Shown: one piece after another, positions 1-64,000 of the stretch
Numbering within the stretch: position 1 is the stretch's first letter
Layout of the letters: each line of letters begins with the position of its first letter
NCBI GenBank assembly: GCA_902791695.1
Contig: CADAWR010000001.1
Span: forward strand, 1 to 64,000
Source of the DNA: an uncultured Bacteroidota bacterium
Lineage (GTDB): Bacteria > Bacteroidota > Bacteroidia > Bacteroidales > P3
Reading direction: 5' to 3'
Length of the DNA stretch: 64,000 nt
Translations under genes and position numbers: made by a program
Notes under the pieces: model-generated
Databases searched by the model: none
What the model saw: only the letters and a program-made list of their open reading frames with translations
Told to the model about the DNA's origin: nothing

Positions 1-40
1 TTTATATTTATATATTTATATATAAATATATAAATATAAA
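1..40. repeat. 40-bp perfect AT-only palindrome
   Basis: Bases 1-20 are the exact reverse complement of bases 21-40, and the sequence contains only A and T. It may continue beyond the window edge. Such a sequence can form a cruciform or act as a bidirectional hairpin, but no role can be read from the sequence alone. Confidence 0.8.
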
Positions 41-354
41 GATTAGTTTTAGGGTTTTGGTATATCAAATTTCTAACTGCAACACTGCAACACTGCAACG
101 GAGGCTGACAGCCAATTTGGGGAAATAAGCTGATTATCAACTACGAACGACAGAGTGGTTGATTGAAGCCGGGGGAGACAGGTCTATAATCTCCGCGAAA
201 TGAGGTGGGACAGGTGACGGGCGTTGATAACAGAATAATCCCTCGAATCAGTTATGGGACAGGTGCCTGTCCCTTGGCCCGAGGCATGCCCATCGCGCGA
301 TAGACGGAGTCGGAGGCTGCTGCCGTGGCAACAGCTTTCTGCAAACAGAGGCAT
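41..354. other. Non-coding stretch with short repeats
   Basis: No convincing gene is present. It holds three perfect tandem copies of an 8-mer (ACTGCAAC) at 76-99 and an 18-bp palindrome, GGGACAGGTGCCTGTCCC, at 256-273. A related GGGACAGGTG half lies near 207. Short reading frames here have no signal peptide, motif or promoter and look like chance. Confidence 0.6.
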
Positions 355-1680
355 CTATTCGATGGAGAGTTTCTTTGTCGTAGTGCCTTTGTCGGTGGTG
401 ATGCGTACCAGATAGGCGCCGGCAGGCAATGCGCTCACATCGAATTCCGTCAGGTGACCTGCGAGAACTTTCTTGCTCCAGACCTTGCCCTGCATGTCGA
501 TGATTTCGACGCTTCCCTGCATGTCTCCGGTGCATTTCAGGGTCACAAGGCTCTTGGCAGGGTTGGGGGAGAGGGTGAAGTCGGTAGCTTCGATGGTGTT
601 AATGCCTTCAGGGGGTGTTGGAGGAGTTGGGATGGAGTCGATGAGGCAGGGTGTGCTCCAGTCGCTCCAGCCTGACCAAATACCTGTCTCGCAGTAGCCG
701 CGCACATAGACGTGATAGATGCTGTCATCGTTGATGTCGGGGTATTCAATGTAGGGCACTGTCGTCGGGGTAATCAAGCCCGTATCCGGGTCGCCATTCG
801 GCGCGGTGCGCGAAACTTCCCAATAAAGGTTGTTGTTGTCCACCCATTCCACCCTCACCGTGAGGCTGTCCCGGTAAGCGACCTGAGGCTCTTCGGGCGT
901 GACACAGAAGGTATCCAGTTCGATGATGGGGAAAACTAGCTGGAATCTCTTGTATGTGTGGTGGCGCCAAGTGGTATCAAGCCTTGATGAGTCATAATAG
1001 GTGAATTCGGGTAGGTCTATTGCACATTCCTTATATGTTCCGTTGGCTTCCGCGGAACTATAGGTGCAGTAGTCCCACATGTGTGACGATATATAAGTGA
1101 AGATGTTGAAAGCATTGGGGCCGCTGGCATCGATGTCCGGGACGACACATCCCAGATAGAACGAGTCGGTGACGGTGATGGCGCTGTCGAAATAGTATTC
1201 GCGCAGCGGGACGATGGCTGTGTAGTCTAACATTTGATCGCAAGACTCCCCACCTCTTCTAGGCAGTTCCAGGTAGCGTGTGGGGTGGGTCGAATAATCA
1301 TCTGTCCAGCAGACGCGTGCCAACTCTACCAACCCGCCGGCGGTGGCGTCGCACAGCACATAGTACAGCGTGCCGTCGATGGAGGTGTCCAAATCCTCTT
1401 GCATAGTCGTTCTGTCAAGTCGAACCCAGGTCGAGGCTATGCCAATTACTTTCAGCGGAGTATTGGTGGTGTGTTTCATGTAGCCAAATGTGCTGAACGC
1501 GGTGTTGATAAGACTGTCGGTGTGGCCTGATGCGTTGAGGGTGGGCCACCATCCGTTTTCGTACTGGTAGATGGGACACTTGCCGCGCACCGTGTCGCCG
1601 ACTTGATGATAATAGCCGCTCTGGGCCATAACGCTGCTGACTGCAGCGATGAATGATAGAATCAATAATCCTTTTTTCAT
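355..1680 (-). CDS. T9SS-sorted secreted protein with FnIII-like domain
   Basis: Predicted 441-aa secreted protein starting at the internal ATG at 1680, chosen because it opens a classical signal peptide (MKKGLLILSFIAAVSSVMAQ). After it comes a globular region of unknown function (about 21-240), then a fibronectin-III-like segment (about 245-350), and a Pro-rich linker. The C-terminal domain of about 80 residues has the features of T9SS type A sorting signals: an SPNPA motif near its start, a GAYLVRI stretch, and a KKLSIE end. It would be exported through Sec and T9SS and attached to or released from the cell surface. The frame is open upstream into a small lipoprotein with no stop between them, so the 557-aa fusion may be what is translated. 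Confidence 0.8.
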   Translation of the reverse strand: MKKGLLILSFIAAVSSVMAQSGYYHQVGDTVRGKCPIYQYENGWWPTLNASGHTDSLINTAFSTFGYMKHTTNTPLKVIGIASTWVRLDRTTMQEDLDTSIDGTLYYVLCDATAGGLVELARVCWTDDYSTHPTRYLELPRRGGESCDQMLDYTAIVPLREYYFDSAITVTDSFYLGCVVPDIDASGPNAFNIFTYISSHMWDYCTYSSAEANGTYKECAIDLPEFTYYDSSRLDTTWRHHTYKRFQLVFPIIELDTFCVTPEEPQVAYRDSLTVRVEWVDNNNLYWEVSRTAPNGDPDTGLITPTTVPYIEYPDINDDSIYHVYVRGYCETGIWSGWSDWSTPCLIDSIPTPPTPPEGINTIEATDFTLSPNPAKSLVTLKCTGDMQGSVEIIDMQGKVWSKKVLAGHLTEFDVSALPAGAYLVRITTDKGTTTKKLSIE

Positions 1681-2028
1681 CGTATTTTCTTTTTTATTTT
1701 TTTTGTTTTCACGGGTGAAATCTGACAGGTGTGGAGTGTTCCCTGTACAATCCGCGAGAGATACCATGTTATCGGGACAGTCGTCGCAAAAAGAGATTAA
1801 GAATCCTTCATTGACCGTTTGATAATTACATTTTGACACACTACAATGTTCTGCAGATTCTGTCATTTCTGCCACCGTTTTTTTCAACCATTCTAAATCA
1901 GTTAATGGATTTTCAACATTGCAGAATGTACATTTTTCAGTTTTTTCACAAGAAGCCATAAATAGAGCCAATGTCGCCAAGAGGAATGGGGACAAAAAAA
2001 TGTTTTTTCTTTTGTTCTTTTTTTTCAT
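1681..2028 (-). CDS. Small lipoprotein ORF without its own stop codon
   Basis: The first 116 codons of the long frame encode an N-terminal lipobox (FMASC, Cys27) and a short Cys-rich domain. It contains an NPLTDLEWLKK stretch and a DCTGN stretch near the end. From memory, these resemble small Bacteroidales lipoproteins with an 'NPL..LPWLK' opening and a 'DC.GN' finish, which normally stop soon after. Here the frame runs through an A8 tract (1697-1704) into the next signal peptide. One extra A would create a TAA at once. It is therefore either a genuine in-frame fusion, a recent stop loss, or a homopolymer sequencing error. Confidence 0.6.
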
Positions 2029-2132
2029 GACATATATATTTATTTGTTTATATTATTATTTTCAGATATGGCTTATATAGTACAGCAAACTAACGGGGTA
2101 TAAACGTTTAGGACACTACTACCTTATCTGCC

Positions 2133-2528
2133 TTAATTTATGGTAATTATCGAGCATTGATTCATTGGCAATAACGAGTCGAATGAGTACAGGCTATCCC
2201 ATATCACATTTGGATGTTGCGTAGACAAGTATGGTGAAATGTCTATTTGGGTGCCATCGGAAGATATGATAAACAAAGTACTATCATTATCCAAGTCTTT
2301 GGCATTGCACAAAGAGAATGCGTTATTGCAGTTTAGACATAACCCTCGCTCATTGATGATTATGGCTTGACGATATTTTGAAAAGTCATTTTTCTGCGTC
2401 TGGTCAGTATAAAACTGCTGAATAATGGCCGTTGTGTCCAATGATGTTGCTTCGGAATGGTTTTCTTGATTGCCGTTGCATGCAGATAAAAGGCAAGCCA
2501 ATAATGGGATATATAGTATGTTTTTCAT
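2133..2528 (-). CDS. Small lipoprotein with CxxC motif
   Basis: A 131-aa protein with a lipobox (LLSAC, Cys17), so probably a lipid-anchored periplasmic or surface protein. Cys64 and Cys67 form a C-L-N-C motif after a hydrophobic strand (QAIIINERG). This is the arrangement of thioredoxin-like folds, but the domain is an inference. It starts 3 bp downstream of the DUF4221-like lipoprotein, so the two are co-transcribed and may work as a pair. Function unknown. Confidence 0.7.
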   Translation of the reverse strand: MKNILYIPLLACLLSACNGNQENHSEATSLDTTAIIQQFYTDQTQKNDFSKYRQAIIINERGLCLNCNNAFSLCNAKDLDNDSTLFIISSDGTQIDISPYLSTQHPNVIWDSLYSFDSLLPMNQCSIITIN

Positions 2529-2531
2529 AGA

Positions 2532-3617
2532 TTATTGTATTTTAAAAAGTGAGAATACAAGTTTGTTACCCGAACTTCTTTTCATGATATAGAGACCATC
2601 TCGACCCACATAGCATAAGGATTTATATAACTCTCCCCTGAATAGTTGTTCCGCACACGGATTTAATGTTGAGTCATATATAATAATCGAGAAATCGCTT
2701 TCCCTGCTTCTCTCATTTTTCCATGGTCCATTCACCACGCAGTAGTACACTTTCCGGTAAGGATCATAGATTATATCTTCGATCCAACTATTCTGCATCC
2801 ATGTTTCATTAATATCAAGGATTCTCTCTGCGGGAATAGAGGGGATTTTTGCGTCAAAAAAACGAGAATCAACAGGAACCAGACCAACCAATTCCCCATC
2901 TAAATTATATTGATATATGGTGTCACAGAATGCAGTTGCAATTAAAATTGAGGTGTCGGCAATCGTAAAAATTGGGTAGTCCGAACAGGTGTAGCCTTTG
3001 TCCAAGAATCTGCAAAAGAAACTATCAATAAGCGGTTCGATTTCACTGCCACGTTTCAGGTTCGCCTTCCATAACACAGCCTCAGTTGGGTTTATGCCCA
3101 TGTTAAGACGATAGGAATCAGTAACCATGAACAGGACACTATCTTGATGCAACTTGGGTCTATGAATTTTCATGCCACAAACATCAGACAAGTATGTGTA
3201 GTCATACCGATTCAGGAGTTCACCATTATGGTCTATTTCAAAAACCCTGTTTTCGCCAACTTCTCTAAGTATTATTTTATTTGGTGTGGCATAGCAGTCA
3301 CAAAGGTATATCCCTTCTTTTCGGCACAAACTATCTATGGATAGTCTGCGATAGACCTCGCCGTGACAGTTATAAAGTACAACCTCTTTCTTTGTTCGGA
3401 AACTTGTAAAAACGAAGTAATCGTAACCTCCAATTTCCAGACCTTGGCAAAAATCAAATCCACGTTCAGAAGGAAGTGATACAATTCGGTCAGTTTCGAC
3501 TAATTGCAACTTATGTCCACAAGATATGCTGCTTATGCTCAAAAAAAGAAAAAGTGCAGGGCGAACAAAGACTGTTGCCCTGCACGAAAGAAACTTACTT
3601 GCAAATTGGATAAACAT
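2532..3617 (-). CDS. DUF4221 / 6-bladed propeller-like lipoprotein
   Basis: A 361-aa protein with an N-terminal hydrophobic stretch ending in a lipobox (SISC, about Cys33). The n-region before it is unusually long, so a later start is possible. The rest is repeated beta-strand pattern (YDYFVFTSF, VFEIDHNGEL, IYQYNLDGEL), like the propeller lipoproteins of Bacteroidales (DUF4221 or BF3164-like). The family call is from pattern, not a search. It lies in an operon with the small CxxC lipoprotein downstream and a tiny overlapping ORF upstream. Role unknown, possibly ligand sensing at the envelope. Confidence 0.65.
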   Translation of the reverse strand: MFIQFASKFLSCRATVFVRPALFLFLSISSISCGHKLQLVETDRIVSLPSERGFDFCQGLEIGGYDYFVFTSFRTKKEVVLYNCHGEVYRRLSIDSLCRKEGIYLCDCYATPNKIILREVGENRVFEIDHNGELLNRYDYTYLSDVCGMKIHRPKLHQDSVLFMVTDSYRLNMGINPTEAVLWKANLKRGSEIEPLIDSFFCRFLDKGYTCSDYPIFTIADTSILIATAFCDTIYQYNLDGELVGLVPVDSRFFDAKIPSIPAERILDINETWMQNSWIEDIIYDPYRKVYYCVVNGPWKNERSRESDFSIIIYDSTLNPCAEQLFRGELYKSLCYVGRDGLYIMKRSSGNKLVFSLFKIQ

Positions 3618-3720
3618 AAGTATCGCTGTCTTGGAATTGACCGTTGAATATGAAGTAAGTGAAGGGTTTTTCCCTTGTTTCTAACTGTATAAGTGCTACG
3701 GTGATGATGTTTCTTCTCAT
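3595..3720 (-). CDS. Candidate 41-aa peptide upstream of the propeller lipoprotein
   Basis: A short frame beginning MRRNIITVALIQ, from ATG at 3720 to TAA at 3595, overlapping the start of the next gene in another frame. Propeller lipoproteins of this kind are often preceded by short NVEALA peptides that also begin with a basic and hydrophobic N-terminus. This one lacks the NVEALA signature and the rest of the hydrophobic core. It could be a decayed version or a leader peptide, or simply chance. Confidence 0.3.
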   Translation of the reverse strand: MRRNIITVALIQLETREKPFTYFIFNGQFQDSDTYVYPICK

Positions 3721-3738
3721 TTTGAATAGAATTAAATA

Positions 3739-4230
3739 TTAAAAAGTTATTTCTTTATGTTTTTCGTTTACAATAGCGTCATATTGGCTGTCATTAATCT
3801 TATGGAATATACACATGGACATGTTAATATGTGAGAAAATAATCAGATTTTCTTTATACAAACTGTCATTTTCTAATACAATCGTATCTTTTATCACTTG
3901 TTGACCAAAGGAATGCTCAATACTCATTATCTCACGGTACTCTTTTGGATACATTGAGAAAAGTGCGATGCCGAAATCCTTGCACAAACTATCCCACAGG
4001 GCGGTATCCTTTGTTTCAAGCAGCGTGACATCGACAAAGACGGTGTCGTTGACTTTATAGTCTTTTATGAACGTGGCATCAATACCCTCCACATTGGCAT
4101 ATTGCTTGTAGAGGTCGCTGCACTGGTCGAAGGGGACGGTGCGGGGCCACAGCCTCACGGCCAATGCCACCAAAACGATGGCGAGGAAGATGATGGCCGG
4201 CAATAGAAATTGTTTCGGTTTCGGTCTCAT
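3739..4230 (-). CDS. Single-pass membrane protein of unknown function
   Basis: A 163-aa protein with one N-terminal transmembrane helix (about 8-28) and an extracytoplasmic domain of about 130 residues. No recognised family. Its ATG overlaps the stop codon of the putative anti-sigma gene by four bases (ATGA), indicating translational coupling. It therefore belongs to the ECF sigma operon and may help sense or transmit an envelope signal; that role is inferred from position only. Confidence 0.7.
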   Translation of the reverse strand: MRPKPKQFLLPAIIFLAIVLVALAVRLWPRTVPFDQCSDLYKQYANVEGIDATFIKDYKVNDTVFVDVTLLETKDTALWDSLCKDFGIALFSMYPKEYREIMSIEHSFGQQVIKDTIVLENDSLYKENLIIFSHINMSMCIFHKINDSQYDAIVNEKHKEITF

Positions 4231-4865
4231 TGTATATGGGATAAGACAAATGACACACTGGTGAGGGCTGCGCTACGGTGAGAAGGTGAGCCGTGGGACA
4301 TAGCGCGGCCGTTCTGCACAGGAACGGCAAGAAAGAGGAACATCACCACGATGGAAGCGAAGACTGCGGCACGAGAATAAGGTGAAAGGTGAAAGGTAAT
4401 AGGTGAAAGGTGAAAACTGAAGGGTTGGCGACGGAGAAGGAATATTTGCCGAAGGCACTGGATAAGGGTCACGAACAACAGCAGGGCGAGGAAGGCGAAG
4501 AAGAGCTGTTCGAAGATGTCTGAAATGTAATGCTGGCGGAGAATAACCATACCGACGATGGCAGCGAGGCAGACGAGGGCCATCGCCAGAGAAGAGAGAA
4601 TCCGGCGGCGGCGAGAGGAGAGGACAAACAGACGCGGCGCGAGTTTGATATGTGACAAGTCGTGCTGCCCGGCAATCTGCTCGATGCGGTCGCTGTGCTG
4701 CTGCCAAGCGGTCATCAGTTCGTCCAGCGGATCACCACACTGCGCTTCGCTTAGTATGGTGTTATTGAGAGGTTGTTTCTCCGAGACCTCACCACACTGC
4801 GCTTCGCTTAGTGTGGTGTTATTGAGAGGTTGTCTCTCCGAGACATTATTGACATTTTTATTCAT
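4227..4865 (-). CDS. Putative anti-sigma / membrane protein with repeat insertions
   Basis: A 212-aa protein with three predicted transmembrane helices (about 91-110, 118-137 and 167-185). It starts at an ATG overlapping the sigma factor stop (ATGA), and its position is typical of a membrane anti-sigma factor, although no zinc-binding anti-sigma motif is seen. Residues 8-45 are two copies of a 19-aa unit (VSE-R/K-QPLNNT...EAQCG), encoded by a 57-bp tandem duplication. A second low-complexity insert (FHLSPITFHLSP) is encoded by repeated AGGTGAA heptamers at 4378-4420. Both look like repeat insertions rather than conserved sequence. Confidence 0.65.
   Translation of the reverse strand: MNKNVNNVSERQPLNNTTLSEAQCGEVSEKQPLNNTILSEAQCGDPLDELMTAWQQHSDRIEQIAGQHDLSHIKLAPRLFVLSSRRRRILSSLAMALVCLAAIVGMVILRQHYISDIFEQLFFAFLALLLFVTLIQCLRQIFLLRRQPFSFHLSPITFHLSPYSRAAVFASIVVMFLFLAVPVQNGRAMSHGSPSHRSAALTSVSFVLSHIQ
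4378..4420. repeat. AGGTGAA heptamer repeat inside a gene
   Basis: Four near-perfect copies of GGTGAAA/AGGTGAA separated by one variant (GGTAATA). The array is in frame within the putative anti-sigma gene and encodes a Phe-His-Leu-Ser-Pro repeat between two membrane helices. Confidence 0.75.
4732..4845. repeat. 57-bp tandem duplication containing a hairpin
   Basis: Two copies (4732-4788 and 4789-4845) differ at only a few positions. Each contains a short inverted repeat, CCACACT...AGTGTGG, around a GCGCTTCGC loop. The period equals 19 codons, so the frame of the host gene is kept. Confidence 0.8.
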
Positions 4866-5362
4866 ATTGTATTCTGATTAAGGGTTTTGAGTTTGTCTTT
4901 TATACGTTCGATACGGTGATTGACTGCGGCTTCCGAGATGCCGAGTGCCAGGCCCATCTCGCGCGCCGGGACACGGTCGAGGTAGAGAAGCAGGAGGGCT
5001 TTGTCGGGTGGCGAGAGGCGGTCGATGAGTTCGTAGAGCCGTTCAATGAGGCCGTTATGGCTTTCTTCGGCAAGGTTGTTGTAGGTGTCGTCGTCGAGAG
5101 GGAGGAACATAGGTGAGAGTGAACGGTGGCGCACCTGCGACACCGCCGTGTTGAAAGCGATGCTGTAGACCCAGGTGTTTTCCTTGCACTGGCCCCGGAA
5201 GCGCGGCCAGCTTTCCCACAGCGAGCATACGATGTCCTGATACATATCCTTGACGTTTTCGGGGTCGCGGTCGGTAAACATAAGGCATATCTTGAAGATG
5301 GTGCTGCCGGAACGGCGCAGCATCTCCATAAATGCAATATGCCTTTTGTTTTGTTTCATCAA
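4862..5362 (-). CDS. ECF-type RNA polymerase sigma factor
   Basis: A 166-aa sigma-70 family protein of the ECF group. Region 2 is at about 15-85 (DMYQDIVCSLWESW..., ENTWVYSIAFN) and region 4, with its helix-turn-helix, at about 112-160 (DKALLLLYLDRVPAREMG, then SEAAVNHRIERIKDKL). It would direct RNA polymerase to a small regulon, probably including its own operon. It is the first gene of a coupled series: sigma, putative anti-sigma, membrane protein, then surface lipoproteins. Length is normal for the family. Confidence 0.92.
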   Translation of the reverse strand: MMKQNKRHIAFMEMLRRSGSTIFKICLMFTDRDPENVKDMYQDIVCSLWESWPRFRGQCKENTWVYSIAFNTAVSQVRHRSLSPMFLPLDDDTYNNLAEESHNGLIERLYELIDRLSPPDKALLLLYLDRVPAREMGLALGISEAAVNHRIERIKDKLKTLNQNTI

Positions 5363-5559
5363 AAAAGCGCTTTTGTTATATTAGTCGCAAAAACGTCCGA
5401 AAACTACCATCATAGAACGAAAAAAATGTAATTTTATTTTTAGGAAGTTGGTTTTCAGTGGGATAAAAATGCATTTTTTGGCTCTTCCGGCAAATGCGTA
5501 GGTGAGATGCAATAAAAGAAGCTGGTATTTCGTATTGTAAATGCGAAATATTGTACGGA
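5363..5559. other. AT-rich intergenic region before transposase remnant
   Basis: No gene seen. It probably contains the minus-strand promoter of the sigma operon, although no clear TAnnTTTG could be placed. A 9-bp inverted repeat, GAAGCTGGT (5520-5528) and ACCAGCTTC (5566-5574), spans the start of the transposase remnant and may be what is left of an element end. Confidence 0.45.
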
Positions 5560-5673
5560 ATGGAAACCAGCTTCATGTATCAGGCCCTGGGCATTCGGGA
5601 GCAGGAATGCAGCCGTGTGCGCTACGAGGGCGAGAAGATTATCCTCGCAATAAGAACGAGGGAAGACAAACTT
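5560..5673 (+). pseudogene. ISL3-type transposase N-terminal remnant
   Basis: The 38 codons from ATG 5560 (METSFMYQALGIREQE..., ...EGEKIILAIRTREDKL) match the opening of ISL3-family transposases, which start with a 'TSF.Y.A.G.RE.E' stretch and 'I.IRT.EDKL' just before the zinc-finger cysteines. After DKL the similarity ends abruptly at about 5673; the frame then runs into unrelated AT-rich sequence and stops at 5775. The zinc finger, HTH and catalytic domains are absent, so this is a dead fragment. Family assignment is from memory of the motif. Confidence 0.65.
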
Positions 5674-5794
5674 TACATTCTTTTCATTGTTTTTTGCTTT
5701 TATGTTAATGGCACAAATCCGAGTGCAAAGATACGCATTATTTCTCAATCAGCAAAAATAAACGGCAGGCAATAAAGTTAAATTTTGAAAAATA

Positions 5795-5826
5795 TTTGGT
5801 CATGTCACAAAATAACCATACCTTTG
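5795..5826 (+). promoter_or_regulatory. Bacteroidetes-type promoter for acyl-CoA ligase
   Basis: TTTG at 5795-5798 and TACCTTTG at 5819-5826 with a 20-bp spacer, matching the TTTG-N19/20-TAnnTTTG consensus. The gene starts 25 bp further on. Confidence 0.75.
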
Positions 5827-5851
5827 CAAAATATTTTAAAACGACATTACT

Positions 5852-7717
5852 ATGCAAGAGCCTACCAGATTGTTCGACCTGCTACAGTGGAGAAAAGAAC
5901 TTCACCCGGAGCGCCCCGTGTTCAAATTCAAGGAAAACGGCGAATGGAAAGAGCATTTTATTGACGAGTACATAGAGAAAGTCAACCTCATAAGCTATGC
6001 GCTGTTGCACCTGGGCGTGAAGAAGGGCGAGAACATCGGCCTCATCAGCGCCGGTCGCCCAGAGTGGAACTATGTGGACTTCGGCGTGCAGCAGACGGGT
6101 GCCGTACTGCTGCCCATCTATCCTACCATCAGCGAGGAGGACTACCAATACATATTGAACGACGCGCAGGTGCGCCTGCTGGTGGTGGAGAACGCCACCC
6201 TGTACAAGAAGATAAGCAACATCCGCGAGAAGCTGCCGAAGCTGGAGAACCTCTGCACGATAGTGCCTGTGGAGGGCGTGAAATCGATGGAGGACATCTA
6301 TGAGATTGGCCGCCGCTACGTGGCCGAGAACCCTGACGCTCCCGTACAGCTGCAGGCCATCAAGGACTCGCTGACCACCGACGACATCTGCACCATGATA
6401 TACACCAGCGGCACCACCGGCGTGCCCAAAGGCGCCATGCTGACGCACCGCGGCCTCATCATGAACGTGCAGGAAATCAAGGAAAGCCCCGGAAAGACCT
6501 GGACGAAAGCCCTCTCGTGGCTGCCCATGTGCCACATCTACGAGCGCATGATGGGCTACCTCTACCAGTGGCTCTGCTTCACCATCGCCTATGCCGAGAG
6601 CATAGCCAAGGTGGGCGACAACTGCAAGGAGATAAGCCCCAACATGATGGCCTGCGTGCCCCGCTTCATCGAGAAGGTGTACGACAAGATTTTCCGCAAA
6701 GGCGAGAAGATGACCGGCATCAGCAAAAAGATATTCGACTGGGCCATCAATCTGGCTTTCGAATACGACCTTGACGAGAGCAAGCTCTCGGCTTGGTACA
6801 AGCTGCAGAAGAAACTTGCCGACAAGCTGGTATACAAGAGCATCCGCGAGAGCATGGGCGGCGAGCTGTACATGCTCGTCAGCGGCGGCGCCACCATACA
6901 GCCGCGCCTCACGCGCTTCTTCTCGTGCGTGGGACTGGACCTCTACGAGGGTTACGGCCTCACCGAATGCTCGCCGCTTATCGCAGTGACGAACAGCAAC
7001 AAGAAGGGGCGCAAGATTGGCTCGGTGGGCTTCGCCATGCGCGAGATAGAAGTGCGCATCGACCCGGAGACCAACGAGATACAATGCCGCGGCGGCAACG
7101 TGATGAAAGGCTACTACAACCAGCCCGAGCTGACGGCGCAAGCCATCGACAAAGACGGCTGGTTCCACACCGGCGACACCGGCTTCTTTGACCCCGACGG
7201 CTACCTCTTCATCACCGGCCGCACGAAGAGCATGTTCAAGACCTCGATGGGCAAATACATCAACCCCGAGGTGATTGAAGAGAAGATGAAGCAGTCGCCG
7301 TTCATCATGGACATGATGGTGGTGGGTGCCGACCAGAAGTTTGCCGCTGCCGTTGTGTCTCCCGACTTCGACATGCTGGGCGACTGGTACCTGCGTCACA
7401 CCGCTCCCGCTCCGGACGAATCCGAGCCAAAGGAGAGAAAAGGAAAGAGAATCAGGAAAGGCAAGAAAGCCGCCGCACCAAAGAGAACCGTGCCTTCACG
7501 TGAAGAGCTGATTGCCGACAAGATGGTCATTGCCCGTTACCAGAAGGTTATGGACAAATACAACGCCGAGCTGGGCGAGACCGAGCGTGTGAAGAAATTC
7601 GTCCTCGTGGCTGAGACCTGGAGCGAGTCGAACAAGATGCTCACGCCGACGCAGAAACTGATACGTCGCAACGTAGAAGCAGCCTACAAAGAGAAGATAG
7701 AAGCGATGTTTAAATAA
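5852..7717 (+). CDS. Long-chain fatty acid-CoA ligase (AMP-forming)
   Basis: A 621-aa adenylate-forming enzyme that activates fatty acids to acyl-CoA using ATP. The AMP-binding signature YTSGTTGVPKG is at about 183, GYGLTECSP at about 367, the TGD motif (WFHTGDTGF) at about 434, and the hinge region (FITGRTKSMFKTSMGKY) at about 452. It is close to FadD15-type cytosolic ligases. An unusual lysine-rich insert (about 518-545: KERKGKRIRKGKKAA) interrupts the C-terminal domain. A paralogue lies at 23928. The gene is monocistronic, ending in a shared hairpin with the convergent thioesterase. Confidence 0.93.
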   Translation: MQEPTRLFDLLQWRKELHPERPVFKFKENGEWKEHFIDEYIEKVNLISYALLHLGVKKGENIGLISAGRPEWNYVDFGVQQTGAVLLPIYPTISEEDYQYILNDAQVRLLVVENATLYKKISNIREKLPKLENLCTIVPVEGVKSMEDIYEIGRRYVAENPDAPVQLQAIKDSLTTDDICTMIYTSGTTGVPKGAMLTHRGLIMNVQEIKESPGKTWTKALSWLPMCHIYERMMGYLYQWLCFTIAYAESIAKVGDNCKEISPNMMACVPRFIEKVYDKIFRKGEKMTGISKKIFDWAINLAFEYDLDESKLSAWYKLQKKLADKLVYKSIRESMGGELYMLVSGGATIQPRLTRFFSCVGLDLYEGYGLTECSPLIAVTNSNKKGRKIGSVGFAMREIEVRIDPETNEIQCRGGNVMKGYYNQPELTAQAIDKDGWFHTGDTGFFDPDGYLFITGRTKSMFKTSMGKYINPEVIEEKMKQSPFIMDMMVVGADQKFAAAVVSPDFDMLGDWYLRHTAPAPDESEPKERKGKRIRKGKKAAAPKRTVPSREELIADKMVIARYQKVMDKYNAELGETERVKKFVLVAETWSESNKMLTPTQKLIRRNVEAAYKEKIEAMFK

Positions 7718-7734
7718 ACAAAATCTTACCACAA

Positions 7735-7774
7735 AAAAGAGTGGTTGAGCTGCTATCGGCTCAACCACTCTTTT
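7735..7774. terminator. Bidirectional terminator
   Basis: A 16-bp perfect stem (7735-7750 with 7759-7774) and 8-base loop, with A-rich left and T-rich right flanks. It serves the ligase gene on the plus strand and overlaps the stop codon of the convergent thioesterase on the minus strand. Confidence 0.88.
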
Positions 7775-8139
7775 ACTTCTGCGGGAATTGGTGCCGACGA
7801 GCGGGTACTGCGCCTGTAGCCCGACATCACAGTGCGGCAGGTGCAACACACCGTGCCGCTCTCGCTTTTCACCACCCGTTGCATCAGCGTGAGGCTCTTG
7901 GTGCCGAAACGTTCAATCTCCGTTTCAACATGCACGGTATCATGGAAGCCTATCTGCGATAGGAAATCGACCTCGTAGTGCACTATTATCACCGTGAAGT
8001 CGCCCTTCTCCGGCGGCAGCCCGTGTGAGCTGAAGAAAGCCTCCTTGCCCAGGTCGAAATACTCCATGATGACGGTGTTGTTGACGTGCCCCATCTGGTC
8101 AACGTCGTTGAAGCGTATCTGTACAGGTGTCTTATGCAT
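7753..8139 (-). CDS. Acyl-CoA thioesterase, 4HBT (hotdog) family
   Basis: A 128-aa hotdog-fold protein of the YbgC/4-hydroxybenzoyl-CoA thioesterase type, expected to hydrolyse acyl-CoA thioesters in the cytosol. The motif RFNDVDQMGHVNN at the N-terminus carries the usual catalytic Asp. The start is placed at ATG 8139 (MHKTPVQIRF) because the frame upstream overlaps the promoter. It faces the acyl-CoA ligase, which suggests a shared role in fatty acyl handling, and has a divergent promoter with the M14 peptidase gene. Confidence 0.88.
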   Translation of the reverse strand: MHKTPVQIRFNDVDQMGHVNNTVIMEYFDLGKEAFFSSHGLPPEKGDFTVIIVHYEVDFLSQIGFHDTVHVETEIERFGTKSLTLMQRVVKSESGTVCCTCRTVMSGYRRSTRSSAPIPAEVKEWLSR

Positions 8140-8162
8140 ATATAATTGTCGTTTAGCGGCTG

Positions 8163-8170
8163 CAAAAATA
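8163..8170 (-). promoter_or_regulatory. -7 element for thioesterase gene
   Basis: CAAAAATA on the plus strand reads TATTTTTG on the minus strand, 24 bp upstream of the chosen ATG. No clear -33 element was placed. Confidence 0.5.
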
Positions 8171-8186
8171 CACAAAAATAATAATA

Positions 8187-8219
8187 TTGCGCCCATGTGT
8201 CATTTTTTTAGTACTTTTG
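8187..8219 (+). promoter_or_regulatory. Promoter for M14 peptidase gene
   Basis: TTG at 8187-8189 and TACTTTTG at 8212-8219, spacer 22 bp, ahead of the ATG at 8247. Confidence 0.6.
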
Positions 8220-8246
8220 CAGCCCAAAAAAGAGACTCTATAAAGC

Positions 8247-9539
8247 ATGAAGAAAGCACTTATAGCCCTTGTGGCGCTGATATTTTGCGGTAGCGCAACA
8301 GCCCAGCTGAAGCCGCGTCCCGATGCCTTTCCGCCTGTGTCGGAAAACAACAATACAAAAGCCATAAACATGGCCGAAACGCCTGCAGAGATGGCCAACT
8401 GGGACCGCTACCCGACCTACGGCACCTACGTAGCCATGATGCAGCAATGGGCCACCGACTTCCCCACCCTCTGCCGGCTCGACACCATTGGCAGCAGCTA
8501 TCAGGGACGATTGATACTCAGCATGGAGATTACGGCCAATCCCAGCGACACCACCCTGCGTGAGTTCTTCTACTCCTCCACAATCCACGGCGACGAAGTG
8601 ACGGGCTACGTCATGATGCTGCGCCTCATCGACACGCTACTCCGCGGTTACGGCAACAACCCGCAGTACACCGACCTGATGAACACCACCCTCATCTGCA
8701 TCAATCCCCTCGCCAACCCCGACGGCACCTACCACAGCGGCGACAACAGCATACGGCGTGCCACGCGCTACAACGCCAACAACGTCGACCTCAACCGCAA
8801 CTATCCCAATCCTTTTGCCCCTGCCAAAGCGACACTGCAGCAGGAGAATATCTACATGATCGACTACTTCGACCGTCACAACTTCCGCCTCAGCGCAAAC
8901 CTCCACGGTGGCGCCGAAGTGATGAACTACCCCTGGGATAGCTATACATCCTTGCAGAACCCACATCCTGATCGCGTCTGGTGGGAGGATGTATGCCGAC
9001 GCTTCGTCGACACATCGCGCACCTATAACGCCAGCCACTTCAACGACACATACTCGTGCGGCTACACCGCCGGTGGCGACTGGTACGTCATCACCGGAGG
9101 CCGTCAGGACTATGTGAACTACTACTACAACTGTCTTGAGCTCACCATGGAGATTTCCACCAATAAAACCCTCAGCAGCGACCAGTTGCCCACATACTGG
9201 AACTTCCTGCAACACTCCTTCGTCAACTATATTGCAGAGATACACTCGCTCCCCGGCGACACCATTCCCACACCGGAGCCGCCAGACACCATTCCCGACA
9301 CCAACCTCACCATACGCACCATCAACTCCTCACCCATAACTGTTTACCCCAATCCCGCTACCAGCACCCTGCGCCTCTCGGCTCCCACCACAGTCCAGAT
9401 AGACATCTATGACTGTCAGGGTCGCAAACGTCAAACACTGCCCGCAGGCACCACCGCCGTTGACGTGAGCGCTATGCCGGCAGGCATCTACATACTGCGA
9501 TACAACGGACGGTGCACGAAGTTCGCCGTAAAAAGATAG
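8247..9539 (+). CDS. Secreted M14 zinc carboxypeptidase with T9SS sorting domain
   Basis: A 430-aa protein. Signal peptide (1-20, ending ATAQ), M14 peptidase domain (about 45-330), a Pro-rich linker with 'PEPPDTIPDT', and a T9SS type A sorting domain (about 360-430; VYPNPATSTL ... MPAGIYILRY). Zinc ligands are visible: HGDE (His114, Glu117) and a later LHGG His (about 219); ELTMEIS near 300 supplies the catalytic Glu. It should cleave C-terminal residues or peptidoglycan peptides outside the cell after T9SS export. A terminator follows directly. Confidence 0.92.
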   Translation: MKKALIALVALIFCGSATAQLKPRPDAFPPVSENNNTKAINMAETPAEMANWDRYPTYGTYVAMMQQWATDFPTLCRLDTIGSSYQGRLILSMEITANPSDTTLREFFYSSTIHGDEVTGYVMMLRLIDTLLRGYGNNPQYTDLMNTTLICINPLANPDGTYHSGDNSIRRATRYNANNVDLNRNYPNPFAPAKATLQQENIYMIDYFDRHNFRLSANLHGGAEVMNYPWDSYTSLQNPHPDRVWWEDVCRRFVDTSRTYNASHFNDTYSCGYTAGGDWYVITGGRQDYVNYYYNCLELTMEISTNKTLSSDQLPTYWNFLQHSFVNYIAEIHSLPGDTIPTPEPPDTIPDTNLTIRTINSSPITVYPNPATSTLRLSAPTTVQIDIYDCQGRKRQTLPAGTTAVDVSAMPAGIYILRYNGRCTKFAVKR

Positions 9540-9559
9540 CAACAGGGTATTGTAAAACA

Positions 9560-9585
9560 AAAGGAGACTCGTTTGAGTCTCCTTT
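9560..9585. terminator. Bidirectional terminator
   Basis: Perfect 11-bp stem (AAAGGAGACTC / GAGTCTCCTTT) with a GTTT loop, T-rich on the right and A-rich on the left. It lies between the peptidase gene and the minus-strand tRNA-Phe and can serve both. Confidence 0.88.
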
Positions 9586-9592
9586 CTTTTTA

Positions 9593-9668
9593 TGGTGGCA
9601 TCGACTGGATTTGAACCAGTGACGCAAGGATTTTCAGTCCTTCGCTCTACCAACTGAGCTACGACGCC
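9593..9668 (-). tRNA. tRNA-Phe (GAA)
   Basis: A 76-nt cloverleaf: acceptor GGCGTCG pairs with CGATGCC (one G-U pair), D arm GCTC/GAGC, anticodon stem AAGGA/TCCTT with loop CTGAAAA giving anticodon GAA, T arm ACTGG-TTCAAAT-CCAGT. The 3' CCA is encoded. Confidence 0.95.
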
Positions 9669-9685
9669 ATCTCTCTTTCGGGGTG

Positions 9686-9716
9686 CAAAATTACTAACAT
9701 TTTTGAAACTGGCAAA
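9686..9716 (-). promoter_or_regulatory. Promoter for tRNA-Phe
   Basis: On the minus strand TTTG (plus CAAA at 9713-9716) and TAATTTTG (plus 9686-9693) with a 19-bp spacer, just upstream of the tRNA. Confidence 0.75.
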
Positions 9717-9742
9717 ATATTTTTTCACTTTTTTGCCATCTC

Positions 9743-10378
9743 TTATTTATTCCCTTCTGATTTCTTGTACTTTGGCGCAATAAAAAACTGGTCAATCATC
9801 AGCCATACTATGCCAATTGTTATCGCAGAATCGGCCACATTGAATATCGCATTGAAGAATTCGAAGTGGTTTCCACCCACCAAAGGCACCCATGTAGGCC
9901 AATCGAACTCAAACAGAGGAAAATAGAACATATCCACCACCTTCCCCTGCAGCAGCGGTGCATAGCCACCATCGGCGGGGAAGAGCGTAGCCACAGAGTA
10001 GTAGCTCTCGTTGAAAATCAGGCCATAGAAACAACTGTCCACCAGGTTGCCCACAGCACCGGCGAATATCAAAGCCAGCGACACCACCAGCGACGAGCGT
10101 GTGCCACCCTTCACCATCCGCACCAGCAGCCATACTATCACCGCCGACGCCACCAGGCGCACCAGCGTGAGCACCACCTTGCCGGTAGCGCCGCCCATGC
10201 TCATACCGAAGGCAAAACCCTCGTTCTCTATGAAATGCAGGCGGCACCACTCCCCTATCAGGGGTATGTCCTCGCCTATCTGCATGTTGGTCTTCACCAG
10301 TATCTTGACCACCTGGTCCACAACAATCAGCGCCGCCACAAGCAGCACCACCAGTCTGGCCTGTTTCTTCTTATCCAT
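9743..10378 (-). CDS. lspA: Lipoprotein signal peptidase II
   Basis: A 211-aa inner-membrane aspartyl peptidase (A8 family) that cleaves prolipoproteins after lipid addition at the lipobox Cys. Four transmembrane segments (about 8-25, 72-92, 101-118, 177-197). The two catalytic Asp lie in GNLVDS and NVADSAI, the conserved family motifs. At 211 residues it is longer than the E. coli enzyme, as is common in Bacteroidetes. It overlaps the DUF3109 gene by 8 bp, so it is the last gene of the ion channel-dehydrogenase-DUF3109-lspA operon. It fits the many lipoproteins in the window. Confidence 0.95.
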   Translation of the reverse strand: MDKKKQARLVVLLVAALIVVDQVVKILVKTNMQIGEDIPLIGEWCRLHFIENEGFAFGMSMGGATGKVVLTLVRLVASAVIVWLLVRMVKGGTRSSLVVSLALIFAGAVGNLVDSCFYGLIFNESYYSVATLFPADGGYAPLLQGKVVDMFYFPLFEFDWPTWVPLVGGNHFEFFNAIFNVADSAITIGIVWLMIDQFFIAPKYKKSEGNK

Positions 10379-10910
10379 TTGTCTCTCTTAGCTTTATTTG
10401 TTCTATCAGTTCTTCGTACCAAGCCTCGCCGAAGCGTCGCACAAGCGGCTCCTTCAGGCCTATGTACAGCGGCTCTCCTTTGCCCTTGGCACAACGGCAG
10501 ATGTCCCACTGGTGGTAGTTCACCGCCTGGAACTCGCCGTAGTCCTCCACCCTTATCGGGTACAGGTGGCAGCTCACAGGCTTGTACAGCCCCTGCAGGG
10601 CGCAGAGCGCACATCCGTCGTCGCCGTAGGTGATATAGGCACATGCGCCGCCCTCAATAAGCGGCGTACCGAGGTCGCCATCATTGTCCCTGACGGCAAC
10701 ACCCTGAGCCTCGACAGCAGCCCTTCCTTCGGCGGTCATCAGCGGCAGAGCCTGCGGCAACACCGCCTCCAGCTTCTCCACCTCCTCTTCCAGCAACGGA
10801 GCACCACTGTCGCCGTCCACACAGCAAGCACCCTTGCACACGCACAGGTCGCACCCGAAGCGTTGGTCGGCAATGTCGTCACTCACTATACTGTTCCCTA
10901 CAACTATCAT
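10371..10910 (-). CDS. DUF3109 family Cys-rich protein
   Basis: A 179-aa cytosolic protein starting at ATG 10910, which overlaps the stop of the dehydrogenase gene (ATGA). Cysteines are arranged in clusters: CDLCVCKGACC near the N-terminus, CALCALQG and SCHLYPI in the middle, and CRCAKG later. This is the DUF3109 pattern, and the spacing suggests metal or Fe-S binding, although no function is established to my knowledge. Coupled on both sides in the lspA operon. Confidence 0.85.
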   Translation of the reverse strand: MIVVGNSIVSDDIADQRFGCDLCVCKGACCVDGDSGAPLLEEEVEKLEAVLPQALPLMTAEGRAAVEAQGVAVRDNDGDLGTPLIEGGACAYITYGDDGCALCALQGLYKPVSCHLYPIRVEDYGEFQAVNYHQWDICRCAKGKGEPLYIGLKEPLVRRFGEAWYEELIEQIKLRETNG

Positions 10911-11860
10911 TTCAACACATCTATTATCTTGTCTGCCAGCACGGCGGCCAGCTTGTATTTCGACTCCACGGTCCATCCTGCCACATGCGGCGTGAGCACC
11001 GTCCGCGGCGAGTGCATCAGATACTGCACCGACGGCGGCACCTCGCCCAGGCTGTCGGCCTGCATGTTCTCGTATTCCAGCACGTCGAGCGCCGCACCGC
11101 GCACCTTGCCGCTCTCCAGCCCCTGCACCAGCGCCTCGGTGTCTACCACCGCCCCTCGGGCCGTGTTGACCACAAAGAACGGCCTGCCCATCTTCTCTAT
11201 GAAAGCGGCGTCAAGATAGTGGCACGTCTCGTCGGTGAGCGGCACATGGAAACTCACCACGTCGGCCTCGCGCTGCAACTCTGCAAGTCCTACAACCTCA
11301 AGGTCTTTAGTGTCCTTAAAGTCTTTAATGTCCTTGTATTTGTCATAGACAACAATCCTGCAGCCGAAGCCACCGAGCCGTTTGGCAAACGACTGGCCCA
11401 TGTTGCCGTATCCGATGATACCCACGGTCAACGGCCCCAGCTCATAGCCACGGTTGGCCTCGCGCCTCCATAGACCCTGCCTCACTTCGGCATCGGCACG
11501 CGCAATGTTGTCCAGCAGCGACAGCAGCAGTCCCACGGCGTGCTCGCCCACGGCGTCGCGGTTGCCTTCGGGCGAGTTGAGGCAGCGTATACCTCGGCTC
11601 TCGGCATAGTCCACGTCGATGGTCTCCATGCCGGCCCCCACGCGTCCTATGCAGCGCAGCGACGGCACACGGTCGATGAACGCCCTGTCTATCACCACCT
11701 TGCTGCGCACCACCAGCCCTTCGCAGCCCTGCGCGGCCCGCACCAGACTCTCATAGTCGTGGTCCGGCTCCACGCTCACCGCGAAGCCTGCCTCGCGCAG
11801 CCTCTGCTCCAGCACCTCGTGCGTCCTGTCGGCAACCAGTATCCTACCCAAGCAACTCAT
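10907..11860 (-). CDS. D-2-hydroxyacid dehydrogenase (SerA-like)
   Basis: A 317-aa NAD-dependent dehydrogenase resembling phosphoglycerate dehydrogenase without the ACT domain. The Rossmann motif GYGNMG is at about 150, with NTARGAVVD (catalytic Arg) and LTPHVAGWT (catalytic His) following. The start is ATG 11860; the upstream codons are part of a simple AACTCC/AACTAT repeat. A six-codon duplication (KDIKDF-KDTKDL), encoded by an 18-bp repeat at 11300-11335, is inserted right after the nucleotide-binding strand. The substrate is uncertain: 3-phosphoglycerate or another 2-oxoacid. Confidence 0.85.
   Translation of the reverse strand: MSCLGRILVADRTHEVLEQRLREAGFAVSVEPDHDYESLVRAAQGCEGLVVRSKVVIDRAFIDRVPSLRCIGRVGAGMETIDVDYAESRGIRCLNSPEGNRDAVGEHAVGLLLSLLDNIARADAEVRQGLWRREANRGYELGPLTVGIIGYGNMGQSFAKRLGGFGCRIVVYDKYKDIKDFKDTKDLEVVGLAELQREADVVSFHVPLTDETCHYLDAAFIEKMGRPFFVVNTARGAVVDTEALVQGLESGKVRGAALDVLEYENMQADSLGEVPPSVQYLMHSPRTVLTPHVAGWTVESKYKLAAVLADKIIDVLK
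11300..11335. repeat. 18-bp imperfect tandem duplication in a coding region
   Basis: Two 18-bp units (GTCTTTAGTGTCCTTAAA and GTCTTTAATGTCCTTGTA) in frame within the dehydrogenase gene, giving a charged KD-rich loop. Confidence 0.65.
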
Positions 11861-11879
11861 AACTCCCAACTCCTAACTA

Positions 11880-12848
11880 TTAACTATTTATCGCCTCCTC
11901 TTCGTCATCATAGTCGAGCTGGGCGGCAGAGAGACGACGCTTGTCGCGCCTCGGGTTCTTGTATTCGTGCGCCACCTCACCGGCCACTATGCCCGTGGGG
12001 ACAGCGATGATCGAATAACCAAGCAGCATAACCAGCACCGAGAGGAAACGCCCACCCACCGTCACCGGCGCTATGTCACCGTAGCCAACCGTGGTGATGG
12101 TCACCACAGCCCAGTAGATGCCCGACAAGATACTCTTGAAGGCCGGATTCACCTCGCTCTCGAAGCTGAACATAAGCGTACCCAATATGACGGCGGCCAC
12201 AAGCATGAAGAGCATGAAAACCACTATCTTGATAGCACTGGCCCGCAAGGCATTCAGCAGGTGGAACACCTCTTTCTGGAAACGGCTCATCTGGAAGATG
12301 CGGAAGATTCGCATCACCCTCAGCAGGCGCAAAACCGTGAGGGCCTGCGTGGCCGGAAACAGCAGACTCAGGTAAGCGGGGAAAATGCTGATGAAGTCGA
12401 TCACACCCCAAAACGAGAAGACATATTTCTTCGGGTGTTTCAGGCAGTAGATGCGCAAGTAGTACTCGAAAGTGAACAGCAGCGTGAAGCCCCACTCCAA
12501 CACCTTGAAGACGATAAACTGCAACGAAAGGTGCGCACCGCTGGTCATCGTCGTGGTGGTGCCCGTCAGGCTGTCCACTATCAGCAGTATGATGTTGAGG
12601 ATGATGACCACCAGCAGCCACACGTCGAACTTCTTGCCCGCCGGCGTATCGCTCTTGAAAATGATTTCGAATATCTCCCTCTTCTTCAGGTTGCGGTAGC
12701 GTTTAGGCATAAGCCACTTGAAGAGTAGCGTGTGCATCACCCGCCCAATCCAGACGATGATGTTGCGAGCCACACCGCGCCAGTTGACACTGTCGAACCA
12801 TTTGCGCAGGCGCCACCAGGCATCGATTATACTATCTTTCAGTCCCAT
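11880..12848 (-). CDS. Voltage-gated potassium channel-type ion channel
   Basis: A 322-aa six-helix channel of the voltage-gated ion channel family. S1-S4 spans about 64-190, with a positively charged S4 (RLLRVMRIFRIFQMSRF, about 170-187); the pore loop carries the K+ selectivity filter TTVGYGD (about 250-256), followed by S6. No cytosolic RCK/TrkA domain. Start set at ATG 12848 (MGLKDSIIDAWW), because the upstream extension reaches into the promoter. It heads a four-gene operon with the dehydrogenase 19 bp downstream. K+ selectivity is inferred from the filter. Confidence 0.92.
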   Translation of the reverse strand: MGLKDSIIDAWWRLRKWFDSVNWRGVARNIIVWIGRVMHTLLFKWLMPKRYRNLKKREIFEIIFKSDTPAGKKFDVWLLVVIILNIILLIVDSLTGTTTTMTSGAHLSLQFIVFKVLEWGFTLLFTFEYYLRIYCLKHPKKYVFSFWGVIDFISIFPAYLSLLFPATQALTVLRLLRVMRIFRIFQMSRFQKEVFHLLNALRASAIKIVVFMLFMLVAAVILGTLMFSFESEVNPAFKSILSGIYWAVVTITTVGYGDIAPVTVGGRFLSVLVMLLGYSIIAVPTGIVAGEVAHEYKNPRRDKRRLSAAQLDYDDEEEAINS

Positions 12849-12891
12849 AGCCAAACATTTTCCATCGGGACCACCCCAATGAAACAGACTG

Positions 12892-12899
12892 CAAAGATA
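12892..12899 (-). promoter_or_regulatory. -7 element for ion channel operon
   Basis: Plus-strand CAAAGATA reads TATCTTTG on the minus strand, 43 bp upstream of the ATG. The -33 element is not clear. Confidence 0.5.
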
Positions 12900-12963
12900 C
12901 AAAAAATTTGGAAACCGAAAGCCGAAAAGTGTAATTATCGCCGCCCCATCTCCGCCCCATCCC

Positions 12964-13063
12964 CGTACCCCCTCCGTCTGTTCTACGGTTGTTCACCGGT
13001 TGTTTAACGATTTAAACCGTCGAACAACCGGTGAACAACCGTAGAACAGACGGAGCGGGTACG
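12964..13063. repeat. Intergenic palindrome family, copy 1
   Basis: A perfect 31-bp inverted repeat (12974-13004 with 13023-13053) separated by 18 bases. Outer arms continue with GTACCCxCTCCG on the left and its complement on the right (one mismatch). The centre contains a near-palindrome, CGATTTAAACCG. Four related copies occur at 23721, 37420, 45083 and 57039. It lies in a divergent intergenic region between the ion channel and TonB-type receptor genes. Confidence 0.93.
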
Positions 13064-13171
13064 GAGGGGCGTCGGAGGACAACCGGCACTCCTGTGGAGA
13101 GGCTGCGATGAAAAAAAATATTTTTTGCCACCGGTTGCAAGTTTAGGCAAATTTATTGTACTAATAAATAT

Positions 13172-13179
13172 TATTTTTG
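13172..13179 (+). promoter_or_regulatory. Possible -7 element for TonB-type receptor
   Basis: TATTTTTG ends 16 bp before the ATG at 13195, implying a very short leader. No good -33 element was found. Confidence 0.4.
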
Positions 13180-13194
13180 TACTACAACACGAAT

Positions 13195-15849
13195 ATGAAG
13201 ATACGCAACATACTTGGAATCATGGCCTTTGCGGCCTTGATGACTATCGTTGGCAGCTATGCCGAAGCACAACCCGGAGGCCCCGGCGGCCCCCCGCCGG
13301 GAGGCAGCCTCGGCCACGGCAACAGCACCCGTAGGCGCCCGCCGATGACCGGCGACTGGAACCAGATGCAGGGCAACCAAGAGGCCCAGCAGGTGAGGCA
13401 GAAGAAGAAAGTGAAGGAGGGCGACACCTTCAAGGTGGTGGGCGAACTGCGCGACTCGGCGAGCGGAGAGTTCCTGGCCTTCGTCAATGTCGCCGTCCTC
13501 GACTCGGCCGACAGCAGCTTCGTAAAGGGCTCGGCCACCAACTTCGACGGACTCTTCGAGATAAGCGGCATACCGGCAGGCAGCTACCTGCTGCGCATCA
13601 CGGCCTTGGGCTACCGCAACCGCATGGTGCCATTCACGGTGAGCAACAACACAGCCCTCGGCACCCTGCGCGTGATGCCCGGCGCCACGACCCTCGACGC
13701 CGTGGAGATCACCGCCGAGAAGCCCCTCTACGCCATGGACGGCGAGAAGATGGTCTACAACGTCAGCGAGGACCCCAGCATACAGACCGGCACCACCGAG
13801 GACGCCCTGCAGAACGCGCCGGGCGTGGAGGTGGACGTGGAGGGCAACGTGAGCCTCCGCGGTGTTACCAGCGTGGAGATTTGGATCAACGACAAGCCGT
13901 CGAAACTGACCGAGGAGAACCTCAAGACCTACCTGCAGACCCTGCCTGCCAACGCCCTGGCCCGCATCGAGACCATCACCAACCCCTCGGCCAAGTATGC
14001 CACCGATGCCGAGGCGGTCATCAACATCGTCACCAACGCCCACATCAAGAGCAACCAGTTCGTGAGCTTCGGCGTCAACGGGAGCAACCAGCCCTTTGTG
14101 AGCCCTTGGGTGAGCTACATGTGGGCCAAGGAGAAGCTGAGCTTCAACCTCTTCGCCAGCGGGCGCTACAGCAAGCGCGACAACACCACCGACAGCCGTT
14201 CCTACATGAGGCGCGACCATAACGAAACACCCGACGGCACATACGACACGACGATGACAGACACCGTACACAGCGAGTCGCACAACAGTTCCCACAGCGC
14301 CAACATCTTCATGAACCTCAACTACGAGATTGACTCGATGACGGAGCTAAGCATCGACGCAGGCGGCTTCTACAACTACAACCCAAGCAACAACAACAGC
14401 CTGCGCCATCAGGAATACTACGACCTTGACAACCCGCCATTTGCCACCACCTACTACAACGACACGCTGGACTCGCGCAGCAAGGGTAACTCGCTGTTCG
14501 CCCACGCCGGTGCCGACTTCACCAAGAAGTTCGACCTCGAAGGGCACAATCTGCGCCTGAGCCTCAACACCCGTATGAACAACAATGCCAGCAAGCAGTG
14601 GTACAACCGCATGTACGATGTCTACACAATGAACGAGCACCGCTACCTGCTCAGCGAGGCACAGAGCTACGGCGGCAGCCTCGACGCCCGCTACAACCGC
14701 CCCTACAGCAAGGAGGGCGAGATGAGCTATGGCCTGCGTGCCGACATCAGCCACATGGACAATGCCTACGACCGCTACAGTGACACCGTGGGCAACGTGG
14801 TCGACGACCTGCGAACCTACCACTTCCTCGGCGGCAACGCCAACATCGACGCCGACGTTGACTGGACACACCGCTGGGGAAACTTCACCCTCAGCAGCGG
14901 CCTCGGCGTAGGTGTGGAGCGCGTATATTACACCTACCGCAGCAAGAAAGACTTCGCCGACAGCAACACGCTCCACCAGTTTGACTTCCACCCGTCGCTG
15001 CATATGAGTTACCGCACGGAAGACATGCACAACTTCAAGCTCAACTACACGATGCGGATGGCCAACCCCGACGAGGAGCAGCTGAGCAAGTTCCGCCGCT
15101 ACGGCGACGAGAGCTACTCGACGGGCAACGAGAACGGCCTGAAGCCGTCGTTCACGCACAGCGTCGAAGCCGGGTGGCAGAAGTTCTTCGAGCGCTTCGG
15201 CAACGTCGGCATCGAGGCCTACGGACGTCTGAGCACCAACGAAATCAGCAACCTCACCGACCGCACAGACCTCGACGAGTACATCACCGGCAAGGCTATC
15301 AGCTACTCGAAGCCCTACAACATGGGCACCAGCTGGCGCTACGGTGCGAGCCTGAACATGACATACCGCCCCTCGGGCTTCTTCAACGTGAGGCTCTATG
15401 CCAACGTGTACGACTACGGCTACCGCATGGAGTACGACCGCAACGGACAGCACCTCACCGACCAGCAGCACAAGACCTCGTGGAGCGCCCGCGTAAACGC
15501 TTGGGCCAAAGTCTTCAACCAGTACCAGGTGACCCTCGGCGCACGCTACACCTCGCCCACGCTGAGCCTGATGAGCACGCGCAAAGCCCGCTACGGACTG
15601 GACTTCGGCGTGCGCAGCGACTTCTTCAAGCGCAAGCTGTCGGTGTTCGTCAACGTGCAGGACATCTTCAACTGGGGCGGCCGCTTCGGCTCCGGCTCCG
15701 AGAATACCAACCCCTACTATCTGAGCGATGCCACGAACAAGATGACCAACAGCCGCTACATATCGGCCGGCATTACCCTCAGATTCGGTAAACTGGAGCT
15801 TGAAAAGAACGCCAAAGAAGGCTCAAGCGAAGCAGGTGACAGTCTGTAA
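13195..15849 (+). CDS. TonB-dependent receptor-like outer membrane protein
   Basis: An 884-aa outer membrane protein. Signal peptide (1-24, ending YAEA), a Gly/Pro-rich stretch (PGGPGGPPPGG), a CarboxypepD_reg-like domain (about 75-155), a plug-like domain (about 160-280; LRGVTSVEIWINDKP), and a large beta-barrel to the end, consistent with the 'outer membrane protein beta-barrel' family (OMP_b-brl_3). No SusD partner is adjacent, so it is unlikely to be a polysaccharide utilisation receptor. Start at ATG 13195 rather than the upstream TTG. The substrate is unknown. Confidence 0.87.
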   Translation: MKIRNILGIMAFAALMTIVGSYAEAQPGGPGGPPPGGSLGHGNSTRRRPPMTGDWNQMQGNQEAQQVRQKKKVKEGDTFKVVGELRDSASGEFLAFVNVAVLDSADSSFVKGSATNFDGLFEISGIPAGSYLLRITALGYRNRMVPFTVSNNTALGTLRVMPGATTLDAVEITAEKPLYAMDGEKMVYNVSEDPSIQTGTTEDALQNAPGVEVDVEGNVSLRGVTSVEIWINDKPSKLTEENLKTYLQTLPANALARIETITNPSAKYATDAEAVINIVTNAHIKSNQFVSFGVNGSNQPFVSPWVSYMWAKEKLSFNLFASGRYSKRDNTTDSRSYMRRDHNETPDGTYDTTMTDTVHSESHNSSHSANIFMNLNYEIDSMTELSIDAGGFYNYNPSNNNSLRHQEYYDLDNPPFATTYYNDTLDSRSKGNSLFAHAGADFTKKFDLEGHNLRLSLNTRMNNNASKQWYNRMYDVYTMNEHRYLLSEAQSYGGSLDARYNRPYSKEGEMSYGLRADISHMDNAYDRYSDTVGNVVDDLRTYHFLGGNANIDADVDWTHRWGNFTLSSGLGVGVERVYYTYRSKKDFADSNTLHQFDFHPSLHMSYRTEDMHNFKLNYTMRMANPDEEQLSKFRRYGDESYSTGNENGLKPSFTHSVEAGWQKFFERFGNVGIEAYGRLSTNEISNLTDRTDLDEYITGKAISYSKPYNMGTSWRYGASLNMTYRPSGFFNVRLYANVYDYGYRMEYDRNGQHLTDQQHKTSWSARVNAWAKVFNQYQVTLGARYTSPTLSLMSTRKARYGLDFGVRSDFFKRKLSVFVNVQDIFNWGGRFGSGSENTNPYYLSDATNKMTNSRYISAGITLRFGKLELEKNAKEGSSEAGDSL

Positions 15850-15891
15850 CAGACTATGCTCCAATGGCCAAAGAATTTTTTGAAAAAAATA

Positions 15892-15923
15892 TTTGGCCAG
15901 TTTAGAAAAAGTGTGTACTTTTG
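15892..15923 (+). promoter_or_regulatory. Promoter for tRNA-Gln
   Basis: TTTG at 15892-15895 and TACTTTTG at 15916-15923 with a 20-bp spacer. Confidence 0.8.
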
Positions 15924-15966
15924 CACCCGTTTTTGAGAGAAAAAGCAACGACAAAAACACAAAGAT

Positions 15967-16037
15967 TGTCCTATGGTGTAACGGTAGCACATCTGACTCT
16001 GGATCAGCTTGTCTTGGTTCGAATCCAGGTAGGACAA
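15967..16037 (+). tRNA. tRNA-Gln (CTG)
   Basis: Acceptor TGTCCTA pairs with TAGGACA, D arm GTG/CAC, anticodon loop CTCTGGA gives anticodon CTG, and T arm CTTGG-TTCGAAT-CCAGG. The encoded 3' end lacks a full CCA, unlike the tRNA-Phe in this window. Confidence 0.93.
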
Positions 16038-16042
16038 CAAGA

Positions 16043-16072
16043 AGACACCCCAAAACAGGGTGTCTTTTTTTT
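16043..16072 (+). terminator. Terminator after tRNA-Gln
   Basis: Stem AGACACCC / GGGTGTCT with a 7-base loop, followed by a run of eight T. Confidence 0.88.
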
Positions 16073-16074
16073 GT

Positions 16075-17619
16075 TTAGTCACCAATACCGATTACCATCG
16101 GAGCAATACGGTTTACAAAGGTTGTATCAGGGATTATGTCAGGGGTTTCAAGCCTTGTCTCTTGCAGCAGATTGACACTCTTGTTGCCGAGGATTATCTT
16201 TGTCTTGGGATTGCCCTGCATGTTGACGCCACGTAGGGTGATGCGCCCCGGCCCCTGAAAGACATGGGCACGGCGCTCGCTACCTGTTAGGTGGAAGAGT
16301 TCAACCTGACGGATACCTGCCATTGAATATACATCGAGATTATTGATAATGATATCGGGAAAAGCAGGAGTCTGCAACTCTTCGCGGCTGTTGAGGGGAC
16401 TGTCGATACGGCCACCCACGAAGATTGCGCCACGCTTAGCCGTAGGCCTCCATTGGCAGCTGTCCATGGTGAGCACAAAGTTGGTGTAAGCGTTGTATGT
16501 GTCCTCGATGTACACGGGGGTGAAGTTATCGAACGTACATGAACGGAAGGCCACGTCTCCGAAGACAGAGGAGAATTGGTTGAAGCCGTTGCGCTGGACG
16601 CAGTGGTCGAAGGTGACGTTGCGTCCATAGCAGTGGATATCGAAGCGGTTGAACTCTGAATATTCAATAGTGGTCTCGGTCATATTGTTGGTACCGAAGA
16701 CGCCCCAGTCGGTGAGTGATTTCAGCCTGCGGATGCGGGTATTGCGCAGATTGCCCAGCAGGATTCCGTAGCCGGAGTGGTTGGTTCGCGAATATGTGCC
16801 CCAGATAGTGAGACTGTCAATGACAACATTTGTGGAGTTGCAGATATATATTATAGCATCGTCACCGGCAAGCACATTACTGCGCGGGGTAACGACAACG
16901 ATGTTGCGAAGTGTGGCCTGGGAGAGGTTGTCCAGCTGAAGAAGATAGGTTGCGTTTGTAGAACTGGGTTCGCGCATAAGGGTGATATTGGTGAAAGTAA
17001 AGGGAGTCGTATCAATGCTGTCGAGCCTACGTGCCCAAAGGCTTGGACGGGAGCCTCCGGCATTGTAAGGCATCGCCGTAGTATCGTGGCTTATGCCATC
17101 GCGAACACGCATGATATCCTCGCGGTAATGGCCATATTGATAGCCACGGCGACGATCAACCCAAGGGGTGCTGTCGACAATATGCAGCAGCCAGTCGCCT
17201 TCGGCAAGCATGGGGATTCCCTTGAAGTTGCCGCTGTCGATGGCGCGGCATAAAACAAGCGTGTCGCCGACAGGGATAGGATATGAAGGGCGAGTGTATC
17301 GGAAAAGAAAGATATTGCTGGTATTGTTGGTGACGACGAAAACTGTCCCGCCGAAGTCGTTGTTTACCTGTAACGGAATACTCTGCGCTTCAGGAGGGAC
17401 AGCTATGCGGAGTGTATCAATGCCGGTATAACTGACACTACAGCCACATGAGTCGGCAGCTTGGTGCGTACGGAGTAGAACACGGTATACATCTACGGGA
17501 TCTTGTGCTTCCGTAAGGCCATATTGGAAAGGTGTAACAGTTTGAGCGCAGACCTTGCAATGGAAACTGAGGACGACCGCACAAATTGCGACAAATATCA
17601 GACGACACAGCTGCTTCAT
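16075..17619 (-). CDS. Secreted right-handed beta-helix protein
   Basis: A protein of about 514 aa with an N-terminal signal peptide (hydrophobic core LIFVAICAVVLSF, cleavage near VCAQ), starting at ATG 17619; an upstream ATG at 17640 is also possible. The middle (about 200-440) has the repeating strand pattern of parallel beta-helix proteins (TLRNIVVVTP, NVVIDSLTIWG, NTRIRRLKSL, NVTFDHC, DVAFRSC). No T9SS sorting domain or catalytic pectate-lyase residues are evident. It is probably a surface or periplasmic protein of unknown role, with a divergent promoter region shared with the DUF3857 gene. Confidence 0.75.
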   Translation of the reverse strand: MKQLCRLIFVAICAVVLSFHCKVCAQTVTPFQYGLTEAQDPVDVYRVLLRTHQAADSCGCSVSYTGIDTLRIAVPPEAQSIPLQVNNDFGGTVFVVTNNTSNIFLFRYTRPSYPIPVGDTLVLCRAIDSGNFKGIPMLAEGDWLLHIVDSTPWVDRRRGYQYGHYREDIMRVRDGISHDTTAMPYNAGGSRPSLWARRLDSIDTTPFTFTNITLMREPSSTNATYLLQLDNLSQATLRNIVVVTPRSNVLAGDDAIIYICNSTNVVIDSLTIWGTYSRTNHSGYGILLGNLRNTRIRRLKSLTDWGVFGTNNMTETTIEYSEFNRFDIHCYGRNVTFDHCVQRNGFNQFSSVFGDVAFRSCTFDNFTPVYIEDTYNAYTNFVLTMDSCQWRPTAKRGAIFVGGRIDSPLNSREELQTPAFPDIIINNLDVYSMAGIRQVELFHLTGSERRAHVFQGPGRITLRGVNMQGNPKTKIILGNKSVNLLQETRLETPDIIPDTTFVNRIAPMVIGIGD

Positions 17620-17696
17620 ATCGTTGGTTTTCACTAGCATTAGAACAAAAATGTAATATTTATAATAATTGCAAATGTAAGAAAAACTTTTTTTCG

Positions 17697-17704
17697 TATC
17701 TTTG
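17697..17704 (+). promoter_or_regulatory. -7 element for DUF3857 genes
   Basis: TATCTTTG, 26 bp before the ATG at 17731. Confidence 0.55.
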
Positions 17705-17730
17705 CATCACGAAACAATATATATAAAACA

Positions 17731-19719
17731 ATGAAAAAAATAGTTGTATTAGCCACATTGGTAGTGCTTTTTGGCACTGCCACGGTGGCGCAAGAGAGTG
17801 CCCTGCCGGACAAATATCCAACATCGAACACGGTGACGCTGTACGACTCTACAGGAGTGTACATGGAAGAATCAGGGCTCAGCCACGTGCAGACCCACAG
17901 GCTGATAGAGATGGGTTCCTATGCCGGATGCACACAGTGGAGCACTGTGAAGATGGACTACGACCCGCTGTCGGCATGGTGCGACATCACAGGAGTGATG
18001 GTGCATCGCCTCAACGGTGGCATTGACACGCTGGTGTGGCCCGGACGTGAAGGCAATGCACCGGTGTACGACTACGTAGCTCCCGCACGCCTCATCTACT
18101 GGGGCGCTAGCCAGAAGATGGTCGAGGTTGGCCATATGGACATCGGCGACAAACTAGAAATATGGACGTATAAAAAAGGCTACACCTACGCTTTGCTGCA
18201 GAACGAAGTACCGAGTCTCAACGCCACTTTTGCGGCATTGCCTGAGAGCGACGAGCGCTATGTGCCGCCAATGCGGGGTCACTTCTACGACATTGTGCCG
18301 TTCTGGAGCAGCGAGCCTGTGAAGCACAAGGTCTATCAACTGAACCTCCTCGAAAACAAGAAGCTGCAATATAAAGTGTATAACGGCGAGCTCGAGGTGA
18401 CGCGCGTCGCCGCCGAAGAGGAGGGTCGTTCACTCTATACCTTCGAGGGCAAGGATATCACACCGCTGAAGCGCGAGCCCCGCGCTCTGGCCGGCAACGA
18501 CATGCAATGCAAGCTGCTGCTCTCCACCAGCCCCGACTGGCAGGCCAAGAGCCGCTGGTTCTACGGCGTCAACGAGGACTACGGCAGTTTCAAGCCCACC
18601 CCAGCCGTACAGAAGAAGGTCGATGAACTACTGCGCGGCGCCAAGGACGAGATGGACAGCATCAGCCGTCTCACCCACTGGGTGGCCGACAACATCCGCT
18701 ATGCCGGAATCTCCATGGGCGAGGGCGAAGGCTTCACGCTCCACAATGCCGACATGATATTCACTGACCGCTGCGGCGTCTGCAAGGACAAAGCCTCCAT
18801 GCTCGTAACCTTCCTGCGTGCCGCCGGCTTCAAGGCCTACGCCGCGATGACCATGGCCGGCGAGCGTATCGACCGCATTCCCGCCGACCAGTTCAACCAC
18901 AGCGTCTGCGCTGTGCAGCTTCGCGACGGCTCCTTCCGCATGCTCGATCCCACCTGGGTGCCCAACGTACGCGAACTCTGGAGCAGCGCCGAGCAGCAAC
19001 AGGGCTACCTCATCGGCACAGCCGAAGGATGTGACCTCATGGAAACCCCTATCTCCCCTGCCGAAAACCACTACATACGCATCAACGGCACAAGTACCAT
19101 CGACAAAGATGGCACGCTCACCGGCACCATCAGCATCACTGCCGAGGGCCAGAGCGATGCCTCGGTACGCGGCGTCTTCAGCGCCCGCCAGAGCGAGTGG
19201 CGCCACAACCTCGAGCTGGAACTCCTCAAGATAGCCCCCACGGCAGAGATTATCGATATCCAGCATACCGACCCAGACCGCTATCTGGAGCAACCTGTCA
19301 GCATCACCTACAAGTACCGCATACCCCACTTCGCCACCGTCGACAAGGATGCCATAACATTCATCCCCCTTACCGCCCGCAACTTCTACAGCCGCGCCAT
19401 GAGCCACCTATACTTCGACTTCAGCCAGGAGCACCGTACCCAGCCCTTCAGCGACCGCTGCTCAAAGCTCATACAAATTCAGGAGACCATCACGCTGCCC
19501 TACGAGTACAAGCAGTTCCACTACCCCATGGTTGACGGCATTGCCGATCCCGCCGCTTCGTTCGGCTGTGGCTTCCAGATGGAGGGAAACAAGCTCACCT
19601 TCGGCGAGAGCCTGCTCTTCGGCAAGCGTGTCTACGATGCCGACGACTGGATGCCTTTCCGCGCCAGCGCCATGAACCAGATTAAAGTGTCACAAACTCC
19701 AGTAATTTTAACCAAGTAA
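17731..19719 (+). CDS. DUF3857 / transglutaminase-like periplasmic protein
   Basis: A 662-aa protein with a signal peptide (ending ATVAQ). The N-terminal part matches the DUF3857 layout, and the transglutaminase core has the expected triad: Cys in DRCGVCKDKA (about 351), His in QFNHSV (about 389) and Asp in MLDPTW (about 405). It would act outside the cytoplasm, as a protease or cross-linking enzyme; the substrate is unknown. The C-terminus is a DUF2569/DUF3858-like beta region. A shorter paralogue follows 4 bp downstream in the same operon. Confidence 0.85.
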   Translation: MKKIVVLATLVVLFGTATVAQESALPDKYPTSNTVTLYDSTGVYMEESGLSHVQTHRLIEMGSYAGCTQWSTVKMDYDPLSAWCDITGVMVHRLNGGIDTLVWPGREGNAPVYDYVAPARLIYWGASQKMVEVGHMDIGDKLEIWTYKKGYTYALLQNEVPSLNATFAALPESDERYVPPMRGHFYDIVPFWSSEPVKHKVYQLNLLENKKLQYKVYNGELEVTRVAAEEEGRSLYTFEGKDITPLKREPRALAGNDMQCKLLLSTSPDWQAKSRWFYGVNEDYGSFKPTPAVQKKVDELLRGAKDEMDSISRLTHWVADNIRYAGISMGEGEGFTLHNADMIFTDRCGVCKDKASMLVTFLRAAGFKAYAAMTMAGERIDRIPADQFNHSVCAVQLRDGSFRMLDPTWVPNVRELWSSAEQQQGYLIGTAEGCDLMETPISPAENHYIRINGTSTIDKDGTLTGTISITAEGQSDASVRGVFSARQSEWRHNLELELLKIAPTAEIIDIQHTDPDRYLEQPVSITYKYRIPHFATVDKDAITFIPLTARNFYSRAMSHLYFDFSQEHRTQPFSDRCSKLIQIQETITLPYEYKQFHYPMVDGIADPAASFGCGFQMEGNKLTFGESLLFGKRVYDADDWMPFRASAMNQIKVSQTPVILTK

Positions 19720-19723
19720 AGCC

Positions 19724-21214
19724 ATGAAAAAGATATTGTTTGCCGCAATGGCAATACTTATAGGCACAGCAGTAACAGCACAGCAGCCCGACGCCATATA
19801 CAAACTGATACGCTATGAGTGGACCATCAACGCCGACGGCAGCAGCGACTTCCACTACCGCCACGAGGTGCAAATACTGCGCACCCGCAGCCTCATTGCC
19901 TATGCCGACAAGGGCGAGACCTTCGTAGTCTACAACCCCGACCTCGAGGAGCTCACCGTCAACGAGGTGTACACAATACAGAAAGACGGCACCCGCGTCA
20001 ACATGCCTCAAAACGCATTCATCTACCAGCTGCCGTCAGAGTGCGCCGACTGCGGCCGTTTCAACCACATCCGCGAGCTCGCCATGGTGCACACCGGCAT
20101 GGAACTAGGCTGCACCATTGTGGTCGACTACACCATCCACCGCCGCTACAACTTCATCCACGAGAGCATCCCACTGAAGCGCGACTGCCCCGTGGAGATG
20201 CTCGAGGTGCTGGTGAAATACAACCACAACAATACGGAGCTCAACTACGCCATCGATGGCTCTCAGTACCTGAACCTCAACGACGTCACGAGGAGCGAGT
20301 CCGTAGATACCGACAACATGAACCGTGAACTCCACTACACCTTCAAGAATGTGCAACAGGCCCCGCGCGAGCCCTATATGCCCGCCGATATCGTCCCCGT
20401 GCTGCGCCTCTACAACGGCACGCCCGAGTTCACCGAGGCCGGAGCCGACCAGCCCTTCAGCGCCGCCGAAGAGATAGTGGGCAAGATGACCAACAAAGGC
20501 ACCGACAAAGAGCTTATCACCAAGATACGCAACTATATCGTTGACAACATCCACCTCAACGACATCGCCCCCTCACACATCGGCTACGCTGTCGCCGCCC
20601 CTGCCGAGACATGGCAGAGCGGCTGTGGCACCGCCGCAGACAAGGCCGCCCTGCTCGCCGCCATTCTCCGCCACGAGGGCTATCAGGCCTCCGTCACCGG
20701 CGACAACCACGACCATGTGGGCGTCCTCATCGACACGCTGGAGTACCGCTTCGATGTCTGCTCCAAAGCACCGGCACAGCTCTACGGCGAAGCACACGAC
20801 GAGGTGAGCACCGGCAACTTCACCACCACCGCTGATGCCGAACTCGACACCCTTGCCGACGGATTCTTCCGCCTCAGCTTCGCCGGCATCCCTGGCGAAC
20901 CCACCATGAGCGCCCGCAGACTCGCCCTCGACCGCACCACTCCTCTGCAGGGAAGCGCCTGCGACCTTACCAGCACCGAGACCTACACCCTGCCCAAGGG
21001 CGTCAAGCTCGTTGGCGGCAGCGTCAGCGACAAGCTGTCGTTCGACGGCATTGGCACGATGCAGGTGAGCGTGAAACAGAGCGGCAAGACACTCAAGGTG
21101 GAGCGCAAGTTGAAACTAGAAAAGAGCGTGGTACCCGTAGAGGACTACGCCAACTACCGCAAGCTGCTCGCCACATGGCAAAGCTACACCGGCGCAACAC
21201 TTAGAAGCAAGTAA
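19724..21214 (+). CDS. DUF3857 / transglutaminase-like paralogue
   Basis: A 496-aa protein with a signal peptide (ending AVTAQ) and the same domain plan as the upstream gene: DUF3857 then transglutaminase core with Cys in SGCGTAADKA (about 301), His in DNHDHVGV and Asp in RFDVCS (about 343). The C-terminal region is shorter. The tandem pair starts 4 bp apart, so the two are co-translated and may act on a common target. A strong terminator follows. Confidence 0.83.
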   Translation: MKKILFAAMAILIGTAVTAQQPDAIYKLIRYEWTINADGSSDFHYRHEVQILRTRSLIAYADKGETFVVYNPDLEELTVNEVYTIQKDGTRVNMPQNAFIYQLPSECADCGRFNHIRELAMVHTGMELGCTIVVDYTIHRRYNFIHESIPLKRDCPVEMLEVLVKYNHNNTELNYAIDGSQYLNLNDVTRSESVDTDNMNRELHYTFKNVQQAPREPYMPADIVPVLRLYNGTPEFTEAGADQPFSAAEEIVGKMTNKGTDKELITKIRNYIVDNIHLNDIAPSHIGYAVAAPAETWQSGCGTAADKAALLAAILRHEGYQASVTGDNHDHVGVLIDTLEYRFDVCSKAPAQLYGEAHDEVSTGNFTTTADAELDTLADGFFRLSFAGIPGEPTMSARRLALDRTTPLQGSACDLTSTETYTLPKGVKLVGGSVSDKLSFDGIGTMQVSVKQSGKTLKVERKLKLEKSVVPVEDYANYRKLLATWQSYTGATLRSK

Positions 21215-21218
21215 AAGA

Positions 21219-21250
21219 AAAGCCCCGACGATTGTCGGGGCTTTTTTTTA
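21219..21250. terminator. Terminator between convergent genes
   Basis: Perfect 11-bp stem (AAAGCCCCGAC / GTCGGGGCTTT) with GATT loop and T run. Its tail reaches the stop codon of the convergent HerA-like gene. Confidence 0.9.
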
Positions 21251-22828
21251 TTTAATCAGGTTTCCCAATATATCTCGCGTAAGCGTACGCGTGAGGCTCG
21301 ACGTGGTGTTCTTCACAATCTTCTGCCCCATTGTTGTCTTGCTCTTGGTCTTCTTGCCGCTCACAGCATCGCTCACGGCGGTACCTGCGGCAGTTGCCAG
21401 TGTGGCAGTGACGGCGGTGAGGGCCGCCTTCAGCAGCTTGCCGCCGATACCTGCCTTCTTCTTCGGAGCAGCCTCTGCGGGAGCCGACTTGCCAGCCTTG
21501 GGCTGCGGGGCGGGGGTCTCCTCCACCTCCACCACGGCCATCTCCTCAGCCTCCTTTATCAGCACCTCGAAGGCGCTCTCACGGTCCAACATATTGTCGT
21601 ACTTGCCGTAGATGCGGCTCGCACGTATGATAGCCGTGCGCTGCTCGGGCGTAATGGCCCCAATCTGGCTTAGCGGGAACAGTATCTTGGCGCGCTGCAC
21701 CACACTCGGGGCACCCTTCTCATCGAGCAGGCTCACCAGCGCCTCGCCGGTCTCCAGCTCCATGATAGCCTCGTCGGTCTTGAACTTCGGATTGGCGCGG
21801 AAAGTGTCGGCAGCGGTCTTCACAGCCTTCTGGTCCTTGGGAGTATAGGCACGCAAAGCATGCTGCACACGGTTACCCAACTGACCGAGTATGTTCTCGG
21901 GGATATCGGTGGGGCTCTGGGTGACAAAGTAGATACCGACACCCTTTGAGCGTATCAGTCGTATCACCTGCTCTATCTTGTCCACCAACGCCTTTGGCGT
22001 GTCGTCGAACAGCATGTGGGCCTCGTCGAAGAAGAACACCAGCCGCGGCAACTCCTGGTCGCCCACCTCGGGCAGCGTGCTGTAGAGTTCGCTCATGAGC
22101 CACAGCAGGAAAGTCGAGTAAAGCTTAGGCTGTAGCATAAGCTTGTCGGCAGCCAGCACGCTCATCACCCCCTTGCCATTCTCGGTCTGCAGCAGGTCGA
22201 ATATGTCAAAACTCGGCTCGCCGAAGAAGCGGTCGGCACCCTGGTTCTCCAACTGCAGCAGCGCGCGCTGTATGGCGCCCACCGTCGTAGTGGATATATT
22301 GCCGTACTGCGTGGTGTATTCCTTGGCGTGCCTGGCCACATAGTCGAGCATCGCGCGCAGGTCCTTCATGTCCAGTATCAGCAGCCCGCGCTCGTCGGCT
22401 ATGCGGAACACGATGTTCAGCACGCCGTCCTGCGTTTCGTTCAAGCCCAGCAGACGGCTCAGCAACTGCGGTCCCATCTGGCTCACGGTGGCGCGTATGG
22501 GGTGTCCCTGCTCGCCGTAGACGTCGTAGAAGCGCACCGGACAGGCCTGGAACTCGGGGTTCGGCACACCGAAAGCATCCTTGCGCTTCTCGATGAAGCC
22601 GCTCATCTGGCCGGCCTGGCTGATGCCGCTCAGGTCGCCCTTCATGTCGGCCATGAAGCACGGCACACCGGCCTGGCAGAAAGTCTCGGCCAACACCTGC
22701 AGTGTCACCGTCTTGCCGGTACCCGTGGCACCGGCTATCAAGCCGTGGCGATTGGCCATACGGCCAACAATAGACAGCGCCCCCTCGTCGCAGTGGGCGA
22801 CGTACAATCCTTGTTCCTTGGTGTACAT
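21248..22828 (-). CDS. HerA-like helicase/ATPase (DUF853 family)
   Basis: A 526-aa P-loop ATPase of the HerA/FtsK-like clade, DUF853 (YjgR) type. Walker A is GATGTGKT at 33-40, and Walker B is LVFFFDEAH at about 262-270. The C-terminal 90 residues are Ala/Lys/Pro-rich ([20 protein letters not shown]) and end in a hydrophobic helix, as usual in this family. The function is not well established; a DNA- or protein-translocating ATPase is likely. One base separates it from the upstream barrel gene, so both share a promoter near 23630. Confidence 0.88.
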
Positions 22829-22829
22829 A

Positions 22830-23600
22830 TCAGAACGTATAGTTGAATCCGAAACGCAGCATGGGACTCTCCCAGCGGAGGGTCTCCATGAGGGTGTTGA
22901 GGCCAGCGTACATGGTGGTGGTGGTCAGCACATCCTGCTTCTTCTCGCCACCCACCATGTGGTAGTGCGTCGGCTGGTCGGCATCGTGGTACTCGCGGTC
23001 CACGATGTAGCCCACGCTGAGGAAGTCGAGGCTCAGCTCGGCGCTGAGGTGCTCGCTGAACTCATATGTGAGGGTAGGTCTGAGGCTGACGCTCCACGAG
23101 AAATTGCGGATGCTGTCGTTGTAGGGATCAGCCTCGATAAGCTCCTGGTTGTTCTTGTAGGTATTATATCTGGTGGTGATGTTGGTGTAGCCCATGTTGC
23201 GGATAGAGCCCTGCAGCATGAGGTGGAAATGCATGTTGCCGTACTTGAATATCTCGTAGCGGAGCACCGGCTGCACAGTCCAGCCGTTGCGTGCGGTCAC
23301 AGTGTCGAGGTTGGTGAACGTGTGAGGCATACCCGTGTTGTCGAAATCCGCCACCACCGAGGTTTTGAGGCCCTCGGCCGAGGTGCTGAGGTAGCCGCCC
23401 ATGACGCCGAAGTAGAGCTTGGGGGTAATCATGTAACCCACTTGGCCACCTGCGAGCCACGTAGCCGACCGGTGCATATCGTCGTTCCACGAGTTGACAC
23501 TCTTGTCACCATAGTAGCCGCCCTGAAGTCCGAGCACCACCTGACCATTGACAGTCGCCGCAAAAGCCACAGCGACAAGCATTAAGCATATCTTCTTCAT
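22830..23600 (-). CDS. Outer membrane beta-barrel protein
   Basis: A 256-aa protein with a signal peptide ([20 protein letters not shown]) and about 10-12 amphipathic strands ending in an aromatic residue (FGFNYTF), the C-terminal signature for outer membrane insertion. Start at ATG 23600; the frame is open further upstream, but that part runs through a promoter and the palindromic repeat. Function unknown. First gene of an operon with the HerA-like ATPase, an odd pairing that may be only positional. Confidence 0.82.
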
Positions 23601-23625
23601 CTTTTTTACACTAATATTCGTTGTG

Positions 23626-23656
23626 CAAAGATACATATTTTTCATTAAACGGCAAG
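23626..23656 (-). promoter_or_regulatory. Promoter for barrel-HerA operon
   Basis: TATCTTTG on the minus strand (plus CAAAGATA 23626-23633), with a weak -33 (CTTG) 19 bp further upstream. Confidence 0.5.
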
Positions 23657-23720
23657 CAAATCGGAGATATTTTTTAGCAGCCGGAAGCCTGTGTGGGAGC
23701 TTGGCGACACGTACCCGCCC

Positions 23721-23820
23721 CGTACCCTCTCCGACTGTTCTACGGTTGTTCACCGGTTGTTTAACGGTTTAAACCGTCGAACAACCGGTGAACAACCGTA
23801 GAACAGTCGGAGAGGATACG
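23721..23820. repeat. Intergenic palindrome family, copy 2
   Basis: Perfect 31-bp inverted repeat (23731-23761 with 23780-23810) and 18-base centre carrying the palindrome CGGTTTAAACCG. Arms extend through CGTACCCTCT with one mismatch, giving about 40-bp arms. Compared with copy 1 both arms carry a paired change (CCGTCTG to CCGACTG on the left, CAGACGG to CAGTCGG on the right). It lies in a divergent intergenic region. Confidence 0.93.
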
Positions 23821-23850
23821 GAGAAACAAGGGACGGGGGATGAAAAAAAA

Positions 23851-23882
23851 TTTCACCATGTCTGAAAAAAGGTGTACTTTTG
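23851..23882 (+). promoter_or_regulatory. Promoter for second acyl-CoA ligase
   Basis: TTTC at 23851-23854 (one change from TTTG) and TACTTTTG at 23875-23882, spacer 20 bp. Confidence 0.65.
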
Positions 23883-23927
23883 CAAATTCAAACATCAAAT
23901 GAATAGCACGAAACAAACACTAAGACA

Positions 23928-25784
23928 ATGGTAGAAATCACACGTACATTCGACCTGCTGGACCACCTGGTGGAGCAATACCCCAAAGAGGACATACTTG
24001 CCGGCAAGGTCAACGGTGAATGGATCAAATACTCGTCGCACGACTACTACAAATATGCCCACTACATGGCCTACGGCCTGTGCGAGATGGGGCTGAAAGA
24101 GGGCGACCGCGTGATAACGATGAGCGCAAACTGCCCCGAGTGGAACTTCATCGACATGGCACTGGCAATGAGCGGCATGGTGCATGTGCCCATCTATCCG
24201 ACGCTGAACACAGAAAGCTACCTGCACATACTGAAGCACAGCGAGGCGGCGGCGGTGTTTGTGAGCACCAAGATGCTGCTGGGCCGACTGAAACCTGCGC
24301 TGGAGCAGATGGATACGAAGCCGGAGGTGTACACGCTGATGAGCGTGGATGGCGAACGCCGTATGCTTGAGATACTGAAGGCCGGTATAGCGAACCGCGA
24401 GAAATGGATGCCCGAGATTGAGCGCCGCAAGCGCGAGATAAAGCCCGACGACTGGGTGACGATGATATACACCAGCGGCACCACGGGCCTGCCGAAGGGT
24501 GTGATGCTGAGCCATCGCAACCTGTGCAGCAACTTCATGGCGCATGCTGAGGTGAATCCCTGCGACTACCATCACAGGTTCCTTAGTTTCCTGCCGCTGA
24601 ACCACATCTACGAGCGTTCGATGAACTACCACTACCAGGCCAAGGGTATCAGCATCTACTATGCCGAGAACATGGGCACGATACAGCAGAACATGCAGGA
24701 GATAGCGGCAGACGGTTTCTGCGCTGTGCCGAGGGTGTTGGAGATGGTGTACGACAAGCTGTACGCCGCCGGCAAGGATTTCCGCGGCATCAAGAAGCGC
24801 ATCTACGACTGGGCATTCAGCCACGGGAAGCGCTACGACTACACGCTGATAAAGAAGGTGAGCCTGTTCTACCAGCTGGTGCAGTGGTTCCTGGACAAGG
24901 CGGTATACAGCAAGTGGCGCGAGAAGTTCGGCGGCAAGCGGCTTACGGTGATTACCGGCGGCAGCTCGATACAGCCGGACATGGTGCGCCTGTTTGCGGC
25001 CGCAGGTATCAATATCTACGAGGGCTACGGGCTTAGCGAGACGTCGCCGGTGATAGCCGTGAACGACCCTGCCCACCACCAGGTGAAGATAGGCACCGTG
25101 GGGCCGATACTGAGCGGCGTGGAGGTGAAATTCGACGAGGACGGCGAGATTTTGACACGTGGACCGCACGTTATGCTGGGCTACTACAAGGACCCCGAAT
25201 ACACGGCGCAGGTTATTGACAGCGAGGGTTGGTTCCACACGGGCGACATAGGCGAGCTGGTGGGCGGCAAGTACCTCAAGATTACTGACCGCAAGAAGGA
25301 TATTTTCAAGCTTTCCGCCGGCAAGTATGTGGCGCCACAGTTGATAGAGAATATGCTGCGTGGTTCGGAATACATAGAGCAGGTAATGGTGATCGGGGAG
25401 AACGAGAAGCAGGTGGCGGCGATTATAAGCCCCAACTTCAACACGCTCCACTACTGGGCACTGAAGCACAAGCAGCACTACCGCGACAATGTGGAACTGG
25501 TGGCGCTGCCGGAGGTGCAGAAGAAGATGCGCTCGGTACTTGACGAATACAACAAGGAGTTGGCGCCGCACGAGCAGATAAAACAGTTCCGCATTGTGCC
25601 GGAGGAGTGGACAGCAGCCAACAACCTGCTCTCCCCCACCCTAAAACTGCGCCGCGGACCGCTGATGGACAAGTACAAGGACGTGGTGGCCGACATCTAC
25701 GGCAAGGACAAGACCAACACCTCGGGGCTGTTCTCGGCCTTCAAGAGCGTCGAGCTGCCCACCCTGCCGTGGAGCAAGAAATAA
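23928..25784 (+). CDS. Long-chain fatty acid-CoA ligase, paralogue 2
   Basis: A 618-aa AMP-forming acyl-CoA synthetase. Signature YTSGTTGLPKG at about 181, GYGLSETSP at about 366, WFHTGDIGE at about 435, and hinge ITDRKKDIFKLSAGKY at about 450. It lacks the lysine-rich insert of the paralogue at 5852. A chain-length preference cannot be read. The next gene is a polysaccharide export lipoprotein 17 bp downstream, so the two may be co-transcribed, although a functional link is not obvious. Confidence 0.93.
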   Translation: MVEITRTFDLLDHLVEQYPKEDILAGKVNGEWIKYSSHDYYKYAHYMAYGLCEMGLKEGDRVITMSANCPEWNFIDMALAMSGMVHVPIYPTLNTESYLHILKHSEAAAVFVSTKMLLGRLKPALEQMDTKPEVYTLMSVDGERRMLEILKAGIANREKWMPEIERRKREIKPDDWVTMIYTSGTTGLPKGVMLSHRNLCSNFMAHAEVNPCDYHHRFLSFLPLNHIYERSMNYHYQAKGISIYYAENMGTIQQNMQEIAADGFCAVPRVLEMVYDKLYAAGKDFRGIKKRIYDWAFSHGKRYDYTLIKKVSLFYQLVQWFLDKAVYSKWREKFGGKRLTVITGGSSIQPDMVRLFAAAGINIYEGYGLSETSPVIAVNDPAHHQVKIGTVGPILSGVEVKFDEDGEILTRGPHVMLGYYKDPEYTAQVIDSEGWFHTGDIGELVGGKYLKITDRKKDIFKLSAGKYVAPQLIENMLRGSEYIEQVMVIGENEKQVAAIISPNFNTLHYWALKHKQHYRDNVELVALPEVQKKMRSVLDEYNKELAPHEQIKQFRIVPEEWTAANNLLSPTLKLRRGPLMDKYKDVVADIYGKDKTNTSGLFSAFKSVELPTLPWSKK

Positions 25785-25801
25785 TAGAAAGGATATGAAC
25801 G

Positions 25802-26623
25802 ATGAGAAATAGGTTCTGGCTTTTCGCCTTCGCTGCATTGCTTCTGTCTAGTTGCGCCACGCGTCACGAATACGCATATGTAAAGGACGCCCCTCGCAAC
25901 GAGGAGATGCCTATTACAAACAACTACACCACCACGATCTTCGCCGGCGACCGGCTAAAGATACGTGTGGACAGCCGCACACAGCAGAGCACGCTGCCCT
26001 TCAACGAGGAGACCAACCGTTCTATAAGGATGCCGGGCTCAAACCAGACGGTGTCCGACCCGACACAGGCGGGCTACCTGGTGGCGCAAGACGGAACCAT
26101 ACAGTACCCAATACTTGGCAGGATTCCGGCAGCGGGGATGACTCTCGACGAGCTTGCGCGCTCAATTGAAGGACGCCTGGTGGAGGGACGCTATGTAAAA
26201 GACCCCACAGTGACGGTCTCGATGCCCAACTTCCACGTGACGGTGGTGGGTGAAGTTGCCCAACCCAAGATGATACAGGTGGAGGGCAACCGCATCACCA
26301 TCTTCGAGGCCATAGCGCAGTGCGGCGACGTGACCATGGACGGCCTTCGCGACAACGTAAAAGTGATACGCTTCGAGGGAGAGGAGACAACCGTCGGTGA
26401 GATTAACCTCACCTCAAGAGAGTCCCTCGACTCGCCATTCTACTACCTGCAACAGAACGACGTGGTGTATGTGGAGCCCACTCCCAAAAAGAAGAAAACT
26501 TCCTACAGAAATGAGGATTGGCCACGATACATCAGTATGACCGCAAGTGGACTATCTGTAGCGTATACTCTGGTATACCGAATGCTTCTCGATCCCAAAA
26601 CAAGGATTAGCAATCAGAAATAA
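25802..26623 (+). CDS. Polysaccharide biosynthesis/export lipoprotein (Wza-like)
   Basis: A 273-aa lipoprotein (lipobox LLSSC, Cys18). Poly_export domain at about 45-140 (FAGDRLKIRV ... ILGRIPAAGMTLDEL), an SLBB-like domain at about 145-225 (VTVVGEVAQPKMIQV), and a C-terminal hydrophobic helix (about 240-260), which in Wza forms the outer-membrane helical barrel. It would export capsule or exopolysaccharide. Its usual Wzc/GumC-type partner is not adjacent, so this may be an isolated copy or a partner of a distant locus. Followed by a strong terminator. Confidence 0.88.
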   Translation: MRNRFWLFAFAALLLSSCATRHEYAYVKDAPRNEEMPITNNYTTTIFAGDRLKIRVDSRTQQSTLPFNEETNRSIRMPGSNQTVSDPTQAGYLVAQDGTIQYPILGRIPAAGMTLDELARSIEGRLVEGRYVKDPTVTVSMPNFHVTVVGEVAQPKMIQVEGNRITIFEAIAQCGDVTMDGLRDNVKVIRFEGEETTVGEINLTSRESLDSPFYYLQQNDVVYVEPTPKKKKTSYRNEDWPRYISMTASGLSVAYTLVYRMLLDPKTRISNQK

Positions 26624-26626
26624 AGC

Positions 26627-26656
26627 AAGAAGGCCCGCAATACTGCGGGCCTTCTT
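26627..26656 (+). terminator. Terminator after export lipoprotein
   Basis: 13-bp perfect stem (AAGAAGGCCCGCA / TGCGGGCCTTCTT) with ATAC loop, 4 bp after the stop codon. Confidence 0.88.
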
Positions 26657-26711
26657 ATATACCATAGCTTTTACGGCATCTTCAAGTCTGCACAAGACTA
26701 AATACAAAAAA

Positions 26712-26743
26712 AGCGGGGCGGTCAATGAATTGACCGCCCCGCT
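26712..26743 (-). terminator. Hairpin with minus-strand T tract
   Basis: 14-bp GC-rich perfect stem (AGCGGGGCGGTCAA / TTGACCGCCCCGCT). The run of A to its left reads as a T tract on the minus strand, so it would stop minus-strand transcription, yet no minus-strand gene lies nearby. It may block antisense transcription or be a remnant. Confidence 0.6.
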
Positions 26744-26842
26744 CACATTATAATAGTATGGTCATTGACCTTGAAGGTCATTAAGGATCCGGAGAGACTA
26801 TTGGTAGATGCAGATTGTTTTCTCCATGTCGGTTTTATTTCG

Positions 26843-26850
26843 TACTTTTG
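26843..26850 (+). promoter_or_regulatory. -7 element for the cobalamin operon
   Basis: TACTTTTG just before the riboswitch; the -33 element is not at the usual spacing. Confidence 0.55.
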
Positions 26851-26854
26851 CACT

Positions 26855-27030
26855 CGGTTTCGGTCGGCCGTAGAAGGCCGATAATAGGGAACCGGGTGCA
26901 ATTCCCGGGCAGTCCCGCTGCTGTGAGCCTCAACTATTTAGGCACCCCAAAAACCACTGTGCGCCGCCACAGGCGCATGGGAAGGTAGGGTGCCGGAGGC
27001 AAGCCAGAAGACCTGCCGAAGCTGCAAGAA
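26855..27030 (+). promoter_or_regulatory. Cobalamin (B12) riboswitch
   Basis: It contains the ordered signatures of the class: GGGAACCGGGTGCAA, then CCCGGGCAGTCCCGCTGCTG with TGTGAGCC, then CCACTGTGCG, GGGAAGGTAGGG, and the B12 box AGCCAGAAGACCTGCC (27002-27017). It lies between a promoter and the BtuB-type receptor gene and should shut down expression when adenosyl- or methylcobalamin is abundant. No terminator hairpin with T run follows, so control is likely at translation initiation. Confidence 0.95.
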
Positions 27031-27061
27031 ACAACATGAAGCCTTCGAGGAAAGGACGGAA

Positions 27062-29098
27062 ATGAGCATTGTCAACCTATATTGTAAATTATCGTTTATC
27101 GTATGCCGACGACTACGACGACCGGCGGCAGTCCCGCTTCCAGTCCGTCCTCTCCTCATGGCTTTGTGTCTGACCATTGCTTCATTTGATGACATATCGG
27201 CCCAAGACACGGTGCGCAGTCTCGACGAGGTGGAGGTCACCTCGCAGCGCACTCCCTCTACTCTGCGCACGGCGGTGCCGACACAGGTGATGGACATTGA
27301 GAAAATTGAGGCACAGGGGGCTCTGCAGCTGAGCGACGCCATCAAGCAGATGGCTGGCGTGACACTGAAGGACTACGGCGGCATCGGTGGACTGAAGACT
27401 GTGTCGGCACGCGGCTTAGGCACCCAGTTCTCAACGCTGACCATCGACGGCGTGGCCGTGGACAATTCGCAGAACGGCCAGGTGGACCTTGGCCGCTATC
27501 TGCTGGGCAACGCCGCCTACGTGAGCCTGAGCCAAGGGCAACAGCAGGAGAGCCTGCTATCAGCACGCGCATACGCCGCCGGCAACGTAATAAGCCTCGT
27601 GAGCGCCGAGCCGCGGTTCTTCCTCGCTGAGCGCACCAATCTCAAGGTTGGCATGGAGCTAGGGTCCTTTAATATGTTCTCTCCCTCAATGCTGTGGGAA
27701 CAGAAATGGAGCAAACGACTAAAGAGCAGCTTGTGGATTAACTACTTGAAAAGCGAAGGCGACTATCCCTTCACACTCTATTATACCCTCGATCGCAATG
27801 GTCAAACAAGCCGCGAGCGCCGCAGGCATTCGGCCATGCGCATGTTCACCGCCGACGGGTCGCTGTTCTATACCATAGCACGCAACAATACACTGACGGC
27901 CAAGCTACACTATATGCGTGGCATGCACCAACTACCGGGTCCTGTGCAGCTCTACAACCAGTTGTCGTCGGCCGAGAGCACGCGCGAGGAGGTGGCTTTC
28001 GGACAACTGCGCTGGCGCGTAGAGCGCAAGAAGGTGAAATGGCAGGTGCTTGCCAAGGCACAGCAGACGTGGGACTTCTACGAAGACAGCGCTGCGGCAA
28101 ACAGCACACACTACTTGCACAATGAGTACCTGCAACGAGAAGCTTACCTCAGCGGCAGCGGAGCTTGGACGGCGAAAGAGTGGCTCGACATAAATGCCTC
28201 GGTGGATGCCACCAGCAACTGGCTCAACTCCAATCTGCAGCAGCGTTACGAGGTGCAACGCTCAAGCCTGCTCGGCGTGGCAGACATGCGTATGCACCAC
28301 GCCGGCTTCGAGGCTCGCGCCCATCTGCTTGCCACACTGATACGCGACCGTGTGGTTGACCTAGACACGCTGCCATTTTACCACCGCTTTTCTCCTTATG
28401 CAAGCCTTATGTATACCATAGGCAAAGGCACCACGCTGCGCTACTTCTACAAAGAGACCTACCGCGCGCCAAACTTTAGCGAACTGTATTTCTTCACCAT
28501 GCCACGCAACCTGCGTCCGGAGTGCGCACGCCAGCACAACATTGGCGTCACGCACACTGCCGAACAGTGGGGCGGCACGCTGGACATGTATTACAACCGC
28601 GTAACTGACAAGATAATAGCCATACCGACACAGAACATGTTTCTCTGGAGCATGCAGAACATTGGCAAGGCTGAAATACTAGGCATAGATGCCACAGCTG
28701 ACGTTTACGTCTCTACGGTTACCGTCCATCTCAACTACAGCTTCCAGCATGCCGTCGACCGCAGCGACACCGCCAGCAAAAGCTACGGCCACCAGATAGC
28801 CTACACGCCACGCCACAGCGGCGGCGCATCGCTACGCTGGGAGAACCGGTGGGTGAACCTTGGCGCGTCGGCCATGGTTGTCGGCGAGCGCTACTATCGC
28901 ATGCAGAACAGCGACGCCACTCGTATGCCCGCCTACTGCGACATGGGTCTTATCGCCGACCGCAAGATAGACCTGCGCTGGGGCACCATGACCGTGCAAG
29001 TGCAGGTTCTCAACCTGTTCAACACACAGTATGAGGTGGTGCGCTCTTACCCCATGATGGGACGCAACTACCGTCTGAAGATAACCTATGAACTATGA
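27062..29098 (+). CDS. btuB: TonB-dependent cobalamin receptor (BtuB-type)
   Basis: A 678-aa outer membrane receptor under the cobalamin riboswitch. An N-terminal hydrophobic stretch ends near DISAQ, then a TonB-box-like segment (LDEVEVTSQR), the plug domain (VRG-like ARGLGTQFSTLTIDGV), and a 22-strand-type barrel ending in aromatic KITYEL. The start is set at ATG 27062, after the B12 box; the frame is open upstream but that part is riboswitch. The signal peptide is unusually long and basic, so ATG 27158 (MALCLTIAS) is an alternative. It would import corrinoids with the lipoprotein encoded 4 bp into its end. Confidence 0.9.
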   Translation: MSIVNLYCKLSFIVCRRLRRPAAVPLPVRPLLMALCLTIASFDDISAQDTVRSLDEVEVTSQRTPSTLRTAVPTQVMDIEKIEAQGALQLSDAIKQMAGVTLKDYGGIGGLKTVSARGLGTQFSTLTIDGVAVDNSQNGQVDLGRYLLGNAAYVSLSQGQQQESLLSARAYAAGNVISLVSAEPRFFLAERTNLKVGMELGSFNMFSPSMLWEQKWSKRLKSSLWINYLKSEGDYPFTLYYTLDRNGQTSRERRRHSAMRMFTADGSLFYTIARNNTLTAKLHYMRGMHQLPGPVQLYNQLSSAESTREEVAFGQLRWRVERKKVKWQVLAKAQQTWDFYEDSAAANSTHYLHNEYLQREAYLSGSGAWTAKEWLDINASVDATSNWLNSNLQQRYEVQRSSLLGVADMRMHHAGFEARAHLLATLIRDRVVDLDTLPFYHRFSPYASLMYTIGKGTTLRYFYKETYRAPNFSELYFFTMPRNLRPECARQHNIGVTHTAEQWGGTLDMYYNRVTDKIIAIPTQNMFLWSMQNIGKAEILGIDATADVYVSTVTVHLNYSFQHAVDRSDTASKSYGHQIAYTPRHSGGASLRWENRWVNLGASAMVVGERYYRMQNSDATRMPAYCDMGLIADRKIDLRWGTMTVQVQVLNLFNTQYEVVRSYPMMGRNYRLKITYEL

Positions 29099-30201
29099 AA
29101 CGTAACGATATGAAACGACTGACAATGATAGCTGCCATATTGCTGGCAACGGCATTCATGACTTCGTGCACAAAAGAGAAGCCCAAGCCAGAGGAACCTG
29201 TAACTCCGGCATCACAGCAGGTGACGGCGACACAGAGTACCTACAGCGCCGGTGCTGCACAGAAGCCACGCTTCATGGCCAGCCTGGACGGCAAAGTGTA
29301 CGTTACCTGCGGCTATCCTCCGGCGATACTTCGCATCGACACCGCCAGCGGCGTTATTGATCGCATACTGAAGTTCAACACCGACTACGACCTAGAGGGC
29401 ATAGCCATTGTAGGCGGTAAGTTATTCGCGGCAAGCTCGTGGGCCTACGACAACGCCAGCAACATAATGTACGACAGCCGCATCTTTGTGGTGGACATCA
29501 GCACCTTCAGCCTCAGTGACGTCATTACTGTGCCTGCAGATCCACAACGCATCAAGGCTATTGACAGTAGCCATGTGCTGGTCAGTTGCGGCAATGGATA
29601 CAATGTCCCAACAACATCGGTACTAATAGATGCCGCAACCCTCAGCGCCACCGAGCTAGGCCGCGAAATGACAGCCTTTGACGTCAACAACGGACTAGTA
29701 TACACATACAGCGGCGGATACGGCACACAGGCCACCTTCTATCGACTCGACCCTCTGAACAACACCACCGAGAGTATCCTAGACGGCTGCGGCATCAACT
29801 ACCCCTATAGCATCAACTGCATCGGCAACCGCATATATGTCACCACACAGGACATATACGGCGGTGCTGGTGACGTGGTATGCTTCGCCGCCAACGGCAC
29901 ACAACAGTGGCGCTGCGAGGCCGGCATGTTGCCATCGAAAGTGGTAGAACTCGGCGACGGCACAGCCTATGTACTCAACGAAGGCAACTGGGGAGCCAAC
30001 GAGGCATCGCTGAGCCGCGTAGACATGACAACAGGAGATATAACCAACAACGTCTTCGGCACAGCCAACGGCCGCGACCTAGGCGATGTTGCGCAGGACC
30101 TGGTGGTATACGGCACAAAGGCCTATGTCACCGTAAGCTTCTCGAACACAGTGGAGGTTATCAGCATCATTGACAACACATCCAGACAAATACAGTTATA
30201 A
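29095..30201 (+). CDS. BtuG-like beta-propeller surface lipoprotein
   Basis: A 368-aa lipoprotein (lipobox FMTSC, Cys25) made of propeller repeats, coupled by a 4-bp overlap to the BtuB-type receptor. In gut Bacteroidetes, BtuG proteins are surface lipoproteins that bind cobalamin and pass it to BtuB; position, length and the DUF5074-like block (VLNEGNWGANEASLSRVD, then NGRDLGDVAQD) support that role here. That block sits near the C-terminus (about 298-350), whereas in the relatives I recall it opens the propeller, so the blades may be circularly permuted. Binding is inferred, not shown. Confidence 0.75.
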   Translation: MKRNDMKRLTMIAAILLATAFMTSCTKEKPKPEEPVTPASQQVTATQSTYSAGAAQKPRFMASLDGKVYVTCGYPPAILRIDTASGVIDRILKFNTDYDLEGIAIVGGKLFAASSWAYDNASNIMYDSRIFVVDISTFSLSDVITVPADPQRIKAIDSSHVLVSCGNGYNVPTTSVLIDAATLSATELGREMTAFDVNNGLVYTYSGGYGTQATFYRLDPLNNTTESILDGCGINYPYSINCIGNRIYVTTQDIYGGAGDVVCFAANGTQQWRCEAGMLPSKVVELGDGTAYVLNEGNWGANEASLSRVDMTTGDITNNVFGTANGRDLGDVAQDLVVYGTKAYVTVSFSNTVEVISIIDNTSRQIQL

Positions 30202-30203
30202 GG

Positions 30204-30956
30204 CTACTGCGCTGCAATGTAGTCGAGCACCTTGCGCTTATCACTGCTGAAAGTGAGGGTATTCACCGCCACAGTGTAGTTCACTGGGTCAATACAGTAG
30301 TGGTATGCATACTTGAGGAAATCTACACGCGAGTTGCTGAAGTCTATCGCTTGAGCCAGACGGGCTATCTGTTCGGCATTCAACGTGGCGGCAGAAGCTA
30401 CGATAACCTTGGCTAGTGCCAGGCGGTCGCTGTCGAACGACTGCCCCTTCAGGCGTACAAGCATCGAGTCCACCTGCTCCTCAGTATATACCACGGTCGT
30501 ATCCTGCTGCCCGACGACAGTAGCCACTACAGGCTGCTGCGCTTTCTGTTCAGCATAAGTCTTGGGAACCTTAAGTTCTGGCAGCGGTTCCACATAGTCG
30601 GCACGATTGTGCGCCGGTGTATATAGGTACAAGCGCTCCAGACGGCGGTCATAGTTGATGTTCACCATCACGTTGGGCTCACCCGGACGCAAGCTCAATA
30701 CAGCAGCCTTCTCGGCTGGGCGCTTCATCACTACTATTACCTCATGGGTCTGCGAACTCACATCGTTCACCAGCACACGCGTCTGTGGCATACGGTTCTG
30801 CAACTCACCGTCGATAAAGACAGAGAAAGCCTCACCGTGTTGGCTCTCGAATCGCACAGTATGGCGTTGTGGCGCCAGTGCACCGGTAGCTGGTTTCTGC
30901 GCCATAGCAATGGCGCACATCAGGCATAGCAACAAACTCAATGCAAGTCTCTTCAT
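30204..30956 (-). CDS. DUF4476 domain periplasmic protein
   Basis: A 250-aa protein with a signal peptide (ending AIAMAQ). The C-terminal 90 residues (about 160-250; QSFDSDRLALAKV ... FSSDKRKVLDYI) match the helical DUF4476 domain, and the N-terminal part is a small beta domain. Function unknown. It is the third gene of the DRTGG-PHP-DUF4476 set, 4 bp after the PHP gene. It converges on the BtuG-like gene with only two bases between stops and no terminator. Confidence 0.82.
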   Translation of the reverse strand: MKRLALSLLLCLMCAIAMAQKPATGALAPQRHTVRFESQHGEAFSVFIDGELQNRMPQTRVLVNDVSSQTHEVIVVMKRPAEKAAVLSLRPGEPNVMVNINYDRRLERLYLYTPAHNRADYVEPLPELKVPKTYAEQKAQQPVVATVVGQQDTTVVYTEEQVDSMLVRLKGQSFDSDRLALAKVIVASAATLNAEQIARLAQAIDFSNSRVDFLKYAYHYCIDPVNYTVAVNTLTFSSDKRKVLDYIAAQ

Positions 30957-30960
30957 TTTT

Positions 30961-31728
30961 TTACCTCAATCTATGGTCACGAAAATAAGTGCTGTCAACA
31001 TAGCGCCCATCCTCGCCATGCAGAGCCATGGCAAACTCGTCAAAAGAGCGGTGCTCCATGTAGACGTGGTTATACACGTCCCCCACATTGTCAATGAAAT
31101 GGGCGTCGCTGTCAGTAATGAAGTTGAAGCGCTTTAGGTAGGCGAACTTCTTCACCATCTCGTCGCGCGTGGTGCGGGCGTTTATCTCCAAGCCATCGGC
31201 CCTGAGGTCGGGCGGTACGAAACCCAGTTGGCTCATCAACGAGGTGGTGCCCTTGTTGATGTGTGCCGGCACAAAGAGCCCACCTATGCGGTGTACCTCC
31301 TCATAGATACCGTCGATATCAACATCTATGGCATTGAGCAAGTGGTAAGGTTCCTCACCCACTATTTCCTCGTTCTCGTCCACAATGAGCTGGTAGCCGA
31401 AACGATCCTCATCGTTGGGTATCGGTGGCAGATGCGCGTCGAGAAACTCCTGAAAGGCATCCAGCGCCGCATCGTCTGGGAAATAGCAGAGGCAGTGGGT
31501 CTCCTCCTGCGAGGTCACCTCCACGCCTCCAAGCACAAACAACCCCTTAGCCTTGCCGATCTTCTGCGCCACCTTCACCTGTCGAGTAGTGTTGTGGTCG
31601 CTGATGGCTATCATGTCGAGGCCACGCGAGAGGGCACGCTCCACTATGGCCGTGGGCGACATCTCAAGGTCACCACACGGCGACAGCACAGTGTGTATGT
31701 GCAGGTCGGCTTTGTAGGCGTTAAGCAT
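30961..31728 (-). CDS. PHP-domain metal-dependent phosphoesterase
   Basis: A 255-aa cytosolic protein with PHP motifs: DLHIHT (His10, His12), ISDHNT, GVEVTS, PAHINK and TDSDAH, which together supply the trinuclear metal site. The reaction is probably phosphoester hydrolysis of a nucleotide or sugar phosphate; the exact substrate is unknown. It directly abuts the DRTGG-domain gene upstream, an arrangement also seen in Firmicutes and Bacteroidetes near hydrogenase or NADH dehydrogenase genes, which are absent here. Confidence 0.88.
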   Translation of the reverse strand: MLNAYKADLHIHTVLSPCGDLEMSPTAIVERALSRGLDMIAISDHNTTRQVKVAQKIGKAKGLFVLGGVEVTSQEETHCLCYFPDDAALDAFQEFLDAHLPPIPNDEDRFGYQLIVDENEEIVGEEPYHLLNAIDVDIDGIYEEVHRIGGLFVPAHINKGTTSLMSQLGFVPPDLRADGLEINARTTRDEMVKKFAYLKRFNFITDSDAHFIDNVGDVYNHVYMEHRSFDEFAMALHGEDGRYVDSTYFRDHRLR

Positions 31729-32064
31729 TTATGCGTTCAGCAACTGGTATATCTTGCCGACGGTTTCATATGTCTGCATGTCGGTGCTGAGGAAGGGAAT
31801 GCCCTCCTCGTTGCTCTGCTCCACGGTGTCGTCGCTGGCGGTGAGGCCCTTGACGAGTATGACGCAGGCCAGTTCCTTGAGCGAGGCGATAGCCATCACG
31901 TTCTTGTGGGTCTGCAGTGTGACCCACACGTTGCCCATCTCGGCATTGCCCATAACATCGCTCAGCAGGTCGCTCACATAGCAACCGTCGATGTCGCGGT
32001 CCAGTCCGTTCTCGCCGCTAAGCACTTTGAGGTTCAGTTTCTCTACAAGTTCTCTTACTTTCAT
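31729..32064 (-). CDS. DRTGG domain protein
   Basis: A 111-aa single-domain protein (MKVRELVEKLNLKVLSG ... GCYVSDLLSDVM), the pattern of stand-alone DRTGG domains, which in larger proteins accompany CBS domains or phosphotransacetylase and are thought to bind small ligands. It is first in a three-gene operon, followed without a gap by the PHP phosphoesterase, so a regulatory or partner role for that enzyme is plausible. Confidence 0.8.
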   Translation of the reverse strand: MKVRELVEKLNLKVLSGENGLDRDIDGCYVSDLLSDVMGNAEMGNVWVTLQTHKNVMAIASLKELACVILVKGLTASDDTVEQSNEEGIPFLSTDMQTYETVGKIYQLLNA

Positions 32065-32096
32065 ATACAGGTATTTTTATATTCTGTTTGTGAGTG

Positions 32097-32104
32097 CAAA
32101 GATA
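32097..32104 (-). promoter_or_regulatory. -7 element for DRTGG operon
   Basis: Plus CAAAGATA reads TATCTTTG on the minus strand, 32 bp upstream of the ATG. Confidence 0.55.
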
Positions 32105-32304
32105 CGACTTTTTCCCGAAATAATACACACTGACATAAAAATAATCCTATAGACCAACATTCTCAACATGTCAATGAACCCTCGCGCCCAAATGCCACTG
32201 CTCAAAATGGCGCATATATAATATAAGGCCCATTGAGGCGGAAACATGTTTTTAACTAAACTTTAACACATCTGCCTCAGACAAGCGACAGAAAAAGAAC
32301 AAAA

Positions 32305-32330
32305 AAGGGTGCCCCTGATGGAGCACCCTA
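32305..32330 (-). terminator. Terminator of barrel protein gene
   Basis: Stem AGGGTGC / GCACCCT with a 10-base loop; on the minus strand it is followed by a TTTTTTG tract. The rest of 32105-32304 holds nothing I recognise. Confidence 0.75.
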
Positions 32331-32358
32331 TTGGCTATTCTATACCAATATTGTTGGT

Positions 32359-33186
32359 TTAGAAGTGATAGTTCAGAGCAACGCGGAAGCCCATGATGTT
32401 GTTGAGGGTCTGGCCGTCGAAGTTGCCGAAGAAGTTGAAGCGGTTGTCGCGGTTACGGGTCTCGGTGGAGACGGTGGCAGCGGCAGTGCTGCGCTCGACT
32501 TTGGCCTTAACCCAGCTGTGGGTGAATTCAACACCAAGAAACTCCAGGTACAGGTCGGCGGAGAAGTTGTCGTTGAACTTGTAGTTCACACCAGGGGTGA
32601 TGGTAAAGGCGATAGCGCCGCTGCTCATGGTCTGCTTCACAGTGGTACCAGCGACGGCAGGACCATTCCAAGCGATGCTGTAGGTAGTATCCATAGCGGG
32701 ATGGACACCAGTGATTTCGGTGGCAAAACGGTGGAATTTGGGGTTACCATTGATTATGAGACCAAGCTGAGCTTCGCAGAAGAAGTTGAAGTTACCGGCC
32801 TGCATGAAATAGTAACGGAAATACGGAGCAATGCCAAAGCCAAACTGTTTGGTAACCAACCAGTCCTCAGCCTTGTCAAAAGCGGGGGTGTAGGCACCGG
32901 TGCCGGGGAAAACAGCGTCGAATTCCTTGGTGTAGTTGTAACCGAGGTTAAGAGAGAGACCGACCTGCATGTTGTCACTCAGCATGTAGCCAAACGAGGG
33001 GCCAAAGTTGATGGTGGTGTTGATGTCGGTAGGCAGGGTGGCCTCGGCAGTGACACCGGCAGCGGTGTTCTTGCCCCATGTGCTACCGCCGTTGGTGCGG
33101 AAATCAAACGAACCGCTGACCACAAACTGTGCATTGGCTGCAAATGCGAAAGCAGCGAGTGCGAGGGTTAATAAAACTTTTTTCAT
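32359..33186 (-). CDS. Outer membrane beta-barrel protein
   Basis: A 275-aa protein with a signal peptide (ending FAANAQ), eight to ten predicted amphipathic strands and a C-terminal aromatic residue (FRVALNYHF). Similar in plan to OmpX/OmpW-like small porins of Bacteroidales. No specific function. It lies downstream of the Cbp1-like lipoprotein gene, 60 bp away, and has its own terminator. Confidence 0.8.
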   Translation of the reverse strand: MKKVLLTLALAAFAFAANAQFVVSGSFDFRTNGGSTWGKNTAAGVTAEATLPTDINTTINFGPSFGYMLSDNMQVGLSLNLGYNYTKEFDAVFPGTGAYTPAFDKAEDWLVTKQFGFGIAPYFRYYFMQAGNFNFFCEAQLGLIINGNPKFHRFATEITGVHPAMDTTYSIAWNGPAVAGTTVKQTMSSGAIAFTITPGVNYKFNDNFSADLYLEFLGVEFTHSWVKAKVERSTAAATVSTETRNRDNRFNFFGNFDGQTLNNIMGFRVALNYHF

Positions 33187-33246
33187 GATTTTGAAGTTTT
33201 GGTTAATAAATGTGTTGTTTAAAAAAATGTGTTTTATTCGATTTCT

Positions 33247-34119
33247 TTACTTGGTGGAGATGACCAGATAGTCGGTGTACTTCCAGAAGAGTGTGGGGTT
33301 GAGGATGCGCAGGTAGGCGGTGACACCGCTCTCCTCCTCGTCGGCCACGAGTTCATAGCTGTTCTCGGGGTGCTTGGAGATAACCTGGGCTTTCTTCATG
33401 TTCACGGTGATGGTGGTCACTTTGGTGCGGTCAATCTCATTGAAAAGCTCGGTGGGCATATCGGCCATGGTGCCCTGACGACGGCCAATACCGATGAAGC
33501 CGCCGCTCTTGGTGACGATACCGGCATCCTTAAGGTCGCTGTAGTTTCCAACGATGAACCAAGCACGGTTGGCGTCGGCAATCTGCTGGGCGATGTAGTC
33601 GTCTTTCTGCTTGTTGGAAGCAGTAAGCTCGCTGACATTCTGGTTGAGGCCCTTGATGACAACTTTGTTGTTCTCAAGCTCGGTAAGCAGCTCGGCAATC
33701 TGGCTCTCCTGGGCGGCACTGCGCTCCTCGAGCTTGGTGATGTAGGACATCAGCTCGTTATTCTTCTTGTTGAGCGAGCTCACGCGCGAGTTGAGCTGGG
33801 CAATCTTGGCCTTGTTGTCGGCCAAAATGGTCTCTATCGAGCTCATCTGGTCAGCAATTTCCTTCTTGTGGTTGTAGGAGCCCTCGGTGTTGTTACGGCG
33901 CATCTCCTGCACGCTGCTGTACTTGGAGTTGATCATCGAGAGGTTGCCCTCAATCTCGTTGAGCATCTGGAACAGGTCGTCGATTTCGGCGTCCTTGCTG
34001 TCCACAACACCTTGCAGCGAGTCAATAGTAGACTTCTGAGCGTCAAGCTCTTTCTGGTTGCAAGCCGTAAAGGCAAATGTAAGGGTCATAAGACCTAAAG
34101 CCAAAAAGATTTTCTTCAT
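33247..34119 (-). CDS. Coiled-coil lipoprotein, Cbp1-like
   Basis: A 290-aa lipoprotein (lipobox FTAC, Cys20). Residues about 22-180 are a long coiled coil with heptad repeats (IDSLQGVVDSKDAEIDDL, ELTASNKQKDDYI). The C-terminal 110 residues (RAWFIVGNYSDLKDAGI, GGFIGIGRRQG, SKHPENSYELV) resemble the family named Cbp1 collagen-binding glycoprotein adhesin in Bacteroidetes annotation. Binding to collagen is not implied by the sequence itself. It could span the periplasm or project from the surface. Confidence 0.75.
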   Translation of the reverse strand: MKKIFLALGLMTLTFAFTACNQKELDAQKSTIDSLQGVVDSKDAEIDDLFQMLNEIEGNLSMINSKYSSVQEMRRNNTEGSYNHKKEIADQMSSIETILADNKAKIAQLNSRVSSLNKKNNELMSYITKLEERSAAQESQIAELLTELENNKVVIKGLNQNVSELTASNKQKDDYIAQQIADANRAWFIVGNYSDLKDAGIVTKSGGFIGIGRRQGTMADMPTELFNEIDRTKVTTITVNMKKAQVISKHPENSYELVADEEESGVTAYLRILNPTLFWKYTDYLVISTK

Positions 34120-34254
34120 TTTTTTATCCTTTTTTTGTTTATTTTCCTTTAAAACAACCGCTTTAATTCCTTATTACGGTTGCATCTATAACGCCCGTCC
34201 GCGTCTAATATTGTTCCCTATTATACTATTTTAGTGTTAAATATTCTTAAAATA

Positions 34255-34728
34255 TCACTCGTTATGGTACTTTTCGTGCCTCAGGATGGTATGCGCACGG
34301 TACAGTTGCTCGAGAAAAAAGAGCCTCACCATCTGGTGGTTGAAGGTCATCTGCGACAGCGACAGCTTCTGTGTGGCAGCGGCATACACATCTTTTGAAA
34401 AGCCGTAGGCTCCGCCGACAACAAAGGCCAGCACACGTGTGCCGGCATTCATCTGTCGCTGCAGCATCTCCGAGAAACCCACCGAGGTGTACTCCTTGCC
34501 GTGCTCGTCAAGAAGCACCACGGCGTCGGCCTTAGCCAACTGTTTCAGTATCTGCTCACCTTCGCGTTCCTTGACCTCGTCAGGCGACGCTTTGCCCATA
34601 CCCTTGAGGGCCGGTATGACGACAAGCTCGAAGTCGCAGTAGTACTTCAACCGCCCTACATATTCATCGATTCCGGCCTGCACATACGGCACATCCGTCT
34701 TGGAAACAACTATCAGCTTTATTGTCAT
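34255..34728 (-). CDS. rlmH: 23S rRNA pseudouridine(1915)-N3 methyltransferase
   Basis: A 157-aa SPOUT-class enzyme that methylates pseudouridine 1915 in helix 69 of 23S rRNA using SAM. Conserved parts: DEYVGRL, LLDEHGKEYTS, the knotted SAM site FVVGGAYGFS, LSLSQMTFNHQMVRLFFLEQLYRA, and the short terminal tail KYHNE. Length is standard. It overlaps the GNAT gene upstream by 4 bp. In the 126 bp between it and the next gene I see no clear terminator. Confidence 0.96.
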   Translation of the reverse strand: MTIKLIVVSKTDVPYVQAGIDEYVGRLKYYCDFELVVIPALKGMGKASPDEVKEREGEQILKQLAKADAVVLLDEHGKEYTSVGFSEMLQRQMNAGTRVLAFVVGGAYGFSKDVYAAATQKLSLSQMTFNHQMVRLFFLEQLYRAHTILRHEKYHNE

Positions 34729-35633
34729 ATCTTCATGAATGGTAGCCAGCAGCGACTCAGCTGCTGCAAATTGACTTTCTGCGGGCCAAAAGAGCGGTAA
34801 TATTCTTCCACCCCTGGCTCCATGCTGCCCTCGAAATCAAACACCTTGGTGCGCGAGCCCATAATCTCTATCGCCTTCCATATCAAGAAACTCATGGAGT
34901 TGCGCGGAGCCTCGGCGCCGCGGGCGCACATGAGCATATAGGCGCATTCGCTGTCGTAGACAACAAACAAGGCATCGTGTAGGTTGCCATCGGCATCGCG
35001 CGCACCGACAACCATGCCGCTGCCATGCGCCACAGCCTCGGTGCAAACGTGTACTATCAAACTGTGTTCCAGAAGGTCACGCTTACCCTGCCGCTCCATG
35101 TAGGTTACATGCAGGTCGGCAAACTCCTGCGGGCTCACGGCCTCGTCCACACTCAGCACACTGTCCAGCCTGCGATAGTCGCGGCGGCGCAGTTGCGACG
35201 CACCAGCCATAAGTTCGGGCAGCGGGCGTATAGGGTCGAAACGATAGGTATAATGCATCTCTGCTTTGAAGCCCAAATGCGTAGGCATCGCATAGCCGGC
35301 AGCGGTGAGTTCGGGCGACAGGCGCACCTTGCAGAGTGTCCAGCGGCACGTCACAAACTGCCGCCACAGGTCGTCGAGAGCCTCCCTGTCAGCCACATCG
35401 GCAAGCCAAGGACCCGTGAACATGGTCAGTTGCGGCATCAGCGAGTGGCGCAGGCCGAGCCGCCGTCCGTCGATGTATGGCATCGCGCCGCGCACCTTGC
35501 CGTCGCGCTCGCAGAGCAGCACATCCCACCGCTTGCCACGGCAGACAGTCTCCCACCACCAGTATTGCAGAAACAGAGGGATACGCGCCCCCTCTGTCTC
35601 ACACAATTGTCTATATCTTTCCTTGTTGGCCAA
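34725..35633 (-). CDS. GNAT/FemAB-like acyltransferase
   Basis: A 302-aa cytosolic protein with a GNAT-like fold pattern ([22 protein letters not shown], then a C-terminal part ending [21 protein letters not shown]). That last stretch is typical of FemAB/GNAT proteins that act on cell wall or lipid-linked substrates. The acceptor is unknown. Operon order is ftsE-ompA-this-rlmH, with 5 bp and 4-bp overlap spacings, so it belongs to a unit with envelope proteins. Confidence 0.78.
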
Positions 35634-35638
35634 ACAGC

Positions 35639-36571
35639 TTACTGTATCTTGATACTCACGCGGTTGTTCTGCACACGTCCCTCATAGGTGGAGTTGTCAC
35701 CTATGGGTTCTTCGTCCCCATGGGCCTCAACCTCAATGCGCGAGGCGTCGATGCCGCGTGCCACAAGGGCTTTCTTCACCTCGACGGCACGCTGGCGCGA
35801 GAGACCCATCACATAGGCCTCGGTTCCCTGGCTGTCGCTATGACCGATGAGCAACAGTCCCTTGCGGTCATTCTCCTTCAGATAGTCACTAATCTCGTCA
35901 AGATGGGAATTCCACGAATCCACAATGGTGGCATCGTTGGGGAAGAACTTGATATCCGCAAAGGTACGTGTCGTGGTATCGGGGTCGAAAATAGCCTTCT
36001 TCTTGGTGCCGAAATAGAGTATCATGCCCACGTGTATCACCTCGTCGCCGGTCTGGTCATCAAAATAGCCGGCACCTTTGAAATAGCGGTAGTCAACCTC
36101 GGCAACCTTGTACTGTATCTTGTTGCGCCAGCCTTGCTCCACCTTCCACTTCTCAAAGCAGTCCACTGCCTTCAAGGCCTCCTCGCGGCCCTCGGCGGCA
36201 ATGCGCTTGTGTTCCTTGGTGCTCTCGATGCTGGGGTTTACGGCATAGATGGCACACATTGTGAGCGTGGCACGCGATACCTTTTCGAGGTAGTTCATCA
36301 CGGGCTTCAGCTCGCCCCAGTCGGGCGACTTCTCCTGCGCCATACCACAGATCTTCGAATAGTCGAACGAGGTGTAGTAGCGACCCAAGTCCTTGGTGGT
36401 GAACTGCGTAAAGCGGTCGTATGTCTGGTAGTCGCTTTCACGGACCTTCTGCCTGCCCTCTATCACGGGCGTATCGCTCTTCTTGCCCTTGCCCTTGCTG
36501 GGCTTCTTCTGTGCGTCGGCAGCACCGACCACCAGCAGGCAAGCCATCATTATCATCAATATCTTCTTCAT
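35639..36571 (-). CDS. OmpA family protein
   Basis: A 310-aa protein with a signal peptide (ending GAADAQ), a basic [10 protein letters not shown] stretch, a helical middle domain (about 40-190) and a C-terminal OmpA/MotB peptidoglycan-binding domain (about 205-310; [29 protein letters not shown]). It would anchor the envelope to peptidoglycan. It lacks an obvious lipobox or an eight-strand barrel, so it is periplasmic or attached through partners. Placed 47 bp after the ftsE-like gene. Confidence 0.88.
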
Positions 36572-36618
36572 ATCCTATCTGTGTTTTTCTATTTCGTACC
36601 GGAAATATCGGTTTTATT

Positions 36619-37326
36619 TCACCTATCACCCTCCGGATCCCTCACCGTGCCATCCTCACACACCAACACGCGCGCCGGAAAACGGTCCATCATCATGAAG
36701 TCGTGCGTCGAGATGAGCATCGTGGTGCCGGTGTTCTTGTTGATATCCAGCAACAACTGCATAATCTCGGCCGAGGTGACGGGGTCGAGGTTGCCCGTGG
36801 GTTCGTCGGCCACTATCAGCTGCGGATTGTTGATGATGGCACGCGCTATGCCAACACGCTGCTGCTGCCCCTCGGAGAGTCGGGCCGGCAGCATATCGGC
36901 CTTGTCGGCAACGCCGACGGAAGCAAGCACCTTCTCAATCTGGGCCTGTATCTCATTACGTTTCTTCCACCCGGTGGCGCGCAGCACAAACTCGAGATTG
37001 GAGCGCACACTGCGGTCGGGCAGAAGGCGGAAGTTCTGGAACACAATACCTATCTTGCGGCGCAACAGCGGCACCTCGCGGCGGCGCATGTTGACCACGT
37101 CGAAGCCACATACCTTGGCCACACCGCTTTCTATTGGCAAATCGGCGTACAATGTACGCAGCAACGACGTCTTTCCGGCGCCACTTTTGCCTATCAAATA
37201 GACAAAATCGCCGTTGCCGAGACGCACATTCACGTCCTTCAGCACCGGCTCTTCTCCATAACTAATCACCACATTCTCAAGACTCACAACAGGGTCTTGC
37301 GCTGTGGCATTGTCAATATTTCCCAT
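36619..37326 (-). CDS. ftsE: ABC transporter ATP-binding protein, FtsE-like
   Basis: A 235-aa ABC ATPase: Walker A GKSGAGKT (46-53), Q-loop VFQNFRLL, signature LSEGQQQR, Walker [10 protein letters not shown], and switch His in STHD. The size and motifs fit FtsE, which with FtsX activates peptidoglycan hydrolysis at division. FtsX is not adjacent; in Bacteroidetes it is often elsewhere. It could alternatively be a LolD-type ATPase. It is preceded by a palindromic repeat copy and a promoter, and heads an operon with ompA, GNAT and rlmH. Confidence 0.8.
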
Positions 37327-37352
37327 CTATAGTGCCTGTATTATTCAAAATG

Positions 37353-37360
37353 CAAAGATA
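37353..37360 (-). promoter_or_regulatory. -7 element for ftsE operon
   Basis: Plus CAAAGATA reads TATCTTTG on the minus strand, 26 bp upstream of the ATG. Confidence 0.5.
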
Positions 37361-37419
37361 CACATTTTTTTTTATTGAAACATAAAAAAGCATTTTTTGA
37401 CATTTTTTGACCACCCATA

Positions 37420-37512
37420 CCCTACCCGCTCCGTACCCGCTCCGACTCCCCTCCGACAAAAAACCGTTAAACAACCGGTGAACAGTCGGAGCGGGTACGG
37501 AGCGGGTACGGA
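37420..37512. repeat. Intergenic palindrome family, copy 3 (short variant)
   Basis: Arms are built from tandem 11-mers (GTACCCGCTCC on the left, GGAGCGGGTAC on the right), pairing over about 25 bp (near 37423-37447 with 37482-37506). The inner part keeps only one half of the usual inner arm (CCGTTAAACAACCGGTGAAC), so the centre is internally shortened. It lies between two minus-strand genes, upstream of ftsE. Confidence 0.85.
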
Positions 37513-37551
37513 GAAACCCCGCATCCACAAGGGTTTCACAAAAACAGTGTC

Positions 37552-37965
37552 CTATAAAGATTTGGGAACGAACTCAATAATGGCATACTGCTCGTCGAAA
37601 CGTATGTCGCGCAGAGTGACATGCTCGAGCAGCGAGCCTGCCTGCTGTGTACGGCTCAGCGCCAGCAAGATGCGGTTGCCGTCAAGGGGCTCTATGAACT
37701 CGCCGCCGGGGCGGCTCTTGGACATATTCACGGCCTGGCGCACCATGAAGTCGATACCGGCGCCACCGTTGAAACTCAGGTAGATGTCACTGTCCACAAT
37801 CTGGTCGACGGTGAGATCGATGCCCACCGAGGCCGATTTGAAGAGCACGTTGACGTCATAGCTGACGCGTACGGTGTGGGGGCCGCCATACATGACAGGC
37901 AGCGGCCGGCCGGCTTTTTTCTCTATCAATTCGCTGATTTCCGCGAAGGTAAGTCTTAACTCCAT
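37552..37965 (-). CDS. Conserved-looking protein of unknown function
   Basis: A 137-aa cytosolic protein with no signal peptide, membrane helix or motif I recognise; mainly beta with two short helices (MELRLTFAEISELIEKK at the start, FDEQYAIIEFVPKSL at the end). It follows the LytTR regulator by 12 bp and is probably co-transcribed with it, so it may be part of the same regulatory output. Confidence 0.65.
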   Translation of the reverse strand: MELRLTFAEISELIEKKAGRPLPVMYGGPHTVRVSYDVNVLFKSASVGIDLTVDQIVDSDIYLSFNGGAGIDFMVRQAVNMSKSRPGGEFIEPLDGNRILLALSRTQQAGSLLEHVTLRDIRFDEQYAIIEFVPKSL

Positions 37966-37977
37966 ATCATTGTATTT

Positions 37978-38889
37978 TTATTGTTCGTTGGGGAGCAACA
38001 TATTGGTGTTGTAGGCGAAATACTGGGTGATGGGCTCGGCGAAGCTCTTGGACACGGGTATCGTCTTGGTGCAGTGGTTTATCTCCAACACCAAACCGAG
38101 CGCTTCTTTGCGCATAAGGCGCACATTGTCAGCGTTGACCATATAGCCGCGATGGCACCTCATAAGACAGGTGCCGACGAAACTCTTCTCAATGTTTTTC
38201 ATGGAATTGAACAGGATGAAGGTCTCCTCCTTTTCACCATTGAGATAGTGGATGTTAACATAGTTGTCGGCCGCCTCGATGTACAGTATGTTGCCCATTC
38301 GGGTCGAAAAGGCCAAGCGCCCGCCTTTGGCAAAGAAATTGACGTTTGTGTCTGCGTTCTGGTGCTGCTTAGGGTCCTGAACGGCAAGAAGTTGAAGCAG
38401 ACGACGTACCTCGGCGCGCGCCTCATGCAGACGACTTACCATGTAAGTGACCACAGCTGGTACCAGTAACACCCCTATAGTACCAAGCACCAGAGCCCCC
38501 ACAAGTGGTGCAAGCTGCAGGGTGCCACCACCGGATAACCCCCATAGAACCAGAGTCATGACAGAGACGCACACAATCAGTTCGGCGACAATCCATATCA
38601 ACATAACCGCAAGTGTGGGCTCGTACCTGCGTCCTACCAAGAACAGAAGTCCACGACTGAGCAATAACACCCCGAAACCAGATATAAACGAGATAGTTAT
38701 CTGCCCGAGAGGACTCAACTCCGACTGCTGAGCCGTATACTCAATCAGTGAGGTCGGCTGACCGAAAACCACAAGCAAAACGGCGAACACGAGAGACAGT
38801 GACAAAAAGAGCAAAATGGACTCCTGACGGGTCATAAAACGCCTTATCGAGGCAAGATTTAGCGGTTGGTCAATGTAAACATTATTCAT
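37978..38889 (-). CDS. Membrane LytTR transcriptional regulator
   Basis: A 303-aa protein with four transmembrane helices (about 24-44, 66-86, 96-116, 126-148) followed by a cytosolic LytTR DNA-binding domain (about 195-295; ILYIEAADNYVNIHY, CHRGYMVNADNV). It has no receiver domain, so it is a one-component membrane-bound regulator rather than a LytR/AlgR response regulator. Three direct repeats spaced 20 bp start 2 bp upstream of its ATG and are a candidate autoregulatory site. Confidence 0.88.
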   Translation of the reverse strand: MNNVYIDQPLNLASIRRFMTRQESILLFLSLSLVFAVLLVVFGQPTSLIEYTAQQSELSPLGQITISFISGFGVLLLSRGLLFLVGRRYEPTLAVMLIWIVAELIVCVSVMTLVLWGLSGGGTLQLAPLVGALVLGTIGVLLVPAVVTYMVSRLHEARAEVRRLLQLLAVQDPKQHQNADTNVNFFAKGGRLAFSTRMGNILYIEAADNYVNIHYLNGEKEETFILFNSMKNIEKSFVGTCLMRCHRGYMVNADNVRLMRKEALGLVLEINHCTKTIPVSKSFAEPITQYFAYNTNMLLPNEQ

Positions 38890-38890
38890 A

Positions 38891-38940
38891 TTTCACCCAA
38901 AATATACAAATTTCACCCAAAATAACGCACTTTCGCCAAT
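38891..38940. promoter_or_regulatory. Three 20-bp-spaced direct repeats (candidate LytTR operator)
   Basis: TTTCACCCAAAATA at 38891-38904 and 38911-38924 are identical for 12 of 14 bases or better, and a degenerate third copy, TTTCGCCAAT, is at 38931-38940. Each starts exactly 20 bp after the previous one, about two DNA turns, as expected for LytTR proteins binding one DNA face. Confidence 0.7.
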
Positions 38941-39080
38941 CATATTATATTATCTGCGGATTTTAACATTTATATTTAATAAGCTTGTTGTTTCTTTGCA
39001 GCCCGAATTTAATAAAAATTAAGAAAACTAACGCGGGCATAACACAACAACAAGCACACCTTGCCCATAAAAAAAATATC

Positions 39081-40043
39081 ATGAAAATATTAGGAACAGG
39101 AAGTGCGGTGCCGAAACAAACAGTCACGAACGACATGCTCTCCGACTTTGTCGACACCAACGACGTATGGATTACGACACGCACCGGCATCAAATCAAGA
39201 CAGATTATCACTACCGAACGCTTCGAGGAGCTGGCAGCCCTGGCAGGTCAGCGTGCCATTGACGCTGCAGGTTTGGTTCCAGAAGACATCGACTTCATCA
39301 TCTGTCACAATGTTTGCAACGTTTATGTAACCCCTTCGCTGGCAGCACTTGTGCAAGGCATCCTCGGCATCAAGGGGCCCAACTGTCCCACGATGGACCT
39401 CAACTCGGCATGCGCCGGCTTCACCTATGGTCTGGACATCTGCGACGCCTTCATCACCACTGGTCGCGCAAAACATATATTATATATATGCGCGGAGGAG
39501 GTGACACGCATGGTCGACTGGACACAGCGCGAGACCTGCGTGCTCTTCGGCGACGGCGCCGGAGCACTGGTGCTTGGCGCTGGCGACAACTATCTGGCCA
39601 GCAAGCTGACATCCACGCCCATGCCCGATGTCATATACTACCGTCTGCCTTGCGAACCCACCCCATTCGAGACTGGCGAGGGCATTGACACCCATATTGC
39701 CATGCAGCTCAAAGGGCGCGAAGTGTTCCGCATGGCGGTGACCTCGGCCCAGCGCGACATACGCGACGTGGTGGAGAAAGCCGGCATGCAGCTGGAGGAC
39801 ATCGACCATTTCCTCCTGCATCAGGCCAACCAGCGCATAATCGACGCTATCAAACAGGACTTTGACCTGCCGCCGGAACGCTTCCACTCGAACATCCAGA
39901 AGCGCGGCAACACAAGCTCGGCGAGCATACCCATGCTCCTCGACGAGGAGATACGCGAGGGACACATCAAACGCGGTGACTTGATGGTATTCAACGGCTT
40001 CGGCGCCGGATTCGTCACCAGCGCCGCCGTTATGCGCTACTAA
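39081..40043 (+). CDS. fabH: 3-oxoacyl-ACP synthase III
   Basis: A 320-aa KAS III that condenses acetyl-CoA with malonyl-ACP to start fatty acid synthesis. The triad is Cys111 (NSACAGF), His247 (LLHQANQR) and Asn near 277 (GNTSSAS). Start at ATG 39081 (MKILGTGS); the frame is open upstream but that is leader. It is the first gene of a fabH-fabF-fabZ-fabG cluster with no acpP or fabD. It shares a divergent intergenic region with the LytTR gene. Confidence 0.93.
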   Translation: MKILGTGSAVPKQTVTNDMLSDFVDTNDVWITTRTGIKSRQIITTERFEELAALAGQRAIDAAGLVPEDIDFIICHNVCNVYVTPSLAALVQGILGIKGPNCPTMDLNSACAGFTYGLDICDAFITTGRAKHILYICAEEVTRMVDWTQRETCVLFGDGAGALVLGAGDNYLASKLTSTPMPDVIYYRLPCEPTPFETGEGIDTHIAMQLKGREVFRMAVTSAQRDIRDVVEKAGMQLEDIDHFLLHQANQRIIDAIKQDFDLPPERFHSNIQKRGNTSSASIPMLLDEEIREGHIKRGDLMVFNGFGAGFVTSAAVMRY

Positions 40044-40092
40044 CAAGACACAATAAATTGCAGCAAAGCTGCGTTATCAAATAAATAAAGCT

Positions 40093-41331
40093 ATGAACAA
40101 AGTATATATAACAGGCGTGGGCTGTATAACCCCACTGGGAAATAATGTAGAGACGCTGTGGAACAACGTCATAAACGGCGTATGCGGCATTGGGTACATA
40201 ACCAAACTAGACCGCGAGACGCTGCCGATCAAGATTGCCGCAGAGGTCAAGGACTTCAAGCCTGAAGACTTCGGCATCGACAAGACGATGATACGCCACA
40301 ACGACACCTTCGCGCTCTACGCCCTGGCGGCAGCCGCACAGGCAATGCAGGACAGCGGGCTGCGCGTCGGCGAGGATGTAGACCCGACACGCTTCGGCAC
40401 TGCAATAGGAAGCGGCATTGGCGGCATCCAGACCTTTGAGCGTGAGCACGCCAACAAACTGCAGAACGGCCTGCGCCGCATCTCGCCGCTCTTCATTCCT
40501 GAAATGATTTCGAATATTGCCGGCGGCAACGTTGCCATCACATACAACGCACAAGGCCCCAACATTCCCGTAGTAACAGCCTGCGCTACAGGCACCCACA
40601 GTGTGGGCGAGGCCTACCGTCTCATCCATGAAGGCCGTGCCGACGCCGTCATCACCGGCGGCACCGAAGCAGCCATCTGCGAGATGGCCGTTGGCGGCTT
40701 CAATAACATGAAAGCACTGAGCACCAGCGAAGACCCCATGGCGGGCTCACTGCCTTTCGACGCACGCCGCAAGGGCTTCGTGCTTGGCGAAGGCTCCGGC
40801 ATTCTGATACTAGAGAGCGAGGAGTGCGCCAAACGTCGCGGCGCCAAGATATACGCCGAAGTCTGCGGCTATGGCAACACATGTGACGCCCACCACTACA
40901 CGGCACCGCATCCTGAGTGCCGCGGAGGTGCACAGTCTATGCGTCTGGCTCTGGAAGAGGCCGGCTTCAAGGCAGATGAGAAGCTTTATATCAACGCACA
41001 TGGTACTGGCACACCCTTGAACGACAAGGGCGAGACCAAGGGCATAAAGGCCGCCCTAGGCGAGGAGGGTGCACGCAAGGCTGTCATCAGCAGCACCAAG
41101 TCTATGCACGGCCACATGCTCGGCGCCACAGGTGCTGTGGAACTCATCATCAGCGCTTTTGCACTGAAGAACGGAATCATACCGCCCACCATCCACCTCG
41201 ACCAGCCCGACCCAGAGTGCGACCTCGACTACACACCGCACACCGCACGCCAGTGGCAGGCCGACGTAGCCATCAGCAACACCTTCGGTTTCGGCGGCAA
41301 CAATGCCACCGTCGCCTTGCGCAGAGTATAA
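40093..41331 (+). CDS. fabF: 3-oxoacyl-ACP synthase II
   Basis: A 412-aa KAS II that elongates acyl-ACP with malonyl-ACP. Active Cys in ACATGT (about 164), His in NAHGTGT (about 304) and His in SMHGHML (about 340), with the C-terminal NTFGFGGNN loop. The length and motifs are standard. It lies 49 bp after fabH and 22 bp before fabZ in the FAS II cluster. Confidence 0.94.
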   Translation: MNKVYITGVGCITPLGNNVETLWNNVINGVCGIGYITKLDRETLPIKIAAEVKDFKPEDFGIDKTMIRHNDTFALYALAAAAQAMQDSGLRVGEDVDPTRFGTAIGSGIGGIQTFEREHANKLQNGLRRISPLFIPEMISNIAGGNVAITYNAQGPNIPVVTACATGTHSVGEAYRLIHEGRADAVITGGTEAAICEMAVGGFNNMKALSTSEDPMAGSLPFDARRKGFVLGEGSGILILESEECAKRRGAKIYAEVCGYGNTCDAHHYTAPHPECRGGAQSMRLALEEAGFKADEKLYINAHGTGTPLNDKGETKGIKAALGEEGARKAVISSTKSMHGHMLGATGAVELIISAFALKNGIIPPTIHLDQPDPECDLDYTPHTARQWQADVAISNTFGFGGNNATVALRRV

Positions 41332-41353
41332 AACACATTAAAGCACAACAAAT

Positions 41354-41785
41354 ATGAACGTACTTAACAGAGACGACATCAAGACCTTCCTGCCGCATCG
41401 CGAGCCCATGCTGCTCATCGACGACGTGGTGATGGAGGGCGACACCGCCATAGCACACTACCATGTTCGTGGCGACGAGTTCTTCCTGCAGGGCCACTTC
41501 CCCGGCAACCCTGTGGTTCCCGGCGTGATACAGTGCGAAATAATGGCCCAGTCGAGCTGCATACTGGTGCGCGACGAGCTCGTTGGCCGCACCCCGCTCT
41601 ACAGCGGCATCAACAACGTGCGCTTCCGCCAGCCCGTACGTCCCGGCGACACCATGGAGATACGCGCCCGCATCACCAGTCGACGCGGCATGATATTCTT
41701 CGTCGACGCCAAGGCCAGCGTGAACGGCAAAGCCTGCTGCCAGGGAGAACTGACGTTTGCACTTATCGATAATCCTAAAGAATAA
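41354..41785 (+). CDS. fabZ: 3-hydroxyacyl-ACP dehydratase, FabZ type
   Basis: A 143-aa hotdog dehydratase. Catalytic His48 (QGHFPGNPVVPG) and Glu62 (CEIMAQ) are both present. It removes water from 3-hydroxyacyl-ACP to give enoyl-ACP. It is a stand-alone FabZ, not the LpxC-FabZ fusion that many Bacteroidetes carry, so a second copy is likely elsewhere in the genome. It precedes fabG by 7 bp. Confidence 0.92.
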   Translation: MNVLNRDDIKTFLPHREPMLLIDDVVMEGDTAIAHYHVRGDEFFLQGHFPGNPVVPGVIQCEIMAQSSCILVRDELVGRTPLYSGINNVRFRQPVRPGDTMEIRARITSRRGMIFFVDAKASVNGKACCQGELTFALIDNPKE

Positions 41786-41792
41786 CATACAA

Positions 41793-42519
<727 letters not shown>

Positions 42520-42539
<20 letters not shown>

Positions 42540-44289
42540 AATCACACAGGGTGTCGGGAACCTAAAGCCCGACACCCTTGTTTTTTTGCTGCTCGCGGCA
42601 TGGTGGACAGTCAACCTGCTGCAGGCGGCCCTGACCGGCCTTGCCAACGACGAGGCCTACTACTGGTATTTTTCCCAGCATCTGGACTGGGGCTATTTCG
42701 ACCACCCGCCAATGGTTGCAGTGCTGGTATGGCTCTCATCGTGGCTACCCGGCGCCTTGGACATTCGTTTTTTCTCTACCCTACTGCAACCGCTCTACCT
42801 GCTATTATTCTGGCATCTGATAAAGCCTAATGATGCCACGCGGCGCGACGCCGTGCTCTATGTGCTGCTCTGCTTCTCGCAGCCACTGCTGCAGCTCTAC
42901 GGCTTCCTTGCGGTACCCGACGCGCCGCTGATGTTCTTCTCCGTGGCCTTCCTGTGGGCCTACAAGCGCTTCCGCGCAAACAGCACACTATCCAACGCCC
43001 TCATCATGGGCACGGCTGTGGCTCTGCTGGGCTACAGCAAGTACCACGGCGCCTTGGTGGTACTGCTGGTACTGCTGAGCGACCTGCGGCTTTTCCGGCG
43101 CTGGCAGCTATATGCAGCAGGCCTTACTGCACTGCTTCTCTTTCTGCCCCACCTCTGGTGGCAGTATACACACGACTGGGTCTCGTTCGGCTATCACCTC
43201 TCCGGCCGCAACGCATGGGCCTACAAACCCAGCTATACCTTTGAATATCTCGCGCTTCTGCTCACCATATTCAACCCCCTGTGGCTGTACCACTACTGGC
43301 GCGGCATAGCCGACAGCCGCAATAACGGCGTGCCGCTGCGCGCTGCAATGCTGTGGCTTGCCGCTGGATTCGCTCTCTTCTTCCTCATCAGCACCGTCCG
43401 TGGCCCAGTGCAACCCCAATGGGTGCTGCCCGCTGCGCTACCTCTCACTGCCCTGCTCTTCTACGGCGCGCGCGATTCCCGCTTTGTACGCACCGCAGCC
43501 ATAGTCGTCGCAGTCCTCTTCATTGCCGTGCGCGTAGTGGCTGTAGCCAACCCCTTTGGCATCAAGGGCGAGCTGTGGAACCAAGGGCAGACCTACAGCC
43601 AGATCGCCGACATCGCCGGCGACCGCCCCGTGGTCTTCATGCAGAACTACACCGCCCCGGCAAAATACACCTACTACACTGGCCGCACAGCCTACTGCTC
43701 ACCCTACTTCTACTCGCGCCACAGCCAGTGGCAGTACGACACCCTCGACCGCACCTTCAGCGGACGCGAGGTCATCGTAGGCAACCTCAACAACAACACG
43801 CAGGCCAACAGTCTCGCGCTTGCCGACGGACATACATTCTACTACAGCGTCTTCAATGACTATACACCCCTGCGCGAGCTCGAAGTGGAATGCCTCACAC
43901 CGCTCGACCTCGCCCTGCCCTGCCTGCGGCGCGACAGCCTAGCCACCCAGGCCGACAGCCTGGCACCCGTAGTGCTCACCCTCGCCGTGCGCAACCCCTA
44001 CCACTTCGACGTCTACAGCACCGACAGTTGTCCACTGAGGCTGCAGCTGTACTTCCACGTGACGCAGCACTACGCCCCAGGCGCCTTCGGCATGCTTACC
44101 GACACGCTGCACGCCAACGCCGTCACCGTTATAGAGCAGCCCATCGAAGTGCCATTTGGCCTTGCCGAAGGCACACATGTGGCAGGCTTCGCCATAGGCC
44201 ACATCGGCTACGAACCCGCCGACAACAGCCCCAAATTCAACGCCACCGTGCGCTACAGCCACGACACCCTCTTCATTACGAAACAATAA
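42520..44289 (+). CDS. GT39/ArnT-like membrane glycosyltransferase
   Basis: A 589-aa integral membrane protein. The first extracytoplasmic loop has NDEAYYWYFSQHLDWGYFDHPP, the Asp-Glu motif and 'DHPP' characteristic of ArnT/PMT-type glycosyltransferases that use polyprenyl-phosphate sugars. About nine or ten transmembrane helices fill residues 20-350, followed by a periplasmic domain of about 230 residues. It would transfer a sugar to lipid A, protein or another envelope acceptor. It overlaps fabG by 20 bp, which puts it in the FAS II transcription unit, an unusual association. Confidence 0.85.
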
Positions 44290-44303
44290 CACACCACATA
44301 ACC

Positions 44304-45053
44304 ATGAACAACGCCATCGACACCATGCTGCAGCACCGTTCCGTGCGCCAGTTCACCCCCGAAGCTGTCAGCGACGAACTGCTGAACAACATCATCGACT
44401 GCGGACTGCGCGCCAGCAACACCGGCAACATGCAGCTCTACAGCGTCATAGCCACAACGCAGGAGCCCTTGCGTTCCGAACTTTGCAAACTGCATTTCGG
44501 CCAATGCACCACCGCACCTCTGTGGCTCACCCTCTGCACCGACGTGGCACGCTACCACCAGTACTGCCGCGTCAACGGCTGCGACGAGCCCTACGGCAAC
44601 CTCCTCTGGTTCATCTCAGCCCTCGTCGACGCCTCGCTCTGCGCCCAGAACATCTGCATCGCCGCCGAAGCCCAAGGCCTCGGCTTCTGCTACCTCGGCA
44701 CCGTCAACTACAACACACGCCAGATAGCCGAGCTGCTGCAGTGCCCCAAAGGCGTGGTCCCCGTCATCGCCATCGCCATGGGCCACCCCGCCGAAGAGCC
44801 TCGCCACAGCGAACGCCTCGGCCGCGACGCCGTGCTCCACAGCGAGACCTACCATGTGCCCACCGACGCCGAACTCATTGAGAGCCACCGTGTCCGCGAC
44901 GAGCACCCCTTCAACCGCCAGATGGTCGCCGACAACGGCACGCGCAACTACTGCGAGATATTCACCACCAAACGCTATCCGCGCAGCATGAACACCGCCG
45001 TCTCCAACGACCTCCTGCAGTTCCTCAAGGACAGCGGCATGTGGAACTTCTGA
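44304..45053 (+). CDS. Nitroreductase family flavoprotein (NfsA/Frp-like)
   Basis: A 249-aa FMN-dependent oxidoreductase. N-terminal HRSVRQFTPEAV and ASNTGNMQ give the FMN phosphate site; the central LCAQNICIAAEAQGLGFCYLG is the family core, and the C-terminal extension with KRYPRSMN is like NfsA/Frp. Start at ATG 44304; the longer open frame upstream overlaps the glycosyltransferase gene in another frame and is not real. It probably reduces nitroaromatics, quinones or flavins; the physiological substrate is unknown. Confidence 0.88.
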   Translation: MNNAIDTMLQHRSVRQFTPEAVSDELLNNIIDCGLRASNTGNMQLYSVIATTQEPLRSELCKLHFGQCTTAPLWLTLCTDVARYHQYCRVNGCDEPYGNLLWFISALVDASLCAQNICIAAEAQGLGFCYLGTVNYNTRQIAELLQCPKGVVPVIAIAMGHPAEEPRHSERLGRDAVLHSETYHVPTDAELIESHRVRDEHPFNRQMVADNGTRNYCEIFTTKRYPRSMNTAVSNDLLQFLKDSGMWNF

Positions 45054-45082
45054 GCCCCCTACGCCCCCGCACCGTCCCCTCT

Positions 45083-45185
45083 ACGTCACTTCACCGATTG
45101 TTTACCGACTGTTTAACGGTAAAAACCGGTGAACAACCGGTAAACAACCGGTGAACAGACGGAGCGGGTACGGAGAGGGTACGAA
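45083..45185. repeat. Intergenic palindrome family, copy 4 (degenerate)
   Basis: The right half keeps the family core (ACCGGTGAACAACCGG, then AACAACCGGTGAACAGACGG and AGCGGGTACGG). The left half (TTCACCGATTGTTTACCGAC) pairs imperfectly. It is in the 244-bp gap between nitroreductase and etfB, 60 bp upstream of the etfB promoter. Confidence 0.82.
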
Positions 45186-45244
45186 GAAGGCATGGCATGA
45201 AGCCCGTGGGGAAAAGTTAAAATGACAGAGAAGGGGCACTTTTT

Positions 45245-45276
45245 TTTGGCCATGTCGGGAATTTAACGTATTTTTG
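45245..45276 (+). promoter_or_regulatory. Promoter for etfBA-acyl-CoA dehydrogenase
   Basis: TTTG at 45245-45248 and TATTTTTG at 45269-45276 with a 20-bp spacer, 22 bp before the ATG. Confidence 0.8.
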
Positions 45277-45298
45277 CATTTTATTAAAACAAATAGAA

Positions 45299-46168
45299 AT
45301 GAGTTTGAAGATTGTTGTACTTGCCAAACAAGTACCTGACACAAGGAATGTTGGCAAGGATGCCATGACGGCGGAGGGTACGGTGAACCGTGCCGCGCTG
45401 CCAGCTATTTTTAACCCCGAAGATTTGAATGCACTGGAGCAGGCGCTCCGCATAAAGGAACAGAACCCCGGCACCACCGTGGGGCTGCTGACCATGGGTC
45501 CGCCGCGCGCCGGCGAGATTATCCGCGAAGGCCTCTACCGTGGTGCCGACACCGGCTGGCTGCTGACCGACCGTCTCTTCGCCGGTGCCGACACGCTGGC
45601 CACAAGCTACGCCTTGGCCACCGCCATCAAGAAGATCGGCAACGTTGACCTCGTCATCGGCGGCCGCCAGGCCATCGACGGCGACACGGCTCAGGTGGGT
45701 CCGCAGGTGGCGCAGAAACTGGGGCTGAACCAAGTGACTTACGCCGAAGAGATACTCAAGGTTGAGAACGGCAAGGCCACCATCCGCCGCATGATCGACG
45801 GCGGCGTCGAGGTGGTGGAAGCTCCGCTGCCTCTGGTGGTTACCGTCAACGGCTCGGCCGCCGAGTGCCGCCCCCAGAACGCCAAGCTGGTGATGAAGTA
45901 CAAGTACGCGGCCTGCCCGCTCGAGGTGGCCGAGGACGACAGCCGCAAGGGTCTCCGCGCCGAGCGCCAGTACCTCAACCTCACGCAATGGAGCGTTGCC
46001 GACGTGGACGGCGACCCCAGCCAGTGCGGCATGAGCGGCTCGCCCACCAAGGTGAAGGAGGTGCAGAGCATCGCCTTCCAGGCCAAGGAGAGCAAGACCC
46101 TCACGGGTGCCGATGCCGATATCGACGGCCTCATAAAAGAATTGTTAAATGATAAGATTATTGGCTGA
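45299..46168 (+). CDS. etfB: Electron transfer flavoprotein, beta subunit
   Basis: A 289-aa EtfB/FixA protein that with EtfA carries electrons from acyl-CoA dehydrogenase. The N-terminal KIVVLAKQVPDT and the conserved DLVIGGRQAIDGDTAQVGPQ AMP/FAD-site motif are clear. Its stop codon shares one base with the etfA start (TGATG). Order etfB-etfA-acd indicates a dedicated acyl-CoA oxidation or reduction module. Confidence 0.95.
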   Translation: MSLKIVVLAKQVPDTRNVGKDAMTAEGTVNRAALPAIFNPEDLNALEQALRIKEQNPGTTVGLLTMGPPRAGEIIREGLYRGADTGWLLTDRLFAGADTLATSYALATAIKKIGNVDLVIGGRQAIDGDTAQVGPQVAQKLGLNQVTYAEEILKVENGKATIRRMIDGGVEVVEAPLPLVVTVNGSAAECRPQNAKLVMKYKYAACPLEVAEDDSRKGLRAERQYLNLTQWSVADVDGDPSQCGMSGSPTKVKEVQSIAFQAKESKTLTGADADIDGLIKELLNDKIIG

Positions 46169-47190
46169 TGAACAACGTATTCGTATATATAGAGATTGAA
46201 GGCACCGAGGTGCGCGAAGTCTCGCAGGAACTTCTGACCAAGGGCCGCAAGCTGGCCAACGAGCTGGGCGTGGAGCTGCACGCTGTGGCTATCGGCACCG
46301 GCATCAAGGGCAAGGTGGAGGAGCAGGTGCTGCCTTACGGTGTGGACAAGCTCTTCGTCTTCGACGCCCCCGAACTGTTCCCCTACACCTCGGCACCGCA
46401 CACGGACATAGTGGTGAACCTCTTCAAGGAGGAGCAGCCGCAGATATGCCTGATGGGCGCCACGGTCATCGGCCGCGACCTCGGCCCGCGCGTATCATCG
46501 TCGCTGACCAGCGGTCTCACCGCCGACTGCACGCAGCTGGAGATAGGCCCATACGAGGACAAGAAGAGCGGCAAGGTGTACGAGAACTTGCTGTACCAGA
46601 TACGTCCCGCCTTCGGCGGCAACATTGTGGCCACCATCGTCAACCCTGACCACCGCCCGCAGATGGCCACGGTGCGCAGCGGCGTCATGCAGAAAGCCGA
46701 ATATGAGGGCAGCTGCAAGAAAGAGGTGGTGTATCCGGAAGTGAGCAAATATGTCGGCCCCGAAGCCTTTGTAGTGAAGGTGCTCGACCACCATGTGGAG
46801 GCCGCCAAGCACAACCTCAAGGGCGCTCCCATCGTGGTGGCCGGCGGCTACGGCGTGGGCTCGAAGGAGGGCTTCGACAGTCTGTTCGAGCTGGCCAAGG
46901 TGCTGCACGGCGAGGTGGGCGGAAGCCGCGCTGCCGTCGACGCCGGCTGGATTGACAACGACCGCCAGATTGGCCAGACGGGCGTAACGGTGCACCCCAA
47001 GGTGTACATTGCCTGCGGCATCAGCGGACAAATACAGCACATAGCTGGCATGCAGGACTCGGGCATCATCATCAGCATCAACAGCGACCCCGAGGCCCCC
47101 ATCAACAAGATAGCCGACTATGTCATCACCGGCACGGTTGAGGAGGTTGTCCCGAAGATGATTAAGTATTACAAACAGAACAGCAAATAA
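46168..47190 (+). CDS. etfA: Electron transfer flavoprotein, alpha subunit
   Basis: A 340-aa EtfA. The FAD-binding C-terminal half has the subunit signature (GISGQIQHIAGMQDSG, then SINSDPEAPINKIADY) and, earlier, GGYGVGS and GQTGVTV. Coupled to etfB, and 2 bp before the acyl-CoA dehydrogenase gene. It cannot be decided from sequence alone whether this complex is bifurcating. Confidence 0.95.
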   Translation: MNNVFVYIEIEGTEVREVSQELLTKGRKLANELGVELHAVAIGTGIKGKVEEQVLPYGVDKLFVFDAPELFPYTSAPHTDIVVNLFKEEQPQICLMGATVIGRDLGPRVSSSLTSGLTADCTQLEIGPYEDKKSGKVYENLLYQIRPAFGGNIVATIVNPDHRPQMATVRSGVMQKAEYEGSCKKEVVYPEVSKYVGPEAFVVKVLDHHVEAAKHNLKGAPIVVAGGYGVGSKEGFDSLFELAKVLHGEVGGSRAAVDAGWIDNDRQIGQTGVTVHPKVYIACGISGQIQHIAGMQDSGIIISINSDPEAPINKIADYVITGTVEEVVPKMIKYYKQNSK

Positions 47191-47192
47191 TT

Positions 47193-48896
47193 ATGGCAAA
47201 CTACTATACCGACCATCCTGAGATAGCGTTCCATCTGGAGCATCCGCAAATGAAGCGTCTGGTCGAGCTTCGCGAAAAGAATTACGAGGACGCCCAGAAG
47301 GGCATCGACTACGCCCCCGTGGACTTCGAGGACACCATAGAGAACTACCGCCGCATCCTTGAGATTACCGGCGATGTGGCCGCCAACGTCATAGAGCCCA
47401 ACTCGGAGAGCGTGGACCTTGAGGGACCGCACCTGGAGAACAACCGCATGGTGTATGCCAGCAAGACCAAGGAGAACCTCGATGTGACCCGCAAGGCTGG
47501 CCTTTACGGCGTAAGCATGCCGCGCCGCTACGGCGGACTCAACCTCCCCAGTGTCGTCTTCAGCATGATGAGCGAGATTATCAGTGCCTCAGACGCCGGT
47601 TTCCAGAACATCTGGAGCCTGCAGAGCTGCATAGACACCCTGTACGAGTTCGGCAGCGAGGAGCAGAGGCAGAAGTACATACCGCGCATCTGCGCCGGTG
47701 AGACCATGAGCATGGACCTTACAGAGCCCGACGCCGGCAGCGACCTGCAGCGCGTGATGCTCAAGGCCACATTCGACGAGAAGGAGAATTGCTGGCGACT
47801 CAATGGCGTGAAGCGTTTCATCACCAACGGCGACTCGGACATCCACCTTGTGCTCGCCCGCAGCGAAGAGGGCACCAAGGACGGCCGCGGCCTCTCGATG
47901 TTCATCTACGACAAGCGCAACGGCGGCGTCGACGTGCGCCACATTGAGCACAAGCTCGGCATCCACGGCAGCCCCACCTGCGAGCTGACCTACAAGAACG
48001 CCAAGGCCGAACTCTGCGGTGACCGCAAGATGGGCCTCATCAAATATGTCATGGCCCTGATGAACGGCGCCCGCCTCGGCATCGCCGCCCAGAGCGTCGG
48101 CGTGGAGCAGGAAGCCTACAACGAAGGCCTCGCCTATGCACGCGAGCGTGCCCAGTTCGGCCAGAAGATAATACAGTTCCCCGCCGTCTACGACATGCTT
48201 AGCCGTATGAAAGCCAAGCTCGACGCCGGCCGCAGCCTGCTGTACCAGACCGCACGCTATGTAGACCTATACAAGAGTCTTGAAGACATACAGCGCGACC
48301 GCAAGCTCACGCCCGAAGAGCGCACCGAGATGAAGACTTACAGCCGCTTGGCTGACGCCTTCACGCCCATAGCCAAAGGCATGAACAGCGAGTACGCCAG
48401 CCAGAACGCCTACGATGCCATAAGCATACATGGCGGCTCAGGCTTCATCATGGAATACAAGAGCCAGCGCCTCTACCGCGACGCCCGCATCTTCAGCATC
48501 TACGAAGGCACCACACAGCTGCAGGTTGTCGCCGCAGTGCGCTACATCACCAATGGCACCTACCTGCAGGTGATGCGCGACATGATGGCCAAAACTCCCG
48601 AATGCGAACAGAAGAGCCGTATAGCTCCGCTCATTGACCTCTACGAGAAGGCCGTGGCCTACGTCAACGAGGCCAACAGCCAAGATGTGCACGACTTCTT
48701 GGCACGCCGCCTCTACGACATGACCTGCGAGATTATTATGTCGCTCCTCATCATTGACGACGCCAGCCGCGCCCCAGAGCTCTTCGAGAAGAGCGCCAAC
48801 GTGTATGTCCGCATGACCGAGGAAGATGTATGTGCCAAGTGCTACTACGTAATGCACTTCACTGAAGCCGACCTTGCCAGCTTCCGCGCCGAGTAA
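47193..48896 (+). CDS. Acyl-CoA dehydrogenase
   Basis: A 567-aa flavoprotein, longer than classical acyl-CoA dehydrogenases (about 380-400) because of N- and C-terminal additions, a form common in Bacteroidetes. Motifs: DLTEPDAGSD (FAD and substrate), KRFITNGDSD, and IYEGTTQLQ near 433, whose Glu is the likely catalytic base. It should interconvert acyl-CoA and enoyl-CoA with EtfAB as electron partner; whether it runs in oxidation or reduction is unknown. Confidence 0.92.
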   Translation: MANYYTDHPEIAFHLEHPQMKRLVELREKNYEDAQKGIDYAPVDFEDTIENYRRILEITGDVAANVIEPNSESVDLEGPHLENNRMVYASKTKENLDVTRKAGLYGVSMPRRYGGLNLPSVVFSMMSEIISASDAGFQNIWSLQSCIDTLYEFGSEEQRQKYIPRICAGETMSMDLTEPDAGSDLQRVMLKATFDEKENCWRLNGVKRFITNGDSDIHLVLARSEEGTKDGRGLSMFIYDKRNGGVDVRHIEHKLGIHGSPTCELTYKNAKAELCGDRKMGLIKYVMALMNGARLGIAAQSVGVEQEAYNEGLAYARERAQFGQKIIQFPAVYDMLSRMKAKLDAGRSLLYQTARYVDLYKSLEDIQRDRKLTPEERTEMKTYSRLADAFTPIAKGMNSEYASQNAYDAISIHGGSGFIMEYKSQRLYRDARIFSIYEGTTQLQVVAAVRYITNGTYLQVMRDMMAKTPECEQKSRIAPLIDLYEKAVAYVNEANSQDVHDFLARRLYDMTCEIIMSLLIIDDASRAPELFEKSANVYVRMTEEDVCAKCYYVMHFTEADLASFRAE

Positions 48897-48902
48897 ACAC
48901 CC

Positions 48903-49973
48903 ATGCAGACGCTGCATAAAATATGGTTGCCCCTTGTGTTGCTTGTGTTGCTACACACAGCCGCCAAGGGGCAACCTATTCATTATGCTGTCAGCGGCAC
49001 CTATGGCAGCGTGATTGCCACCAACGGCTCGCCGTTCGACGGGCGGTCGCCTACTGGCGGCATCGATGTGGCAGCGCTGTGGAGCCACAACGACACCTGC
49101 ATCTTCTGGCATCGCTTCTGGGATGAGCCCATGATTGGGGTGCGAATGAACTACGCCCATATATGGAACAGTGTGGCGGGCGACCGCATAGGGCTGGCAT
49201 GGACACTCAACGGCCTCCTTATCGGGCATCTCAACTGGGTGTACAGCGTGGGGCTGTCGATGTACACCAAGCCATACAGCATTACGCACGACACCAACAA
49301 CACCTTCATAGGCTCATCGCTGAATTGCTTGATTGACCTGGGCTTTATGTACGAACAGCCGCTGACAAATGCACTTACATTGACACTGACAGGCAAGCTG
49401 GTGCATTCCAGCAACGGCTACATGTACAAACCCAACCACGGCCTCAACTATATACAGGCAGAGCTGGGCTTACGGTTCGGTCCAGTGAGGCGCTCTTACC
49501 ACCACCGTCCCTCATTCTTCAGCGACAGCAGTTTCCATGCCTACGGCAGGCCGTTCCTCTTGGTCTCCTCCGGTGCAGTTATGTCGCGCTACGACGATAT
49601 TGACGACATCATCTATTACCCTACCTACACGATTCAGCTGGGGTACATACAGCGTGTGCATCCCTGTTTCTCGGTCGGCGGTTCATTAGATCTAAGTTAC
49701 AACTTCTCGCACCGACATATGGCACCCACAGACGAACTGCCGGTATATCCTGCTGCTTTCGGATTCTTCGATACACAATGGGGGTCGTTGACACTGCGTC
49801 TCGGCTTGGCGCACTACCTAGCCTACTACCCACTCAACTGGGAGCAGTATTATGAGCGCGTGGCGGTATACTATAGAATAGGCGATGCCGGCCATCATCT
49901 GGTCGGCGCCGGCATGAAAGTGCACTACGACCACATCGACTTCATCGAGTGGTCGTACATCTATGAGTTTTAA
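48903..49973 (+). CDS. PagL/acyloxyacyl hydrolase-like outer membrane protein
   Basis: A 356-aa protein with a signal peptide (ending AAKGQ) and barrel-like strands. A KLVHSSNGYMYKPNHGLNYI stretch near 165-185 followed by AELGLRF resembles the PagL active region (His-x-Ser-Asn with a downstream Glu), so it may deacylate lipid A. It begins 6 bp after the acyl-CoA dehydrogenase gene and may share its transcript. The family assignment is by motif and moderately certain; the catalytic role is inferred. Confidence 0.65.
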   Translation: MQTLHKIWLPLVLLVLLHTAAKGQPIHYAVSGTYGSVIATNGSPFDGRSPTGGIDVAALWSHNDTCIFWHRFWDEPMIGVRMNYAHIWNSVAGDRIGLAWTLNGLLIGHLNWVYSVGLSMYTKPYSITHDTNNTFIGSSLNCLIDLGFMYEQPLTNALTLTLTGKLVHSSNGYMYKPNHGLNYIQAELGLRFGPVRRSYHHRPSFFSDSSFHAYGRPFLLVSSGAVMSRYDDIDDIIYYPTYTIQLGYIQRVHPCFSVGGSLDLSYNFSHRHMAPTDELPVYPAAFGFFDTQWGSLTLRLGLAHYLAYYPLNWEQYYERVAVYYRIGDAGHHLVGAGMKVHYDHIDFIEWSYIYEF

Positions 49974-49980
49974 TTAAGCC

Positions 49981-50475
49981 TTAGGCGTCAGCAAACACTT
50001 TGCCATCCTGCAGCGTGACCTGCAGCTTGGTGTACTCGCTGTGAAAGTCGTTTTTCAAACGGTCAAGGTAGCGACGACTCTCCCAGTGGCACATAGGCAG
50101 GTCATGCAACAGACAATTGCCGCAAGTCTCGGGCGTAGTAGCGGGAACCTCTCGTTGAGTGAGTATCCACTCGAGGCACTCGATGGTGAGGCGACGCATA
50201 TCCTCAACTGAATAGTTGCCCGTCATAATGACATACATGCCTGTGAGGCAACCCATAGGCCCCACATACACCACGTCGTCCTTGGCCTCCGAATTGCGGA
50301 ACCAAGTGGCCATAAGATGCTCAAGGCTGTGCATGGCCGCCGGAGCCACTGCCGGTTCTTGATTAGGCTCGGTGATACGTAGGTCAAAGGTAGTAAAGCC
50401 CTTGTCGACGCGCGACACATAGATGCCGGGCTTCAAATGAGTATGGTCTATTGTGAAACTCTGTATTACTTCCAT
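49981..50475 (-). CDS. luxS: S-ribosylhomocysteine lyase
   Basis: A 164-aa enzyme that splits S-ribosylhomocysteine into homocysteine and the AI-2 precursor DPD. Metal ligands His49 and His53 (HSLEH) and Cys118 (TCGN) are present, as is the active-site Cys76 (GPMGCLTGM). It follows mtnN by 5 bp, so the two steps that recycle SAH lie together. Cytosolic. Whether AI-2 signals in this organism cannot be told. Confidence 0.96.
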   Translation of the reverse strand: MEVIQSFTIDHTHLKPGIYVSRVDKGFTTFDLRITEPNQEPAVAPAAMHSLEHLMATWFRNSEAKDDVVYVGPMGCLTGMYVIMTGNYSVEDMRRLTIECLEWILTQREVPATTPETCGNCLLHDLPMCHWESRRYLDRLKNDFHSEYTKLQVTLQDGKVFADA

Positions 50476-50480
50476 ATAAC

Positions 50481-51143
50481 TTACAATAATTCAAGGTACT
50501 TATTAACAAACCGGAACGAGCGGTCGCACATCGAGGCGAGGAAATCATCCCACTGCTGCTGATGGTCCTCCGTATTGCCAGGCGTATCACTGATTACGCG
50601 AAGGCTCATGAACGGAATATTCATCAAATAGCACGTCTGCGCAATGGCTGCACTCTCCATGTCACACGCCAACCCATCGGGGAAATGTCGTTTGATATTG
50701 TTCTGACGCTCACGGTCGGTGATAAACTGATCGCCTGTACATATTAGTCCTGTCATAAGACGTTCGCCTTCTTCACGCGGCACCTTAAGCGCCGTGTCTA
50801 CAAGGTGCTGAGCTGCATCGTATCGTGCCGGCAATCCCTGCACCTGACCGTGGACAGAACCAAGTCCACCACAATCAACATCGTGATAAACGCATTGTGT
50901 AGCAGCCATCACGTCCATCACCTTCATAAGTGGGTCAATGCCGCCGGCAAGACCAGTACTGATGATGGCATCAGGATGGTGCTCATAAATGAGACGCATG
51001 GTGCCTACCGCAGCGTTCACCTTGCCAATGCCGCACTGCCACAGTATTATTTCATTGTTGCCCAGCCGTCCGCTGTCGCCGCCAAGAGCATCGCGCATCT
51101 GGCGATACTCAATGTCCATTGCTATTATAACACCTATCTTCAT
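50481..51143 (-). CDS. mtnN: MTA/SAH nucleosidase
   Basis: A 220-aa nucleosidase (Pfs) that removes adenine from methylthioadenosine and S-adenosylhomocysteine, supplying the LuxS substrate. The N-terminal GVIIAMDIEYRQM, VNAAVGT, STGLAGGID, and ISDTPGN (catalytic Asp) are conserved. Located directly before luxS on one transcript. Confidence 0.94.
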   Translation of the reverse strand: MKIGVIIAMDIEYRQMRDALGGDSGRLGNNEIILWQCGIGKVNAAVGTMRLIYEHHPDAIISTGLAGGIDPLMKVMDVMAATQCVYHDVDCGGLGSVHGQVQGLPARYDAAQHLVDTALKVPREEGERLMTGLICTGDQFITDRERQNNIKRHFPDGLACDMESAAIAQTCYLMNIPFMSLRVISDTPGNTEDHQQQWDDFLASMCDRSFRFVNKYLELL

Positions 51144-51151
51144 ATCGTTTG

Positions 51152-51159
51152 CAAAAATA
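51152..51159 (-). promoter_or_regulatory. -7 element for mtnN-luxS
   Basis: Plus CAAAAATA reads TATTTTTG on the minus strand, 8 bp upstream of the mtnN ATG. No -33 element placed. Confidence 0.45.
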
Positions 51160-51247
51160 CGACTTTTTTTGATATTTGGTGCGACACTGTATAATATTAT
51201 CCCTTAACATCCGTTATAAGAACATCTTAAAATATCAACAATAGACT

Positions 51248-52474
51248 ATGAAACGCTGGTTTAGAGTCGTCATAATATCCATTTTCGCCCTTGCGGCCGT
51301 CAGTTTGGTGGTCATCCAGCTGGTGCAGACACGCCGCTCGCTCTCTATCAGTGACAATATGTTCAGCGTCAGTGTCGGCAATGCCATGGAGGATGTCATA
51401 AACCAACTTGACAACGACAATCCTAATGCAACCACATCCTTCAGCTACCAAGACCTCGACTCGCTCATTGTCGAAGAGCTCATCATCAATGGCATTGACA
51501 TGCACCCTGTCATCGGAGTATACGATGGCTCTCAAGGCTCGTTCCTCTACAGCTCCGATCCACGCCGCGAAACCGACCTTGTCAACTCGCCTTACCGATA
51601 CAGTTTCCGTCCACAAGGCGTAGTCTCCACAAACCAGTTCTTCATCATCCTCAGCTTCTCATGGGCCGACCTCTTTCTGCAGCGAAACCCATCCATATAT
51701 CTCTACATGAGCAGCTTCCTCATACTCGTCATAGCCGCCATGTTCTTCATATCGCTGCGCACCATCTCTAACCAGCGCAAGCTCGACCAAATGAAGGGCG
51801 AGTTCATCAACAACATGACCCACGAAATCAAGACGCCCATATCCACCATAAGCCTCGCCTGTGAGATGCTGAGCGACGAAAGCATCTCGCAGGATGTCGC
51901 ATCACGCTCAAACTTCATTGGCATAATCTCCGATGAGAACCAACGCATGCGTGTCCTTGTGGAGACTATTCTCCAGAGCGCCAAGATGTCGAACAAGAAC
52001 TTCACCATCAATCCCAAAGAGGTGGACATCAACGACATCGTCGACAAAGTACTCAATAGCTTCAAGCTCACTTTCGCCAACCGCAGCGGTATTGTTGAGA
52101 AACACCTCAACGCCAATCCGTCCGTCATCATTGCCGACGAGTTGCACATGACCAACCTAATCTACAACCTCGTCGACAACGGCATCAAATACTCCAACGG
52201 AGCGCCACATATTGAAGTTAGCACCTCCATCGACGGAAAACATTTCCTCCTGAGCATCAAGGACCATGGCATCGGCATCAGCAAGGCCGACCAGAAGCAC
52301 ATTTTCGAGAAATTCTACCGTGTCTCCACGGGCAACGTACACAACGTGAAAGGCTTCGGCATAGGTCTCAACTATGTGGCACAGGTGGTGCGTCTGCATC
52401 ACGGCCACATCACCGTGGAGAGCGAGCCCGGCCACGGCTCCACCTTCATTGTTTCACTGCCTATCAACGGCTGA
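51248..52474 (+). CDS. Membrane sensor histidine kinase
   Basis: A 408-aa kinase with two transmembrane helices (about 7-27 and 151-171) flanking a periplasmic sensor of about 120 residues. HisKA domain with His192 in MTHEIKTP, then HATPase with NLVDNGIKYSN (N box), DHGIGIS (G1) and GFGIGLNYV (G2). The plan resembles RprX of Bacteroides. No response regulator gene is adjacent in this window, so its partner is elsewhere. The stop lies one base before the stop of the convergent hydrolase. Confidence 0.92.
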   Translation: MKRWFRVVIISIFALAAVSLVVIQLVQTRRSLSISDNMFSVSVGNAMEDVINQLDNDNPNATTSFSYQDLDSLIVEELIINGIDMHPVIGVYDGSQGSFLYSSDPRRETDLVNSPYRYSFRPQGVVSTNQFFIILSFSWADLFLQRNPSIYLYMSSFLILVIAAMFFISLRTISNQRKLDQMKGEFINNMTHEIKTPISTISLACEMLSDESISQDVASRSNFIGIISDENQRMRVLVETILQSAKMSNKNFTINPKEVDINDIVDKVLNSFKLTFANRSGIVEKHLNANPSVIIADELHMTNLIYNLVDNGIKYSNGAPHIEVSTSIDGKHFLLSIKDHGIGISKADQKHIFEKFYRVSTGNVHNVKGFGIGLNYVAQVVRLHHGHITVESEPGHGSTFIVSLPING

Positions 52475-52475
52475 C

Positions 52476-53810
52476 CTACAGCCCCAATATCCAATCGGCC
52501 ACAGCCTTCATCGCTTCAGGCGCAAAGGTCTCTTCTATTAGCATGTATTCCGTTGCATCGCCAGTACTGCAATGCTGGAACATGTGATTCAACCCCTCCA
52601 TCCGTCGGCAGTCTGCCTTAGGGCACAGCTCTTTGATACGCATCAGGTTGGGCTTCGCCACCACTTGGCAGTCTTTCGTGCCGTTCAATGCAAGCACGGG
52701 GCATTTCACCCTCGGCAGATACTCGGCCGGATCAAGCGCAATGAACGACCTCATCCAGCGCGTGTCGAGCTGCTGCTTCAATGCATGGCCCATACCTTTC
52801 TTCAGCTCCACACTGTCGGCCTCCGACTTATCAAGACCCTCTATGTGGCGCACTATCACAGCCTGATACTCTTTTATCGTGCTTCCTTGCGGCAAGCCCA
52901 TCAGTTCCCTCATGCAGGCTCCACGAACCTTGCAGAGACGTTCACTCACTCCGCGTGAGCGGAAAAGGGCCTCGTTCTGCTGAACCATAACTTCGAGGCC
53001 ACTGCAGCCTTGTCCGGCAAGCATCACCACGAATCTTACATCCTTGTCCTTTGCTGCCACCATGGGGGCAATTGCTCCACCTTCACTATGTCCACCTATG
53101 CCAAGACGCTTAGCATCCACATGCCTGTTGCCCTTCACGGCATTGAACATCGCTTCCGCATCCTCGGCGAAGAGACGCGTGTCGGCATTCTCCACTTCGC
53201 CGGTACTGGCCCCCACACCTCGGTCGTCATATCGCAGCACAGCAATACCCCGCGATGCCAAGTAGTCGGCCAGCACCAGAAAAGGCTTGTGCTGCATTAT
53301 CTCCTCGTCGCGGTTCTGCTGCCCGCTGCCGCTGACCAGCACCACGCAGGGATACCGCCCCCCACCCTTCGGAAAGGTGAGCGTGCCCTCCAGATGTACG
53401 GCGTGGCCTTGGCTGTCGGTGTAGTCGGCCGCTATGGTCTCTTCGTCAAAGCCATACGGCGCCACTGGCATCTGCGGACGGCGCAGCTGGTACAAAGTGT
53501 CGGCTGGCACAAAACTGATGTTCTCTTTCATGAAGCCTTGCTTCCAATAGCCGCTCCAGCCGTCGGCATCGCGCGTCAGCACCGTCTTGAAGCCAATGCT
53601 GCTGCATTCTATTCGCAGCGTATCGTTACGCAGGCTCCACCCGCTCACCGGTATCGCATCCTGCGACTGCAGCGGACTGTAGATCTCTGCCGCAGAGTCC
53701 TTCAAGTGTATGCACAACACCAATCCGGTCTGCTTGCTCATTCCTGTAAACCACTGTGCGTGGACCGTCAGGCCCACGCACAGCATCATTGCTATTGCAA
53801 TCTTCTTCAT
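52476..53810 (-). CDS. Secreted alpha/beta hydrolase
   Basis: A 444-aa protein with a signal peptide (ending TVHAQ), an N-terminal beta domain of about 110 residues and an alpha/beta hydrolase domain. The catalytic triad is Ser in GGHSEGG, Asp in NGTKDCQV and His in GLNHMFQ; the oxyanion stretch is VSGSGQQNRD. Family features point to an esterase or peptidase of the periplasm. Start at ATG 53810. It is the last gene of the SPFH-NatAB-RHH unit, 9 bp after the RHH gene. Confidence 0.87.
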   Translation of the reverse strand: MKKIAIAMMLCVGLTVHAQWFTGMSKQTGLVLCIHLKDSAAEIYSPLQSQDAIPVSGWSLRNDTLRIECSSIGFKTVLTRDADGWSGYWKQGFMKENISFVPADTLYQLRRPQMPVAPYGFDEETIAADYTDSQGHAVHLEGTLTFPKGGGRYPCVVLVSGSGQQNRDEEIMQHKPFLVLADYLASRGIAVLRYDDRGVGASTGEVENADTRLFAEDAEAMFNAVKGNRHVDAKRLGIGGHSEGGAIAPMVAAKDKDVRFVVMLAGQGCSGLEVMVQQNEALFRSRGVSERLCKVRGACMRELMGLPQGSTIKEYQAVIVRHIEGLDKSEADSVELKKGMGHALKQQLDTRWMRSFIALDPAEYLPRVKCPVLALNGTKDCQVVAKPNLMRIKELCPKADCRRMEGLNHMFQHCSTGDATEYMLIEETFAPEAMKAVADWILGL

Positions 53811-53819
53811 TTGTCTCAA

Positions 53820-53969
53820 CTACTTTTTAGGCATCCGCTTGGCCTTTTTCAAGGCTTCGGCTATTATCCATTCTATCTGCCCATTGGCACTGCGGAACTC
53901 GTCCGCGGCCCATTTCTCAATGGCGTCGTAGACTTCCGAGTCAATTCGCAGTGCAAAATTCTTCTTCAT
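53820..53969 (-). CDS. Small ribbon-helix-helix (Arc-like) protein
   Basis: A 49-aa protein read directly from the sequence (MKKNFALRIDSEVYDAIE ... EALKKAKRMPKK). The short N-terminal strand FALRID followed by two helices is the ribbon-helix-helix plan of Arc/CopG DNA-binding proteins. Its ATG overlaps the stop of the ABC permease gene (ATGA), and the hydrolase gene starts 9 bp after its stop. It could regulate this operon. No toxin partner is evident. Confidence 0.8.
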   Translation of the reverse strand: MKKNFALRIDSEVYDAIEKWAADEFRSANGQIEWIIAEALKKAKRMPKK

Positions 53970-55147
53970 TTTGAGAACATCACTTTCTCACTGTTGAACA
54001 ACCTCGTCAGGGCCCATACGGCAATGCCCGTGTACACCACATCGGAGGCCATGGTGACAACAACCGGCGTCCATTCAAGCTCGTGGCTGAAGACCGCCGT
54101 CATCACCTCTATGCCATTGTAGAAGGGGATGAGATAGACCGCAAGGTTGGCGGAGGCTCCGTCCTGGAACATCGGCAGCAGGCCGGCAAGCATCACCACC
54201 AGCATGAAGGGTGTCACCATGGTGCCTGCGTTCTTCACGTCCTTGGCCAATGCCGACAGTAGACTCACGGCACTAGCCATGATAAGCACCGAGGCAAGGA
54301 TAACCAGCAGCAGCGCCACATAGTCGCTGGTGGTATAGTGGAAGCCAAGGTCCACACCTTCATCCATGCCCACCATCTTGGGCAGCGAGAGGGCTATGCC
54401 TATGAAGCTGGAGATACCGCTGAGCAGCGCTATGCCGCTGAGCGAAACAATCTTGCCCAGCGCCAGTTCGTTGCGCTTCATGGGGGTGACAAGCAGCGTG
54501 GCTATGGTGCCGCGCTCTTTCTCACCGGCAATACTGCTGGGCGCTATAGCCATCACACCGCTGAAGAGCATCATCATTATCAGCATCGGCAGTATCTTGC
54601 TCCAAATCATGGCGCCGATGCTGTCGTCAGTGGCTTGGTCGAAGCGCTGTCCCTCCACCTGCGGCACGTTGACCGTGAAGGTACGGCCATAGTTGCCAAG
54701 CATAGTACTCACCGCCATATACACGCGACTGGCGGCATTATTGGTGCTGTTATAGTATATCTCCACGTTGGGCAGAGCCTCTCTTTCCACTTCACACTTA
54801 CCTATCACCAATTCATCGAAACCCTCCGGGAAGCGCACCAGCACGGCATTGAGCTCCTTGTCCTCGAGCATCGCTATGTCAGCCTCGGTCACAGGCTGCT
54901 GCACCACTACAAGGCTGCTGTCCATGGCGCCGAACAGCGGTGCCATGCTTTCGGGCATGTTCTCCACGCGCATCGTCACCACCTCGCCGGCACCTTTGGT
55001 GATCATACTCTGTATGCCGGTGCCCATCAGGCTATAGATGATGTATATCAGCAAGCCAGGCATTATCACCGTTGTGAACAACAGCTGCCTGTCGCCGAAA
55101 AAGCGCGCAAACTCTTTCTTTATTATTGTCCATGTGTTGCTTTTCAT
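53966..55147 (-). CDS. ABC transporter permease (NatB-like)
   Basis: A 393-aa ABC-2 type permease with six transmembrane helices: one at about 22-42, then a periplasmic loop of about 150 residues, then five between about 190 and 385. The cytosolic loop with GEKERGTIATLLVTPM is the hallmark of NatB/ABC-2 permeases. It pairs with the ATPase encoded just upstream (4-bp overlap). Substrate unknown; Na+ or drug export is common for the family. Confidence 0.87.
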   Translation of the reverse strand: MKSNTWTIIKKEFARFFGDRQLLFTTVIMPGLLIYIIYSLMGTGIQSMITKGAGEVVTMRVENMPESMAPLFGAMDSSLVVVQQPVTEADIAMLEDKELNAVLVRFPEGFDELVIGKCEVEREALPNVEIYYNSTNNAASRVYMAVSTMLGNYGRTFTVNVPQVEGQRFDQATDDSIGAMIWSKILPMLIMMMLFSGVMAIAPSSIAGEKERGTIATLLVTPMKRNELALGKIVSLSGIALLSGISSFIGIALSLPKMVGMDEGVDLGFHYTTSDYVALLLVILASVLIMASAVSLLSALAKDVKNAGTMVTPFMLVVMLAGLLPMFQDGASANLAVYLIPFYNGIEVMTAVFSHELEWTPVVVTMASDVVYTGIAVWALTRLFNSEKVMFSK

Positions 55148-55920
55148 TCTTCACCTCCTTTCACTTCTTTGTACAGTTCGAAGAAACGGTCCTCGATTGT
55201 GAGGCCGTTGCAGATTTCGCTGAGGGCTCCGCAAGCCACCAGACGGCCGTCGATGATGATGCCCACGCGGTCGCACAGGCGCTCCACGAGGCTGAAGATG
55301 TGCGTGCTCAGTATTATCGTCTTGCCTTCGCCGCGCAGCTCCTGCAGGTAGTCGGTCACCGTGCGCGCCGTCAGCACGTCGAGGCCGTTGGTGGGCTCGT
55401 CGAAGATGATGACCTCGGGGTCATGCACCAGCGATATCACCAGACTCAGCTTCTGCTTCATGCCGGTAGAGAGGTTGGCCACCTTCACCTCGGCGAACTT
55501 GTCTATGCCGAAGCGCTTGAACATGCGCTCCTTGCGCGCCGCCGTGGTGTTGGGGTCCACACCGTGCAGCTGGCTGAAGAAGTCGAACAGGTAGTTCGGT
55601 GTGAAGAAGTCCTCCAGCTTCAGCTCGCTGGTGAGGAAGCCAATCTTGCCCCTCACCTCCTCGGGCTGGCGCACCACGCTGCAACCGTCGAGCACGGCGT
55701 CGCCGCTGTCGGGCTTTATCAGGGTGCTCAGCATGCGCAGCGTCGTGGTCTTGCCGGCTCCGTTGGGGCCCAGCAGGCCGAATATCTCGCCGCGCGCGGC
55801 GCTGAACGTCAGGTTGTCCACAGCCACTTTGCGCTTGGCGGTGGTACGCTCTATCTTCTGTTGCTTACGGCTCAGCGTGAACGTCTTGCTGAGCCCTTCC
55901 ACTTTCAATATCTCTTCCAT
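55144..55920 (-). CDS. ABC transporter ATP-binding protein (NatA-like)
   Basis: A 258-aa ABC ATPase: Walker [12 protein letters not shown]-loop, signature LSTGMKQK, Walker [11 protein letters not shown] and a STHI switch. The N-terminal 30 residues include a basic insert ([14 protein letters not shown]) before the first strand. It forms the exporter with the overlapping NatB-like permease. Start placed at ATG 55920 (MEEILKVEG). Confidence 0.9.
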
Positions 55921-55922
55921 AA

Positions 55923-56885
55923 TCAATAAATGCTTCCTGTGTTAATTACCGGGCTGGCGCCCTCGTCGCCGCAGAGCACCACCATCAGGTTGCTCACCAT
56001 GGCGGCCTTGCGCTCTTCGTCCATCTCCACCACCTTGTCGGCGGCCAGCTTCCTAAGGGCCATGTCGACCATCGACACAGCACCCTCCACAATCTTCTCG
56101 CGGGCGGCAATGATGGCCTCGGCCTGCTGGCGCTTGAGCATCACGCTGGCAATCTCCTGCGCGTAGGCGAGATAATTGATACGCGCCTCCACGACCTCGA
56201 TGCCGGCTATGTCGAGGTGCTTGCTGATCTCCTGCTCTAGACGGCGGTTCACCTCCTCGCCGCCGGTGCGCAGCGTCACCTCGTTCTTGTCCTCGAGGTT
56301 GTCATAGCTGTAGAGGCTCGCCACCTTGCGCAGTGCCGAGTCGCTCTGCACCGACACGAAGTTGTCGTAGCCCTTCAACTGCTGCTGCACGGTGGTGCTG
56401 TTGGTGTTCACCGTCACCTGACGGCTCGCAGCAGGCTGCGTGGTGGTCTCAACGTCGATGTTGAAGCAAGCTTTGTAGGTGTCCTTGATGCGCCACACCA
56501 GCACCAGGCCGATCATGATGGGGTTGCCGCCGCGGTCGTTCACCTTGATGGGCGGCACGTCCATGTTGCGGGCGCGCAACGATAGTTTGCGCTTCACGTA
56601 GAAGGGATTGGTCCAGAAGAACCCGTTTTCGGTCACCGTGCCGCTGTAGCGGCCGAAGAAGGTCAGCACACGGCACTGGTTGGGCTGTATCACCATGAAG
56701 CCCGGCAGGTGGAACCCCCACACCACCCACAGCAGACCGCCCGCGAGGCCGGCACCGGACATCTCCTTGGCGCCGGCAATGACACACAGCCAGATGGCCA
56801 GCACCATCATGGCCAAATTCAGAACCAGATGCAGGAAACCATTGTTCCCGACACCCATCTTTTTCAAAACTTCTTTACTTTCCAT
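55923..56885 (-). CDS. SPFH/band 7 domain membrane protein
   Basis: A 320-aa protein with two N-terminal transmembrane helices (about 17-37 and 45-65) and an SPFH domain (about 70-260; VLTFFGRYSGTV, GIEVVEARINYLAYAQEIA), followed by an AAREKIVEGAV coiled segment. It probably forms flotillin-like rings that organise or protect membrane proteins. Start at ATG 56885. It heads a coupled unit with the NatAB exporter, an RHH protein and a hydrolase, so it may scaffold the exporter. Confidence 0.9.
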   Translation of the reverse strand: MESKEVLKKMGVGNNGFLHLVLNLAMMVLAIWLCVIAGAKEMSGAGLAGGLLWVVWGFHLPGFMVIQPNQCRVLTFFGRYSGTVTENGFFWTNPFYVKRKLSLRARNMDVPPIKVNDRGGNPIMIGLVLVWRIKDTYKACFNIDVETTTQPAASRQVTVNTNSTTVQQQLKGYDNFVSVQSDSALRKVASLYSYDNLEDKNEVTLRTGGEEVNRRLEQEISKHLDIAGIEVVEARINYLAYAQEIASVMLKRQQAEAIIAAREKIVEGAVSMVDMALRKLAADKVVEMDEERKAAMVSNLMVVLCGDEGASPVINTGSIY

Positions 56886-56947
56886 ATTACTTATTTTTAA
56901 TTGTTTACCCAAATTTATGTGATATTATTTCAATATCATTACGACTG

Positions 56948-56978
56948 CAAAAGTACAAACATTCCCGACACCGGCAAA
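56948..56978 (-). promoter_or_regulatory. Promoter for SPFH-NatAB operon
   Basis: On the minus strand TTTG (plus CAAA at 56975-56978) and TACTTTTG (plus 56948-56955), spacer 19 bp. Confidence 0.75.
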
Positions 56979-57038
56979 ACCTTTTTTCATTTTTAACATA
57001 TTTTAAACAATCCACCTCCTCTGCCGCTCCGGTGCCTC

Positions 57039-57142
57039 TCCGTACCCGCTCCGTCTGTTCTCCGGTTGTTCACCGGTTGTTTAACGGTTTAAACCGGAGA
57101 ACAGTCATAGAACAACCGGAGAACAGACGGAGCAGGTACGGA
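57039..57142. repeat. Intergenic palindrome family, copy 5
   Basis: Perfect 20-bp outer arms (57051-57070 with 57111-57130), extended by CGTACCCGCT / AGCAGGTACG with one mismatch. The inner part keeps CACCGGTTGTTTAACGG and TTTAAACCGG, but its right inner arm is replaced by unrelated sequence. Relative to copy 1 both arms carry a paired A-to-C / T-to-G change (TTCTACGG to TTCTCCGG, CCGTAGAA to CCGGAGAA). It is located in a divergent intergenic region. Confidence 0.9.
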
Positions 57143-57237
57143 GTGGATACGGAATGGGGATTGCAAGAAAAAGTACTCAACATATACTAAATCATCAAAA
57201 CCAGCGTTAATAATGACGCTATAAAGCATCGACAGCG

Positions 57238-57843
57238 ATGAAGAAAAGCACACTGATACTGACACTGGCGGCCATGCTTGCCGCAGGCACCGCCTTCGGA
57301 CAGGTACCCGTCAACAGTCCTGCGAAGGGTCATTATACCTTCGGCACCATACTGGACGGCGACACCGTGCCGCTGTACTACCTGCCGGAAGCCACCATCT
57401 ACTCCAGCGGCATGCTGCTCACGCCCAAGGAGATAAAGCAGAACGCCAAGCTGATACGCAACGTGCGCCTGATGCGTCCCTATGCCATCGAGGGCAAGCG
57501 CCGACTCGACAAGCTGGAGCTGGAGATTGCGGCCCTGCCGCGCAAGGATCGCCGTGCCGCCATCAAGGAGGCTGAGCGCCAGCTGCTTGCCGACTACAAG
57601 GGTGAGCTGGAGAACTATACTTTCTCGCAGGGCCTGGTGCTCATAAAGCTGATAGACCGCGAGACCAACCGGTCGGCATACAAGATTGTGGGTGAGCTGC
57701 GCGGCTCGCTGCGCGCTGGCCTCTACCAAGCCATAGCACGCATCTTCGGATACAACCTCAAGGATACCTTCGACCCGAAGCACAACAAGAAAGACGACCT
57801 CATAGACCGCATCTGTATCTCCATCGACCGCGGCCAGATATAA
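57238..57843 (+). CDS. DUF4294 domain protein
   Basis: A 201-aa protein with a signal peptide (ending GTAFGQ). The segment GTILDGDTVPLYYLPEATIY and the following helical NAKLIRNVRLMRPYA, then ELRGSLRAGLYQAIARIFGYNLK, are typical of DUF4294 proteins of Bacteroidetes. Periplasmic, function unknown. It is followed by an NlpC/P60 gene 5 bp downstream, probably one transcript. Confidence 0.87.
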   Translation: MKKSTLILTLAAMLAAGTAFGQVPVNSPAKGHYTFGTILDGDTVPLYYLPEATIYSSGMLLTPKEIKQNAKLIRNVRLMRPYAIEGKRRLDKLELEIAALPRKDRRAAIKEAERQLLADYKGELENYTFSQGLVLIKLIDRETNRSAYKIVGELRGSLRAGLYQAIARIFGYNLKDTFDPKHNKKDDLIDRICISIDRGQI

Positions 57844-57848
57844 TAAAG

Positions 57849-58415
57849 ATGAAAGGATATTGTTTTCTGTCGGCCGTGCCCATGAGGGCCGAGGCCAGCG
57901 ACCGCGCCGAGATGGTGAACCAGTTGGTGCTGGGCGACACCGTCGATGTCATTGACCGCAAAGAAAAGTGGTCGCTGGTGAAGAGCGACTACGACGGCTA
58001 CGAGGGCTGGGTGGACAACAAGCAGTACGCTCCCTTCGAGGACGCCGCCTCGCTGGCGGAGAGCCTCTTCCTCGGCACACCCTACCTGTGGGGCGGACGC
58101 TCGACCGGCGGCATCGACTGCAGCGGACTTACGCAGATATGCTTCAAGGCCAAGGGCATATGGCTGCCGCGCGATGCCTCGCAGCAGGCCACCTGCGGCA
58201 TCGAGGTGTGCGGCTGCGACGTGCTGCGCGACGACCTCGCCTTCTTCCGCAACGCCGAGGGCCGCATCATACACGTGGGTATCTGCATGGGCGACGGCCG
58301 CATCATCCACGCTTCAGGCCAGGTGCGCATAGACACCCTCGACACCCGCGGCATCCTTGTGGAGAAGACCGGCACCTACAGCCACACGTTGCACTCAATA
58401 CGACGCGTTAAATAA
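57849..58415 (+). CDS. NlpC/P60 family cysteine peptidase
   Basis: A 188-aa C40 peptidase. An SH3-like domain (about 5-60) is followed by the NlpC/P60 domain with Cys91 (IDCSGLTQ), His142 (IIHVGI) and a third residue near His154. It should cleave cell-wall peptide bonds (gamma-D-Glu to diamino acid). It has no evident signal peptide or membrane anchor, so it may act in the cytosol on recycled muropeptides. Coupled to the DUF4294 gene. Confidence 0.88.
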   Translation: MKGYCFLSAVPMRAEASDRAEMVNQLVLGDTVDVIDRKEKWSLVKSDYDGYEGWVDNKQYAPFEDAASLAESLFLGTPYLWGGRSTGGIDCSGLTQICFKAKGIWLPRDASQQATCGIEVCGCDVLRDDLAFFRNAEGRIIHVGICMGDGRIIHASGQVRIDTLDTRGILVEKTGTYSHTLHSIRRVK

Positions 58416-58425
58416 AAGATACCAT

Positions 58426-59118
58426 ATGAAGACAAAGTACTTAACACTGGCGATTTTGGCGACGATGGCCTTTGTGAGCCTTGTCTCATGCCACAAAGAC
58501 AGCGATGAGCCTGCTCATCAAACAATCAACTGGGTAGACCTTGGCCTGCCGAGCGGACTGCTGTGGGCCGACAGAAACGTGGGGGCCGACAGTCCGGAAG
58601 GCTACGGCGGCTATTACGCCTGGGGCGCGACATGCACCACATACACATATAACTATAGCACATACCCTTATGGCACTGCCACCAACCAACTCACAAAATA
58701 CTGCACAAGGGCCGACCGTGGCCTCGACGGCTTCACCGACACGCTGACAATCCTTGTGCCGGGCGACGATGTCGCCACAGTCAAGATTGGCGACGGCGCA
58801 CGTACACCGACAGCAGAAGAGTGGCATGAACTCATCGATAACACCAATGGTACATGGACTACACAAAATGGTGTCAGCGGACGCCTGTTCACCGGCCATA
58901 ACGGCAACACTATTTTCATACCCGCTGCAGGCTATAGGGCTGGCCCTGAACTTTACCAGGCAGGGGAATGCGTCAAATGCTGGACTTCGACGCTACAAAC
59001 AAGCGAGCCGATGTTTGCAATTTGCGTCGGCTTTATATCACACTACCCTTGGCGTTGGATGGGGAACGGCGATCGCACAACAGGATACCCCGTCCGCGCC
59101 GTAAAGAATGCGCAATAA
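58426..59118 (+). CDS. Lipoprotein with FISUMP-type domain
   Basis: A 230-aa lipoprotein (lipobox LVSC, Cys22). The segment VDLGLPSGLLWADRNVGA, PEGYGGYYAWG, and TPTAEEWHELID are typical of the Fibrobacter succinogenes major paralogous (FISUMP) domain, common in surface lipoproteins of gut Bacteroidales. Start at ATG 58426. It lies 10 bp after the NlpC/P60 gene and is followed by a terminator. Function unknown. Confidence 0.82.
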   Translation: MKTKYLTLAILATMAFVSLVSCHKDSDEPAHQTINWVDLGLPSGLLWADRNVGADSPEGYGGYYAWGATCTTYTYNYSTYPYGTATNQLTKYCTRADRGLDGFTDTLTILVPGDDVATVKIGDGARTPTAEEWHELIDNTNGTWTTQNGVSGRLFTGHNGNTIFIPAAGYRAGPELYQAGECVKCWTSTLQTSEPMFAICVGFISHYPWRWMGNGDRTTGYPVRAVKNAQ

Positions 59119-59144
59119 TACCGGTTGAGACATACCGTTATGTT

Positions 59145-59172
59145 AAAAAAGTGCCCAATAGGGCACTTTTTT
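59145..59172 (+). terminator. Terminator of DUF4294-NlpC-lipoprotein unit
   Basis: 12-bp stem (AAAAAAGTGCCC / GGGCACTTTTTT) with AATA loop and T run. Confidence 0.88.
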
Positions 59173-59173
59173 G

Positions 59174-59203
59174 TTTGCATGTCGCAAAAAGTGTGTATCT
59201 TTG
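59174..59203 (+). promoter_or_regulatory. Promoter for lysS
   Basis: TTTG at 59174-59177 and TATCTTTG at 59196-59203; spacer 18 bp, slightly short. The ATG is at 59241. Confidence 0.6.
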
Positions 59204-59240
59204 CACTTTATTTTAGAAACAATAAATAGACCAACATATT

Positions 59241-60959
59241 ATGGCAGAACTAACTGAGCAAGAACAGATACGCCGCAATTCGCTGGCAGAGCTGAAGAAC
59301 TTGGGCATCAACCCCTACCCCGCAGCCCTCTATGAGGTGAACGCCAAGAGCGCCGAGATACTGGAGAAGTTTCCACAGGACAACACACTGTTCCAGAACA
59401 TCAGCATTGCCGGCCGCATCATGAGCCGCCGCATCATGGGTGCCGCCTCGTTCGTGGAGCTGCAGGACAGCTACGGCCGCATACAACTCTATATCAAGCG
59501 TGACGAGATTTGCCCCGGCGAGGACAAGACTCTCTACAACACTGTCTTCAAGCGCCTGCTGGACATTGGCGACATCATCGGCGTTACGGGTTATGTCTTT
59601 GTGACCCAGATGGGTGAGATATCCATCCACTGTAAGACCCTCACTGTGCTCAGCAAGAGCCTGCGTCCGCTGCCTATCGTCAAGGAAAAGGATGGTCAGA
59701 TATTCGACGCCTTCAGCGACCCCGAGCTGCGCTACCGCCAGCGCTATGTGGACCTCATCGTCAACCCACAGGTGCGCGAGACCTTTGTGCAGCGCACCAA
59801 GATAATCAACACGATGCGATCCTTCTTCAACGAGCAGGGCTACCTCGAGGTGGAGACACCGGTGCTGCAGGTAATCCCCGGCGGCGCTGCGGCGCGCCCC
59901 TTCATCACGCACCACAACGCGCTTGACATGGAGCTCTACCTGCGCATCGCCGACGAGCTGTACCTCAAGCGCCTTATCGTCGGCGGCTATGCCGGAGTGT
60001 ACGAGTTCAGCCGCAACTTCCGCAACGAGGGCATCGACCGCACACACAACCCTGAGTTCACCTGCATGGAAATATACGTGGCCTACAAGGACTACAACTG
60101 GATGATGACCTTCGTCGAGACCATGCTGGGACGCATCGCCCAAGAGTTACACGGCACCACCAAAGTGAACGTGTGGGGTCACGAGATTGACTTCGGCGGT
60201 CCCTTCCGCCGCGCTCCGATGTGCGAACTCATCAAGGAACAGACTGGCTACGACGTGGAGAACATGGACGAGCAGCAGCTGCGCGACACCTGCAAAGCCC
60301 TCAACATTGAAGTCGACGAGACGATGGGCAAAGGCAAGCTGATCGACGCCATCTTCGGCGAGAAGTGCGAGCCCACGCTGATACAGCCCACCTTCGTCAC
60401 AGACTACCCCATCGACATGTCGCCCCTCTGCAAGCGCCACCGCGACAATTCCAACCTCACCGAACGCTTCGAGCTCTTCGTCTGCGGCAAGGAACTGGCT
60501 AACGCCTATAGCGAGCTCAACGACCCCATCGACCAGCTGGAGCGCTTCCAAGAGCAGCTGCGTCTGAGCGAGAAAGGCGACGACGAGGCCATGTTTATCG
60601 ACATGGACTTCGTGCGCGCCCTCGAGTACGGCATGCCACCCACTAGCGGCATGGGCATTGGCATCGACCGCTTGGTGATGATGATGACAGACGAACAGAA
60701 CATTCAGGACGTGCTCCTCTTCCCCCTGATGAAGCCCGAGAAGAAAGCCGCCGTCACCACCGACGAGGATTTCGTCAAGCACGGCGTCCCCGCCGAATGG
60801 GTGCCGGTAATCCGCAAGGCAGGTATCAATACCATATCCCAGCTCAAAGCAGCCAACCCCAACAAGCTCTTCAACGACCTCGGCGGCCTCCGCAAGAAGA
60901 TGAAGCTCGACATACCCGCCCTCAAACGCGAACAGTTCGACGCCTGGCTCAATGATTAA
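59241..60959 (+). CDS. lysS: Lysyl-tRNA synthetase (class II)
   Basis: A 572-aa class II aminoacyl-tRNA synthetase that charges tRNA-Lys. An N-terminal OB fold (about 55-160) is followed by the catalytic core with motif 2 [15 protein letters not shown] and motif 3 GIGIDRL. The C-terminal 75 residues after LFPLMKPE (about 500-572) form an extra helical extension with a helix-hairpin pattern ([21 protein letters not shown]), as in other Bacteroidetes LysRS. Overlaps the metallo-hydrolase gene by 8 bp. Confidence 0.96.
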
Positions 60960-61590
60960 GCAGTTTACGTTCAACCATTTTGAGGTTAACTGCTACCTCA
61001 TCGTTGATGAGGGCGCAAAGCAGTGCGCCATCGTAGACCCCGCCTGCGAGGCTTCGTTCGAGGATGCTCAGTTGACACAGTACATTGCACAGGAGCAATT
61101 GCAAGTGACGCATATACTCCTCACCCATGCCCACGTGGACCATATCGCAGGCCTGCGACAGGTGTGCGAGCACTACAAGCTGCCGGTGACCATGCACGCC
61201 GAAGGGCGCAAACTTCTGAAGCAGGCTGAGGCCTATGGCTCAATCATGGGCTTTGCAGTAGACAACATGGGAGACCTCGAGGTAGCGGAGATTGCGGATG
61301 GCGAGATAATACACGTCGGCAGCCTCGACGTAGAATGCCGCTACGTCCCCGGTCATTGCCCAGGAAGCATATGTTTCGTGGTGCCAGCCGACAAGGCCGT
61401 CATCACTGGCGACGCACTGTTCCACTTCAGCATAGGGCGCACAGACCTACCCGGCGGCGATTACCCCACCCTCATTGAGAAACTCAAGAGCCGCGTGCTC
61501 ACTCTGCCCGATGACTACCGTGTGCTCCCCGGCCACGGCATAGCCAGCCAGATAGGCAAAGAGAAGAAATACAACAGCTTTCTGGTATGA
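60952..61590 (+). CDS. MBL-fold metallo-hydrolase (glyoxalase II-like)
   Basis: A 212-aa metallo-beta-lactamase fold enzyme with THAHVDH (His59, His61, Asp63, His64), VPGHCPGS and LPGHG, supplying a dinuclear metal site. Close to glyoxalase II-like hydrolases that split thioesters. The exact substrate is unknown. It overlaps both lysS (8 bp) and ung (4 bp), so the three are translationally coupled. Confidence 0.9.
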
Positions 61591-62264
61591 GTGTGAAGAT
61601 AGACCCCAGCTGGTACGCCGTGCTGCAGCCGCAGTTCGAGGCGCCATACTTTGCGGATCTCAAGCAGTTCCTTGTGGCAGAGCGGGCACAGCACACATGC
61701 TATCCTCCCGGCAGCAAGATTTTCAATGCCTTCGACAGTACGCCGTTCGACAAGGTAAAGGTGGTCATCCTTGGCCAGGACCCCTACCACGAGCCCGGTC
61801 AAGCCATGGGGCTCTGCTTCTCGGTGCCGCAAGGCATACAGGTGCCGCCCTCATTAGTCAATATCATCACCGAAATCAATACCGACCTCGGCGTTGACAT
61901 CCCCAAGACCTGCGGTGATCTCAGCGGTTGGGCCGCACAAGGAGTGCTACTCCTCAACGCCACCCTCACCGTTCGAGCCCACCAAGCCGGCAGCCACCAG
62001 CGACACGGTTGGGAGACCTTCACCGACGCCGCCATCCAAGCCCTCAGCCAGCAACGCACGGGCATTGTCTTCCTCCTCTGGGGCAGCTATGCCATCGCCA
62101 AACGCGTCCTCATCGACCAAAGCCGACACCTCGTGCTCACGGCGCCGCATCCCTCGCCGCTCTCCGCCTACAGGGGCTTCTTCGGCTGTCGCCACTTCAG
62201 CCAGGCTAACGCCTACCTGCAATCGCAGGGGCAGCAGCCAATAGACTGGACACGCATCGGCTAA
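61587..62264 (+). CDS. ung: Uracil-DNA glycosylase
   Basis: A 225-aa family 1 UDG that removes uracil from DNA. Water-activating loop GQDPYH (63-68), FDST-like region, GVLLLNATLTV, and the leucine loop HPSPLSA (about 188). Length and motifs are standard. Coupled to the MBL gene. Its stop codon overlaps the comEC stop on the other strand by two bases. Confidence 0.96.
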   Translation: MSVKIDPSWYAVLQPQFEAPYFADLKQFLVAERAQHTCYPPGSKIFNAFDSTPFDKVKVVILGQDPYHEPGQAMGLCFSVPQGIQVPPSLVNIITEINTDLGVDIPKTCGDLSGWAAQGVLLLNATLTVRAHQAGSHQRHGWETFTDAAIQALSQQRTGIVFLLWGSYAIAKRVLIDQSRHLVLTAPHPSPLSAYRGFFGCRHFSQANAYLQSQGQQPIDWTRIG

Positions 62265-63258
62265 GCATTGCGCCGCAACAGGAACTGCGGCAACATAAGC
62301 AATCCCACAACAAGCAACGTCACCGCTGCCAACATCGGCGCGGACAGGTATATATCCTCGGCCACCGCATACGGCAGCGAGCCCACCCATGCGGTGAGCG
62401 CGTCGGTACCGCGCAACAACATCTGCAGCGGCCAGGCCGTAACCATGCACGGCACCGCCATATAGAGCAGCGAAAGGCCAAGTATAACGCCTGCGGCTGG
62501 CACAACAACAACGTTGGCAATAATAAAGTATAGCGGCAGCCGATGGAATGTAGCCACCACCACGGGCAGCGTAGCCAGCGTGGCGGCGACACTCACGGCG
62601 GCGGCTTGTCCGAAGGGCGTATGTAGCGCACGTATGGCTGGCTGCGCCAGCAGTATTCCAGCAACGGCGCTGAACGACAGCTGCCATCCGACATCATAAA
62701 TCAGCAACGGCTCGGCAAGGAGCATCACGATGGCAGCCAGCGCCAGCAGGTTGAGCGGAACCACGCGGCGACCAACCATGTCGTTGACAATAAACATTGA
62801 GAACATCAGTGCCGCACGCAGTGTAGAGGGCGCCGCACCGGTAATGAGCGCAAAGCCCCACACCGCCACAAGCTGCAGCGAGCCACGCACAATGCGTCCA
62901 CGCCGTTCACGGCCAGTCCACCAAAACAGCATTCCCACAATCCCCGCCAGAATGCCGACATGCAAACCACTAACCGCCAGCAGATGCGCAAGGCCGGCGT
63001 TGCGGTAGTGCGACCTGGTGTTGCGGTCGACGTCAGCTTTCCAGCCGAGCGCCAACGCCTCGGCCACGCCTCCGTCCTGCAGCGGACCGCTCTGCATCCG
63101 GTGCAGCAGGCGTATGCGCAAATCCCTTATATAATCGCATTTCTCCGCCGCCAGGGGGGGGTAGCAACAGCTTGGAAATCAGCCCTCCAAAGACCTCCAG
63201 TGATGGCGACAAGAGCCATCAGCACCAGCGCCACAGGCACCAGTGGAATCCTACGCAT
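62261..63258 (-). pseudogene. comEC: ComEC/Rec2-like DNA uptake channel, frameshifted at a C8 tract
   Basis: Competence-channel protein reading from ATG 63258. The first 35 residues (MRRIPLVPVALVLMALVAITGG) run in one frame until the tract of eight C on the minus strand (plus 63155-63162) and stop at 63127; the rest (LAAEKCDYIRDLRIRLLH..., then HYRNAGLAHLLAVSGLHVGI) follows in the next frame. One extra C would join them into a 332-aa protein. The competence domain with seven or more helices is complete to the end. Compared with typical ComEC the N-terminal OB-like (DUF4131) and C-terminal metallo-hydrolase domains are absent. The frameshift may be real, phase-variable or an assembly error. 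The start overlaps the nitroreductase stop. Confidence 0.75.
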
Positions 63259-63895
63259 GGTTGAGGATAAGGTCGTCGAGGCGCACCTTGGGCACATAGT
63301 GCACCCCGTCGCGACGGTAGTAGGCACGCGGAGCGTCGGCGTCAGTAGGCACAAGCTCTATGCGGTCGGCACCCTTGCCCACAGCCAGCAGCATCAGCGG
63401 CTCAAACGGCAACGAGAACGCCTCCTTGACCTTCTCGCGGTTGAAAGCGCCAATCATCAGCGTGTTAAGCCCCATCTCCACGGCCTTGAGAGCCATACTC
63501 TGCAGCGCTATACCGAGGTCAATGTCCACCAGCTTGCTCTCCGGCGCCACCGAACAGCAGATGATGAACGCCTCCGGCTCGGTACCCTCTACCGGCAGGT
63601 GAAGCTCCGGCAATGCGGCGCCCATCTTGAGGAGCGGCAGCAGCCGGTCGGCGCCGGTCTCCTTGGTCACCAGCCAGTAGCGCAGCACCTGCTGGTTGCA
63701 GCCCGAGGGCAGCTTGGTACATACGCCGACGATGCGCTCCAGCTCGGCGCGCGACACCACATAGGCCTTCTTGTATGCACGGTGACTGCGGCTGCGCGAC
63801 AGCAGGCTGTCGACAGTGTTGCCGATGCGTTTCACCTTGGGTTTTGCCGAGCCGATGGTCTCCTCGTAGCGCTTCTCCAAATAGTTGTCAGCCAT
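63251..63895 (-). CDS. Nitroreductase family protein
   Basis: A 214-aa FMN-dependent nitroreductase-like protein: SRSRSHRAYKKAYV near 35, PSGCNQQVLRYWLV (FMN and substrate), ALQSMALKAVEMGLNTLMIGAF in the core, and a C-terminal KVRLDDLIL tail. Start at ATG 63895, two bases after the stop of the upstream partial gene. It overlaps the comEC start by 8 bp. Likely electron donor NAD(P)H; the physiological substrate is unknown. Distinct from the NfsA-type gene at 44304. Confidence 0.87.
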   Translation of the reverse strand: MADNYLEKRYEETIGSAKPKVKRIGNTVDSLLSRSRSHRAYKKAYVVSRAELERIVGVCTKLPSGCNQQVLRYWLVTKETGADRLLPLLKMGAALPELHLPVEGTEPEAFIICCSVAPESKLVDIDLGIALQSMALKAVEMGLNTLMIGAFNREKVKEAFSLPFEPLMLLAVGKGADRIELVPTDADAPRAYYRRDGVHYVPKVRLDDLILNHA

Positions 63896-63897
63896 GG

Positions 63898-64000
63898 CTA
63901 TTGTATCTTCTTCCAATGAACCGTCTCACGTATCATGAGCACAGAGCCCGTGATGGCGAGATTGCCGTCCTTGTCGAAGCACGCCGTCATTTTGGCCCTC
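63898..64000 (-). CDS. Partial gene, C-terminal end only
   Basis: The last 33 codons of a minus-strand gene that enters from beyond the window, ending VHWKKIQ and containing FDKDGNLAITGSVLMIRE. No family can be assigned from this piece. Its stop is two bases before the nitroreductase ATG, so it is the upstream gene of the same operon. Confidence 0.7.
   Translation of the reverse strand, partial: RAKMTACFDKDGNLAITGSVLMIRETVHWKKIQ

Follow-up and report, generated by a model that had tools for sequence, protein, structure and literature searches.

What are the long palindromes that recur between genes in this DNA? The original prediction described a family of five in the window (the whole 64,000-nucleotide stretch analysed here) and offered REP/BIME- or MITE-like elements, a chromosome-binding site or structured leader RNA as explanations. 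All five inverted repeats lie where it placed them (Table 1), none within a gene as judged by a simple gene caller, and it was also right that three of them (copies 1, 2 and 5) are divergent, copies 3 and 4 being in tandem intervals, and that each has nearby, about 55–109 bp from a copy edge, the motif TAnnTTTG, which we take to be the Bacteroidetes -7 motif. Folded as single-stranded DNA, every copy beat 200 of 200 shuffled sequences (z of -15.0, -16.6, -9.8, -6.5 and -12.4 for copies 1 to 5). The long perfect arms of copies 1 and 2 are there, their inner stems running without interruption for 33 and 36 pairs instead of the 31 claimed, and the layout said to be common to all five is intact in copies 1, 2 and 5 and degraded in copies 3 and 4; against a 28-bp core the five copies have 1, 0, 13, 5 and 3 mismatches, respectively. 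Two features had been overlooked. One is an asymmetry of the core, described below; the other is an 11-bp periodicity: within the left half of the window copies, identity at lag 11 is 0.50–0.73, against at most 0.38 at lags 9, 10, 12 and 13.

Table 1. Palindromic arrays in the window and the predicted promoter motifs beside them.
Feature	Position	Strand	Remark
Copy 1	12964..13063	+	11-bp modules arrayed as a dyad; flanking genes divergent
Copy 2	23721..23820	+	Perfect core, between divergent genes
Copy 3	37420..37512	.	Degraded: inner left arm lost, outer modules retained; flanking genes on the same strand
Copy 4	45083..45185	+	5-mismatch core; flanking genes on the same strand
Copy 5	57039..57142	+	3-mismatch core, between divergent genes
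Predicted -7 motif	12892..12899	-	Beside copy 1, 114 bp from copy centre
Predicted -7 motif	13172..13179	+	Right of copy 1
Predicted -7 motif	23626..23633	-	Left of copy 2
Predicted -7 motif	23875..23882	+	Beside copy 2, 104 bp from copy centre
Predicted -7 motif	37353..37360	-	Beside copy 3
Predicted -7 motif	45269..45276	+	Beside copy 4
Predicted -7 motif	56948..56955	-	Beside copy 5

The genome-wide search that had been called for, run with the 28-bp core, revealed a family far larger than five. Allowing up to three mismatches, the 2.17-Mb genome holds 39 forward and 42 reverse matches, and the reversed core used as a control gave 0 and 0. These matches mark 77 places, four of which match the core on both strands; with window copies 3 and 4 and the loci L092 and L093 (4 mismatches), the repeat family has at least 81 copies, or about one per 27 kb. 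Neither a family of five copies only nor one of ordinary terminators, the two outcomes that the original prediction had set against itself, was found.

An alignment of 77 copies, from which window copies 3, 4 and 5 and L092 were left out, has CG steps at ±5.5, 16.5, 27.5, 38.5, 49.5, 60.5 and 71.5 bp from the centre. In an intact copy, 11-bp modules form a dyad of about 145 bp in which CG recurs every 11 bp; the step runs unbroken across the palindrome centre, and each module reads GTTY-NN-C-NNNN on the inward strand. Information content declines outward over ±72 bp and the alignment has no edge. The asymmetry of the core is conserved (TTTAACGG / CCGTCGAAC) and gives each copy an orientation. 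We suggest, with about even confidence, that these are phased operator arrays for a putative DNA-binding protein whose specificity drifts between species. What this reading has to account for was computed in each case: the modules, the step across the centre, the outward fade, and, as described below, the divergent placement, the promoter register, the dialects and the nrdD-pruA site.

It might instead be the palindromic shape itself that matters, cruciform or hairpin extrusion taking up supercoiling where genes diverge, with no dedicated binder involved. The very stable folds and the divergent sites agree with this, as do arms that covary at the outer positions d=29, 30 and 37 and the central loops of two relatives (G040 and G034), whose sequence varies while their length, and the 11-bp spacing, stay constant. 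Extrusion would, however, require neither a single module sequence in each species nor a step of 11 bp; covariation is absent at the inner positions d=18 and 19, agreement at d=15 is below that of shuffles, and the arms of a third relative (G012) are unlike, so we regard this explanation as improbable. Some position pairs off the symmetry are also associated, and covariation as proof of hairpin pairing was set aside as a mixed, non-decisive result.

The 77 places comprise 47 divergent, 22 tandem and 5 convergent intervals, two contig ends and one site within an ORF. That ORF encodes a type IA topoisomerase whose first domain starts past the element, which suggests that the ORF was falsely extended across it. 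As background, gaps of 150 bp or more, taken from the window minus its copies and from samples of G075, G101, G079 and G022, number 17 divergent and 12 convergent; for 47:5 against 17:12, a one-sided Fisher test on this counted background, used in place of a binomial assuming equal divergent and convergent numbers, gives p=0.0012. Neighbouring genes named by NCBIfam, several of them cut by the locus end and below the curated cut-off, include gyrB, gyrA, dnaB, typA, acpP, guaA, guaB, tpiA and clpB, and the remaining neighbours were judged by eye. That copies stand upstream of gyrB, gyrA and the type IA topoisomerase gene (L008, L081 and L030) was noticed post hoc. At another locus (L080), the right-hand gene predicts a protein in which a AKADPNVGLKCDQSG-like stretch is repeated close to the start.

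Such placement bears on the REP/BIME proposal. REP units are 20–40 bp long, lie mainly between unidirectional and convergent genes and often occur with a RAYT (PMC3733652). The family resembles REP/BIME as described there in consisting of dispersed intergenic palindromes, but differs from it in being about 145 bp long and divergent, and in that no Y1 was found (PMC3733652): a search for a linked RAYT gave no PF01797 match in this genome, which is 95% complete, and control genomes were positive. The REP/BIME proposal fails on placement and on the missing Y1.

Strong hairpins would also be expected of terminators, or of RNA folding in leaders or at 3' ends, and 22 tandem and 5 convergent copies, together with the mostly convergent arrays sampled in G012, would suit them. 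We nevertheless consider this origin very improbable: 47 of the 77 copies are divergent, a T-run after the stems is not apparent by eye, and an Rfam scan of the window returned a cobalamin riboswitch and two tRNAs only, with no match at any copy. Structured leader RNA, another of the original proposals, is unlikely for most copies because the predicted promoters sit between element and gene. The riboswitch itself, at 26844–27034 (+) of the window, lies upstream of the gene at 27158–29098.

The proposed tie to TAnnTTTG promoters was borne out in the form of an 11-bp phase of the predicted motifs. Promoters here are motif predictions, and distance runs from the copy centre to the last TAnnTTTG before each outward-facing start codon; 83 of the 118 outward gene starts in this genome have the motif, 68 of them within the distance limits. 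The distances (n=68) cluster near 103, 114, 125, 137 and 147 bp; for a period of 11.0 bp R is 0.55 (p about 1e-9), and for 11.25 bp it is 0.57. This phasing was reached by 0 of 5000 jittered sets, and a rerun (n=67) recovered it with R=0.57. No 11-bp phase is seen for start codons (n=107, R=0.09) or stop codons (n=31, R=0.04) of the same genome. A reverse-strand motif control, of only 11 distances, gave R(11)=0.38 (p=0.21) and peaked at 11.5 bp, where R was 0.66.

Among 190 genomes of the family the core was found in five, all within the genus. The three-module pattern of GTTYNNCNNNN reached further, with matches in 70 of the 120 genomes of the genus (ten or more in 30 of these) and a single match in each of 6 among 70 genomes from other genera. 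A reversed pattern that retained the 11-bp spacing reached ten matches in 3 of the 190 (G065, G101 and G104), and G101 has its own arrays (GTTGTCCGMTT and GTTGTCCAGTT), four 11-bp palindromes with lag-11 identity of at least 0.7 occurring in a 100-kb sample of it. No 11-bp palindromes were seen in the sampled parts of G075 (100 kb), G022 (44.6 kb) and G079 (40 kb), or of G163 (60 kb) and G126 (21.6 kb) from other genera.

In sister species the architecture is the same and the module letters differ; we call these variants dialects (Table 2). The species sampled mostly have one main module each, and among the matches listed more than one dialect occurs within G055, G049, G042 and G048. Between sister species the modules differ by near one-letter steps (CGGTT, CGATT, CAATM, CAGTH).

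Table 2. Module dialects of species among the matches listed.
Genome	Module
G000 (this genome)	GTTCACCGGTT and GTTCTACGGTT
G048	GTTCTACGGTT
G042	GTTCTTCGGTT and GTTCGACTTGA
G040	GTTCTTCGATT
G034	GTTCTTCAATM
G039 and G073	GTTCTTCAGTH
G012	GTTCTCCCATC
G017 and G083	GTTCRACCATC

G039, a relative of distant dialect, searched with its own centre, gave 89 forward and 88 reverse matches, mostly at the same places. Of its 53 distinct loci (59 less six duplicates), 12 are at contig ends; the others occupy 26 divergent, 11 tandem and 4 convergent intervals, and 26:4 against the 17:12 background gives a Fisher p of 0.016. Copies lie within about 300 bp of the ends of its contigs C8, C9, C15, C16, C26 and C31, and since they adjoin contig ends the repeats seem to break the assembly. 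Nine G040 loci divide into 2 divergent, 4 tandem and 3 convergent, and at least 7 of 10 arrays sampled in G012 lie between convergent genes. The G012 loci L146 and L195–L204 are inverted half-arrays with side-specific modules, mostly convergent, and are possibly a distinct variant. Three further loci, L152 (G020), L154 (G024) and L172 (G059), are direct-repeat arrays of 11-bp modules with no obvious palindrome, and L183 (G040) has, near a normal array and at about 1335–1445, a second palindrome whose TTCTAGA-type words recur at a shorter period.

Species dialects of a repeated short word recall the DNA-uptake sequences (DUS) of Neisseriaceae, which exist in thousands of copies and serve transformation (PMC3630211). 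The likeness is that species-specific variants of one repeated word are conserved within species; the arrays differ in being 11-bp dyad arrays at predicted promoters (PMC3630211). That the arrays are uptake or recombination signals with species dialects seems to us barely credible, given about 80–90 dyad arrays as against thousands of single words, and a promoter phase that has no role in such a model.

The promoter phase was compared between dialects. G048 matches the phase of this genome (n=10, jitter p=0.0004), and so does G039 (n=38, jitter p=0.0016; 3.7 against 4.3 bp), which taken alone has R(11)=0.35 for its 38 promoters (p=0.009) and R=0.10 for start codons. Agreement was not significant for G096 alone (n=7, p=0.12) or for a mixed set of other dialects (n=15, four of them from G039; p=0.29); unfiltered, the mixed set gave R(11)=0.25 (n=17, p=0.35), with the highest R at 12 bp. 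Loci under the score, arm and lag-11 limits had been dropped before the mixed dialects were counted. Pools of G039 with the other dialects and of all genomes but this one would enter the four shared G039 distances twice, and we draw nothing from them. An earlier pooled set (n=28), from which L097, L143 and L209 were left out as weak palindromes, gave R(11)=0.47.

Orthologous intergenic regions, whose comparison had been asked for, contain the element in some relatives and lack it in others. A gene adjacent to one of our copies is shared, with consistent geometry, at 5 of the 12 loci fetched from G048 and 5 of the 6 from G096; the orthologous centre-to-motif distances differ mostly by about 0, 11, 22 or 33 bp, with two exceptions (+5 and +8), and the arrays L006 and L096 differ by one 11-bp module per arm. 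A palindrome of 11-bp modules stands upstream of pruA in 8 of 30 species. Seven of the 30 have nrdD and pruA in divergent orientation, and between alignable flanks the element is present in five of these (G000, G096, G048, G083 and G073), which represent three dialect groups, and absent in the other two syntenic species, G077 and G094; the spacers of these two are too diverged to reveal a clean empty site. For the far dialects, an adjacent gene is shared with consistent geometry at 2 of 8 G040, 2 of 10 G034, 1 of 9 G039, 1 of 10 G012, 1 of 2 G042 and 1 of 1 G036 loci; by a rough estimate this is near chance, and we make no claim from it. The pair L082–L106 aligns but has the element on opposite sides of the gene, and was rejected as orthologous.

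Independent insertions at a hot spot may account for the pruA site, as expected of MITE-like mobile elements that insert preferentially, and in a phase-dependent manner, upstream of promoters; each dialect would then mark a burst in a single lineage, and shared sites would go back to old insertions or to hot spots. Such elements would also leave near-identical copies, as within G040 and G039, patchy presence across the genus and multiple dialects in a single genome. We hold this explanation to be unlikely, if worth keeping in view, and the MITE-like option of the original prediction fares poorly on several counts: conservation fades outward where sharp terminal inverted repeats would be expected, the copies are in phase with the -7 motif, the genome has no Y1 transposase, no transposase was recognised by eye in the genes flanking the copies, and 5 of 12 G048 and 5 of 6 G096 loci occupy consistent orthologous places.

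We return to phased operator arrays, for which the promoter register (absent for start and stop codons), the divergent bias, the replication in G039 and G048, the one main module in most species sampled, the three dialect groups at nrdD-pruA and the 11-bp spacing that the variable centres of G040 and G034 retain all argue. Against them stand the non-significant phase in the mixed dialects and G096, the G012 arrays, the several dialects per genome and the outer-arm covariation, which a pure double-stranded DNA site does not require. No binder was found, and the signs of one are indirect, namely phase and dialects; of the three original proposals, a putative binding site comes closest. We infer that a candidate protein would bind module after module along one face of the DNA, cooperatively, that the bound array would tune transcription from both adjoining promoters, and that the specificity of the binder would drift between species with the sites following. 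Relaxed B-DNA has a repeat of about 10.5 bp; at 11.0 bp per module, underwound DNA would be needed for all modules to point in the same direction, and the array could thus respond to negative supercoiling of the kind expected where promoters diverge. More tentatively still, and with low confidence, the arrays may represent a genus-wide class of cis-element in which geometry is conserved and letters are not, a quickly re-specifying protein reading dyads in register with divergent housekeeping promoters, those of gyrA and gyrB included, on underwound DNA as a supercoiling sensor, with some 80–90 sites rewritten as species split.

If operator arrays are the right reading, a dispersed regulatory system would swap its recognition letters at many sites and keep position, symmetry and promoter phase, and the arrays would be a natural record of helical phase retained between an upstream array and its promoters. 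The near one-letter dialect steps between sister species make it testable by comparison how a regulator and its whole set of sites shift specificity together.

No description of this family was met in the open-access literature searched. Besides REP/BIME and the DUS, two known systems come near it. The BrickBuilt MITE of Porphyromonas gingivalis has a 23-nt unit, 19 copies and a defined leader and tail, and bidirectional promoter activity has been reported for it (PMC4596501). Like our arrays it is intergenic, belongs to Bacteroidales and has tandem modules with inverted ends; unlike them, it is credited with neither promoter phase nor dialects in the portions of that account on which we draw (PMC4596501).

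The other system is that of CarH/CarA, regulators of the MerR family whose operators are tandem 11-bp repeats, nnnnTnnACAn, bound on one DNA face, in sets of three to five direct repeats that overlap the -35 of carotenoid promoters (PMC9304148). Because CarH operators have 11-bp repeats, a MerR protein was examined. This genome has one MerR_1 gene, and the protein occurs in 24 of 26 genomes examined, being missing in G105, which has arrays, and in G075. It hardly varies between species of different dialect, G083 and G073 differing at 1 of 104 residues, and was rejected as the determinant of dialect. A partial second MerR copy with an internal stop lies 7 kb from the intact gene (L297, G000:C3:216441-216623). 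As for the operators, our arrays keep the 11-bp step throughout, in keeping with tandem repeats on one face, and the module read on the outward strand, nnnnGnnRAAC, is laid out as in CarH operators, one base being followed by a 2-bp gap and then by a short word, whereas the arrays differ in being dyads, in numbering about 80 per genome and in lying upstream of predicted promoters (PMC9304148). The family would seem, on its sequence features, to be of the operator-array kind and a variant of it, resembling an 11-bp operator array to a degree that stops short of establishing identity with CarH.
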